From: Liolophura sinensis
Lineage: Eukaryota > Mollusca > Polyplacophora > Chitonida > Chitonidae
DNA length: 64,000 bases
Direction: 5' to 3'
Assembly (NCBI RefSeq): GCF_032854445.1
Contig: NC_088295.1
Location: 62,043,249 to 62,107,248 of the forward strand
Shown: piece by piece, positions 1 through 64,000 of the stretch
Numbering within the stretch: position 1 is the first letter of the stretch
Layout of the letters: the number at the start of each line of letters is the position of its first letter
The notes under the pieces: generated by a model
What the model was told of the DNA's origin: nothing
The model's input: the letters and a program-made list of their open reading frames with translations, nothing else
Database searches by the model: none
Made by a program: the position numbers and the translations under genes

Positions 1-1098
1 ATAATAGGTACTCAGTCACTCCATACATTTATGCATGTAGCTTGGTGAATAGAGCAAAATTATACCTTAACAGTGTACTGGCCTTATCAGTTATTGGTTT
101 TTTACATCCAGGCGCTGGCATGCTAATTCACTCGGCCACAGTGGCTTCGATGGAAACTAGTCTGATGTCCTCTTTGAGTCTCGTCAACTGATCCGCTTAA
201 CCTTTTTAGAGTCGTACGCTTAAATGTTTGCAGAATACACGGTTGCTTTCCCGCTTGTGTTTGGCCAAGCTACCCTCAAGAAATAAATGTTCGGAAGATG
301 CGTAGGATGTAGTGTCCAAGGCAGACTTGTTGGCGTATCTGTCTCATTTCCGTTCACAAGAATCCTCGAACATAGTGCTTTTCGTTCGTGTGAAGACGCC
401 GTTTTCCTTGGACACGGGCATTATGGGGCTTGAATACTAAGAATTTTGAAGGAGTAGGATATCTCCTAAGTCTACTTTTTGCCCGACAGAACATACCTTC
501 ATTGTGCTCTTTCATCCAACGACATACCAGCCAAATGTTAACCACGGTTTTTTATCGGTTACGTGTGATCGTGTGCAAATTATCAAACTGCCCTCTAGTT
601 TTACTCTCTATGGTGTAAGACTTATTAGATCGAAGGGTAAAACATGACCAACTTTTTCATCCACATATAGGGGACTGTATTGTACACCAAGTATAAGGTG
701 TATTGGCTAATAAATTGCAATTAGTATAACTGCATTTTTTACCTAATTACGCATAAATATGTATTTGCACGAACAGTTACCTTAAAATCCTAACGGACAG
801 AGGCCGTATTTCATCGGTTATGTGTGACCATTTGCCAAGTATTACACCGTCATTGCATGCTGCTCTGGGTTTACGCTCTTACTGCTGTTAGGAACATTCG
901 CCAAGTTCTCAATGCCATGAGCTTCTTTTAAATACTCTTTTCCACCTCTTTCCAACTTCAACCGCTTTCTGTTGTGTTTGGTTAAGTATCCTACACACAC
1001 CCTCTGTTTTGTTAGTGATCTGGCACACATACATGTATGAAATACATGTTTCTTCATGTCTGGAGATGGTTCTATAAACTGGAATATATTCCAGTATG

Positions 1099-1309
1099 GT
1101 GCTTTACGGCGTACTCAAGGATATTTCACTTATACGACGGCTGTCAGCATTATGGTGGGGGGAAACCGGGCAGAGAAACCCACGACCATCAGCAGGTTGC
1201 TCGAAAACCTTCTCACAAATACGACCAGAGAAGAAGCCAGCATGAACTGGACTTGAACTCACAGCGACCGCATTTGTGATTCGCTAACCACTTAGCCAAT
1301 GAGGCCCCA
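1099..1309 (-). mobile_element. SINE family 1, near full length with tRNA-like head
   Basis: Read on the minus strand: a tRNA-like head starting GGGGCCTCA, the conserved centre (ATGGTCGTGGGTTTC) and the 3' end ACGCCGTAAAGCACC. The short open frames over it are products of the repeat. Confidence 0.85.
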
Positions 1310-2777
1310 GTTGGAATATAGAAAACAATTAATAGGGCCTATGCAGTTTTATTTTCTCATTTCTGGGAGTTGTGACTGTCCAAACAGAATAGAAATCCAA
1401 ATAGAAATAGCTGAGAATGCAACCTCATCGTTGGGATATCCGGTACGTCTCAAATAAACACATATACACGATCTCACAGCCACAGCATTTACATGTACAA
1501 CAACATCCGTAATGTAACAATATCTGTGGTATAATGCAACCAAACATCATGTTTACTTCTAGACACAGACAAACAATCGGACTCATACGTAGATGACGTG
1601 CAGCTCGATTACAAACAACATACTATACACTCCGACATAACTAAGCTGTAGAATATGTAATGCACAATACACGTAATTTTCTCTTATAAATGGTTGCATT
1701 ATATAAATTCCATCTGGGATAAAAACGGAACATACAGCGTTTCATTAATTCAGGCCTTGTGACTATTTATATAAAACATGAAGCGGGAAGTCGTGCGTTG
1801 CTCTAAAACGCCCATTCATGATTAGGCAGCAGTGAACAGTTTTAATGTTCATATGCACGCCTTGTGGATTTATGACATGCTTGAAGTAAAAATAAGCACT
1901 GGATTTTCCTTGATTGTGGATATCATCTGTTACGTCTTCTTTATAAGGCTTTATCCACACTGTGGTTTGATTTGCGTAACACTGAATTATGCATGCTTCT
2001 TAATACACGACTCTGCAAGGTTAATATATATATAGACAAAAAAAATTGCTGACCTGAAGTGTTAAACATGGATGGCTAAAGCTTTGATCATTGAGATCAC
2101 GAGAATGTACAGTTTGTCAGATAATCAAAATTTGTTATATTTGTCAATTTGTGAATATTTTCAAAACTGTCCACAACGAGGACAGAATCCATGCACTGAA
2201 AACGCCAGCACGTAGATTAGTGATTTATGTGTACAAATTATCTTCTGTATGATATATCCATATCATGACTTGGGTGATATTATGAGATAGAGTATACAGA
2301 AAATACCTATTCATCTTATGTTGTCAGGACACACAGAAATAATTCATTACATAAAATATTTACATATATGGTGGACTCTTATTGACGTGTTTGAGTGTCG
2401 TGCTGAATTACCTACCGGTGCCAAAAAACAAAATGGACTTCATATAAAGGATTAGTGTCCAGATTTAGCTACTGGTCCTAATTATAAAAACTGTAACCTG
2501 TCTAACAGTATGCTACCGGGAGGACTTTTGAGAAACGCAATAATGGCTTTAAATCCACCAAATGCAAGACATCAACTGACCTAGCCGATCTCTAGCCAGT
2601 CTCACTGCTCAGCGAGGATCCAACCCAGGCCTATCTGGCCTGTGTAACCTTGGAATTTGTATTAAAACGATGTGATTTTTTAGATGAATTCTAGTTGTAC
2701 AGAAGCAAATATACTGATGTATCAATCTGAACCCACAGTGAACGACGTTGACGTTCCAGTGTATGACACTAACATTT

Positions 2778-2945
2778 CTGGCCAGACTGCAGATTTATTT
2801 ACTATTCTTTCCCTCTGTCTGCTTCACAATAAACTGGCCAGACTGTAGATTTATTTACTATTCTTTCCCTCTGTCTGCTTCACAATAAACTGGCCAGACT
2901 GCAGATTTATTTACTATTCTTTCCCTCTGTCTGCTTCACAATAAA
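2778..2945. repeat. Three direct repeats of 56 bp
   Basis: Three head-to-tail copies beginning CTGGCCAGACTG and ending CACAATAAA; I see a single base difference in the middle copy. Each contains AATAAA. There is no coding content. Confidence 0.9.
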
Positions 2946-4202
2946 CATCATTCCATTCCCCGTGGGATTCTAAATTCATACCCATATGCGATGACAACTA
3001 CCGGTACATGTTAGTGTTGGCATTCCGAACAGCGTATGCAGATGGGGGTCTATAGTCGTGTAGAGTGTAAATACACATACGATGTGGATGTCGGCGTTAG
3101 TGTACAGAGTTTTGCTATCTATCAGTTTTCAGTTCGCTCAATAGTATTTTATAACCACTGTGCATATCGTGGAAATCTGTCTATTTCAGCTGTATTCCTG
3201 TCGTAGCTTTCAGCTGCAAAATGGCGAGTTTTTGGTGGGTCCAAAGTCCATCCGCCTTGTGCTGTAAATCTACGCCTTTCTGAGGGCTAAATCGTTGGCC
3301 GGGGTTCTTCGGCGACCTGTTTTTACAACCGTATGCAGAACTGCAACAATTCCGGAAATTGTGGAAATTTATATTTAACACTGAACTAAAAGCCTAAACC
3401 CTGGCAGCTCACAAAGGTTGGACTTCTATGATGTAATACGAGTCTACCGAGTGTTGGCGGAAAAAATACATAAAACTAGCTTTAACAGTATTTTAACTAC
3501 CATATTACTCACTGATTATTGTAAACTTTTCAATATTTTTTGCACTCAATTTAACAATATATACAAGGGTAGTTAGTTATGAATAAATAATAAATCTGGA
3601 CACCAATCCTTTAAAACCTCTCGATATTTCTGCGACTCTCTGATATCATGCTATTTTTAACATTTGATCGCCGCATTTGAGAAAATATTTGTCACTGTTG
3701 TGACATACCTTACATGTACATACTGCATGCTTTTATAAGCGAGGCTCAGCTTCTCGTAGTTTCACGCCTCAGGCCTATTAACGTACATAGGCAGGAGGAT
3801 CGTATCTATTTCAGAAGGGGACTGGTCTCAGTAATTATATCAGTATACATTTTATATCACCTATACGTGCCTATACGAATCTTGCGTTATGACGTCACCT
3901 ACACGCACATGACAGCGCAGTAGAGAGTTTCCAAATACTTGTCATCCAACTTCAAGTGTATAAATTATTTATATTTATCAGTATATTTATCTGATTGTTT
4001 TTTTTACGCTGAATATGTTATATTTAGTTTGTTACACTTATGACGCGGTATGATGCAATTAGGCCTGTGTATCTACCAACACATTTTAATCTACAGTTAA
4101 AAAAATAATCTGATCAACCACTTCTTAAAATGCATACCTTTTAACAGACGGAGGAGCTTTCGTGGTAAATGCATGTAGGCCTAGGCCTGCAGCAAAGGAT
4201 TA

Positions 4203-4335
4203 GATGCGGAAAGCTCTGTCTGGCAATTACCTGCGGGTGATCGTGGGTTTCCGCTGGGATCTGCCCGGTTACCTCACACCATAATGCTGGCCGTGTTAGT
4301 GAAATATTCTCGAGTAAGGCGTAAATACGAAAAGA
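4203..4335 (+). mobile_element. SINE family 1, partial
   Basis: Central and 3' parts of the family (GATCGTGGGTTTC, then ATAATGCTGGCCG, then GAGTAAGGCGTAAA), diverged and without a clear head or tail. Confidence 0.7.
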
Positions 4336-5277
4336 GGGATATACCGCAATCTGGAATGCCCCGTGACGTCATCTTCTAAATTTAGAGTCACTACTTTGTC
4401 TTAAGCGCCATATGTTTGGTCACGCGCTCTTCCCCGTCCTGCTCACGCACGTTCGTTCTGTTGGTGGATGTACTTCCGGTTCCCTCGTGGACGTAGGCTG
4501 ACGAGTACTGTTGACCTAACTGGCATACAGTATATATGCGGCAGGGACCCTGCAGTAAACGAACATTTGACCGTGAGTTTCAGTGAGTCACAACACAGAT
4601 TTATCAAAATTTACCAGACGGTGTGCCTGTGAAATAGTGAGTACGATTTCTTCATTTCATGTACAGACATGTTTTGTGAGGCTTTACTGTCACGTGGGCC
4701 ATTTGTTCAGAGCTTCGGCTACAGAGCCTTGCCCGCTGGAAAGGCCTGTTGTAGTGCACAGACCTCCATGTTGTGTACCAGAGGGACTTGCTAAGTTAGC
4801 TTCCTGCTAGACCAGTATAGGCCCATAAGACCTTTGTTGCCGCTCGCCGACTGATGTGCACGGACAGCTACACAAGCGGCTCAGTAGTGTGTACAGGCCT
4901 ATGCATGTGTGAGATACTATATCGTATATAATGCTGGTTACTCTTCAAAAGATCGACAAGCGCGCATGCGGTCAATTTCCGTGAATTCGAGTGAATATCG
5001 AACTGAAATGTACATGACGCAGGCTTTCTTTTCGACTAGCAGAATGTAGGCATACATGTCCCACTGACTCGGGACAGTAGGTCCATGAAGGACACCTTGA
5101 CAACGTGTGTAAAAATCTGAATTTGAATCGCACAGCCGTTAACCCAAAGACCCAGGGCGATGGGCCTCTAACATTTTATCCCACCCAACATTCTGTTCAC
5201 AGGGCATGCACAGGCCACAGGCGGAGTCATAATAAAGTGCGACCATTGTTAGTGGCGAAGTTATAATCTCTGCGTAA

Positions 5278-5505
5278 GTGGTAAGGTCTGACAGCAACCT
5301 GTGGATGGTCGTGGGTTTCCCTGGGGCTCTGCCCGTTTCTAGCCACCAAAATGCTGACGGTGTATAAGTGAAATATTCTTGAGTACGGCGTAAAACACCA
5401 ATCAAATAAATAAATAAATATAATCTCTGCCACTCATTATGGTGGGAGGTAACTGGGGAAACCCACGACCATCCACAGGCTGCTGGTAGACCTTCCCACA
5501 TATGT
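5278..5505. mobile_element. Head-to-head pair of SINE family 1 fragments
   Basis: A plus-strand fragment (5278-5421) with an (AAAT)n tail is followed directly by a minus-strand fragment of the same family (5433-5505). The pair could fold into an imperfect hairpin. The 120-aa open frame across it is an artefact. Confidence 0.75.
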
Positions 5506-5827
5506 GGACATCACAGGTGGAGTTATAAGAAGATGAGGCCATTGTTACAGGTGAAGAGATAAGGTGCTTTCAGTGCTGTCATAATTGCGAGGATGGAGCC
5601 CTAATGCAGCTGTACTGGTTAAGGTTGAGTTTAGATTTATATTTTATTTTGTGGAAACACCATTGACCGTGCAAGTGAAAATTAAGCAAGTGCCTAACAA
5701 ATTTTCAAATCGAAAAATTTGCTTGAAGTTTTTTAAGCACGGCAATTTTATGTCTATAGTATCAAAGTGCTGCATCACTGCATAGAGAACAATCTGTCAG
5801 AACGTTGTTTTTCTCTTATCGCTATAT

Positions 5828-5935
5828 ATACGAGTATTTCACTTCTACGGCGGTTGCCAGCATTATGGTGAAAAGAAACTGGTCATAGCCCGGGGGAAGC
5901 CACGACCATCCACAGGTTGCTAACAGACATTCCTC
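5828..5935 (-). mobile_element. SINE family 1, partial
   Basis: Minus-strand 3' and central segments (GTATTTCACTTCTACGGCGG, CCACGACCATCCACAGG), diverged. Confidence 0.65.
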
Positions 5936-6952
5936 AGGCTGCTAACAGACTTTCCCAATGTATTGGCTTGTGTTCAGCTATGCAAGTCATGCCAGCACCA
6001 CTCCTTGCATGGGTCAGAATGTATAACAACGTGCATCATTATTTAGCTGCCCACTTTGGGTATTTGCCAAAGACGTACTTCACTTTATTTCGCCTTTCAA
6101 ATCCATTCCTAATTTTATCTCGTTTAACTCTTCTAAAGGCTTTAACTGCATTTCGTTACTATAACATGTCAAGAATAGTTTCTATATAGACTAAGAAGAA
6201 CACACTATTCAAAATGTATATCTGAGTACTGAAAGCCTGGAAACCATGAAGGTTGATTATAAAGATCGGGGTACCTGACTTAAGTCACATTGTAAGCTAA
6301 CAACAGCTATACATCCATATGTCAAATAATACATGTGACTCACAGCCTACATACATCACCGTTTATAATCCATTTGCATCAGACACGTCGGATCAAATGT
6401 GATTACGTCACATGCATGCAGTTAATATTCTAGCATTACTTAAGGCCAGTTATGTAATACAAAGTACCAGTAATACGTGCACAGTGTTGTGTTGACACGG
6501 CTATAAATCCAGCCTTCAACATAAGGCATTATCAAGAACTTGCACATGTTCCCATTATTTTATTCTGTAAACTCTTGTATATGTCATGTTGGTCTCTAAG
6601 TTAATTTATGTATATATGTTGATTTTATTATTGAGGAGATTCCCTCATGGCTATTTGGCTGTGGGAAACTCTCTTTAAAGCAGTAAAGGGTTAAATTAAA
6701 TTAAATAATATTGGGCAATCGTACGGCATGAATTCGGTCATACAGTGTAAGCCATTGAAAATGGACCAGGGTATACATTAGGTGAATTTATTTTCAGTGT
6801 GATTAAGTTGAACAATAATTGAACAAATGAATATAGATGTGAAACCAGTTTAATGGTTTGCACATGAAATAGCCTAATTCTATACATACTCAGACAAGGT
6901 ACGTGAACTAAAGTCACGTTTTTTATACATGCATATTTGTTCAATCAGAACA

Positions 6953-7221
6953 GGGGCCTCCGTGGCTCAGTCAGTTAGCGCGCTAGCGCAGCGTAATGAC
7001 CCAGAAGCCTCTCACCAATGCGGTCGCTGTGAGTTCAAGACCAGCCCATGCTGCCTTCCTCTTCTGCCGTAGGTGGGAAGGTTCTGTCAGCAACCTGCGG
7101 ATGGTCGTGGGTTTCCCCCAGGCTCTGCCCAGTTTCCACCCACCATAATGCTGGCCATCGTCGTATAAGTGAAATATTCTTGAGTATGGCGTAAAACACC
7201 AATCAAAAAAAAAAAAAAAAA
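6953..7221 (+). mobile_element. SINE family 1, full length with perfect target duplication
   Basis: Reference copy for the window. A tRNA-like head (GGGGCCTCCGTGGCTCAG, B-box-like GAGTTCAAGACC) is followed by the central domain, the GAGTATGGCGTAAAACACC end and a poly-A tail. It is flanked by an exact 12-bp duplication, TCAATCAGAACA, at 6941-6952 and 7222-7233. The intact duplication points to recent LINE-mediated insertion. Confidence 0.93.
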
Positions 7222-7817
7222 TCAATCAGAACATACGCTCATTGTGTGCCTCATGCTTTCACTGAGATTAGATTATTTAAAGAAGTTTGCGTGGGACAAA
7301 CCCAGTATTTTGCAACATTTCCAATAACTTTGCAACCTTGACAACTTCAGTTCACAGCTATATACTAGAGGAAAGCTTAGACACCCGAGTACAGTAAGGG
7401 CATGAATAACCACTTACATTTTGGTTCTCATTTGTAACACTATGCAGTTTGACAGTTATAAAACACTGTTAATCAAAATGTTATATTTAATACTATACTA
7501 TATATATGTTCATACGAGTTGGCACTTTTGAATGGCATTTTCCAATTTGTAAAGGTTACAGTATAATGGTACTGAAATTTTATTTCTTTAATTCATGCAT
7601 GGGTCAATTGGTGGGTAATTATTACAGTAAGACGCAGAATCATATAAATGTAGGTCAAATATATGTACATATAAATAGGTCAAAGACGCATTTGCGTGAA
7701 GTAGGTTATAAACAAACAGTATAATACAAGTCCCTGACTAACCTGGCAATACTGCATGTGTGTCATACTCTGAGCACGTGATATGAATAAGCTGATTTGT
7801 CTCTTAAGCACATCATT

Positions 7818-8072
7818 GGGGCTGAGGTGGTTAGCACGCCAGCGCGGGGCAATGACCGAGGAGCATCTCATCAATGCGGTTGCTCTGAGTTCAAGTCCAG
7901 CTCATACTGACTTCCTCTCGGGCCGTACGTGGGAAGGGCTGCCAGAAACCTGTTCATGATCGTGGGTTTCCCGCGGCCTCTGTCCGGTTTTCTCCAGCCA
8001 CCATGCTGGCCACCGTCGTATAAATGAAATATTCTTGAGTACGGCGTAAAACACTGATCAGATAAATAAATG
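7818..8072 (+). mobile_element. SINE family 1, near full length
   Basis: tRNA-like head (GGGGCTGAGGTGGTTAGCAC), centre and an (AAAT)n tail are all present. No clear target duplication was found. Confidence 0.85.
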
Positions 8073-9010
8073 AACTCCTCAAAAATCAGTACTTGAGAGT
8101 TCGTTAAGTGCAGTTATACTGCCGTAACATCTGTGTACGGCCCACGTGTTTAGGGCACACCTCGAGCTGTTATAACAAATATATAGGTAAATTGCTGATG
8201 TAGAAAATAAATTGATTCAGTTTACAAGGCGAGTTAGTTGGTCAAGTATACCAGTAAGTGCGAAAATTTTCCGTGTTCCTTGTATTTTTAATGGAAATGC
8301 ATAAGGTTCCGCACCTACCGGAAATCTCAACGAAACGGGAAATTTCATATTCAATACCGACTTTGAAATGTTATCGTGTTATTTCATATGTGATTATGCT
8401 GTTACAATCCTTATTCGTTTATTTAGTCTGTGATGTCCGGGTACATATTCTGGGTTCCCCCTATAAGCCGGACATGGACATAAATAAAATAAATAAAAAA
8501 ATAAATAAATAAATAAATGATTTACTTCCTCGGGTGACAAACGTGAGAAATTATAACTGTGGGAAAATTTTTCACTATTCGGCAAGGCTGAGTTCGAAAC
8601 CACTGTAAATTCTTAACTACAATATATACGTGTATTCCCATAAATACATTTTCAATATGTTCACATTTGGAAAAGCCATCGATATAAAGCACGTATTTTG
8701 TTATGATCTCTGCATGAGATATGAGCTTATTATACCAGCCACGGGACGTATCTAGTGATGACGTCAAACTCTCGTGATTTGATTCTGTCTATTTATCATA
8801 TACTATTTTAAATGTTATATGCAATGGAGCTTCATCGAAAACTCATCGTCCATTCTGAAGTATATATAATGACGCAAAAAAGTGTATGTACGCAAAAAGT
8901 AATAGTGGGATCGACGCCAAGCACCTCATAGACTTGCGGCAAAATAACCATGCTTTCCAGAGAACTGATGGGCTGATATTCACCATGCAGAACATATATT
9001 TCTTCTGCAG

Positions 9011-12000
9011 ATTTTGATAATTTATACAGCCTTCGTACAGTTGAGACACTCCTTACTTATATGGACAGCCTTGGGAAATTCTATGCTAGGTCCGGGGCTC
9101 GTTACTCTCACTACGCAGACAGAAGAGCCCGAGTGAATTCCTTTGTCGGCTGGCCCCGTGACCGTGGACAAAGACCCCAGGAATTAGCAAACGCTGGACT
9201 GTTCTACACTGGTAAGGCATATTTATGTATATATGTATATATTTATTGATATGTCGACTGTTTAACATCATACATGCTCAAGAATATTTCATGACAACAG
9301 TTGTCAGGCAACATGGCAGAACTGGACCTGGCAAAAACCAGCTATAGACACCCATTCACTGTTCTCATAGGAAGAACCTTATGAGTGGTTTATTCGGTAG
9401 GATACACGACGTGTGGGTTCAGATCCTGGCGTGGACATGGAATTTATAGATTTTCCACACTCTCACTGTTTGAGGAGCTTTGATAACTATAAAGGGTCGA
9501 CAACGCTGGTGTTGCCGTGTATGAAGTCCAACCTTAAATGAAGATCACCAATTTGGTGTGCCAACTCACATCTCGGAAAATTCATCAGTAACTTGTCAAA
9601 GGTCGGTGGTTTACCAAGGGCGCTCCGGTTTCCTCCACCCATAAAACTGACGGCCATCGTATAAATGAAAAATTATGTTGTGTAGCGTTAAAGACGAATT
9701 AAATAAATAAGCAAGTAAATAAGTAAATTTAAAAAAAAATGGTTTTAACGGTATAGTATCCAATAACAATAAATGCATCCAACATTTGCCGTTTAATTCT
9801 TTTTAGTTGGTAGAACAAATACTATGATTGCCTAAGCTATCCTTCAAGTTTATTAACGATCGCCACTTGTTCTGCTTCGACTCAAGGAAACGAAGACTGC
9901 ACCCGTTGTTTTTACTGCGGAGGTGGTTTACGGAACTGGCTTCCCGGAGATCGACCGTTCGTTGAGCATGCGCGATGGTTTGCGGATTGTCAGTATATAC
10001 GTTCTGTAAAGGGGGACGACTTTGTCAACAACGTCAACATCAACTTTCCAAGACATTACCAGGTGTGTGTAACAGTAGTGTAGACAGTGCCAAGTTTATG
10101 TTGGACGTGTGCAAGATTGGAAAATGAATTGCTTGTCTCGTGAGTGTGGGTTCAATCCCCGTCTCTGACAGGGAATTTTTAAGATTCTCGCGCCGACACT
10201 AGTGCTGTCAAGGGTTGTTGAAAATTTAGCAGTCGGTAAAGCTGATGTAGGACCGTGTAGGTGATCAAGCAGTCGTGAAAGGAAGTTCTTAAAGAGATCC
10301 ACTGTACACTTCTCCATTTAGGGCGCTGTATTATTGAAAAGTTAACTGTGCTTCACAATGACCGAGGAGCTCCTCACTGCTGCGATCATGCTGGTTTCCT
10401 GTGGTATGTGAGAGGAATTGTTAGCAAGCGGCTGATGGTCGTGGGTCTTCCGCTGGGTTCTGCTCGGTTTCCTCCCATATATAAGTGAAATATTCTTCTG
10501 TACGGTGTAAAAATCCAGCCAGGCCAAAAATGCTAATGTATACAATTTATCTCAACGATTAGCCTTCGTTTAGTTTCAACTTTTTAAATCTCTTCAGGCC
10601 AAGCTGTTTAGAAATTTTGCTTTCTGCTTAAACTAGAATTTCTATCAGCGGCAGAAATAATGCTCAGCGATTGTCTTATCTGTTCTATGTACATAGTACG
10701 TGGTTATATTGCGGTGCTGTGAATCATAGCCTAACTCTAAATTTGGCAACCGTTGTGGTACTATGATGTATTCCTCCCCTCATCACACATCCTTCAGCGA
10801 GGAATGAAACAACAAAATTATACAAATAAGACAAATGCCTCACATTCTAGGAGGGAGTTTCTGCACCTAGTTAAAGCTTTGACTCCGTACATCCCAATGT
10901 CAACTAACGGAAAATGTTGGCATGTTTAGAGTCGATTTCCTGTGTTGACGTGTCGAAATGACATGTTATGACTGTAGCAGAGAAGATGGGATACAGGCCT
11001 ACCGCTTTACTTATACATTCTATAGCACGTCCCTTCTATATCAAATAAAGTGACATCAGAGATCTCCAATATGTAGAAAGTATATTCATTTAAAAACCCC
11101 ACACTCTCCGTCATCAAGTTTGATGCATGTTATGTATACATACATGTACCTTCAATACCAGTGTCTGTGAGATAAATTCTCTGTGGTGAAGGTTACAGGT
11201 GTGATTACGTTTCGTGATATTCTCAAACGGAGCTTCTGTTTTCGTAATCAAAAAATTGAGGGCGTACGATATGAATATTATGGGGAAAATCTGGATATAT
11301 TGAATTCCCAAGACTGAAACGCGTATCTGGTACACCAATGAATGAATGAAGGATTATGGCTTAACGCCACATCGGCAATTTTGCAGCCATATCGTGGCGA
11401 ACCCACACCAATGAGATACGAATCTAGACCCAACGATTCGCCAACTCATCTTAGTTGATAGAGTGGTGTGAGGGTCTAGACACATCACCCGCTTACACAA
11501 ATTCACTCTACCTGTGGATCAGTTTCTGTGTGAATATCGATTTCACAAAAATCGATCTGATTAGATTAACATGCACCTTCGTATATATGAAAACGAAACT
11601 AGTTGCCGTGGCGTCATATACTGAGCTAGCATTAGTTTGGAAAAACTTTCCAATGTAACGGCGTTTGAGAGAAAAATTACACGTCATATACGTCCCCAAT
11701 GCCTGGAGTTTGCGTTCCTTATATTTTCGTCTCTCTGTGTATCACGAACACAACGTCGTTCGGTTATATCCTAGCCGGTTTGGTCCGGACATTCCGTGAT
11801 GATGGTCAAAGCGAACGGATGTACTGCCTCGACATTCATATATTTGGCAAGGACAGGTAACTGCATGAGGTTTTTAAATGGAGCGCCCCTTGCCGTTGGT
11901 TAGGGTCCGTCCTTGGCCTAACAGAATTTTGCCAAAGCTAACCTTCGAGCAATCTCGGACTACCCTAGCAAGTAAATAACTATAAATGGCCCCTATATGA

Positions 12001-15000
12001 GATATTCTGAATAACATATATAAGCTTTTACTTGACCAATGTTTTTACCCAAATACACGTACATCTAATTAGTGATCGTAAATACTGACGTCAGACACTT
12101 TATATTTTCAAAATGGAATCGCATAATCCAGGGTTTTAATTGGTCGGTTATTGTTTGCAGAAAGCATTGCCAAGGAAATAGGCGCACACGCCTGGCACAT
12201 CTTCCGTCTGCCACTTAGAGGCTACATATATACGTGTATATGCGAATAACACTTTAGTGGGGAGGTTGTGGTGGCTTCTATTGTTTAATAATATCCAGCG
12301 GAACTTGCATACATTTTCAGTTACACTTGCAATAATGTGCAGACGGCGATATTCAGCCAAAATATGCTCAGGATTGAACTTTTTCTGGGACTTAGTTTAT
12401 TTTAAGAAACTCCCACTTTTCCGGCTGCGTCACTCAATCACTTAAGACAAAAAATTTCGAGTTGGCCCATATGTTTTACGCACTATTACTGTTAAGCTAC
12501 AAACGATTTCGTCATTGTGAGGCAATAACATAACATAACACCCAATAACTGGGTACTTCATGTGGAAAGTCCGACGTTGCTGGGGTCGATAGCACGCTCT
12601 GTGGATGTCACAGCCGGGGGAAAAAAAACAGATTCACGTGTTTTGAGTCCTCCGTGAGAAAGGCTGAATCTATAAAAAAAAAATTAATAAAACAGTATAA
12701 ATTTTATATGCGTATGACTCTCAGCTGAAAAAGTATAACCCCACAAAATTCCACCTTGAACGCTTCGGATTTTTAGCAGAGTGTATACACCTGGTTATAC
12801 ACAAAACAGGCTAAATATGAACACTGACTAAGCACTTACGATACCGAAAATATCTGCAAGCTCATAACCAGAAATATATAGACATACATGTATGCGCTGT
12901 AGATAGATATTAAGGACTGTATATATAGAAATCGTGCTGACATATATAGGTATAACATAACCTTAAGCAAAACATGTTTATTGATGTGTACAGTTGGCCT
13001 GGGCGTTACCGTAATTGTCATAAGAACGCCAGTATGATTTATTCGTGTACATATTTTAGCTACTTAAACTGTTTGAGAAAGTATCCAAAAAAAGAATGAC
13101 GGTATGTAAGCTAAGCTGTTATCACTCTAATTGCCAACTATATCAGCATGAATGGAAACGAGTTCTACTTTAATGACATTTTTTTGGTGTGGTGCTGTTG
13201 TATAAATGCCGTTTTTGCATTTTGCACTATATTTACATTTAAAATCTTTATTTTCAGCAAACCGACGGTCCTAGTGAAGAACCCCAGGTCGCTCAGAACA
13301 CAACCCCCGTTCCAGGTAAATACACGCCAGTTATTTCTACAAATTTGTGCGTATAGATAATTTTGTGTAGGGTTCACTGCAGTTGTCATTTTTGCAGTTT
13401 TCTTCAGATAAAAATAACATTTGGAAAATTTTGATCAGTAATATGTCCCGTCTGTTTTTCATGAGACATAGGGACATGTCTATCAGAAACCTGGGGATTG
13501 TCGCGGATTATATACCTTGCCCGGTTTCCATCCGCCAAAATGCTTTAAGTGAAATATTCTTGAATATTCTTGGACATAAAACGGCAATGAGATAAATATG
13601 TAAATTCACGAGATACGGATTGTGATCTCTTTGATCGCACATCTCCTAATTCTGACCGACGTTTGCCTTGCAGAGGACATACACTTTAGAGGCTATATCT
13701 TGTATTGTTAACGTATGAGACAAATAAGACAGTATATTTTATTCTTGCTCACAAAAGCATCCAAACCTAATTCAAAAGTAATAACAAAACCATAAGAAAA
13801 TTATCGTCATGTTAGTTAGTGTGATTTTTTTCTCGTCATGACGTCATGACACAAAGGGACACAACTCAGCGAAGTATTTCTCCTCCAGTCGTGGTAAGGA
13901 GCAATATGTCCCAGAATTGCTGTCAATTACGTGCACGTGTATTTTTCTTACAGATCTTCATGAATTAGTGGATAAGGTGATAAAACAACCGTGCGGAGAA
14001 GCTCTGCTTGTTTTAGGTTACCCTCCCAAACTTGTCCGAGCCGCAATTACAAATCTTCTCAATGCTTCCGGTAAGTTGATCACTTGAGATTGTATCAAGA
14101 GAAATTTGTTTAATCAGAGAAATGTTATACTTGTATTTATTTCTGTGTCAGTGTGTCGTACTGTCTAGCTTTATGCCTCAAAAGGTTTGTCATACCTTTT
14201 TGCTATAGCCCGACTAATTTTGACAAGGGCTATACAATGTTGGTAATTACTGACATTGCACTATTACTGTAACTCCAACAGTAATGCTGGATGTAGTATT
14301 TTTTTTTACCGAAAATCTTTTTCCTTTTTTTAACTGGTGAACTATTAAGTCTTGTACATTGAGCATGCACTATTTGATGAAGTCTCAGAAATGCTTGGCT
14401 TGAACATATACGGGTATACACATATACTGAGGAGAAAATTGGAATGAATAATGAATACCCCGTGTCCTTCTTAATGAGGTTAACACTTCTGGTGTTTCCT
14501 CTCTATATGGTGTATACACTGCTTGTGTCTTTGTTTCAGGCTGGGATGAAACCCAAATTACGTCAGAAAAGCTGGCGAGGATCACCTTGGAAATGGAAGA
14601 TGCCATTGGTGAATTCAGGGAAGTTGAGCCAGAAAAATCTCATACTGTCGGTAAGTTCTTTTTTTTTTTTTTTTTTTTTCCTTATTGGAACATGGTTATT
14701 GGTGGCTTACCATAACAAGATGCAGTGATTTGATTTGATTGGTATAAGGTGCTTGACGCCAAATAACACCTGAAAAAAATATTTTTGTTATTTTATTATT
14801 ATTTTTTGTTTTTGTCTTCCTCATTTCAGCTTTTGGAGAAGGAAAGAGTACAGCTGTCATGGATAAACCCTCGCCTAAATCTTCATCTTTTAACTCACCA
14901 GTTTTACCTGAGCGTGCCAGAGGTATGTTGTATATTAAACGTTTATCTGTCATCGGCTCTGTCTTGTAGAGGTATATCCGTGCTTACACATGCAACGCGG

Positions 15001-15438
15001 TATGACCCGGATGTCATATGTATGTATGTATATGTTTTCATTTCGAAAGCTCTTAAGCGGCAATGTACGAGTAATTGTCTGGTAGAACAATTTATGGGCA
15101 ACAAGCAGGGAAAGAAATAAAGATCTTAAGTGGAGGTGTTTTGCATTCCGATTCCAGTTAGAGTGAAGATATTTAATCCCCAAACAGCTGTCACAGTCTT
15201 ATAAATAGAAATTATTCTCTTTGTTTTAGAAAAAGCGGCTAATGGTATGCACGAACTTTTGGTCGAAAACCAAAGGTTGAAGGAACAGATGAAGTGCAAG
15301 GTGTGCATGGACCGTGATGTAACCATCGCTTTGTTGCCTTGTAGTCACCTCGTCACTTGTGACCAATGCTGTGTTGACCTCACCTACTGTCCACTCTGTC
15401 ATCAGACCATCGCCGCACGAGTGAAGACCTACATATAA
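9011..15438 (+). CDS. IAP gene A: BIR-UBA-RING inhibitor of apoptosis (multi-exon)
   Basis: Predicted IAP-family E3 ubiquitin ligase, probably cytoplasmic. Exons read from splice signals: 9011-9211, 9887-10062, 13258-13315, 13954-14070, 14540-14650, 14830-14922 and 15230-15438 (TAA). Counting from the ATG at 9061 the product is about 304 aa. Exon 1 is also open upstream of that ATG to an acceptor at 9009-9010 with two leftover bases, the same phase as genes B and C, so an unseen 5' exon is likely. The BIR spans residues 20-90: RVNSFVGWP, then zinc ligands C58, C61, H78 and C85 (C-x2-C-x16-H-x6-C). The UBA-like segment (129-190) has LGYPPKLVRAA where XIAP and cIAP UBA domains carry the MGF loop. 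A Ser/Pro-rich linker follows. The RING uses C258, C261, C273, H275, C279, C282, C289 and C292. Domains are seen in sequence; the anti-apoptotic or immune role is inferred from the family. Confidence 0.9.
9580..9727 (+). mobile_element. SINE with related 3' end in intron 1 of gene A
   Basis: A different SINE type: GGCGCTCCGGTTTCCTCCAC, then CATCGTATAAATGAAAAATT, and an AAATAAAT-rich tail. A similar copy lies in intron 1 of gene B (54880-55005). Confidence 0.7.
10345..10520 (+). mobile_element. SINE family 1, diverged, intron 2 of gene A
   Basis: Central TGATGGTCGTGGGTCTTCC and 3' AAGTGAAATATTCTTCTGTA motifs mark it. The head is only partly recognisable. Confidence 0.7.
11340..11440. repeat. 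Dispersed repeat fragment
   Basis: Contains GGCTTAACGCCACATCGGCA and CAGCCATATCGTGGCGAACC, resembling another common molluscan dispersed repeat. This is a single partial copy with no tail or target duplication. Confidence 0.45.
13480..13600 (+). mobile_element. SINE family 1, degenerate, intron 3 of gene A
   Basis: Recognisable by GCCCGGTTTCCATCCGCC and AAGTGAAATATTCTTGAATA. Both ends are decayed. Confidence 0.55.
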
Positions 15439-15720
15439 ACAGCAGAGCTCAAGAACGCAAAAGATGCCACAATACTGGCCCTTTAGAAAACGAGGTGGCG
15501 TATCGGAACCCAACTCCGTCATGCATTGACAGCTGCAGATTAGGTGAAGCAGTTTGTCAAGTCCATGATGAGGTGCAATGAAACGCTCAATCAGTGTAGA
15601 CGATGGGAATGAAAAGGCGTAAGGCGAAAGATTCACACGGGGATTTGGCTTCTCAGAATGAGTTAACAAAGAAGTGAAAGATTGCGGTACGACAAACTGC
15701 GAAAGGGAAACAATTCGGAA

Positions 15721-16080
15721 AGTGAGTGAGTACTTGTGGATTAACGTCGTACTTTGCAATTTTTCAGTGATATGACAAAGAAGGTGTCTTTAGACTGCAT
15801 GTGATGTGCCTCCTTGTTGCAGGACGGATTTCCACCGCTCTTTTATCTAGAGCTGCTTCAGTGAGACGACTTAACGAAGGCACTTAAGCCGCTCCGCTCG
15901 AGCCGTTATACTGATACAGGTAAACGAGTCGTTGCACTATCCCCCTTAATTAATGCTGGGACACCAAGCCAGGAAGCTACAACTTCCTCTTTTATAGTCT
16001 TAGGTGTGACCCGACCCAGATTGAATCTGGATCTACCGTCTCCCGAAGGTGACGCTCTGACAACTGTGCTACCGGGCCGG
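15721..16080 (-). mobile_element. SINE family 2, full length ((CACT)n-tailed)
   Basis: Read on the minus strand: a tRNA-like head beginning CCGGCCCGGTAGCACAG, an internal body, a segment GGAGGCACATCACATG, and the end AAAGTACGACGTTAATCC with an ACTCACTCAC tail. It lies about 280 bp after the gene A stop, so it may be part of that gene's 3' UTR. Partial copies occur at 40325-40428, 50245-50285, 53330-53525 and 56428-56469. Confidence 0.8.
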
Positions 16081-16373
16081 TCTCAGTTCGGAAAGGAAAC
16101 ACTGTCTGAAGGAAAATGCTGAACATTAGGGAAAGGACACAACAAAATTACAACTAGATTTACCATCCGAAATTACCATCAAAACATATTCTCATACGCG
16201 AGCTTGGACTAACAGGTCATCGCCTATGTGGGCGCCTCAGAACCCCAAAGACTGTCGATATAACTACGAAGACAATAATTCAATTGCTATCTGCAGGATG
16301 CAGGGGAATATCAGATACTTCGGGCATATACGATTTTTGTAATCGATTACATATACGCTTATGTGTGATGAAG

Positions 16374-16379
16374 AATAAA
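16374..16379 (+). other. Candidate polyadenylation signal for gene A
   Basis: AATAAA about 940 bp after the gene A stop, followed by a T-rich stretch. It is the first convincing hexamer I noticed, but transcript data are lacking. Confidence 0.3.
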
Positions 16380-18835
16380 AAGCGGTGCCGGCTGTCTTTC
16401 ATACTTTTGTCCATACTGCACCCAAATGTTTACAACATAGATACATATACGTGTTAGTTGTAACCTTACTCCTCCTCTAAATATCTGCGCTTTAAATGCA
16501 AGAATAATATTGGTACTAGAATGCATTTATACCCAAAACACCAGAGATGACAAAGTAACTGGTATATCGAGTGGACCAGTCATCAGTGTACGAATATCTG
16601 ATATCTGTCCATGGTCTGCTGTCCTGGGTTTCGGACATGATGGGGAGTTCGACACCAGTGGGGAGGCGGTATATTCTTTTATATATATATTCTTTGTCCG
16701 TAGGTGGCGCTGGTGTGAAGCAAGACTACAAGCCATTGTTACGTCGAGAATGGATTGTACCGTTACATATCAGTTTCTATTGTAAGGCCGTACTGCCTTT
16801 AATGTGACGTCATCATTATCAGCTGGGAAAGGAACATTTGATGTCACTCAATGCAACAGTCTAAAGTGTGAACATGTGTGCATTTCTGCGGCGAAGGCAG
16901 TTGAGGCTACATGACGACCCTCTTCTGACATCTGCTCGAGCAGGTCAGAGCAGCACGTACTTGATCTGTATCCTTATGTTCAGGTGGAGGTAATGACGTG
17001 TTAGTCAAGTTTACACTCTTAAAACACACAAGACGCACAGCACAGAAAGTAAATCCAGATCACCGATGACAGTGTTATAGTTGGCAAAGTGCAACACGTA
17101 ACCGGTTAAATCTGGCCTCTAGTTATTCTATCTCAGGATTTTATGCATACCTGGATTATACTTCAGCGGCTTTACTGGCTGAAAACTTTTTAAGATTTTG
17201 TGATAATTATATGCTCCCAGTAATAAATGATGATTCTCTTTTTCATGTCGAGTTTCAGTAGATTCTGTTTGTGCAATTCCTACGTTGAACATTTAAGGGA
17301 TGTTCACCTTGGTTTACCACGAAAGAACATATTCAAGAGGGCTGAAAATAACTTCATGTTTTCACAGGATATTCAACCGAACTCCGTTCTAATGACATTC
17401 TGAAGCACGTTATAGTTACATTTGGACAATTCGGGCAATTGTGTCCAAGATTTGCATTCGAACTGAAGTGATATGGAACACTGATTGGATAATTCTGCCA
17501 ATCAGACATTTTAGGTTGTTAATACACTATAAATTTCTGCACTGCTATTTTGCACCTAGTTATAGGTGTGTAATCTAATGTTAAAATATGTGAGAATTTT
17601 GTCTGTGTTGGATAAAACTGAAAATTACTTGCGCGACTTCAACGTGATGACCAATTGTCATAGGTAATCGGTGAAATACCGCCTCTTGTCAACTTCCCTC
17701 AGTCAGGGTTTGATTCCAGCTGTTTATGTAAATGGATGAATACATGTAGTAGCAATTTACACTCCCCCCACCCAGCACCATGGCTTAAGCAGAATTAAGT
17801 AAAATAAAAAAAAAGTATGCAGTGATGTAAATTAGACGATTTTTGCGATTATTCGACATCACTGGTCTAGAATGACCCAAAATGCTGTGTTGTCATCACA
17901 TTTAACATACTCATTAAAACAATGCAAAGGGACCAGACTTCGGGGGTGATTAGTTTACAATTTTCATAATTTCATTTGGAAATTGTCGTAATGTTAAATG
18001 GGTAGGCGTTTCCATTTTTTCTTACTTGACTGTAAAGCAAGATACTATTTATTACTGGTGGATCTATACATGTATATTTACAATAGAAACATTTACAATT
18101 GAAAATGAAACATTTACGATGTCTACTGTAGCCTTGTCGTTGTTTTTGTCTCTCCTTATTGCAAGAATAGACGTTATATGTTCATGTAACTACCATGGGG
18201 GTCGGCATTGTAAACATTACGTCTGGAATTTTCGTGCTGGTAACGTTCAGAGGGTTTCGTGAAATTGGCCACGACCGGGCTGCGAGGTAAACAGAGGACT
18301 GGGGTATACAAAAAGAGGTCTATACAAGTACGAAAAAGGAGGACCGGCGTATATAGGACAGGACAGTAAAACACAGAAATTCGAGATTTCTGTCTGCCTG
18401 CTATGTGTAATTTAAGCGAGATAGTTCAACGGTTTTTGTCACAAATGTTTACAAGGGAAGAATAGTAATACCACCGGTTGTATATGTTGACACGTTCTGT
18501 TACAAACAATGGTGGGGAAAACCCAAACCCAGGAGAAGAAAACTTAAATATTAAACAAATACCATTCAAAAGAGTAGGCATTTCCTCGCTTGTGCATGCC
18601 ATAAAAAATTTAATGTGTAACTCATGTTGATAAATTATAAATAAGCAGGCGGGCACCACCAAACAGAAAAAAATGTGCTCTTTTCAGCCTATAGTGCCAT
18701 GTTTTTAAAGTGTCTTCTTTAATTTCTATTGATCTGCTATAAAAAAAAATCCCGTTCTGTTTTTAGAGATTTTGTTTTCACCAATACCGACGCTTGCTTC
18801 GAAGTAGTGAAAAACTTTACTGTACATGCTTGTTT

Positions 18836-19160
18836 TAGGTACCGATACTCTGAGGCTGAATTTTAGGTATCTGTACTCTAAAACTAAAATGGGGAGGTCT
18901 TGCAACAACCTGTGGATGGTCGTGGGTTTCCCCCGGGCCCTGCCCGGTTTCCTCCCACCATAATGCTAATTTCGTATCAATGAAATATTCTTGAGTACGG
19001 CGTAAAAACATCAAGTAAATAAATCTAAGACTAAAGCATATGAACAGGTACTCCAGGGTTGAAGTTTAGGAATAGGTGCTCTAAGGCTGAAATTTAGGCA
19101 TCGATACTCTAAGGCTGAAGGTTAGGTATAGGTACTCTAAGGCTAAAGTTTCTAAGAAAC
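18836..19160. repeat. 28-bp minisatellite split by a SINE (copy 1)
   Basis: Tandem units of about 28 bp with a TACTCTAAGGCTGAA core flank a plus-strand SINE family 1 fragment at 18891-19023. The same arrangement recurs at 31181-31500, so the insertion predates the duplication of this part. It is absent from copy 2, which starts further in. Confidence 0.8.
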
Positions 19161-19731
19161 GATACATCAGTCAGTTGCATTGTGTCTTATATACGTAAAA
19201 CAGCTATATGCAACACCGAGTAATATACCAGATATCCAAACCACTCGAAATACCATTTTGAGAGAGTTTTTACATGTCATAACGTCACTGAATAGTGTTT
19301 TGCTATCCAACGGAACATGGGTTGAAGCATTATATTTCAGGCAAGTACTCCCATTTGTTGCTGGTTTAATACTATCTCACTTGTGGGAAAATTTTCATAA
19401 CATGGCTAATCCAGAAAGTGAAAGTTTGTTAAATTTCGAGTTTTAGGTTTGAAACATTTCGAATAAATGAATGCATACTTAAGATGGTTATCATTTTTCC
19501 TGTCGGCACGATGTATTTATTTATTTATTTATGTGATTCCTGTTTAAGGCCGCACTTTTTCACCTATACTGTGGTGGCCAGTTTTACAGTTAACCTGGGA
19601 TATAACCATAGGTCTTCGGCAAGATACCTGCGAATTTTCCCAAACCTGGCATACAGATGTGCATGTTACACTGGTGGACCACGAACATTAGACTGCTTAT
19701 TTAAACAGCTCAGTTAGCAGATTTGTATAAG

Positions 19732-19776
19732 CACGGATTGTGTGGTAAGTAACTGTTACTTACCACACAATCCGTG
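19732..19776. repeat. Perfect 22-bp inverted repeat with 1-bp loop (copy 1 only)
   Basis: The left arm starts CACGGATTGTGTGG and the right arm ends CCACACAATCCGTG, separated by one T. Copies 2 and 3 carry only the right arm at the matching site (near 25508 and 32086). The left arm is therefore a new inverted duplication in copy 1. Confidence 0.95.
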
Positions 19777-22288
19777 TACAGCCATGATGGCGGGACGCTC
19801 AGTGCAAGTCACCCATAGAATGGATGAGGTTGACCATGAGCTGATCACGCGCTGAACCCTGTCTAACAAGCCGTTGTCATTGGTTGCTTGCTGATAGAAA
19901 CACCAATCATGTAGCTGCTTGTCGAGTTTATGACACGGAAGCTAAATATAGTCCACAGAATCTGGAAATCCCCGTTGCTTTCTTAACTGGAGACGCATTA
20001 TAAACTGGAATTCCCCTTACAAGTTTATATAGTTGCTGATTGTAATTTTTCTGTAACTCATTGAACCAAACGTGCCAAAATGTAGGTACTCCGTGCCATT
20101 GATTAAATTCACAACCTGTTTTCTCTTCAATAACAACAAAGTCGACGGTTAAAAAAAGTAGAAATTCATTAACTACTTCAGCAAGAGTAGGTAATGTTTT
20201 TGACGACGCTTAATCGCTTATCTGTTATGAATGGATTTCCAAGATAAAATTTGACGCCGAGCTTGGCCTTTTTCACCCATCCAATTAATTTTCGTTGTAA
20301 TCCGGGAGTGGATCTGGTTTCAGAAAATGTTTAAAGTGAACATAAGAAATTCTATAAAGCTTTGAAAGCCGAAAAGTTCAGCATTGAGGATATGGCACTG
20401 GCAGACAGTTCACTCTGAATAGCTGTGTTGTAGAAACCCAAGTGAATTTGGCCAAACACTAGCGCTGAAAGCGTCACGTAATAATTAGCTCCCGTCAAGA
20501 GACGTATTAGCCCTCTATTATCAGTGTGGTTTCTTATAGTGGATAGACATATCGGTGCAATAAACTGGATTTTGCGATTAGCGTACATGTTGGCAGGATA
20601 TTGCAGTAACTCTACAGGGTGAGCAGGCAAGACAGCCGCCTCGTTGAGACCCATTGCTTGAAGAAAAGTATTGTGACTTACCATTATTTTTTCTTCGCAA
20701 AGTCAGATTTATTACGAAAATATCTCGCCGAAATCTGAATGAAAGAGTCTGATACCAGTCAGAAGGTTCTTCTATGTTCGGTAATTCCCTAAAGTCGGTA
20801 CATCCAGCTGGGCCAAATGCTTACACCTATGCAGGACGATGGAGGACGAGCTGGGTGGCTAAAATACGACGCTTGTGTCCGCGAACATTGCCCTGAACGA
20901 GAGCCAAACCCTAACGAAACACAGAACAGAGCTGATACTCTTTGGATGGGTATCACGCGTTTTGTTTGTATTTTCTCATTGTCACATTGGTTAATACCGA
21001 TGGTACGGGAGAGCTGCAAGGCTTTGTGACGTCACTCTGGGTAACATGGCAAAAAGGCGTCATCAAATAAGTGGTTAGGTACTGACTCTTGTTTGCGATT
21101 TATTTTGTTAATAAACGGTGTAGAATTTTTAAAATATCTTTAGAACATTTCTGGAATAATACTTCATTAATTAAGTTAGCGTCAGTGGCTGGCTTTATGT
21201 TCACTTTTAATGATTGCTCAGCCTGGTGAAATGTCTGTCAGGGACTTTACAGAGAAGATCATGCACACATTTTATTGAAACTTTGTGCAACACGCACGGA
21301 TCCATTCAATTTTGGTGGTGATCAGAATCAGAATCGAGGTGTCGGTGGTTCAAAAGTGCAGTATTAAGCCAGGTTTAATTTTCAATATCAGTCTTAGTCA
21401 AAACTAAAGTTGATACCGGACTTGACTGCTAATACACTTTTTAACAGTTGGACTGTATTATTAACAGTTGAAACTATATGTATTAATTTTTAAGCGATCT
21501 TTCATCATTTTCCAGATGGCGTAAAGAAGATGGGCATGCAAATCTGTATGAGAATATACTGATGTTTAATCTTTAGTTATGGCCGTTTGTTCGATTTCGG
21601 TGGTTTCATTCCCCTTGGAAGGTTAACTGGACAAGTTCTAACTTGACTTGACACGACTTCAGATATGGACAGGAGAACATTATAAAAATATTAGGTTATG
21701 AAAGTACATCACAAGGCGTCGTTAATCATTATTTGCATAACTTTTCTCGTCTTCTTGTGGTGCCATTAACCTACGGCCAACATCATTTACGGAAATATTA
21801 CGAGAAATAGGATTTACAAAGTTTTGAGAAAGATACTTTCGTAATTGCGAATTTAATTGTCCTTGTGTTTATTTCGCACAGTGTGTGAGTAACTGTGTAT
21901 CCAATCCAAACAAACCTTTATTCCCTGGTAAGACAGTCCAGAACATTAAATAAAACGGAACAGCACTTATTCCAAACGCTCATATATACTGAACTCAATG
22001 AGACAGCCAGCGTAAAGCATATTTTCGCTTTAAAATTAGCACCAATCTATTTGTTTATTAATATATATATGATTGTTTTTTAATCCCATAGTCAATTTTT
22101 CACTTACACGTTGGCTGACAGTTTTACGGATGGAAGAAACCGGATTATCTGGGGTAAACCACTGGCCTATCGCATGGGATGTTACAGATATCCAAATTAT
22201 ATATTGACGTTCGAACGTCAGTCTGTGTATACGGCCCTGTGAGCTTCGTGGCCTTTTCATTGTCACCGCGTAATCGTATAGTATTGCT

Positions 22289-22409
22289 TCCGTAGGGTTT
22301 TCCCCGGGCTCTGCCCAGTTTTTTCCCCACCGTAAAGCTGGCTGTCGTCGTATCAGTGTAATATTTTTGCGTATGGCGTAAAATACCAATCAAATAAATA
22401 AATAAATTA
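22289..22409 (+). mobile_element. SINE family 1 3' end, copy 1 of triplication
   Basis: Segment with TTTTCCCCGGGCTCTGCCCA and TATGGCGTAAAATACC and an (AAAT)n tail. The same insertion is present at 28376-28495 and 34978-35099, so it predates the triplication. Confidence 0.8.
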
Positions 22410-22837
22410 ATATTTTATCATTTCTGATATTAATGCGCATGCCCAAACTTCTTGTTTCAGATCCCATACCGAATGGCGCGCTAGCATCATTATAGACCTA
22501 TCACGTTACTGTATAACCGCATAACGACAAAACATTCATGTGAACGCTATATATTCGTGTAAATTTCTTATCCGGGACACAAAAAAATGAGTAGCGCTAT
22601 GTGCCACCCAGATTGTTTCTGATGAACAGTATACAATGAAAAACTTCGGTGCCAGCACCGAAGGCCTACATACGTGTAAATTTCTTATTTTAACACGTTG
22701 ATCCAGTTTAATTATTCTCCATAAAATGTGATGACAACACAGCATTTAAGTAATTCTAGATCAGTGACGTCTTATGCTGTGTGAATAACATAACTGCATT
22801 TTCCCCCTATTATTTTGTTAAAGACATGCGAGGAAGC

Positions 22838-22861
22838 GTGTGTGTGTGTGTGTGTGTGTGT
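22838..22861. repeat. (GT)n microsatellite, copy 1 (12 units)
   Basis: The paralogous run has about 25 units in copy 2 (28924-28974) and about 10 in copy 3 (37337-37356). Confidence 0.95.
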
Positions 22862-23465
22862 TGGGGGGTGAGGGGGGAGGGGGGTAATACATTATTAAAA
22901 ATAACGAATGTCAACCAAGCGCCTAATTCTTTACTTGTATCATGGAAAACAAATGTGGTCCTATAATTTCCGACACGTCTATATTCAGCTGTCTATAAAA
23001 TCAGTCATACTCGCTTCCAAAGTTGCCTTTAGTTCTTGGCATGTAATAGCCCAAGCTCTACATCTTGATATGTTGGACGTCCATATTATTACAAGGAAAA
23101 TGCAGTTAGAATATTTTTTCTAATTCATAATGTTAATATCCATAAGCTTTGTTTCGACTTATTGCCCCGGGTGACGTAATAATTATTCAAAAGCAAGTTG
23201 CATGCTGGACAATGGGCGTGGAGAGTAATTTGTTTTACAATGGCTGCACCAACAAGCGCTTAGAACAAGTTCAACGCAATAGTATACTGTCTCTGCGAAT
23301 AGACTATATAGTTTTAATTGCCTAACACCTATCTCTAAGACGTTACTGACGTGATCATCATATACTACAAGAAAAAAATAAAGAAAAATTATTGAAAATA
23401 ATGTATTTTAGGACGTAAATTTCTCGAAAGTGTGTGAAAGTGTAAGTGTAGCTGGATTTGAACAC

Positions 23466-23532
23466 ATAGCGATCGCACTGGTGAGAGGCTACTTGAGCAT
23501 TGCGCCGCGCTGGCGTGCTCACCACCTCAACA
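23466..23532 (-). mobile_element. SINE tRNA-like head fragment (copy 1)
   Basis: On the minus strand it reads GTGAGCACGCCAGCGCGGCG followed by a B-box-like GTGTTCAAATCC. A matching piece is at 37945-38030 in copy 3; the segment is deleted in copy 2. Confidence 0.65.
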
Positions 23533-23879
23533 ACGAAAAGCACGGAGAATCGGTTTGAAGTAAGAGGTCCATTTGTGATTCGCTTATGGGCGATGGGTGA
23601 CGCAAGGTATTGTTGAAACAGTCTTTATTTCGTTGGTCTGGAAGTGCGAGGTTCGGTAGTCAACAACAAGTTTCTGCATGTGTAAGTTATGTGAATATTA
23701 ATGAAGACACAACTACCAATGAAACTTTGTTCTAGTTTGCCAAATTAAATGTTCCGTACGGAGCATTTATTGGCTATAACACAGTTTAAGTCACTTTTCT
23801 CTCATACCAGAAATCCACGTGTCTTCCGACAGAGCGTATAAAATCGATATAGGCCTATTCGAGTGTTCTGTGATCTGCT

Positions 23880-24415
23880 GAGATTTACTGTGAATACCAA
23901 AACACATAAATCAGCCACCGACACAGCTGTGATAACTCTACTGTGATAACGAATCAGTTCGAATATACAAAGACAGGAATCAGTGATCACCTGGTGAAAT
24001 TATGATTCGCCGTGAATACAAGGCCACATGCATCAGCCACCGACACAGCTGTGGTAACTCTACTGTGATAACGAATCAGTTCGAATATACAAAGATAGGA
24101 ATCAGTGACCACCTGGTGAGATAAGGATTCGCTGTGAATACAAGGCCACATGCATCAGCCACCGACACAGCTGTGGTAACTCTACTGTGATAACGAATCA
24201 GTTCGAATATACAAAGATAGGAATCAGTGACCACCTGGTGAGATAAGGATTCGCTGTGAATACAAGACCACATGAATCAGCCACCGACACAGCTGTGATA
24301 ACTCTACTGTGATAACGAATCATTTCGAATATATAAAGATAGGAATCAGTGACCACCTGGTGAGATAAGGATTCGCTGTGAATACAAGACCACATGAATC
24401 AGCCACCGACGCGAG
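23880..24415. repeat. 122-bp tandem array, copy 1 (about 4 units)
   Basis: Units contain CAGCCACCGACACAGCTGTG, recurring at 23912, 24033, 24155 and 24277, with a diverged unit after it. Minus-strand open frames offset by exactly 122 bp come from this periodicity. Confidence 0.92.
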
Positions 24416-24878
24416 ATGTGATATCTCTGATGTGACAAGCAATCACTCTGAATATAAAAACAGACAAATCAAGCACCAGTTGATGTTAGGATATTCCTAC
24501 TTCCGGGTTCACTATAAATATAAAACCCGTCTGCGTCCTCTTGTTCAAAAGTTTCAGGCATATTCAGACAACAAAACAACAAAAAGCCATGATCATATGA
24601 GTAACGGTGTATTTCGTAAACAAAATGAAAAAACTGGTCGCAAAAGAGCGATTGTAAATAAATATAGCACCTCCCCTTTGAATCACAGGGACTATATTAA
24701 TACCAATCGTTATTTTCTACAATCCTGCAAAAAATGCTGCCATCATATCTCTTACGGTATATTTTAGCGAGTGTAAGGGACAATATATTCTTACCATCAG
24801 ATCACAAACATTGTATATTATGTAAAAAAAAAAGACTTCCAAACTGAGACATAGTTAATTTGTAGTATTTCTAGTATG

Positions 24879-24951
24879 AAAATGGGCAATGGGTGACCAT
24901 CAAATAACAATTCACGAACGTCACAAGATGACCACATTGGAGGAAATGATC
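24879..24951 (-). pseudogene. Vestigial second RING half (copy 1)
   Basis: Counterpart of the degenerate RING duplicate, here in repeat copy 1 next to the RING stub. Confidence 0.7.
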
Positions 24952-24999
24952 ACCCTTGCATGAATGAAAACATTCATAGCTAAGTGTGCTAAACATTAA

Positions 25000-25049
25000 T
25001 CAATTAAATATGGCTCTCACGTAAGTCATGATCTTGGTCCGGCAAAATG
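25000..25049 (-). pseudogene. RING exon stub (end of gene C exon, copy 1)
   Basis: The last 16 or so codons and the stop of the gene C RING exon, from the FCRTKI motif onward, at the right end of repeat copy 1. It is cut where copy 2 begins. It is too short to encode a domain. Confidence 0.75.
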
Positions 25050-28000
25050 AATAGTCACTGAATAGTGTTTTGCTATCCAACGGAACATTGGTTGAAGCAT
25101 TATATTTCAGGCAAGTACTCCCATTTGTTGCTGGTTTAATACTATTTCACTGGTGGGAAAATTTTCATAACATGTCTAATCCAGAAAGTGAATGTTTGTT
25201 AAATTTCGAGTCTTAGGTTTGAAACATTTCGAATAAATGAATGCATACTTAAGATGGTTATCATTTTTCCTGTCGGCACAATGTATGTATGTATTTATTT
25301 ATGTGATTCCTGTTTAAGGCCGCACTTTTTCACCTATACTGTGGTGGCCAGATTTACAGTTAACCTGGGATATAACCATAGATCTTCGGCAAGATACCTG
25401 CGAATTTTCCCAAACCTGGCATACAGATGTGCATGTTATACTGGTGGACCACGAACATTAGACTGCTTATTTAAACAGCTTAGTTCGCAGATTTGTATAA
25501 GTGCAATTACTTACCACACAATCCGTGTACAACCATAATGGCGGAACGCTCAGTGCAAGTCACCCATAGAATGGATGAGGTTGACCATGAGCTGATCACG
25601 CGCTGAACACTGTCTAACAAGCCGTTGTCATTGGTTGCTTGCTGATAGAAACACCAATCATGTAGCTGCTTGTCGAGTTTATGACACGGAAGCTAAATAT
25701 AGTCCACAGAATCTGGAAATCCCCGTTGCTTTCTTAACTGGAGACGCATTATAAACTGGAATTCCCCTTACAAGTTTATATAGTTGCTGATTGCCGTTTT
25801 ATTTTTCTGTAACTCCTTGAACCAAACGTGCCAAAATGTAGGTACTCCGTGCCATTGATTAAATTCACAACCTGTTTTCTCTTCAATAACAACAAAGTCG
25901 ACGGTTAAAAAAAGTAGAAATTCATTAACTACTTCAGCAAGAGTAGGTAATGTTTTTGACGACGCTTAATGGCTTATCTGTTATGAATGGATTTCCAAGA
26001 TAAAATTTGACGCCGAGCTTGGCCTTTTTCACCCATCCAATTAATTTTCGTTGTAATCCGGGAGTGGATCTGGTTTCAGAAAATGTTTAAAGTGAACATA
26101 AGAAATTCTATAAAGCTTTGAAAGCCGAAAAGTTCAGCATTGAGGATATGGCACTGGCAGACAGTTCACTCTGAATAGCTGTGTTGTAGAAACCCAAGTG
26201 AATTTGGCCAAACACTAGCGCTGAAAGCGTCACGTAATAATTAGCTCCCGTCAAGAGACGTATTAGCCCTCTATTATCAGTGTGGTTTCTTATAGTGGAT
26301 AGACAGATATCGGTGCAATAAACTGGATTTTGCGATTAGCGTACATGTTGGCAGGATATTGCAGTAACTCTACAGGGTGAGCAGGCAAGACAGCCGCCTC
26401 GTTGAGACCCATTGCTTGAAGAAAAGTATTGTGACTTACCATTATTTTTTCTTCGCAAAGTCAGATTTATTACGAAAATATCTCGCTGAAATCTGAATGA
26501 AAGAGTCTGATACCAGTCAGAAGGTTCTTCTATGTTCGGTAATTCCCTAAAGTGGGTACATCCAGCTGGGCCAAATGCTTACACCTATGCAGGACGATGG
26601 AGGACGAGCTGGGTGGCTAAAATACGACGCTTGTGTCCGCGAACATTGCCCTGAACGAGAGCCAAACCCTAACGAAACACAGAACAGAGCTGATACTCTT
26701 TGGATGGGTATCACGCGTTTTGTTTGTATTTTCTCATTGTCACATTGGTTAATACCGATGGTACGGGAGAGCTGCAAGGCTTTGTGACGTCACTCTGGGT
26801 AACATGGCAAAAAGGCGTCATCAAATAAGTGGTTAGGTACTGACTCTTGTTTGCGATTTATTTTGTTAATAAACGGTGTAGAATTTTTAAAATATCTTTA
26901 GAACATTTCTGGAATAATACTTCATTAATTAAGTTAGCGTCAGTGGCTGGCTTTATGTTCACTTTTAATGATTGCTCAGCCTGGTGAAATGTCTGTCAGG
27001 GACTTTACAGAGAAGATCATGCTTACATTTTATTGAAACTTTGTGCAACACGCACGGATCCATTCAATTTTGGTGGTGATCAGAATCAGAATCGAGGTGT
27101 CAGTTGTTCAAAAGTGCAGTATTAAGCCAGGTTTAATTTTCAATATCAGTCTTAGTCAAAACTAAAGTTGATACCGGACTTGACTGCTAATACACTTTTT
27201 AACATTTGGACTGTATTATTAACAGTTGAAACTATATGTATTAATTTTTAAGCGATCTTTCATCATTGCCAGATGGTGTAAAGAAGATGGGCATGCAAAT
27301 CTGTATGAGAATATACTGATGTTTAATCTTTAGTTATGGGCGTTTGCTCGATTTCGATGGTTTCATTCCCCTTGGAAAGTTAACTGGACAAGTTCTAACT
27401 TGACTTGACACGACTTCAGATATGGACAGGAGAACATTATAAAAAATATTAGGTTATGAAAGTACATCACAAGACGTCGTTAATCATTATTTGCATAACT
27501 TTTCTCGTCTTCTTGTGGTGCCATTAACCTATGGCCGACATCATTTACGGAAAAATTACGAGAAATAGGATTTACAAAGTTTTGAGAAAGATACTTTCGT
27601 AATTGCTAATTTAATTGTCCTTGTGTTTATTTCGCACAGTGCGTGAGTAACTGTGTATCCAATCCAAACAAACCTTTATTCCCTGGTAAGACAGTCCAGA
27701 ACATTAAATAAAACGGAACAGCACTTATTCCAAACGCTCATATATACTGAACTCAATGAGACAGCCAGCGTAAAGCATATTTTCGCTTTAAAATTAGCAC
27801 CAATCTATTTGTTTATTAATATATATATGATTGTTTTTTAATCCCATAGTCAATTTTTCACTTACACGTTGGCTGACAGTTTTACGGATGGAAGAAACCG
27901 GATTATCTGGGGTAAACCACTGGCCTACCGCATGGGATGTTACAGATATCCAAATTATATATTGACGTTCGAACGTCAGTCTGTGTATACGGCCCTGTGA

Positions 28001-28375
28001 CCTTCGTGGCCTTTTCATTGTCACCGAGGTCCCACAAACAGTGAGAGTTGGGGTGATTGGTGATGAATGTACATGTATCGTTTGCTAACGGCCAAAAAGT
28101 GTCTTTTCATCTTCTTCGGTATTAGGCTGCAAATCGCCTCTATTAATTTAAGTCGTTTTAGGCGTGATTGCATGACTGTCTGACTGGCTCAGCTGACCGA
28201 GTTTACTTGAAGGGGATTTGAATTATGCACTGACCTCTGAACTTTGAGACCTCCTTGCCTCTAACATTAAGCAAAGGGAAATTGCGTCCAGCCCGGAGGT
28301 ATAGATTGTAGCCAACTTGTACATCAATATACTGTGGTCAGTAACTGACCAAAGTTCTTAATCGTACAGTATTGC

Positions 28376-28495
28376 TTCCGTAGGGTTTTCCCCGGGCTCT
28401 GCCCAGTTTTCCTCCACCGTAAAGCTGGCTGTCGTCGTATAAGTGTAATATTTTTGCGTATGGCGTAAAATACCAATCAAATAAATAAATAAATT
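28376..28495 (+). mobile_element. SINE family 1 3' end, copy 2
   Basis: Paralogous copy of the insertion at 22289-22409. Confidence 0.8.
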
Positions 28496-28921
28496 AATAT
28501 TTTATCATTTCTGATATTAATGCGCATGCCCAAACTTCTTGTTTCAGATCCCATACCGAATGGCGCGCTAGCATCATTATAGACCTATCACGATACTGTA
28601 TAACCGTATAACGAGAAAACATTCATGTGAACGCTATATATTCGTGTAAATTTCTTATCCGAGACACAAAAAAATGAGTAGCGCGATGTGCCACCCAGAT
28701 TGTTTCTGATGAACAGTATACAATGAAAAACTTCGGTGCCAGCACCTGAGGCCTACATACGTGTAAATTTCTTATTTTAACACGTTGATCCAGTTTAATT
28801 ATTCTCCATAAAATGTGATGACAACACAGCATTTAAGTAATTCTAGACCAGTGACGTCTTATGCTGTGTGAATAACATAACTGCATTTTTCCCCTATTAT
28901 TTTGTTTAAGACATGCGAGGA

Positions 28922-28923
<2 letters not shown>

Positions 28924-28974
<51 letters not shown>
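28924..28974. repeat. (GT)n microsatellite, copy 2 (about 25 units)
   Basis: Expanded relative to the other two paralogous copies. Confidence 0.95.
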
Positions 28975-28975
<1 letters not shown>

Positions 28976-29705
28976 GGGGGGTGAGTGGGGAGGGGGTAAT
29001 ACATTATTTAAATAACGAATATTAACCAAGCGCCTAATACTTTACTTGTATCATGGAAAACAAATGTGGTCCTATAATTTCCGACACGTCTATATTCAGC
29101 TGTCTATAAAATCAGTCATACTCGCTTCCAAAGTTGCCTTTAGTTATTGGCATGTAATAGCCCAAGCTCTACATCTTGATATGTTGGACGTCCATATTAT
29201 TACAAGGAAAATGCAGTTAGAATATTTTTTCTAATTCATAATGTTAATCTCCATAAGCTTTGTTTCGACTTATTGCCCCGCGTGACGTAATAATTATTCA
29301 AAAGCAAGTTGCATGCTGGACAATGGGCGTGGAGGGTAATTTGTTTTACAATGGCTGCACCTACAAGCGCTTAGAACAAGTTCAACGCAATAGTATACTG
29401 TCCCTGCGAATAGACTATATAGTTTTAATGGGTGACGCAAGGTATTGTTGAAACAGTCTTTATTTCGTTGGTCTGGAAATGCGAGGTTCGGTAGTCAACA
29501 ACAAGTTTCTGCATGTGTAAGTTATGTGAATATTAATGAAGACACACCTACCAATAAAACTTTGTTCTAGTTTGCCAAATTAAATGTTTCGTACGGAGCA
29601 TTCATTGGCTATAACACGGTTTAAGTCACTTTTCTCTCGTAGCAGAAATCCACGTGTCTTCCAACAGAGCGTATAAAATCGATATATTCGACTGTTCTGT
29701 GAACT

Positions 29706-30115
29706 GCTGAGATTTACTGTGAATACCAATTCACATAAATCGACAAAGCTGTGATAACTCTGCTTTTATAAGGAATCAGTTCGAATATACAAAGATAGGA
29801 ATCAGTGACCACCTGGTGAGATACGGATTCGCTGTGAATACAAGGCCACATGCATCAGCCACCGACACAGCTGTGATAACTCTACTGTGATAACGAATCA
29901 GTTCGAATATACAAAGATAGGAATCAGTGACCATCTGGTGAGATACGGATTCGTTGTGAATACAAGGCCACATGCATCAGCCACCGACACAGCTGTGATA
30001 ACTCTACTGTGATAACGAATCATTTCGAATATACAAAGATAGGAATCAGTGACCACCTGGTGAGATAAGGATTCGTTGTGAATACAAGACCACATGAATC
30101 AGCCACTGACGCGAG
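29706..30115. repeat. 122-bp tandem array, copy 2 (about 3 units)
   Basis: Same unit as copy 1, with one unit fewer and a diverged first unit. Confidence 0.92.
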
Positions 30116-30574
30116 ATGTGATATCTCTGATATGACAAGCAATCACTCTGAATATAAAAACAGACAAATCAAGCACCAGTTGATGTTAGAATATTCCTAC
30201 TTCCGGGTTCACTATGAATATAAAACCCGTCTACGTCCTCTTGTTCAAAAGTACCAGGCATATTCAGACAACAAAACAACAAAAAGCCATGATCATATGA
30301 GTAACGGTGTATTTCGTAAACAAAATGAAAAAACTGGTCGTAAAAGAGCGATTGTAAATAAATATAGCACCTCACCTTTGAATCACAGGGACTGTATTAA
30401 TACCAATAGTTATTTTCTACATTCTTGCAAAAAATGCTGCCATCATATCTCTTACGGTATATTTTAGCGAGTGTAAGGGACAATATATTCTTACCATCAG
30501 ATCACAAACATTGTATATTATGTAAAAAAAGACTTCCAAACTGAGACATAGTTAATTTGTAGTATTTCTAGTAT

Positions 30575-30647
30575 GAAAATGGGCAATGGGTGAGCATCAA
30601 ATAACAATTCACGAACGTCACAAGATGACCACATTGGAGGAAATGAT
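30575..30647 (-). pseudogene. Vestigial second RING half (copy 2)
   Basis: Counterpart of the degenerate RING duplicate found just 3' of gene C, here beside the orphan RING of copy 2. It carries the same lost ligands, so it predates the triplication. Confidence 0.7.
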
Positions 30648-30696
30648 CACCCTTGCATGAATGAAAACATTCATAGCTAAGTGTGCTAAACATTAA

Positions 30697-30883
30697 TCAA
30701 TTAAATATGGCTCTCACGTAAGTCATGATCTTGGTCCGGCAAAATGGGCAATGGGTGACCATCAAATAACAATCCATGCACGTCACAAGATGACCACATG
30801 GGAGGAAAACCATGGTCACTTCTTTGTTAAGGCAAATCTTACATTTTAAACTTTCTTTCATGTCACGATTTTCTTGGGAGATT
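30697..30883 (-). pseudogene. Orphan RING exon fragment (duplicate of gene C last exon)
   Basis: Reverse-strand copy of the gene C RING exon inside repeat copy 2. It encodes the last 60 or so residues with all eight zinc ligands and the same TGA stop. I see only two differences from the gene C exon in this stretch, both silent (a Ser and a Leu codon). The first few codons and the original splice acceptor are cut off by the duplication junction. A CCCAAG sequence just inside the junction would act as a phase-1 acceptor that keeps the RING in frame, but nothing shows it is used. Most likely a non-functional gene fragment. Confidence 0.85.
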
Positions 30884-31180
30884 ATTAAACAAATATTAAA
30901 CTAATACCATTCAAAAGAGTAGGCATTTCCTCGCTTGTGCATGCCATAAAAATTTTAATGTGTAACTCATGTTGATAAATTATAAATAAGCAGGCGGGCA
31001 CCACCAAACAGAAAAAAATGTGCTCTTTTCAGCCTATAGTGCCATGGTTTTAAAGTGTCTTCTTTAATTTCTATTGATCTGCTATAAAAAAAAATTCCCG
31101 TTCTGTTTTTAGAGATTTTGTTTTCACCAATACCGACGCTTGCTTTGAAGTAGTGAAAAACTTCACTATACATGCTTGTT

Positions 31181-31500
31181 TTAGGTACCGATACTCTAAG
31201 GCTGAAATTTAGGTATCTGTACTCTAAAACTAAAATGGGAAGGTCTGGGAACAACCTGCGGATGGTCGTGGGTTTCCCCCGGGCTGTGCCCGGTTTCCTC
31301 CCACCATAATGCTAATTTCGTATCAATGAAATATTCTTGAGTACGGCGTAAAAACATCAAATAAATAAATCTAAGACTAAAGCATATGAACAGGTACTCC
31401 AAGGTTGAAGTTTAGGAATAGGTGCTCTAAGGCTGAAATTTAGGCATCGATACTTTAAGGCTGAAGGTTAGGTATAGGTACTCTAAGGCTAAAGTTTCTA
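31181..31500. repeat. 28-bp minisatellite split by a SINE (copy 3)
   Basis: Counterpart of the copy 1 array, with the SINE at 31236-31370. Confidence 0.8.
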
Positions 31501-34500
31501 AGAAACGATACATCAGTCAGTTGCATTGTGTCCTATATACGTAAAACAGCCATATGCAACACCGAGTAATATACCAGATATCCAAACCACTCGAAATACC
31601 ATTTTGAGAGAGTTTTTACATATCATAACGTCACTGAATAGTGTTTTGCTATCCAACGGAACATGGGTTGAAGCATTATATTTCAGGCAAGTACTCCCAT
31701 TTGTTGCTGGTTTTATACTATCTCACTTTTGAGAAAATTTTCATAACATGTCTAATCCAGAAAGTGAATGTTTATTAAATTTCAAGTCTTAGGTTTGAAA
31801 CATTTCGAATAAATGAATGCATACTTAAGATGGTTATCATTTTTTTTTCTGTCCGCACGATGTATTTATTTATTTATTTATGTGATTCCTGTTTAACGTC
31901 GCACTTTTTCACCTATACTGTGGTGGCCAGTTTTACAGTTAACCCAGGATATAACCATATATCTTCGGCAAGATACCTGCGAATTTTCCCAAACCTGGCA
32001 TACAGATGTGCATGTTATACTGGTGGACCACGAACATTATACTGCTTATTTAAACAGCTCAGTTCGCAGATTTGTATAAGTGCAGTTACTTACCACACAA
32101 TCCGTGTACAGCCATAACGGCGGAACGCTCAGTGCAAGTCACCCATAGAATGGATGAGGTTGACCATGAGCTGATCACGCGCTGAACACTGTCTAACAAG
32201 CCGTTGTCATTGGTTGCTTGCTGATACAAACATTAATCATGTAGCTGCTTGTCGAGTTTATGACACGGAAGCTAAATATAGTCCACAGAATTTGGAAATC
32301 CCCGTTGCCTTCTTAACTTGATACGCATTATAAACTGGAATTCCCCTTACAAGTTTATATAGTTGCTGATTGCCGTTTTATTTTTCTGTAACTCATTGAA
32401 CCAAACGTGCCAAAATGTAGGGACTCCGTGCCATTGATTAAATTCACAACCTGTTTTCTCTTTAATAACAACAAAGTCGAGGGTTAAAAAAATAGAAATT
32501 CATTAACTACTTCAGCAAGAGTAGGTAATGTTTTTGACGACGCTTAATCGCTTATCTGTTATGAATGGATTTCCAAGATAGAATTTGACGCCGAGCTTGG
32601 CCTTTTTCACCCATCCAATTAATTTTCGTTGTAATCCGGGAGTGGATCTGGTTTCAGAAAATGTTTAAAGTGAACATAAGAAATTCTATAAAGCTTTGAA
32701 AGCCGAAAAGTTCAGCATTGAGGATATGGCACTGGCAGACAGTTCACTCTGAATAGCTGTGTTGTAGAAACCCAAGTGAATTTGGCCAAACTCTAGCGCT
32801 GAAAGCGTCACGTAATAATTAGCTCCCGTCAAGAGACGTATTAGCCCTCTATTATCAGTGTGGATTCTTATAGTGGATAGACAGATATCGGTGCAATAAA
32901 CTGGATTTTGCGATTAGCGTACATGCGTACATGTTGGCAGGATATTGCAGTAACTCTACAGGGTGAGCAGGCAAGACACCCGCCTCGTTGAGACCCATTG
33001 CTTGAAGAAAAGTATTGTGACTTACCATTATTTTTTCTTCGCAAAGTCAGATTTATTACGAAAATATCTCGCCGAAATCTGAATGAAAGAGTCTGTTACC
33101 AGTCAGAAGGTTCTTCTATGTTCGGTAATTCCCTAAAGTCGGTACATCCAGCTGGGCCAAATGCTTACACGTATGCAGGACGATGGAGGACGAGCTGGGT
33201 GGCTAAAATACGACGCTTGTGTCCGCGAAAATTGCCCTGAACGAGAGCCAAACCCTGACGAAACATCGGTCCTTTGAACACAGAACAGAGCTGATACTCT
33301 TTGGTTGGGTATCACGCGTTTTGTTTGTATTTTCTCATTGTCACATTGGTTAATATCGATGGTAAGGGAGAGCTGCAAGGTTTTGTGACGTCACTCTAGG
33401 TAACATGGCAAAAAGGCGTCATCAAATAAGTGGTTAGGTACTGACTCTTGTTTGCGATTTATTTTGTTAATAAACGGTGTAGAATTTTAAAAATATTTTT
33501 AGAACATTTCTGGAATAATACTTCATTAGTTAAGTTAGCGTCAGTGGCTGGCTTTATGTTCACTTTTAATGATTGCTCAGCCTGGTGAAATGTCTGTCAG
33601 GGACTTTACAGAGAAGGTCGTGCATACATTTTATTGAAATTTTGTGCAACACGCACGGATCCATTTAATTTTGGTGGTGATCAGAATCAGAATCGAGGTG
33701 TCAGTTGTTCAAAAGTGCAGTATTAAGCCAGGTTTAATTTTCAATATCAGTCTTAGTCAAAACTAAAGTTGATACCGGACTTGACTGCTAATACACTTTT
33801 TAACATTTGGACTGTATTATTAACAGTTGAAACTATATGTATTAATTTTTAAGCGATCTTTCATCATTGCCAGATGGCGTAAAGAAGATGGGCATGCAAA
33901 TCTGTATGAGAATATACTGATGTTTAATCTTTAGTTATGGCCGTTTGCTCGATTTCGATGGTTTCATTCCCCTTGGAAGGTTAACTGGACAAGTTCTAAC
34001 TTGACTTGACACGACTTTAGATATGGACAGGAGAACATTATAAAAAATATTAGGTTATGAAAGTACATCACAAGACGTCGTTAATCATTATTTGCATAAC
34101 TTTTCTCGTCTTCTGTGGTGCCATTAACCTATGGCCAACATCATTTACGGAAAAAATTACGAGAAATGGGATTTACAAAGTTTTGAGAAAGATACTTTCG
34201 TAATTGCTAATTTAATTGTTCTTGTGTTTATTTCGCACAGTGTGTGAGTAACTGTGTATCCAATCCAAACAAACCTATATTCCCTGGTAAGACAGTCCAG
34301 AACATTAAATAAAACGGAACAGCACTTATTCCAAACGCTCATATATACTGAACTCAATGAGACAGCCAGCGTAAAGCATACTTTCGCTTTAAAATTAGCA
34401 CCAGTCTATTTGTTTATTAATATATATATGATTGTTTTTTAATCCCATAGTCAATTTTTCACTTACACGTTGGCTGACAGTTTTACGGATGGAAGAAACC

Positions 34501-34977
34501 GGATTATCTGGGGTAAACCACTGGCCTACCGCATGGGATGTTACAGATATCCAAATTATATATTGACGTTCGAACGTCAGTCTGTGTATACGGCCCTGTG
34601 AGCTTCGTGGCCTTTTCATTGTCACCGAGGTCCCACAAACAGTGAGAGTTGGGGTGATTGGTGATGAATGTACATGTATCGTTTGCTAACGGCCAAAAAG
34701 TGTCTTTTCATCTTCTTCGGTATTAGGCTGCAAATCGCCTCTATTAATTTAAGTCGTTTTAGGCGTGATTGCATGACTGTCTGACTGGCTCAGCTGACCG
34801 AGTTTACTTGAAGGGGATTTGAATTATGCACTGACCTCTGAACTTTGAGACCTCCTTGCCTCTAACATTAAGCAAAGGGAAATTGCGTCCAGCCCGGAGG
34901 TATAGATTGTAGCCAACTTGTACATCAATATACTGTGTGGTCAGTAACTGACCAAAGTTCTTAATCGTACAGTATTT

Positions 34978-35099
34978 CTTCCGTAGGGTTTTCCCCGGGC
35001 TCTGCCCAGTTTTCCCCCACCGTAAAGCTGGCTGTCGTCGTATAAGTGTAATATTTTTTGCGTATGGCGTAAAATACCAATCAAATAAATAAATAAATT
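34978..35099 (+). mobile_element. SINE family 1 3' end, copy 3
   Basis: Paralogous copy of the insertion at 22289-22409, some 280 bp from the piggyBac insertion. Confidence 0.8.
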
Positions 35100-35384
35100 C
35101 ATATTTTATAATTTCTGATATTAATGCGCATGCCCAAACTTCTTGTTTCAGATCCCATACCGAATGGCGCGCTAGCATCATTATAGACCTATTACGTTAC
35201 TGTATAACCGTATAACGACCAAACATTCATGTGAACGCTGTATATTCGTGTAAATTTCTTATCCGGGACTCAAAAAAATGAGTAGCCCGATGTACCACCC
35301 AGATTGATCCTGATGAACAGTATGCAATGAAAAACTTCGGTGCCAGCACCGGAGGCCTACATACGTGTAAATTTCTTATTTTAA

Positions 35385-37187
35385 CCCTTTCCAGACTGAA
35401 TATATTTGCATAGATTAAAGAATTAACTGTATGCATGGAGTCTTTTTAATGCAGGAAGGCTATTATAAGCTTGCTTGCCAAAACCTATACCATTCCTGAA
35501 ACCCTGATATTAGGACTACATGACTCTGAACAGACTTCTCCAAAGGAGTGGTTTTTGGTGGTTTCCATGGAAACCAAAATCACTGATTTACTAAAAATCG
35601 CGATAAATGGGTTTTTTCTGGTTACAGGGAGGAGATAATGGTCAGATAAGTTCATATTGTTACTTTTATATTTGTGCTTCAAGTGTTTTATGAGAAAATA
35701 AAAGTATTTTTCAACCTTTTCCTATTTATCTCACACCTGAGCAGGTCATTACCGAACACTGGTTACCAAGTATCGCGACAAGGTGTCACATGTGTACATA
35801 TATCTGAAACAATGATACATGTACATACAAGTGAAATAAAGTGGTAGATACTCTACATGCATACAGTGTATAACCAGTGTATATGTAAACAAAGTAAATC
35901 AGGAAGTAAGTTGACAGGAAATTTTATTGCCATGGAAACGGAATGTACCTGAAATGGCATTGAGCCTCACAAACCATCGATAGCATGAAGATCATATTTC
36001 AAAAACTGATTTATACTTGATTTGGACTCATTACAAAGTACAGACCTTTCAGTGTTTCCAATAATCTTTGTATTTATGATAGACAGCATAACAGTTTCTG
36101 TCCTTATTCAAACAAAGGGCAACTTTACACGTGTCACAGTAATAATGTGATCTGTGTCTATCGGTATCGTAGGACTTTCCGTTGGCCACTTTTGGCTGAG
36201 CACCACTAACACAAGTATTACCACTTCTGATAATTTTCTCATTACACACTCTACAGTCACGTCTCTCTTTAGTGTAGACAGGCAGGTGTGTGCCAACATC
36301 CTGCAGCCTATGTACCTCAGTAGGATCTCCAATCGATGGCCTACCCTTTTTCTGCCGGTATGATCGGCCACCAATCAAAGACTTGGCAAGTTCCATTTTA
36401 TAGGTCAAGTATGGTCTTTTTTTCATACCAAACTTTTTACGAGTGGCAGATTCAACAACATAAGAAGCCATGTATCATGTGGTTAGCTGGGTTATATTCA
36501 TGTTGCCAGTCAGCATCATTATTGGGCTGTTCAAAATGTACTCCAACACGCCTTCGTTGTCCTCTTCCACGTCCCCTGCCACGCCCCCTGCCGCGCCCTA
36601 TGTCCGTATGGCCATTTACCTGTCCCGTACTATTCCTATTTACTCCAGTTACCTGGGTATTATCATCTGTACTGCCATCATATGAAGTGTCAGATTGCAT
36701 TTCGTAATTGCTGGAAACCTCAGAGTCAGAATCCACGGAATAGTCCGTTTCCTGATAAATAGGCTCAATGCTCACACCTGAGCACCCATTCTGCACCGGT
36801 AAGACACCTGGATTGCTCACCGGACCGTCAAATGTTGTTGTTGTACTGCCGGAATTGTCCTCCGAGTCCGATTCATCGGAGCTATAATCACTTTGTAATT
36901 AGTCACAGTCATACTCCCATTCGGAATCTAAAACCGCGTCAACAGCTTCCTGGGTATTTAGTAACAATCGCCGCGTCGCCATGTTCATGAATCAGGATGA
37001 AAATCCAGGTAAAAACAGTGAAAAGCTCGACTCAGGTGGCTGTCACACGTCTACACGGGAGCCGCCATTACTGCTAGACATTTCAATTGTGCTAACCCCC
37101 CTCTAGGGCCAATTCATTAGTGGGTCAAGTAAAGTAAACAAAACCACTTGTTTACCGGCCAAATTTGGCCGGTCCGTCTGGAAAGGG
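35385..37187 (-). mobile_element. piggyBac-type DNA transposon, internally deleted
   Basis: The element is bounded by TTAA on both sides (35381-35384 and 37188-37191). It starts CCCTTTCCAGAC and ends with the exact reverse complement (12-bp terminal inverted repeat). Copies 1 and 2 of the surrounding repeat have a single uninterrupted TTAA at this place, which proves the insertion and its ends. The interior holds remnants of a piggyBac-like transposase on the minus strand. A perfect 20-bp palindrome (ACCGGCCAAATTTGGCCGGT, 37154-37173) lies near the right end. It is non-autonomous; mobility would need transposase supplied from elsewhere. Confidence 0.93.
36049..36982 (-). pseudogene. piggyBac-like transposase remnant, N- and C-terminal pieces only
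   Basis: From an ATG at 36982 the frame encodes an acidic Ser/Asp-rich N-terminus with an in-frame TAA at 36899-36901, then a (GR)n run of arginine-glycine pairs, ending at 36452. A second frame (36471-36049) encodes the C-terminal part, ending in a Cys-rich finger with CRVC, CDTC and LC motifs and a final YHKYKDYWKH, typical of piggyBac C-termini. The central catalytic domain with its aspartates is missing, and the two parts are in different frames, so an internal deletion and a frameshift have removed activity. Confidence 0.85.
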
Positions 37188-37336
37188 TTAACACGTTGAT
37201 CCAGTTTAATTATTCTCCATAAAATGTGATGACAACACAGCATTTAAGTAATTCTAGACCAGTGACGTCTTATGCTGTGTGAATAACATAACTGCATTTT
37301 TCCCCCTATTATTTTGTTTAAGACATGCGAGGAAGC

Positions 37337-37356
37337 GTGTGTGTGTGTGTGTGTGT
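37337..37356. repeat. (GT)n microsatellite, copy 3 (10 units)
   Basis: Shortest of the three paralogous runs, 150 bp beyond the piggyBac right end. Confidence 0.95.
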
Positions 37357-37944
37357 TGGGAGGTGAGTGGGGAGGGGGTAATACATTATTTAAATAACGA
37401 ATGTCAACCAAGCGCCTAATTCTTTACTTGTATCATGGAAAACAAATGTGGTCCTATAATTTCCGACACGTCTATATTCAGCTGTCTATAAAATCAGTCA
37501 TACTCGCTTCCAAAGTTGCCTTTAGTTCTTGGCATGTAATAGCCCAAGCTCTACATCTTGATATGTTGGACGTCCATATTATTACAAGGAAAATGCAGTT
37601 AGAATATTTTTTCTAATTCATAATGTTAATCTCCATAAGCTTTGTTTCGACTTATTGCCCCGGGTGACGTAATAATTATTCAAAAGCAAGTTGCATGCTG
37701 GACAATGGGCGTGGAGGGTAATTTGTTTTACAATGGCTGCACCAACAAGCGCTTAGAACAAGTTCAACGCAATAGTATATTGTCTCTGCGTATAGACTAT
37801 ATAGTTTTAATTGCCTAACACCCATCTCTAAGACCTTACTGACGTGATCATCATATACTACAAGAAAAAAAAATAAAGAAAAATTATTGAAAATAATGTA
37901 TTTTAGGACGTAAATTTCTCGAAAGTGTGTGAAAGTGTAAGTGT

Positions 37945-38030
37945 AGCTGGATTTGAACACATAGCGATCGCATTGGTGAGAGGCTACTTGGGCATTGCGC
38001 CGCGCTGGCGTACTAACCACCTCAACAACG
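37945..38030 (-). mobile_element. SINE tRNA-like head fragment (copy 3)
   Basis: Counterpart of the copy 1 fragment at 23466-23532. Confidence 0.65.
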
Positions 38031-38374
38031 AAAAGCACGGAGAATCGGTTTGAAGTAAGAGGTCCATTTGTGATTCGCTTATGGGCGATGGGTGACGCAA
38101 GGTATTGTTGAAACAGTCTTTATTTCGTTGGTCTGGAAATGCGAGGTTCGGTAGTCAACAACAAGTCTCTGCATGTGTAAGTTATGTGAATATTAATGAA
38201 GACACACCTACCAATGAAACTTTGTTCTAGTTTGCCAAATTAAATGTTCCGTACGGAGCATTCATTGACTATAACACGGTTTAAGTCACTTTTCTCTCAT
38301 ACCAGAAATCCACGTGTCTTCCGACAGAGCGTATAAAATCGATATAGGCCTATTCGACTGTTCTGTGATCTGCT

Positions 38375-38790
38375 GAGATTTACTGTGAATACCAAAACAC
38401 ATAAATCAGCCACCGACACAGCTGTGATAACTCTACTGTGATAACGAATCAGTTCGAATATACAAAGATAGGAATCAGTGACCACCTGGTGAGATACGGA
38501 TTCGCCGTGAATACAAGGCCACATGCATCAGCCACCGACACAGCTGTGATAACTCTACTGTGATAACGAATCAGTTCGAATATACAAAGATAGAAATCAG
38601 TGACCATCTGGTGAGATACGGATTCGCTGTGAATACAAGGCCACATGCATCAGCCACCGACACAGCTGTGATAACTCTACTGTGATAACGAATCAGTTCG
38701 AATAAACAAAGATAGGAATCAGTGACCACTTGGTGAGATAAGGATTGGCTGTGAATACAAGATCACGTGAATCAGCCACTGACACGAGAT
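38375..38790. repeat. 122-bp tandem array, copy 3 (about 3 units)
   Basis: Same unit as copy 1; the array sits about 570 bp from the end of gene C. Confidence 0.92.
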
Positions 38791-39232
38791 GTGATATCTC
38801 TGATGTGACAAGCAATCACTCTGAATATAAAAACAGACAAATCAAGCACCAGTTGATGTTAGGATATTCCTACTTCCGGGTTCACTATGAATATAAAACC
38901 CGTCTACGTCCTCTTGTTCAAAAGTACCAGGCATATTCAGACAACAAAACAACACAAAGCCATGATCATATGAGTAACGGTGTATTTCGTAAACAAAATG
39001 AAAAAACTGGTCGCAAAAGAGCGATTGTAAATAAATATAGCACCTCACCTTTGAATCACAGGGACTATATTAATACCAATAGTTATTTTCTACATTCTTG
39101 CATATCTCTTACGGTATATTTTAGCGAATGTAAGGGACAATATATTCTTACCATCAGATCACAAACATTGTATATTATGTAAAAAAAAAAAATTCCAAAC
39201 TGAGACATAGTTAATTTGTAGTATTTCTAGTA

Positions 39233-39305
39233 TGAAAATGGGCAATGGGTGACCATCAAATAACAATTCACGAACGTCACAAGATGACCACATTGGAGGA
39301 AATGA
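39233..39305 (-). pseudogene. Vestigial second RING half, 3' of gene C stop (copy 3)
   Basis: About 73 bp that repeat the central part of the gene C RING exon, offset by about 165 bp, lying just after the gene C stop codon in transcript direction. The equivalent frame still reads QCGHLVT and YLMVTHCPF, but one zinc-ligand Cys has become Phe and the final Cys is lost. It is an old partial tandem duplication of the exon. Confidence 0.75.
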
Positions 39306-39355
39306 TCACCCTTGCATGAATGAAAACATTCATAGCTAAGTGTGCTAAACATTAA

Positions 39356-42300
39356 TCAATTAAATATGGCTCTCACGTAAGTCATGATCTTGGTCCGGCA
39401 AAATGGGCAATGGGTGACCATCAAATAACAATCCATGCACGTCACAAGATGACCACATGGGAGGAAAACCATGGTCACTTCTTTGTTGAGGCAAATCTTA
39501 CATTTTAAGCTTTCTTTCATGTCACGATTTTCTTGGGAGATTCTCTCCGCCATCTCGTCACCTGTAATATAGAAGAGTAGGCAGCAGGTGTAAGGAGAAA
39601 TGACGTAAGTAGCACCCAAATGAGTGTGGCTTGTGTAACCCTGCTTCCCTGATGTTTAACGTGAGAAGAAGTTTTATCAAGGTGAATGACGTCGTCTCTA
39701 CATTTTGAGGCAAAGGCCACCCAATTCTTTACCACCATCAAAATAATAAAAAATAAACTATCATGACTTCGTAGATCATTTGATTGGAAAAATACCACTA
39801 CCACGAACTTTCAGTGTATTTATTTATTTATTTGATTGGTGTTTTACGCCGCACTCAAGAATATTTCACTTATACGACGGCGGTCAGCATTAGGGTGGGT
39901 GGAAACCGGGCACAGCCCGGCTGAAACCCACGGCCATCCGCAGGTTGCTGGCAAATCTTCCAACGAACTTTCAAAGCTGAGATTGGTACAGTGGACCGAC
40001 TGATGACAGGCAATGGGATTGCTGCAATGGACCATCTGACGACAGCCAATGGGATTGCTACTGTGGGCCATCTGGCGACAGCCAATGGGATTGGTGCAGT
40101 GGACCATCTGACAACAGCCAATCAGATTGGTGCAGTGACCATCTGACGAGAGCCACTGGCATTGCTGCAGTGACCACAAATACAAAATCTCAACCCCACC
40201 AAATCCAAGTGGGTGTCATTTTTTGCATTTCACTTGGACCAATTTGATGTCCCCACAATGTATTTTTTTACTTATTTGATTGCTGTTTTACGCCATGCTC
40301 AAGAATATTTCACTTATACGACGGCAGGAAGGAGGCACATCACATGTACTCTAAGGATTTCTTCGTTGTCATATGACTGAAAAATGGTTAAGTACGACGT
40401 TAAACCCCAAGCACTCACTCACTCACATATACAACGGCGGGCGGCATTATGGTGATGTCCCCACATGTTGTATCCCAAATTCTATCTAAATCCTAAGATG
40501 CGAAGTATCCGCCAGAAGATGAGCAGCGCGTTCATGGACAAAGCTTCATAGAGATTTCTTATTCAGCCATGTTTCTCAAGAAACAAGATAAGAGCCATGT
40601 GGCGCTCTATCTTGGAGATTAGTTGGCCATGTTCACAGCTTAGCTTCCAGATTAAACCACTCTAACTCGTTACATCCACTAACCTGGAAATAGGTTCCTG
40701 TCGCCTGCGCAGTCCCCAAAGTGTCAAAGTTGTACATGTTGCAAACTTGTTATTCGTGATTTTGAAGTAATCCCTTATTATATAATATAATAAGGCGATG
40801 GATAACGTCACAACTAACACAAACATAACCGACGCACCCACTTGGACGGCGTCCGCTTTTTTTAATCATTTGAAACTCCGTTAAAAAGTAGGAAACAGCA
40901 GCTCTTCCCAAAATTGAGATCGTTTTCTTTTTCCACATTAGCTGCTTATAGCTCTTTCTGCACACGATTAAATAAGTTATATGTAAAGACTTCCTCTTTT
41001 AATAGCACAATCTTCTTGGCTTCGATCTAATTTGTATGTTTTTCCGGACGCCGCTGAGTTGGGCCGACTCTTACTGAAAATGGCGGTAGACAAAGTTTGG
41101 TTTGCTGTCAATGCGCCATTTTCATTTGTGTTCATTGTGACGTTATCGTGTTCATTATTCACGAATAACTCAGGGATCACGAATGTGAAGTTAGAATTAC
41201 TGAAGGATTAGGACAAATATGTTTGTATAGCGTGCAATGTTTACATGTTGTGATAGGACAATTGAGAAAATAGAGTTCAGGGTTAGTAAATGTAAGAGTA
41301 CAAATCTGTATTTCTGAAAGCTAAGCTGTGGGCTAATTATTATCAGGCATTGCTTAACTCCAACTAATGTTAATGAAAAAGGCAAGGTGAGACTTGTAAG
41401 CTACTAAGTCAACTTATGTAGCTATGGAAGATGAGAAATCAATAAAAAAGCACATCTAAACATACCAATGGGAAGATGAGGTTCCGTACCTCGAACCGAT
41501 TTCTCTTCGAAATCTCCTTCGTCTGAAGTCGCGCCATTTTCCTCGGCATCTTTAAGCTCAAGGCAGACACTGACTAAAAGCTTCAACGTCAACAGGGACT
41601 CATCCCATCCTACAACATCATATGGTGGAAATAAAATATACCATTCTCGTTATAGCGCGCGCGCCGCTTTATACGTTCGCTTTACATCACTGCCACCACT
41701 TGAGCTTTGGAGCCTGCGGGGCACACGTAGGATTATTTAGGCTTAACCTCATCACTATGTAATCAGAATTCATCAATAAAATTGTTTCAGATGCCGGTTG
41801 GAATAATGTTGTACATACTTTAGCAGAAGAGAATGCATATGTATCAAGTATTAATAGAAATAAACGTTGAGACTATGCTTTTGTTATTTCTGAGATTGCT
41901 TACTGCCTTATCACCCTGACACCATTAACCTTGGTGTCGTTCAAGATTTCTGTAAAAAAATTGTCTAGTGGTCGCAGTGATGTAAAGCGAATGTAAAGAG
42001 AGGAGCATGCGATGTAAGGGGAATGTAAATGCACAGGGTAACTCGTGATTGCAATTGGTTTTACCTTGTCTGACACTGACGAGACAAAGATAGTCACGTG
42101 TTACAAGATCATATGAGCACAACAACAACAAAATTCTAAACTAGATCTGATCGAAGTTTATAGCATCAGTAGATCGAATTATTGCTCGTTTTAAATCAAT
42201 CAGTTAGTAGGTCATCGTGTCATTATAGAAGGTATTCATTATAATTGCCTATGGATTAAGACTAAATTCATTTCTAAATAAGCAAACCTGTCACTCTCTA

Positions 42301-44922
42301 TAGGAATACATATCAGTGAAAAGGAGGAAATGGATACGCGTTGGGGAAACAATCTACCAACCATTTTCACTAAGGAGTTTTAAGACAGCGTCATGAATCA
42401 GAGAACGAGGAAATCCGAAATCCATCACACAAAGCTTCCGCATAACCCTCTGCACCATCTGTTCATAGCCTGTATAAATATTAACATTGTCACCTTGAGT
42501 TCACACCACCATGGAGTGGATGTCAAAAACTGAAAGCATACTGATTGTCCACAATGTCTTACAGCTAGATAAACTATCATGTGTATGGAGTTACTTTAGA
42601 AAACGAAGTTTAAAAGTCAACACAACCAAAGTTTTGAGTAAGGGTGCGGGACATCTATGGGTAGACGGATAATTCTTCGAGGATTTTCTATATTCAAGTG
42701 AACTCACCGAGAACTTGTGCTGGCTCACTTGAATCAGACACATCTACTTGTGCATCAGCCATCTGACAGAACATGTACGTGAACAAAGTTAATAGAGAAA
42801 TAATGCAGTGCTTTATTTTAAGAGATCGGTGTTATATACAAGTAGATACATATATAATATGTTTTTCGTAATTATTTAGATCATTTCCTTTCCCCCAAAA
42901 GGCAGTCAGGTTGACAGACAGCCATGTTGACGGTCAGCAAAGCCTATTAATTCCTACACGACAAATACTCATTTTATTAAGATATGTAAAACGTAATTAT
43001 GACTTACGAAGTTTTCTCGTTCGTAGGCCCTGTTAACATTGGCCACAAAAGCCTCTCCTTTTAAGCCTATGATGTATTGGCATTCTGGAAAAAACCTGGC
43101 GTGTTGCACAATAGGATCGTCACCTGGCAACCAATTCCTTAACCCCCCACCACAGCTAAAACAGCGGGTGCAGTCATCCACACCTGTGCATAAAAGAGAA
43201 GCAAAGAGAAACAGCGTAACAATTGCCCTTCGGTTTTCAAAGACAACGTGTCGAAATAGCATCGAAAGAAGTGCACGCAGTTGTGATCTCGGATCTATTT
43301 ACTTTAAATCCGTTAACATCAATGTGCATGTAAAATACTTTTCTGCTCTATACATTGTTTTAAGTGCACTCTCTCCAAAAGTCAAATTTAGTTGTCGCTC
43401 TGACTTATTCCTAACTAAACCTGATCCCAGCTCGTCCCATGACACCGCTTTGCCTTGAGAGGTCAAGCTTTCATAATTATATATAGTCCGAGTACACTGA
43501 CTAATGGTTGAGGAATATTTCGATACCTCACATTCATGGGTGCTAACCTATAGTCAGAGACCAGCAATGTTAACGCTGGGGAGCACGTAGCGGACAGAAT
43601 ATCAACTCCACTTACATCTGGCTGGTCAAATCCACGTCACCGCATCTTCCATTCCGGTCATAGCGCCACACAACATGTTTAATCATAATCCAATAAAGTA
43701 TCGTTTCAGACAATAAAGCCGGAAAACCACAGACCTTGGGCAAGTTACTGATAAACTTTCTTACATGTGACGTACAGATATGTCAGATATACTGGTGGAA
43801 GACAGGTAGTTTTGAAGACCGCGCAAACGACAACACTAATGGAGTCGACGTTTGGAATCTCAGCAAAAATCTGGCCATTTATGTTTAATTGTACTTCAAA
43901 ACTAGTTACCTTCACAGGCTAACAAACTGGAGATACAGTGTAAATGGATAATGTGAACTTTATAGTTTACTTTACCTGTATACTTCAATGATGTCAAGCG
44001 AAAAGCTCGATATAGCTTCTAGTGTGAATTATTTTTACCTGCTTGGTACTTAAAGCTCCTGGAGCTTCGAGATACATTTGTGCCATCCTCAGCAAGTACC
44101 ACATTTCGGACAACAAATATATATATACTTTATACACAAAAAAGAAGAAGTTTATTTCAGCTAAAAAAGCCCCAAATAGAAACAGAAAAAAACAATGAAA
44201 AGGTGGAAACACTCAAAAAATCAACCTGCTAATTTAACAGAAAATCTGTTGTCTGAGTGATTCCAGTTCTCCCTATGGTCAACAGGTTTGCCAACCTCTT
44301 AACATATGTCGAAATATAGATTTCTTACGTAAATGAAACTTTGATTTTCCTCGGAGGGTACCCTTCTGCTCTTTACAAGTATTAAATATGCAACCATAAA
44401 AATCGGTTTTTGATTGTTTCTTTTACCACTGACTCATGACATAACATATCTATCCTTCGAAGTGAAAGGATAACTATCCTTCGAAACTCGTGGCTTATTT
44501 TCTACATACCTCTCCGGCCGTACGTGGAAAGGTATTGCAGCAACCTGCGGGTGGTCGTGGGCTTCCGGTTTCCTCCCACCATAATGCTGGCCGCCGTCGT
44601 ATAAGTGAACTATTCTTGAGTACGGCGTAAAACACCAATCAAATAAATGAAATAAATATTTTCTACATACGTATAGTCTGCAGTAATGCAACCTGTGTGA
44701 TCATGCAACTGAAAACAACTGAAGGACAAAAAGTCTTACCAGCGTAGAACAGTCCAGCGTGTGCTAACTCTTCAGGTCTTTGTCCACTGTTACTGGGCCA
44801 GCCGACAAAGGAATTGACTCGGGCGGCTCTGTCTGCGTAGTGGGAGTAGCGAGCCTCGGAACTAGCACTGGAACTTGCCATGCTGGGCTTCAATGATAAC
44901 TTCTTCCGTTTGGTATTACGAT
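39356..44922 (-). CDS. IAP gene C: BIR-UBA-RING inhibitor of apoptosis (multi-exon)
   Basis: Minus-strand paralogue of gene A. Exons in transcript order: 44922-44740, 43183-43008, 42762-42708, 42469-42362, 41609-41490 and 39561-39356 (TGA). From the ATG at 44881 this gives about 268 aa; the frame stays open upstream to an acceptor, so a 5' exon is probably missing. BIR zinc ligands are C55, C58, H75 and C82, with Gln in place of the usual Glu before the His. The UBA exon is three codons shorter than in A and B, and its donor reads GTTGGT rather than GTAAGT. I found no equivalent of the linker exon seen in A and B; skipping it keeps the frame because both neighbours use phase 1. The RING C221-C255 is complete. 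The last exon lies at the edge of the triplicated block, so its 3' UTR is inside the repeat. A functional E3 ligase is plausible but less secure than A or B. Confidence 0.85.
39814..39962 (-). mobile_element. SINE family 1, 5'-truncated, last intron of gene C
   Basis: Minus-strand tail, 3' end and centre, flanked by an exact 11-bp target duplication ACGAACTTTCA (39803-39813 and 39963-39973). Confidence 0.9.
39981..40175. repeat. 36-bp minisatellite in last intron of gene C
   Basis: About five units with a GGACCATCTGACGACAGCCA core and varying last bases. It lies immediately beside the SINE. The open frames across it are repeat artefacts. Confidence 0.88.
40261..40455 (-). mobile_element. SINE family 1 fragment interrupted by a family 2 SINE
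   Basis: 40261-40324 and 40429-40455 are two parts of one minus-strand family 1 copy. Between them is a plus-oriented family 2 3' end with its (CACT)n tail (40325-40428). ATACGACGGC and ATACAACGGC on either side look like its target duplication. Confidence 0.8.
41900..42130 (-). repeat. Dispersed repeat, intron 4 of gene C
   Basis: The reverse complement shares several blocks (CGCTTTACAT, CCACTAG, ACAGAAATCTTGA, GATGAGGCAG-like) with 62870-63000. A shorter related piece is near 41655-41705. The family is not identified. Confidence 0.5.
44510..44656 (+). mobile_element. SINE family 1, 5'-truncated, beside exon 1 of gene C
   Basis: Located in intron 1 of gene C on the opposite strand to the gene. 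It is flanked by an exact 14-bp duplication, TATTTTCTACATAC (44496-44509 and 44657-44670), about 70 bp from the exon 1 donor. Confidence 0.92.
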
Positions 44923-45837
44923 CTGCAAAAGAAATTTTGCAGGTGAATATAAGTCTGTCCTGAATATATCATATGTTTGTTATGTTGGAAATAGAGACGG
45001 ATGGACGGATGGAGTTAATATTAAAATTATTAATAAGAAACGCCATACGTTTCTTTCTTGCTTGCTATCAAACCTGACCAACTGCCAAAGTGTGAACATA
45101 TCAGATATATGGATCCCAACTTCCAATTATTCAGGCAGCGACGTTTCGGTTGATGACACTAAAACCGTTAGGTATAATGATCAATTAATGACAGCATTGA
45201 TCATTATGCTCGATAATAGTATTAGTATCTATATCGCAACATCTCTCATTGAATAAATAAAAGTTGTGATTTACAACTGTTATGTTATCCAGTCCAGATT
45301 CTAAATGCCACTGACAGATTTCAAAAGTTAGTTTACACGGAAGGCATAGTTTAAGGCAGCTAGTAAGAATACTCCTAAACTCAGAACAATTTCCACTTAG
45401 CTTTCACTCCATTTAATACTAAAAGATACATACTTTAGTCCAACGTGTGCTGCTGATGGTTCTTTTCTCCAAATTTTATGCAGAGTTAAGTGCAAGCCTG
45501 ACACACCTTCACAATGTCATCGGTTATTTTATCACACAATCCATTGAATTCTTTGTAATTCGCGTCCCTATCAAGTCCCGGTTTACTGTTATCTAGGCCA
45601 TCCAATGAAATCTCTTCACAAATATAGCTTCAGTCACATGACTATAATGGCCATGATTCTAAATCGATGTTGTCTGAGACCTAAAGAGAGACAGTGTGAC
45701 TGGATATAAGAGCGCCTTCGCTCTGACATTGCATTGGTCAAAACGAATTATCCACCAAAGATGTCAGAGTCAGTCCCGAAGGTATGAAGGGATGATGTCT
45801 TGTATACAATGTACAATGACAGGCATATACGAACATA

Positions 45838-45935
45838 TTTATTTATTTATTTATTTATTCTATTGTTGGTTTACGCCGTACACAAGAATATTTTGCTTAT
45901 GCGACGGCAACCAGCATTATGATGGGAGGACACCT
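45838..45935 (-). mobile_element. SINE family 1, 3' fragment
   Basis: (TTTA)n tail followed by GTTTACGCCGTACACAAGAA and GCGACGGCAACCAGCATTAT. Confidence 0.75.
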
Positions 45936-47941
45936 ATGGGAGATGGGAGATCTATACATGGATAGATCTCCAGAGGACTAAACGCCTACAATCCGTCAAA
46001 ACCTATTAATCCTTACTATCCTTGCACATGCCGATTACCCCTATACCTGTTTCATTTCTAGAATTAGTGCCCCCACTCCTTGTTTTCTATAGCTGATGAG
46101 TCAGAAGGAAAACCAAGTTGTAACAGCGGAAAATACCCACACTCATGCACATATGTCCTGGTCCATTTACCCAGAACCACGAAGTTCTTTTAATGGTGGT
46201 GATGTGTTGTCAGACCCGTATGTAGGGATGTCATGATGTCACATGCCTCAAGTGCTTATGCGTCAAAAAAAACCCAGACAACGGCCTACATTCATTATCG
46301 CTTACGCACAATACACCGTTACACATATAGGCCTCCGCTTCTATTAAAAAGTGGATCAGCACAGGGGAAAACCAATGGAAATCCCCTATGTTGGCAGGCT
46401 ATCCCAGTTGGCAAACGTTATCAGGTGGCGTGTCAATAAAACGCTTCTCCCACGGCGCATGGCCTTACTGACTCAACCTTCAAGCTGTTCACAACCTTTT
46501 ATTCTGTCTTTTATTTGTCCCTGACTTGACATTACAGCAGTTATCTGACACGACTGGTGCAGGTGCTCTTAAAACAAGTGCTGCGTTGGCGATGTGAGAA
46601 CATTAGTGTATTCTAGTGTTCCGTGTATATCACGGTACAGGCCCCCTATGTCGTTATTTGTTTTTATTTAATTCGCCATACACACTCAACAATGGTATAA
46701 AAGTTATCAGTTTGTAATCTCTCCACACACATCGACGTTTTTCTGCATAAAGCCCGAATGTCGGCCCTGTACAAGAATAAAAACAGCTTGAACCCATTCT
46801 AAAATACAAATGTACCTACTGCCTCCGTTGAGATTACGTATCTCGGTACCGTACGTAGGATCACGTAGAAAGGTGCGTAATCTCGAATGACGCTGAAGCC
46901 TATATAAAATATGAATGTAGGGTACCGTGCCCGCTATATTCAGCTGTTTGCATATTTACCTTGCCATAGCAGCTCTCCAGCTGTCTATTGAACCAGCAGA
47001 GACTGGGTGATAAGAAATCGACCGACTGTGGTGTGGTTTTCACTGTCTAACCTTATGTAGGGACATAGGTCCAACGCACTGAGCACATATGTATACAAAC
47101 CATCGTTATTAAGGGCAATTGTCGCTAATGAAACGGAACTGCAGGAAAACATTCGATCCTAAAGTATTAATACCTAGGTCATGTATTTAGATATTAGGAC
47201 CTACCTCCAACTTAAATGCTCCAACTGTTGGCCTACACAATCATCCATGCAGCTTGATTGGTACATACTTGTACGTAGTCGATCTGCATTGCCTATTACA
47301 CAAGGAATTAATGCCGACAGAGCGAGTGACCCCTGTCACACTTCTGTGTTTATAGACATAGGCAAGAAACTTGAAGAAACAAATAATCGATAAAATGTGG
47401 GCCTGTGTGTAGATATACATAATGGACTTGGTTTTCCCCTCGTCAAGTTGGGTTTTTCCCTTAGACCGTAAAGGCCTGAAAGCTGCAGCGGAACTACAAA
47501 CATCCGGGCATGATGAAAAACAATTTGAAGACCTCGCCATATACATTTTCCATGTTTTAAGTCGATTAAATCGACCTGCACACATGCATGTTCGTGTTAA
47601 TGCATAGTTGACTGCAATTCGATCCAGCACAAACACGTGGATCGTAACTGACATATATTGTGAAGCAGGCCTTACCGCATTGCGTAAACGCGAACGTGGA
47701 AATCCCCTAATGAATATCCATATATATATAAGGCGCTAAGACAGCTATATATACCATGAATATATCGTCAGAAACATCGTTGCGCAGATATAGCCGTTCC
47801 CGGTGACAGCCACTCTTCTGGGATATTTGGACACTGGAGCAAGACGGCGCGGGCAGGTTAGGTAAGAAATCAAGATTTCTCAATGGTCCAGTCCGCAGAT
47901 GAAGGCGAGGTTAACTGCATGTGTATGAAAATTGTGTTGAT

Positions 47942-48143
47942 TCTTTTTTTTTTTTTGATTGTTGTTTTACGCCGTACTCAAGAATATTTCACTTATACGA
48001 CGGCGGCCAGCATTATGGTGGGTGGAAACCGGGCAGATCCCGGGGGAAACCCACGACCATCCGCAGGTTGCTGTCGGACCTTCCCGCGTACGGCCGGAGA
48101 GGAAGCCAGCATAGGCTGGTCTTGAACTCACAGCGACCGCATT
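47942..48143 (-). mobile_element. SINE family 1, young copy with 15-bp target duplication
   Basis: Minus-strand poly-A tail (a T run), 3' end, centre and part of the head. It is flanked by the exact duplication GAAAATTGTGTTGAT (47927-47941 and 48144-48158). Confidence 0.93.
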
Positions 48144-48264
48144 GAAAATTGTGTTGATAAAAGTTGGACTATCAAAGCTGGATGAATTAAACACGGCTAT
48201 ATTGTCACACCGCAACTGCTCCAACCGATTTTTTATATCCAATATTGCAGAGGAGGTGGTGTAG

Positions 48265-48325
48265 GATAGGGTAGAGTAGCGAGGGGAGGGGAGGGGAGGA
48301 GAGGGGAGGGGAGGGGAGGAGAGGA
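48265..48325. repeat. Purine-rich GAGGGGA repeat
   Basis: Strand-asymmetric run of AGGGGAGG-type units. The proline/serine-rich frame on the other strand comes from it. Confidence 0.85.
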
Positions 48326-50244
48326 GATGGGGTGACGGATTGTGTGTTTGTGAGGTGGGAGAAGTATGCATACCGGCTGAACACAGATAAAACTAAGCAC
48401 AGACGTTTACTCCTTGAGAAAAGGTTTAGATGGAAATCAGAAAATGAAATTAAACTTGAAAAGTCTGTTATAATGGCACTCAAGTGTGGGATTAAACATA
48501 GATCAGCTTAATTAAAATGAAACTTTACTTTCATTTTTGGTAGATTGATAAAATTTGTTTTGCACATGTACTTCTGTAGATAGTTTGGTATGGCGGTATG
48601 ATATATTATATAGGGGTTGGCTACACCATCTCAGCAGATGTGATTGTGATCAAGTATCATGCGCTATCCACAAATATATGCGTGGTCTATAGAGTAACTA
48701 GCGATTCTGCGAAAATGTGCTTGACATAATTTAATCCGCAAAATGAAACTCAGACATTTTGCCGATTAGACCACTATACGTTAAGTACATGTAACGATGC
48801 GGAATTCATTTTGTCAGAAATGCACCAAGTGTTTCTGGGAAGAACGAATGGTATTACCGTATGGTAAAATTTAAAAATATTCAAATATTTAAATTCACAG
48901 CTATAGGGAAGTGCATCAACGCTTATCTATATATTCCGCGTAGATGAAATGCTATTCAGTGCCCATATAGCCAATCAATGTGTTACACGATGTCTCGTGT
49001 GGTGACGTCATCATCATGGACCAATCAGTGGCTATGTGTTTGTTGGCTGGGGTTTCCACTCATTCAGTATGCCCCCTCACCCACCCACCCCCGGTTTAAA
49101 GTGGCCGACTTTTTTATCCAGCTTTTATTTCCTTTTCGTCTAGTTCGTGACATATGTGTCTCTTGCACGAATACAATCCCCTACAATACATAAATAAATA
49201 AATAAATAAATAAATAAACGAAATAAAAATGAAAACGAATGGTTTTATTGTAACTTCAGCGGTCCACTACATACAATGATTATGCCTCTGTTGCTTGTCC
49301 GTATATTCTTAAAAGCAGTGCTACATTTACCACATGCATGTACAGTTCGAGGAGTGACAAGAACACTTATAACTGTTACATACAACACATATGCAAGTGT
49401 TGCACAGCACATTTGCAAAATGCAATAATTCCATAAACCGTTTAAGTGTTGCAAACATTTTAGTTTTAAGAGTGTATTTTCGCTTTGTGAGAACACAGTT
49501 GATGTTTTCAGCTGGTCTTCAATGCATGGCACCCTAAGCATTGATATTTATAAACGATGCTTGGTGGCTTGCGTGTATTGAAGCGAACGTTTGCTTTTGT
49601 ACTTTAGAATCAGCCAGTTATACGGGCGGGGCCGTGTGATTTGAATTTGAAAACTGGGAATTCTAGCCTCAACGTTCCCATGTATACAGTACTATCAATG
49701 AAAAATAAGATAGCCATTTAGGGTAAGGTATAATGTATAAAACCAGTATTTACGATGCTTTATATTGAGTACCAGGTACGTACAATTTTGTTCCATTTTT
49801 TTGTATGGTTTAATTCTACATCTAGGACTACTTTTACTTAAGATAGCCAGTCAGTTTTTTCATAAAATATTTAGCTTTTTCACAATTTAGGAGAGTACGT
49901 ATTTCCGAGAAAGTAATTTTTTCACAAGCGCTGTTTCCTTTTCATTTTGTACAGTTTACATTTTAACGTTCTTCGTTATAGGAAAATATTTTGTTCTATA
50001 CGAAAATATTTCCGTTGAAAATATTTCCCGGTGGGTGTATGTTTCAAACGAAGAGAAAATTATGTATAGGAAAAATATAATTTCCTCTCTAAGATACATG
50101 TAAAATATCCTGTATAAGATAATGGCTGCGTTTGTGATAAATATTTCCTGACATTTACAGCTGAATAATAAAATGCTTTATTAACCAGTACATGCAGAAA
50201 GCAAACACGAACTCCAAATGAAATTGCGTGGCACTAATAAGCCT

Positions 50245-50285
50245 TGCTGAGTACGACGTTAAACCCCAAGCACTCGCTCACTAAT
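50245..50285 (+). mobile_element. SINE family 2 3' tail
   Basis: GAGTACGACGTTAAACCCC and CACTCGCTCACT, about 90 bp from the Tc1 element. Confidence 0.75.
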
Positions 50286-50376
50286 AAGCCACGTGCTTCA
50301 GTATTAAATTGATTCTGTTCATGAGTGGTTTTAGGCAGGAAATGTTTATATCAGCTGGATATCGCGCCTATATATA

Positions 50377-51905
50377 CTATCCAAAAAAAGAAACGCATAA
50401 CCCGGTTTTTTGCGGAGGTGATGCAGTCTTTTCAATTATGCATAACTAAATAAGAATTGCTATTCTGCAAATATTTTTTTACACAGATTAAGGAAGGGTC
50501 CATATCTAGACAACAAGGCCATCAACTTGAGGTAAGACACTCACAATGAGTCTCCCACTTGAGTGGAATGTCAGTATCTGTTGTGACCACCACGGGCACG
50601 AATAACAGTTCTGACACGCCTTGTCATGGACTGGATGAGACACTGGATAGAGGCCTGGGGAATGTTCTGCCACTCCTCCTGCAAACATGCAACTTGCTCT
50701 TGAAACGTTTGGGGTTGAGGTTGACGTTGGCGTAGACGTCGATCAAGTTCATCCCACAGATGCTCAATTGGGTTAAGATCCGGGGAGCGGGACGGCCAGG
50801 GTAGCACATTTACATTGTTTTCGGCGAGGAAGTCCCTTGTGACACGTGCCGTGTGCGGTCTGGCGTTGTCCTGCTGGAACAACTCCCGCTGAACGTCAAT
50901 GACAGGTAAGAGGTGTGGCTGCAGGATGGTGTCTCGGTAGCGTACGGCCGTAAGATTTCCCTGAACGTGGAGAAGATTTGTACGACCAGTATACGATATT
51001 GCTGCCCACACCATCACACTCCCTCCACCAAATCTGTCCACTTGGCGTACGCAGTTAGGGGCATAACGTTCGTGAGCACGTCTGTAAACCCGGTTTCTAC
51101 CATCACGTCTCTGCAATAGGAATCTGGACTCATCACTGAACCAAATGCGTCGCCAGTTGCGTAGATTCCATGCAGTCACGTTGTTACACCATCGGGGGCG
51201 ATTGGCGCGATGGTGAGGACGCAGCACGATCCCAATATAGGGCCTCCTGGCTCTCAGTCCATGTTCCCTCAGCCTGTTCCGCACTGTCTGACCTGATATC
51301 CTCCTCAGTCCCGGTATGCTGGCTGCTGTGCTTTCAGCTGTAGCACAACGGTCACGCAAATGGAGGACCCTTATGTAGCGATCTTGGGCTGCTGTAGTGA
51401 CACGTGGTCGACCTGAACGCCGACGGTCATTTGTTGTCCCAGTATTGTTGTAGCGGGCGGCAAGCCGTGAAATCGTGCTCTGGCTGACGTGTAGACGCCT
51501 AGAAATGGACCATTGGGACTCTCCAGCTTGAAGTCTTCCAAGGGCAATATTTCTTGTGACAGTGTCAAGACGTGGCATGTTGAATCAGCTTGAAAACACC
51601 ACTTGAAATACGCCGATTTCCGGCCCGAAGTTGCGGTTTTATAGACACACACTGCATGCTTTCCATGCGTAAGTTTGGTGTGTAAGACTGCACGTGATGC
51701 AGTGTGGTGCTGTATTTTTTACTTCTTCCAAAAACGGCTTCCAAACTCAGCATTTTCAACCAAGAAATGTTTTGAGGAATAAAATGTGTGCTAACTGTGA
51801 TTATTAACAATATTAAAACACATTTTGCTCATGAAATGAAGACAAAATGTATTTATTTCATTTTAAAATAAAACAAAACACCTATGCGTTTCTTTTTTTG
51901 GATAG
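50377..51905 (-). mobile_element. Tc1/mariner DNA transposon, apparently intact
   Basis: A 1529-bp element with perfect 23-bp terminal inverted repeats that start CTATCC and end GCATA, flanked by TA on both sides (50375-50376 and 51906-51907), the expected target duplication of this superfamily. It encodes one uninterrupted transposase on the minus strand. Perfect termini and an open frame suggest recent activity. It lies between IAP genes C and B, away from their exons. Confidence 0.95.
50571..51578 (-). CDS. Tc1-like transposase, DD34E, 335 aa
   Basis: Intronless transposase that cuts and pastes the surrounding element. The N-terminal third has helix-turn-helix DNA-binding sequence (SISRRLHVSQSTISRLAARY) followed by a GRPR hook. 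The catalytic triad is visible as FSDESRF, QQDNARPHT and NPIEHLWDE, with 34 residues between the second Asp and the Glu (DD34E). The length, 335 aa, is normal for Tc1 transposases, and the frame has no stop or shift. The start at 51578 begins MPRLDTV, about 330 bp inside the right terminal repeat. Confidence 0.95.
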   Translation of the reverse strand: MPRLDTVTRNIALGRLQAGESQWSISRRLHVSQSTISRLAARYNNTGTTNDRRRSGRPRVTTAAQDRYIRVLHLRDRCATAESTAASIPGLRRISGQTVRNRLREHGLRARRPYIGIVLRPHHRANRPRWCNNVTAWNLRNWRRIWFSDESRFLLQRRDGRNRVYRRAHERYAPNCVRQVDRFGGGSVMVWAAISYTGRTNLLHVQGNLTAVRYRDTILQPHLLPVIDVQRELFQQDNARPHTARVTRDFLAENNVNVLPWPSRSPDLNPIEHLWDELDRRLRQRQPQPQTFQEQVACLQEEWQNIPQASIQCLIQSMTRRVRTVIRARGGHNRY

Positions 51906-51907
51906 TA

Positions 51908-54219
51908 TATCCACAAGGGCTGTTGGTCTCACTGGCCTTTTGATATATACACATATGCACATGTATACCATCGAGACCAGGTTAATCGAGACCAATGGTG
52001 CACATGTTAATTGATGTAGATGTACACGTGGCATGTACAGAAACATACACATGACCATATATATATAAACATACATTTATTGCACTCCTTTCAGATTTTT
52101 ATGGGGTGACAATTCAACGGATGATCTCAGCAGAGGTGTAGGTATTAGAGGTTTGTTTATAAAAGGTGTGTTGACCGGTTTAAAACTTTAACTGCATCAT
52201 GTGTGGGGCTGATTTTTGCTGTATCGTGCTTAACTGACTTTCGCGTCAAAACTTTCACGTTAGCTTTCATAATTACTACCTGTCACAGTACATGTGCGTG
52301 GTTTTATTTGGTGTTTTCCTCTTAATTTTATACGCTTCTGTGTTGCGTGGCATAGAGTTGTAAACGAAACGTTATTCACGATGAATATGTTTATTTTCCT
52401 CTGGATGCGGTAGAAAAGGCCAGTATGGCAGTAGAGGTAATGTCCAGTTAGGTCGTTACATATCCCTGTTGATTGGATCATTAAATCCTGTGATCAAAGG
52501 AAAGCGAGTATATATGTTCAGCACTTGTTGCGTTTTTATATGTTGGAATTGCATTGTATTGTACCAGAATGAGTTTAATACAGCGTTTAATAGTGGTCAT
52601 TGTCAAATAAATTTGGTTCCAGTTATTTGAAGGCTGGAAGGATGTGCCTACGCTTGTGTAGGCCTAACCCGGCTAACTGGAACTTTCAGACCATTCTGCG
52701 GTGTCGTAAACCAAACAAGAAAAGGACAGCTTTTAGTTGCTGTAGCTTCGGTTTTGTTTTGTCCAGAAGAAAACACAGATCCAATCAGTCCGTCCTTATT
52801 CTCGGTGGTGTTAAAAGATGAACCGAGTGGATGTTGGCTAGTTGAAAAGAGATAGGACTAATATAACTGTTATATTACTCCCAGCTTATATAAATCGAAA
52901 CATGTCATGAGTAATTTGGACAGCTGTCTACGAATTCAAGCACTGATTCATTTGAAATTCATCCACTAAACAGAGCTACTGCATGCACGGGGTAGGCAAA
53001 CATTCTCATTTGGGAAACATTACGATATTCTCTTCCATGCATGTGCATTATTGTTACTGGAAAACTGAGTAAAAACTGACTGACAAGCATCATATCTGCA
53101 AGATGTCACCATTCTACTAAAATACAGCTGCTTGGTGAAATTAAGCTTTATCAACACTCTTTGCAAATGATTACCCAGCGTTTATTCAACAGTGTTTTAA
53201 TCTTGATATGTTATTTAGTTTTTATCGAACTTCATGCACATGTGTCTTAACATGTCATAATGAACAGGTCGTTACAAAACGAAGTCACTGACGAGGAGTT
53301 CGTACATATACTGTGTCTTCTTGTAGCAGGACGAGTCCATAACGCCAAAGTGCTGTCGCCACTGAAGTATCATGTCGAAGAAACCAGACATGATACCGCG
53401 CCCAGCAACATTATACTGACACCGGGCCTACCAGTGTCATGATTCCCCCCTCTCATTGCTGAGAGCCAAGCTAGGCAGCAACACGTACTATTTTTAAAGT
53501 CTTTAGTATGACTCGACCCGGGGGGAATAACTCGTCGAAAAAATCGAATATGAATGTGAATATCAGCCTGATCCTTGTGTACACCATACATCTATCTCTT
53601 GAAATCTTTTTACTATTTATGACAGGTCCTTCAAACTCATGACACACATCCACTTGGCCATAGGGAACAGTCCTGTTCTTTTTCAATGTCCTTTTTTTCA
53701 TATTTTCAAGGTCATCATAGCCGGTATGATTATTTCCTTGTAATATATATACACCCAGGGCTTGTAAATGCCTTGACTATTAAAGGGTTATGAGAAAGGT
53801 TCATGAATTGCCCTAATGCCTAACTATGTCAGAAACTGTCTATCACAGTATTGTTGATGAAAGCTGCGTTCCCACCTCGTTGCTGTCTTGTCCAGCATCA
53901 GCTTTCCGTGCGTCTGCTGGGAAAATATTTTAAACTAACACCCTCCTGACCCTTCAGAGATTTGTTAATATTACCAATGACGGCACGCGACAGTTAACAC
54001 GTGGCGTGTAAACAGCCAAATTAAAGCAGCTCCAGAAAACGCACACCTTATACAAACCAAATGTCAAACAAAAATGGGGCCTGCACATCGGTGTTTTTCC
54101 CTCAATGCACCGGCGTAAATAACCAGTGACGTAATTATGGGTTAGTGATATTTGTGTGCTGTGTTTACTTCTTGCATTTATGATAGACACATTTTCACAT
54201 TTTATTTTTCAAATCGTAG
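51908..54219. other. Intergenic region upstream of gene B
   Basis: Should contain the 5' exon and promoter of gene B, neither of which I could identify. It holds a family 2 SINE body at 53330-53525; I see nothing else supportable. Confidence 0.6.
53330..53525 (-). mobile_element. SINE family 2 body
   Basis: Shares the GCCAAGCTAGGCAGCAAC-type and TAGTATGACTCGACCC-type segments with the full copy at 15721-16080. Its tail is not recognisable. Confidence 0.6.
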
Positions 54220-57200
54220 TCAACATCGTGAAAGGCGTTGCAGAAATGACAACCCATATAGTCAAACGGAGTCTGACACAGCGTGGAGGTGGTCGTCCCG
54301 CTCCAGGGTCCCAGGATCCCAGCAGGGCGGCTGTCCGGGTGAAATACCCTGACTATGCCGACTTTCAGAGCAGGATGGCCACATTCAGATTAGGGTCGAG
54401 GTGGCCCACGGACAAGTCGCAGACACCAGTGGATGTAGCCATGGCTGGGCTGTTTTTTGCAGGTAGGATACTTGTATCAGAAGCTGTATCAAGGTTTTGA
54501 CCTGACAATTCATCCCAGGTGCATGGGTATTTATTTATTTATTTGATTGGTGGGAGGAGACCATGCAGAACCAGAGGAAAACCCACAACCATTCGCAGGT
54601 TGCTGCAAGACCTTCCCACGTACGACCGGGTGTGACGGACCTAAGTGGCCTGTCTGGTTTCTTCCTACCATAACGCTTGCCGCCGTCGTATACGTTAAAT
54701 ATTATTGAGTACGGGGCAAAACTTCACTCAAATGAATAAAGTATTCATTAAGAGATTCGAAAATGATTTCCCGTTGTATTTGACTTTAGTGTTTTCAAAG
54801 TAGATAACAAGATATTCCTATCGAGTCTCTTTGTACTCGGTCTTTCAGTCGCTAGAACACAGGAAATTCGCCAGTTGATTGCCAAAGATTGGTGGTTTAA
54901 CTCGGGCGCATCGATCTCCGCCACAAATAAACCTAACCGTCATCGTATAAATGAAAAATGCTCCAAGTACGGTGTTAAACAACAATGAAGTAAATAAATA
55001 AATCGTCCCACTCTTCTGTGTGTGTTAAAACCCGCTAGAACCGCGATCGTTTCTAAGTTCTTTTGTTGTTTGTCTTTGATGCACAGGTGTGGATGACTGC
55101 ACCCGCTGTTTTAGCTGTGGTGGGGGGTTAAGGAATTGGTTGCCAGGTGACGATCCTATTGTGGAACACGCCAGGTTTTTCCCAGAATGCCAATACATCA
55201 TAGGCTTGAAAGGAGAAGCGTTTGTTGCCAATGTTAACAGAGACTACCCACGAGAAAACTTTGTAAGTCATAATTATTTGGTATTGTCTAAATAGAATAC
55301 AAATATTTGTAGCGTATGAAGTAGAGATCTGGTGGCCCTCCAATGGACTGTCAATAAACACAACTGTCTTCGAGGAAATGAAATATCACTGATTGAAAAG
55401 TACCAGTGATAGGTACTTGTACATTGTGTGAAGCAGCGAAATACCTGGCCATAAATTACTGATTTCTGATTTAACTTTATTTGCATATATATCCGTGCAT
55501 CCAGGCAATTAAAGAAATACCCTCTATTAAATGGTTTTCATATATTGTTTTCTTTCAGACCGGTGACACAGAAGTAGATGGTCCTAGTGTAAGTGAACCA
55601 GCAGCTCCAGTAGTTGGTGAGTTCTTTTGAATATCGCAAAATCTCGATGAACTATACCCACTATACCGGCGTCTAAGCACATCTGTATATCTCACATTGA
55701 AAACGTGGCCTGAAATGTTGATTATTTTAATTATTTTCTTAAGAATGAACACTACGAAATAACTAGTCCATTTGCCGTAAAATTCCCTTGAAAACATTGT
55801 GAACAATAACAGTAATAGTTTAGATATATATATATGTATTGTTTAAGCCGTGCTTAACAATTTTTGAGTTACATTGCAACGAGAAGACATTAGGTTTTTG
55901 GTTTATGATTTACATGTATGTGATGATGTTGATATTCACACAGACTATGAACAGATGGTGCGGAGCGTTATGCTGAAGCCTTGTGGCATGGCACTCGACG
56001 TTCTCGGATATTCTCGTCGTCTGATTCGTGACGCTGCCATGAAAGTACTCAGTGAAAATGGTAAGTAGATGTTTCCTGGATATCACCCATCCACATCGTA
56101 TCACCATTTGAGTTCACACGGTACCAGTATTTATAGGTGGGGACCCAAAGTTCTTTCCTGACAATGTTTTTCATTTCTTGACAAGGTCATTCATTTTCTG
56201 ACAAGGTCATTCATTTCCTCCCCTTTTTCATTGGTATGCTATATGACTGAAATTAAAGTTTGGCGGTTTTTGTGTACATATTTACTTATTCTTCATTCAT
56301 GGGCGATTTTACTGATTTGGAAACCGATAGGGCAATTTAGTGACCGATTGATTTAATAAATGCATTAATAGATTGATAGTTATGATTGATCGCTGGTGTC
56401 AAAATTCGGACAACTCCATGGTGTGAGGAGTACGACGTTAAACCCCAAGCACTCACTCACTCACTCACTATGGTGTGAGATCTGTTGTTGTCCTGTATTT
56501 AAGCTGTCTTGAAGTTCAACTTCACTCAGTCATTCGTGATTTATCTTTGTTAGTCAGAATAATATCTAATGAGCTTAGGGGTTACCTTATATTTTATACA
56601 TTTAATTATGTTGCAGGATGGAATGAATCCCTAGTGACGTCGCAACTTTTAGCCAACGCCTGCTTTGATCTTCAAGACGCACAGAAAAATGACACCAGTT
56701 CAGATAGAAGTCCTCCCCCTTCAAACGCCGAGCATGCCACTTCAAGTGCAGACAGTGTTCCTCCGCCAGGTATGTTAAAATAACTCTTTCAGCGTCCCTT
56801 TTCTGCAGACCTACTTTACGTCAGCACCGGATTGTAGCCGAACTTGCGAGAAAATGTTCGGGATTTGTATTGCGATGTTATCAACATCAGTGTACGTTTT
56901 ATAATTTAAGAAGAGAACTAGTATTAAAACTGTTCCAGATTTTCTTCAGTAATTGTACTGTCCATCTTCATGTTGCTGTTTGGTAAATTCATTATGCTTT
57001 ATAGTTCTTGAAAAATGAAGACCTTTCTCGATAACAAATATATTAAGGTCCTTTATGTTTTAACATCCACTCAGTGCGCTTATGCGTTTCTACGCACAAT
57101 TTGTAGGCGCCTTGTAGTTTAGTTACCTACTTTCGTTTTATGGCTTAATTAAAACAGGCTTTTTTTCATTGGAGCGGGAGGGTTTTTACGCCGACAAATG

Positions 57201-58081
57201 ATCGGCAAAATAACAATCCTTATGTTAAATGCAGATATGTCCTGATTTTTCTTTGGGCAGTTATCTTGAATACATGAGTTACCTGCCCATCTATAGCACA
57301 GAAAACGTTTTTGTTTTACTCTTGGCTTGACAAGATGGTGTTAACCCGAAAACAGGCTTTACACTAGACTAGAGGAAACCGTACTGCACCGTAAGAAAGA
57401 TGCTTTTCGATGATGTTTTTGGGTGCGGTTGTTGGTTTTAATGACTAGTGGAAATTGGACTTAGCATGATGATGCCATGTCTTTTTTATCAGAAGGAGCA
57501 CATGCTGGAGTGAATGCTGTTGATGGACCACCCTCCCCAACCGATACTCCATCAGGTAAAGATGAACTTAAATTCTCTTCTGAGAAAACTGTAGTTCAAT
57601 GTGCTACATTTAAAACAAGTGCTTGGTTGAAACAAAAGTTTGTTCAACGTTTCCCAAAAACCTCTATTAATCTGGATAAACCCGAGCGAAGCATTTATAA
57701 TACATCAACTGGAAGACCTAATCATTTATGTCAAAAACAAAACAAACAATTTTTATCCGTTAATATTGCTTTGATTCTTTTTTTTTAAGATTTTTTTCAA
57801 CATTAGCTTAAGTTTGTCAACATACACATAAGATTCATTGTTATTATGTTAATATAATGTTTGTCTACTCTTTTCTTGTAGAGGCTGAAGCGATTAAAAT
57901 GTGGCAAGAAAATCGTCGGATGAAAGAAACGTTAAAATGTAAGATTTGCCTAGACAAAGAGGTGACAGTGGTTTACCTCCCTTGCGGCCACTTAGTAACG
58001 TGTACAGATTGTTATTCCACTCAACTCCGCTGTCCATTGTGTCGTACTAAGATTGTGGCTAGTGTGAGAGTCTACATGTAA
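54220..58081 (+). CDS. IAP gene B: BIR-UBA-RING inhibitor of apoptosis (multi-exon)
   Basis: Third IAP paralogue. Exons: 54220-54462, 55087-55262, 55559-55616, 55944-56060, 56617-56769, 57493-57555 and 57882-58081 (TAA). The visible part encodes about 335 residues, and the start is uncertain: exon 1 is open from its acceptor (two leftover bases, as in A and C), with an internal Met at residue 9. Exon lengths 176, 58 and 117 nt match gene A exactly. Exon 1 has a basic Gly/Pro-rich lead and then a divergent BIR start (RMATFRLGSRWP). Exon 2 supplies zinc ligands C88, C91, H108 and C115. The UBA-like segment (160-215) carries LGYSRRLIRDAA. A Ser/Pro-rich linker precedes the RING: C289, C292, C304, H306, C310, C313, C320 and C323, ending in a hydrophobic tail. 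Expected to be an E3 ligase binding caspases or signalling adaptors; the role is inferred from the family. Confidence 0.9.
54530..54740. mobile_element. Inverted pair of SINE family 1 fragments, intron 1 of gene B
   Basis: A minus-strand tail plus centre (54530-54640) is followed by a plus-strand 3' half (54650-54740). Both are diverged. Confidence 0.7.
54880..55005 (+). mobile_element. SINE in intron 1 of gene B, related to the one in gene A
   Basis: Shares CATCGTATAAATGAAAAAT and an AAATAAAT tail with 9580-9727, and lies at a similar place before the second BIR exon. Confidence 0.6.
56428..56469 (+). mobile_element. SINE family 2 3' tail, intron of gene B
   Basis: GAGTACGACGTTAAACCCC followed by (CACT)n, only the last 40 or so bases of the family. 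Confidence 0.75.
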
Positions 58082-58394
58082 GATCTGACCAGCACCAAAC
58101 CATAGAAAGTCCTCTTGATCAAATCATGTTATACCATAGGGATATAATTGCGGTAAATGCCCCAACCTAGAAGCTAAATATGTATAATATAAACATTATA
58201 AACAGCGAGTTATATTGATACGAAACTATTAAATTCAGAAATATCTGTAATAGAAATAGCAATCACTTTTTAAATTCCTTTCTGTTCATGTACTTATTGA
58301 GTACACCAATATTGCATGCTTTAAGCTGACAACATAAGTTAATTATTCAAACAAGAACAAGTGACTGCACATCTTTTAAATCCATCATTAAATA

Positions 58395-58525
58395 CGAAAC
58401 TCCCGCAGATGATTTGGGGTTTCCCCGGGGTTCTACGTGGCTTTCTCTCACCATTATGCTGACTGCCGTTGTATAAGTGAAATATTCCTGAGAACAGCGT
58501 GAAACAAAGAAATAAATAACTAAAT
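58395..58525 (+). mobile_element. SINE family 1, partial
   Basis: GGGGTTTCCCCGGGGTTC, ATTATGCTGACTGCCG and an AAATAAAT tail, about 310 bp after the gene B stop. Confidence 0.75.
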
Positions 58526-59129
58526 CAAGAAGGACCTGTCCTGACGTGTGAAGTGTGTGTGTGTGTGATTTTACGTGCCAGTGTGACATTTATATTCATT
58601 GTGAAACAGTATCACGTGTATGCGGAGTTATTTTTTTATAATAATGTATATCTTTTTTCAAATATAACACGGCACATTCACCAGCGTTGGGATAAGGCTA
58701 ATGTGAAGTATACCCGCTAGTCTTCATCTGTATTAACATTGATATTATCATCAGTATCATTAATCCTAAAATTATCAAGTACATCGTTGAATATATTTTT
58801 TTCTAACTCCAATGAGAGATATGAAGTGACTCAAATATTAATTCAAACTTGTGATTTGCTATGGAAAAAATTGAATGGCTTTATATTAAAAAGGCAAGTG
58901 ACTCTTCACATTTATGAACTATTCTTTAAATAATTTCTGAACACTATTAACAAAGTCTTAATTTCGTTCTCGCTAATTTTTGCTTTGCACAAACAGAATT
59001 GTACAGAGCAATTTTTAGTTCCGATTTTTTATGTTTAGAAATATCTTGTAAAGATAGGCTTATGTTAAAGTCAAATCTGAGCGATTCATAATTGCCCGTG
59101 TTTCATTTTAGTTAATGTCTGTCTGGTTC

Positions 59130-59333
59130 AGCATCATCATCATAACCAGCATCATCATAACCAGCATCGTCATCATAACAATCATCATCATCATAACCAG
59201 CATCATCATCATAACCAGCATCATCATCATAACCAGCATCGTCGTCATAACCAGCATCATCATCATAACCAGCATCATCATCATAACCAGCATCATAACC
59301 AGCATCATCATCATCATCATCATCATCATGACA
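59130..59333. repeat. CATCATCATAACCAG-type minisatellite
   Basis: About 200 bp of 12-15-bp units built from CAT triplets and ATAACCAG. Long frames rich in Asp/Gly/Tyr, Met/Val or Ile/Thr arise in all readings. It lies upstream of a possible gene B poly(A) signal, so it may be part of a long 3' UTR. Confidence 0.93.
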
Positions 59334-59459
59334 ACCACATTTACATACATTAGTATTTCGATCACGTTTCGACGGGAATTCAAAAGGAATTTTCGGATAG
59401 TTCAATCTATGCTGCACTTACAGCACCAGTATGATTCTACAACACTCAGTTTGTGAAAC

Positions 59460-59465
59460 AATAAA
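59460..59465 (+). other. Candidate polyadenylation signal for gene B
   Basis: AATAAA followed about 20 bp later by the GT-rich TGTGTTCTGTG. It is 1.4 kb after the stop; nearer hexamers lie only in the SINE tail. Confidence 0.35.
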
Positions 59466-60512
59466 GATCTATATATACGAAAAATGTGTTCTGTGTTTAT
59501 TATAACTGATAGGTTAGGTTGAAAATAAAAATAAAGATGCAAAACATATGTATATACAATATAAGGCATGGTACACATATATAAGTGTGTATATAGAGTA
59601 TAGGTATGTATGTGATGATGATGTCGTTTTGTTGTTTTCTATTATGTGAATACAAGCTGATCATGTGTTTTATCTTATGAAAAGTGTGATACTACTCAAT
59701 TGTTTGCAGCAATATATCTGACACCGGTGTCCTCTTGAAAAGCGAACGCCCTGTTGTGTGTCTGTCATTAGTAGCTAAGTTTTACATATCCCCTCGGCAT
59801 CACCGATGCTGCAGGGGATATAACATCGCTCGTTTCTCTCCCGTCCGTCAGTGCGTCCATTTGTCTGGAAAAACTAAATTCCAGTTTTACAACAAATCTA
59901 CTGACCCCATGCATTTTTTTAACTGTACACACAGCATCACAGAAGGACAAGATGATAAACTCACCTTAACGAGTGATTCTCGTGTTGAGGAAATTTTATT
60001 CCGATTTATGCTTGAGGAATTGTGGAAGTATTTTTGTGAAAACATTACAAATGTCTTATAGGATTAGGAGAGGAATGTTGCAACTCCAGCAGATTTAATT
60101 ATAATACATGTTAATAACCTTAACCATCTAAATGAATTTAATCACGTTATGTTTGATTTATTTGAAAATATACTGCCCAATTATTGTCAAAATTCGTCCT
60201 TATCTGAGCCAAAGTGTTAAAAGAAGGATATAATATTTTCTTGAGATCATATGCATATTGATTATCTCAGCATTTTAAATAAAACTACGTGGTTGGCATA
60301 CTAGCGCAGCTAAGCGATTCAGGAGTTTCTGGCCAATGTGTCCGCTACAAATGAGTTGCATTCACCACCTATTAACGGTTTAAAGAGAAAGTCGACAATC
60401 ACCGGTACGGGAGACTTATTGGTGCCATGCCATTTCAGTTTGAATTATGTCTCTGTTCTCTGCATACGTGCGTGCTTTTTAGTGCGGTGGCTTATCAAAC
60501 AATTTATTAGTT

Positions 60513-60775
60513 GTTTTACACAGAAAAGAATGATTTTTTTACAAGAAAATGGATCTTTTATAACAAAGAAAATGATTTTTGACAAGAAAAATATTTTTGT
60601 TAAAACTCTATTACTTTTTTCACACCGGAAATCGCATTTTACAGATAAAAATATTTTTTCATAGGAAAAGTACTTTCGAGGTGATTGACACTTTTAGTGA
60701 AATGTTTTCGCTATGAAAAGTCAATTTTTTATATGAAAAATTTTTTTTGTGAAGAGTGATTTTCTGTGTAAAAAT
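60513..60775. repeat. AT-rich foldback element (possible MITE)
   Basis: TTTTACACAGAAAA near the left end is exactly inverted near the right end, and the interior is rich in GAAAAATATTTTT motifs. A similar-looking interior is at 49850-50110. Target duplication is not clear. Confidence 0.45.
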
Positions 60776-61880
60776 ATTGATTAACTTTGCCCACTTTGCT
60801 AACTTTACTTCTAACAAGTATATGTAGAACTGATGTATGGCACAAATACGCCACCGTACATGTTTGTGTGAACGTGGTGATAGTGAAGAGGCTGAGTGAC
60901 GGGGATGGATATAAGCCTGTAAATGTGTTTGTTGCGAGCCAAAGTGCGTGAAAGGTGTTTTTTTCCAAGACAAACTATAATTTTCAAAATATTTTGTTCG
61001 GGTAAGTTTTGCCTATTATGTCGTGGCATGATTCCTGACGTGTTGATATTGAGACTTGATAAATTATTGTGAATATTTTTTTTTAAATTGAAGAATTGGC
61101 TGCTTTTGAGAACTGTCAATGTTCACCGGATTCTTCTTTTTATAATTAGCTTTTCATAATAATTTCTATTCTTTTGGTAAAACACAATATTTAAGGCCAA
61201 AATTAGAAAATGCAGGTTAAACACAAAAACTCATGAAACTCTCACGAATAATGTGTGCCTGGGGTACTACTGCTTCCATCACAGTCATCTATTTTACTGT
61301 CTTCTTAAACGTTTCCTTCACGAATATGACACAACCGTCAACTAATTGAACGAAAATCACAAACGGAATTCACAAATTCCATGTAAGGATATGCGATATG
61401 TCTTTTACCAATCAACGCAGTTGGCTAAAGTATATGTCTTTAACTTAATGAGATGTTATATTTCAGAGTTACATTGTTTCTCTAACAAAAGGGGAACCTA
61501 CTGCTGTCTGGGGATTAAACATTTTAAGATGACTGCTTTTGCAGCATAGCGTGCGTTGGAAGATAAGTGCTATGATGTAGTCAAATTTAAATTCGTAAGA
61601 TGACGAATAACGCCTCCCGAAAAATGGCAAAAATGTTTGTCACACATGTCAACTTGTATTGAAGGAATACTTGTGTTTGCACTGTTGGAAGTCAGCTGCG
61701 AAGGTTAACGTTCATTTGACGCAATATAATCACTATGTTTTTACACAAAATATAATCTAGAAAAATTTTGAAAGCAAATTGTTTTGATTATGGTATATCA
61801 ACTCAGCTGTTACATGCTGAAACCAAACCATTTTCCCTTTCCAGATCTTGGAAACAATTTGTCCTGGGAAATAGGAATCA

Positions 61881-62099
61881 GGGGCCGATTCAACGAAGTC
61901 CTTTCTAACTTAAGTCAAAATTTAAAAACTTCGTACGATGCTTAGTTTTTGGTACTGGAAGTTGGAATTTGGAGACAATTGTCTTAAGATAACATTGATG
62001 AGGGATAAAAAAATTTAATTTTTAAAACCCCAAAATAAATTTTGAGATCATATTCCGAATTTTTACTTATGTCAGAAATGACTTTGTGGAATTGGCCCC
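61881..62099. mobile_element. MITE with about 35-bp imperfect terminal inverted repeats
   Basis: The left end GGGGCCGATTCAACGAAGTC and the right end, read in reverse, GGGGCCAATTCCACAAAGTC match over about 35 bp, running on into TAAGT. It is a non-coding AT-rich interior of about 220 bp. The superfamily is not known, since I could not fix the target duplication. Confidence 0.75.
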
Positions 62100-62869
62100 A
62101 GAGGATTAATTTAAAATAAGTAACAAATAATAATGTATGCCTTTACATTCTATAATGTAATGTGGTTCGGATTTCTTCGGCATCACTATCCGAGCAGATG
62201 CTGAGCCATTGACCAATGAGGTGGCTTGTTGCGATTTCTCTTCAGCTGGTTCGGTTGCACCTTGAGGTTCAGGCCTGATATGACAGACAGGTACTTGGCG
62301 AAGGGCTGTCGTTTCTACCGGAGCCCGGTTTCCTCTACCCAAAAACCTGACTCCATGCAACTTAAAAACCCCAATCAAACAAATCAATCCAATTTTACCA
62401 TAATAAAAATGAAGATATGTCAGCAAAGAAAAAGATTCGGAAAAGGTTTCTTTGATGTTCTTTCTTTGATGTTTATTCCGATTTAGATCTGTTATCCATG
62501 ACATTGTACGTGCATGTAAAAAGTATTATTTTTTATACAAAGTCTGACCCACAGAGCACGAGGTTCAGTGAGGTCTGAACTTGTGGTATATGAATTATTT
62601 CTGAACGTCACGTCAATTTTCTCTTTGGACAGTTCTTAGTATTTAAGTTACAACTTTTAAATGAGCACAGTAAAACTGTTAGGAAGTTACATGTACATGT
62701 AATTCTCACTAAGTGTGACTGAAGCCAGAGCATCAAACAGTTCTTCGTCACCGGATTTTTGATTGTCAGTCAGAAATCAACATTATTATGCTAGGAGATT
62801 TTAAAGAGCCTTAGACTAGATCATTCTATGGATTACTCATGGATTTGATTCCGTATATAAATGTCCTAT

Positions 62870-63000
62870 TCCTTATGCAACGCATGCGCCATTTTCTACG
62901 TCCGCTTTACATGTACGTCACTGCATGCCACCACTAGCAGATTTTGTACAGAAATCTTGACTGGGGTTACGGTGATGAGGCAGGACGTGAGAAAACGCAA
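62870..63000 (+). repeat. Dispersed repeat related to 41900-42130
   Basis: Shares blocks with the reverse complement of the gene C intron repeat. No terminal structure was found. Confidence 0.45.
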
Positions 63001-64000
63001 AAACTCCTTTGTTTCTAATAATACTTTATACACATGCATTCTCTTTATGTAAAGTTAACTCCTGAAATATCCTAATTAAATAGTCCCGCGCAATGATAAC
63101 AGAGGTGAGTTTAAGTCTTACTAGTCCTTTGATGCAAATCGATCATGGAGAGCATCTCATGAGCTGTAAGGAGTGTGTATAAATGCTATAATTCTATTTC
63201 AGATCATGCATCCGTTGGATCCTCGTCTTGTGTTTCTGCGGTGCTCAGTGGATCACCAAGACTGCCAGACTCTGACACATCTGAGTCCAGTAAATGGCTC
63301 ACTTGACTTGCAGTCAAAGCTGGTTTTTCACAGAACAGAGACTTGTACCTGCAACGAAAGAAAAGGCCACCTTACAGAAAGAGAATACATAATAATATTA
63401 GATACGCGGTAACTCAGTGACAGGATATGGACATATATGGTGTCAACAACCCTCATATTGGGCGAGGCGTCAGCTGATGTACAGGCGATGTCAGCTTCAG
63501 CGTCGTCATTATTATCAATTATTTTCACAGCCGAACACAGTTGACATCGACTTCAGGATGTACGTCCCTCACCTGACCGTTACTTTTCCAATGAAACCCG
63601 AATATTTTGTCTGATGATGGATAATCCCTTAATCATGTCCATATATAACCAACGATGTAGGGGTCTAGCACTTTGCCAACAAGATAATTAAATGTTTCTT
63701 TTTGTGAATCCTGTACAAGCTTCATGGTGCTGAATGCCTCATATTTTAATCAAATACCAGATTTATTCAAATCTGAACGGCTAACTTTTCATAAAAACTT
63801 TCCAAACTGAAATCAGTGACATTTTAACTAGGAATTTCACATTATGTATGTAGTGACGCGTAACATCACTGAACCAACCATGAAGCATTTTGCCATTTTA
63901 TCAAAACTCTTTCTTTTTCCTTTATGACGATGTTTGCAAATGCATATACATAGTAACAGGGTTACTTACTGTAACTCTCAGATATATAGAGTAATGTGTG

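What the first reader, a model, noticed from the sequence alone, without database searches (positions are those of the whole stretch)
18548..39561. Tandem triplication whose breakpoint lies inside the RING exon of IAP gene C
Three long direct repeats share a common order of blocks. Copy 2 ends within the RING exon (GGGAGATT), joined to the start of copy 3 through a short ATT overlap, while copy 3 runs on into the complete gene. Each copy has its own deletions (345 bp in copy 1, about 280 bp and the first 740 bp in copy 2), so the history can be ordered. This is IAP cluster growth caught in progress by non-homologous or microhomology-mediated duplication.
Basis: partly seen in the sequence, partly recalled or inferred. 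Interest (0 to 1): 0.8.

Follow-up and report, generated by a model that had tools for sequence, protein, structure and literature searches.

The report
Tandem triplication downstream of an apoptosis-inhibitor gene
A stretch of mostly non-coding DNA behind an apoptosis-inhibitor gene, probably of a chiton, exists in three unequal head-to-tail copies that look made by error-prone repair or replication rather than ordinary recombination, and it adds a spare gene tail but no new gene.

Summary
The triplication is real: copy 1 18546-25049, copy 2 25050-30883, copy 3 30884-39542. Capped searches of the 609-Mb assembly list no other long near-identical match. The genome matches Liolophura japonica in size and scaffold count. 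One breakpoint lies 19 bp inside the RING exon of IAP gene C. 'IAP cluster growth' is not supported: the unit is the 3' flank plus the RING end, with no BIR, UBA-like or linker exon found in it. Copy 2 keeps one intact RING domain without its splice acceptor; copy 1 keeps about 15 codons. The '740 bp missing from copy 2' is one side of a second, different junction, whose other side is 137 bp missing from copy 1. Both junctions carry a short templated repeat of 11-nt period. Simple unequal crossing-over, which would repeat a junction, did not make the third copy. Outside one 1.5-kb conversion tract between copies 1 and 2, the copies are equidistant (2.4-2.7%), so both junctions formed at nearly the same time and divergence does not order the history. 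Later changes: two deletions, a piggyBac-like insertion, conversion. A new member of a known kind; open is whether one event made both junctions.

The parts
18546..25049 (+). Copy 1 of the unit: complete left end, last 137 bp absent
25050..30883 (+). Copy 2: lacks about the first 740 bp, complete right end inside the RING exon; homology to the unit starts at 25054
30884..39542 (+). Copy 3: complete unit, runs on into the rest of gene C; includes the 1.8-kb transposon
25046..25068 (+). Junction J12 (unit position 39405 joined to 19284): insert AATA, 8-mer TGAATAGT repeated with 11-nt period (25048, 25059)
30876..30909 (+). Junction J23 (unit position 39542 joined to 18546): 11-nt step ATTAAACAAAT repeated in part (ATTAAAC at 30884 and 30895)
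39359..39561 (-). RING exon of IAP gene C (coding part); acceptor AG at 39562-39563; breakpoints 39542 (J23) and 39405 (J12) both lie in it
   Evidence: (zf-C3HC4_3, 1.4e-14)
30697..30883 (-). Intact RING remnant at the right end of copy 2 (61 codons identical in protein to gene C, 2 synonymous changes), without splice acceptor
25000..25049 (-). Tail of the RING exon (about the last 15 codons and stop) at the right end of copy 1
39235..39302 (-). Decayed 68-bp RING fragment 165 bp beyond the RING core, older than the triplication; also at 30576-30643 and 24879-24946
19799..21269 (+). Conversion tract, copy 1 side (0.54% from copy 2, 2.1% from copy 3)
25550..27027 (+). Conversion tract, copy 2 side
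22266..22272 (+). Site of the 332-bp deletion private to copy 1 (2-nt filler CG)
29425..29431 (+). Site of the 278-bp deletion private to copy 2 (2-bp microhomology AT)
35381..37191 (.). piggyBac-like element, 1,803 bp between TTAA repeats, ends CCCTTT/AAAGGG, in copy 3 only; two near-complete copies at 98-99% elsewhere
23888..24460 (+). 122-bp tandem repeat in copy 1 (4.7 units; 3.2 in copy 2 at 29741-30128; 3.8 in copy 3 at 38383-38844)
44735..44854 (-). Gene C, first BIR half-exon (not found in the array)
43008..43184 (-). Gene C, second BIR half-exon (not found in the array)
42360..42470 (-). Gene C, UBA-like exon, three residues shorter than in genes A and D (not found in the array)
   Evidence: (UBA 0.093, below cut-off)
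41545..41610 (-). Gene C, core of the linker exon before RING (not found in the array)

Best explanation
This is a head-to-tail triplication of about 6-7 kb (without the transposon) of intergenic DNA: the 3' flank of IAP gene C and the end of its RING exon. It was made by microhomology or template-switch joining, as in microhomology-mediated break-induced replication or polymerase-theta end joining. A growing 3' end left the template in the RING exon twice, at unit positions 39405 and 39542. It landed several kb back (unit positions 19284 and 18546), copied about 6-12 nt, slipped back 11 nt and went on. The two junctions formed at nearly the same time. Later changes: 1.5 kb was converted between copies 1 and 2, copies 1 and 2 lost 332 and 278 bp, and a piggyBac-like element entered copy 3. 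No IAP gene was gained. Shown: copies, junction sequences, equidistance outside the tract, the tract, the insertion, and no BIR exon found. Inferred: polymerase, fork direction, and whether it was one event or two.
For: The outer ends of copies 1 and 3 pass into sequence that the other copies lack, and the two junctions join right end to left end, as a tandem duplication requires. Both junctions lack long homology and hold a short repeat of 11-nt period. The J12 8-mer and the J23 12-mer occur in the parental flanks; 0.5% and 0.09% of letter shuffles do. Substitutions outside the tract: 47, 36 and 42 private to copies 1, 2 and 3 in 3,243 columns, star p 0.48; inside 3, 5 and 28 in 1,470, scan 0 of 5,000 shuffles. 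Indels outside the tract set copies 1, 2 and 3 apart 6, 3 and 8 times, the 8 including the transposon. Long near-identical matches to three unit segments are listed only here. Only RING peptides match the array below E 0.01. The transposon has TTAA ends and two near-complete 98-99% copies elsewhere.
Against: No related chiton genome was available to show the single-copy state. Over all 4,713 shared columns copies 1 and 2 are closest (91 vs 120 and 111 differences; bootstrap 0.93; star p 0.016), so the star pattern depends on setting aside a tract chosen after seeing the data. More conversion could have evened the distances; scans for copies 1 and 2 gave p 0.29 each. The 8-mer and 12-mer were chosen after looking and include flank letters; the bare J23 insert (7 nt) is not significant (8.3% of shuffles) and the bare J12 insert (4 nt) says nothing. 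The 11-nt step at J23 could be later slippage in AT-rich DNA.
Confidence: 0.78

Rival explanations
1. Two independent tandem duplications in sequence: first the whole unit (J23), then positions 740 to end-137 inside the first copy (J12). This differs from the best explanation only in the number and spacing of events.
For: Simplest order with two events: copy 1 lacks exactly the right end and copy 2 exactly the left end of J12. Copies 1 and 2 are closest overall (bootstrap 0.93). Indels set copy 3 apart 11 times, copy 1 8 times and copy 2 3 times (transposon included).
Against: Outside the 1.5-kb tract there is no nested substitution signal (star p 0.48), and the internal branch is at most about 19% of the lineage age. 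The largest gaps shared by copies 1 and 2 (8 and 15 bp) lie inside the tract; outside it they share only gaps of 3, 1, 1 and 1 bp besides the transposon site. Two unrelated events would have to pick right ends 137 bp apart and left ends about 740 bp apart.
Confidence: 0.45
2. Unequal homologous crossing-over after one duplication made the third copy.
For: The commonest way for an existing tandem pair to grow (general knowledge).
Against: It would repeat the first junction. The two junctions differ in both breakpoints.
Confidence: 0.05
3. Assembly artefact, for example both haplotypes laid end to end.
For: The matching assembly used 14x HiFi reads averaging 8.3 kb (PMC11068029, passages seen), shorter than the array. 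Copy divergence is only about twice the heterozygosity of 1.24%.
Against: No N in the window. The junctions are single-base joins with short repeats, at different places in the two joins. Each copy has private indels. Haplotype duplication would be expected to copy gene C as well.
Confidence: 0.05
4. Functional gain: the copy 2 RING remnant serves as an alternative last exon of gene C, or as a separate small RING protein.
For: 61 codons identical in protein, two changes, both synonymous. If both lines drifted freely, no protein change would have P 0.02-0.03. A CAAG acceptor-like site in the remnant would keep phase 1, matching the end of the linker exon (read by eye). It lies downstream of gene C on the same strand.
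Against: True acceptor and first 19 bp lost. The candidate acceptor has A at -3, which is poor (general knowledge). Gene C itself is expected to be constrained; if only the remnant drifts, no protein change has P 0.15-0.17. No transcript data here.
Confidence: 0.1

Closest known systems
[quoted passage not shown]
   Same: Head-to-tail triplication without long homology; the authors model a second round of strand invasion
   Different: [quoted passage not shown] here the two junctions differ, carry 11-nt-period repeats, and stand in a reference genome at kilobase scale
Polymerase-theta-mediated / synthesis-dependent end joining (review PMC7407515, passages seen)
   Same: Short templated insertions and 1-2 bp microhomology at junctions and in the copy 2 deletion
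   Different: The germline scars named in the passages seen are deletions and small templated insertions; the polymerase was not tested here
Tandem IAP arrays in oysters (PMC8917759, passages seen)
   Same: Molluscan IAP genes in clusters attributed to tandem duplication
   Different: There IAP genes are duplicated; here only the end of one RING exon and its flank, and one search lists few BIR loci (17 matches at 10 places)

Membership tests
Tandem duplication/triplication (structural class) | Copies adjacent, same orientation, right end joined to left end, outer ends in sequence the other copies lack | tested here: met
Microhomology/template-switch amplification (MMBIR, FoSTeS) | Junctions with microhomology or short templated insertions and no long homology | tested here: met
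   1-2 bp shared, 8-mer and 12-mer found in the parental flanks; bare inserts not significant
Microhomology/template-switch amplification (MMBIR, FoSTeS) | Several switches in one event | tested here: inconclusive
   equidistant copies outside the tract fit one event or two close ones
Unequal crossing-over (NAHR) | Added copies repeat the same junction | tested here: not met
   J12 and J23 differ at both breakpoints
Polymerase-theta end joining | Dependence on polymerase theta | not testable with these tools
   needs experiment; only the scar was examined
IAP gene duplication (cluster growth) | A copied unit with at least one BIR domain | tested here: not met
   best BIR-peptide match in the array E 0.024 over 12 residues; none of 17 BIR matches in 18546-39542 (that search misses the first half-exons of genes A, C and D)
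piggyBac-like transposon (35381-37191) | TTAA target duplication and terminal inverted repeats | tested here: met
   TTAA both sides, CCCTTTCCAGAC/GTCTGGAAAGGG
piggyBac-like transposon (35381-37191) | DDE transposase domain | tested here: not met
   two frames scanned: only zf-Tnp_2 at 0.029, below cut-off; it would be a non-autonomous derivative

The most novel reading that the evidence does not exclude
One germline event made the whole triplication. A single replication or repair tract collapsed twice in the same RING exon, jumped back several kb twice, and each time landed, copied a few bases and slipped back exactly 11 nt. The array is thus a natural fossil of serial template switching with a reproducible re-start step, at an exon that had already been rearranged once before (the older 68-bp RING fragment).
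Probability: 0.3. Interest if true: 0.5.

Novelty: new member of a known kind. Interest (0 to 1): 0.33.

Why it matters
It corrects a tempting reading, that an immune gene cluster is caught growing, to partial duplication of a gene end. It gives a base-resolved animal germline example where two different junctions and near-equidistant copies point to template switching rather than unequal crossing-over, and where one conversion tract can mimic an order of events. If copy number still varies among individuals, the order and mechanism can be tested directly.

Tried and rejected
Unequal crossing-over for the third copy: rejected because the junctions differ. A gene inside the unit: the shared 132-codon frame (copy 1 form 24369-24764 scanned) has no Pfam match at E 0.01, and its copies differ mostly by protein-changing codons (8, 20 and 20 non-synonymous against 5, 5 and 2 synonymous for copies 1-2, 1-3 and 2-3), so it looks like a chance frame; one other frame of the unit, 20355-20702, also had no match, and the rest were not scanned. 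A 'short first, long second' order: it needs four segments and a later loss, and predicts copies 1 and 2 to be the most distant; they are not. Ordering by divergence: one search seemed to support copies 1 and 2 as sisters, but traced this to one tract. Selection on the copy 2 RING: not shown. Literature: (3, 3, 6, 0, 0 and 4 papers). sought Liolophura with inhibitor of apoptosis, partial gene duplication with alternative terminal exon terms. PMC8905726 was searched for 'IAP' and 'tandem duplication': 0 and 7 occurrences, nothing used. Exon identities are not used: its end-gap setting was faulty and it crashed; one search replaces it. Rows dropped before counts: searches exclude the 122-bp repeat (38370-38870), a microsatellite stretch (37320-37420) and, for triple counts, columns with a gap in any copy; one search also leaves out indels at 38340-38420 and at the ends of the alignment. 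The tract limits were chosen after seeing the windows; the scan allows for this, the star test outside the tract does not. The genome DNA searches scored only 40 of 4168, 3051 and 4499 first-look candidates. In the control half the gene C UBA peptide found only itself, so absence of a diverged UBA copy is less firmly shown.
Full report
What is there. A self-comparison of the window and a three-way alignment show three head-to-tail copies of one unit: copy 1 18546-25049, copy 2 25050-30883 and copy 3 30884-39542. The window's own 609-Mb assembly was searched with three unit segments (window 30891-32900, 32900-35384 and 37192-39542). Long near-identical matches are listed only at these three places. 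The other listed matches are dispersed repeats at 66-84% identity, apart from a few short pieces up to 94%. Only the 40 best of several thousand first-look candidates were scored in each search, so short or weaker copies may be unlisted. The assembly size (609,464,459 bases) and contig number (632) match the chiton Liolophura japonica (609.5 Mb, 632 scaffolds; PMC11068029, passages seen).

Surroundings. Three IAP-like genes lie in the window: gene A on + (about 9.1-15.4 kb), gene C on - (about 44.9-39.36 kb) and gene D on + (about 54.3-58.1 kb). Each has a BIR split over two exons, a UBA-like exon (weak by Pfam), a linker and a RING exon. Genes A and C converge, and the array fills much of the space between their 3' ends. 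None of the 17 BIR matches (28 of 28 first-look candidates scored; 10 places) lies in the array; that search does not see the first half-exons of genes A, C and D. A direct search of the array with 11 exon peptides of genes A, C and D gave four RING matches, E 1.1e-36 to 9e-7: gene C itself, the copy 2 remnant, the decayed fragment in copy 1 and the copy 1 tail. The best of the other matches is E 0.024 over 12 residues. The same peptides find known exons in the rest of the window, except that the gene C UBA peptide finds only itself. The array therefore lengthened an intergenic region and added RING remnants, not IAP genes.

Junctions. J23 joins unit position 39542, 19 bp inside the RING exon (exon start 39561), to unit position 18546. 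J12 joins unit position 39405, also in the RING exon, to unit position 19284. Each junction holds a short repeat of 11-nt period: TGAATAGT at 25048 and 25059, and ATTAAAC at 30884 and 30895. At J12 the left end could have primed on TG, copied AATAGT, and re-annealed by GT 11 nt back. At J23 it could have landed at ATTAAACAAAT and slipped back by AAAT, also 11 nt. These two paths are my inference. In letter-shuffle controls the J12 8-mer was matched in the parental flanks in 0.5% and the J23 12-mer in 0.09% of shuffles; the bare J23 insert in 8.3% and the bare J12 insert in all. The longer words were chosen after looking and include flank letters. The templated reading is thus fair for the extended words and weak for the bare inserts.

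Timing. Over 4,713 shared columns copies 1-2, 1-3 and 2-3 differ at 91, 120 and 111 sites. This seems to make copies 1 and 2 sisters (bootstrap 0.93; star p 0.016), but one search shows that it comes from one tract. In 32129-33628 (copy 3 coordinates; 19799-21269 in copy 1, 25550-27027 in copy 2) copies 1 and 2 differ by 0.54% and both differ from copy 3 by 2.1-2.2% (scan: 0 of 5,000 shuffles). Outside, 47, 36 and 42 changes are private to copies 1, 2 and 3 in 3,243 columns (star p 0.48; distances 1-2 2.6%, 1-3 2.7%, 2-3 2.4%). Indels outside the tract set copies 1, 2 and 3 apart 6, 3 and 8 times, the 8 including the transposon. The internal branch is at most about 19% of the age of each lineage (rough 95% bound). 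The two junctions therefore formed at nearly the same time, unless more conversion has evened the distances. Against a reported heterozygosity of 1.24%, the array is about twice as old as the average pair of alleles, so it may still vary in the population; this is inference.

Later changes. Copy 1 lost 332 bp with a 2-nt filler, and copy 2 lost 278 bp with 2 bp of microhomology. Without an outgroup these are called deletions because the other two copies share the sequence. Copy 3 holds a 1,803-bp element between TTAA repeats with inverted ends; the genome holds two near-complete copies at 98-99% identity. Its two longest frames on the minus strand give only a sub-threshold DDE_Tnp_1-like zinc finger, so I call it a piggyBac-like non-autonomous element; the link of TTAA and these ends to piggyBac is recalled. 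The 122-bp tandem repeat differs in unit number between the copies.

The RING remnants. Copy 2 keeps 61 codons of RING with the same protein sequence as gene C and two synonymous changes (Pfam zf-C3HC4_3 4.7e-15). It lacks the acceptor and the first 19 bp of the exon. No protein change has a chance of 0.15-0.17 if only the remnant drifts and 0.02-0.03 if both drift, so conservation of the remnant is not shown. A CAAG site in the remnant would keep the reading phase of the linker exon, but it is a poor acceptor (general knowledge). A second, decayed RING fragment of 68 bp lies 165 bp beyond the RING core in all three copies, 6-7% different from it, so it predates the array. Both junction breakpoints and the edge of this old repeat fall within about 310 bp. 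I cannot explain this clustering; J12 lies about 5 bp from the edge of the repeated block.

Verdict. The interpretation as IAP cluster growth does not. The best reading is a head-to-tail triplication by template-switch or microhomology joining, with both junctions formed at about the same time. The nearest published case that I saw, the human 20q11.21 triplication (PMC8165465, passages seen), has the same breakpoints in each amplicon and proposes repeated strand invasion; here the junctions differ.

Noticed in passing
window 44735-44854, 43008-43184, 9097-9216, 55086-55262: Gene C looks like a mosaic in its BIR: its first BIR half-exon is close to gene A (88% nt, against 62-66% in the other four exons), its second to gene D (94% nt, against 74-82% in UBA, linker and RING and 67% in the first half). 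Conversion between the clustered genes, or uneven selection, would do this.
   Followed up: partly
window 39235-39302, 30576-30643, 24879-24946: Decayed 68-bp RING fragment 165 bp beyond the RING core in every copy, older than the triplication; J12 breaks about 5 bp from the edge of its repeat block.
   Followed up: partly
window 50574-51584 (-): Open 337-residue frame of a Tc1/mariner-type transposase (DDE_3 2e-14, HTH_Tnp_Tc3_2 5.8e-9).
   Followed up: no
window 42360-42470 (-): The UBA-like exon of gene C is three residues shorter than in genes A and D, at a loop that I recall as conserved in UBA domains; the domain may be impaired.
   Followed up: no
window 7016-7225, 39823-39961, 47946-48144 and others: A short dispersed repeat occurs many times in the window on both strands at about 75-91% identity, perhaps a SINE family.
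   Followed up: no
window 39981-40176 and 59129-59320: Short tandem arrays: 36-bp units in the last intron of gene C, and 18-bp units about 1 kb beyond the RING exon of gene D.
   Followed up: no
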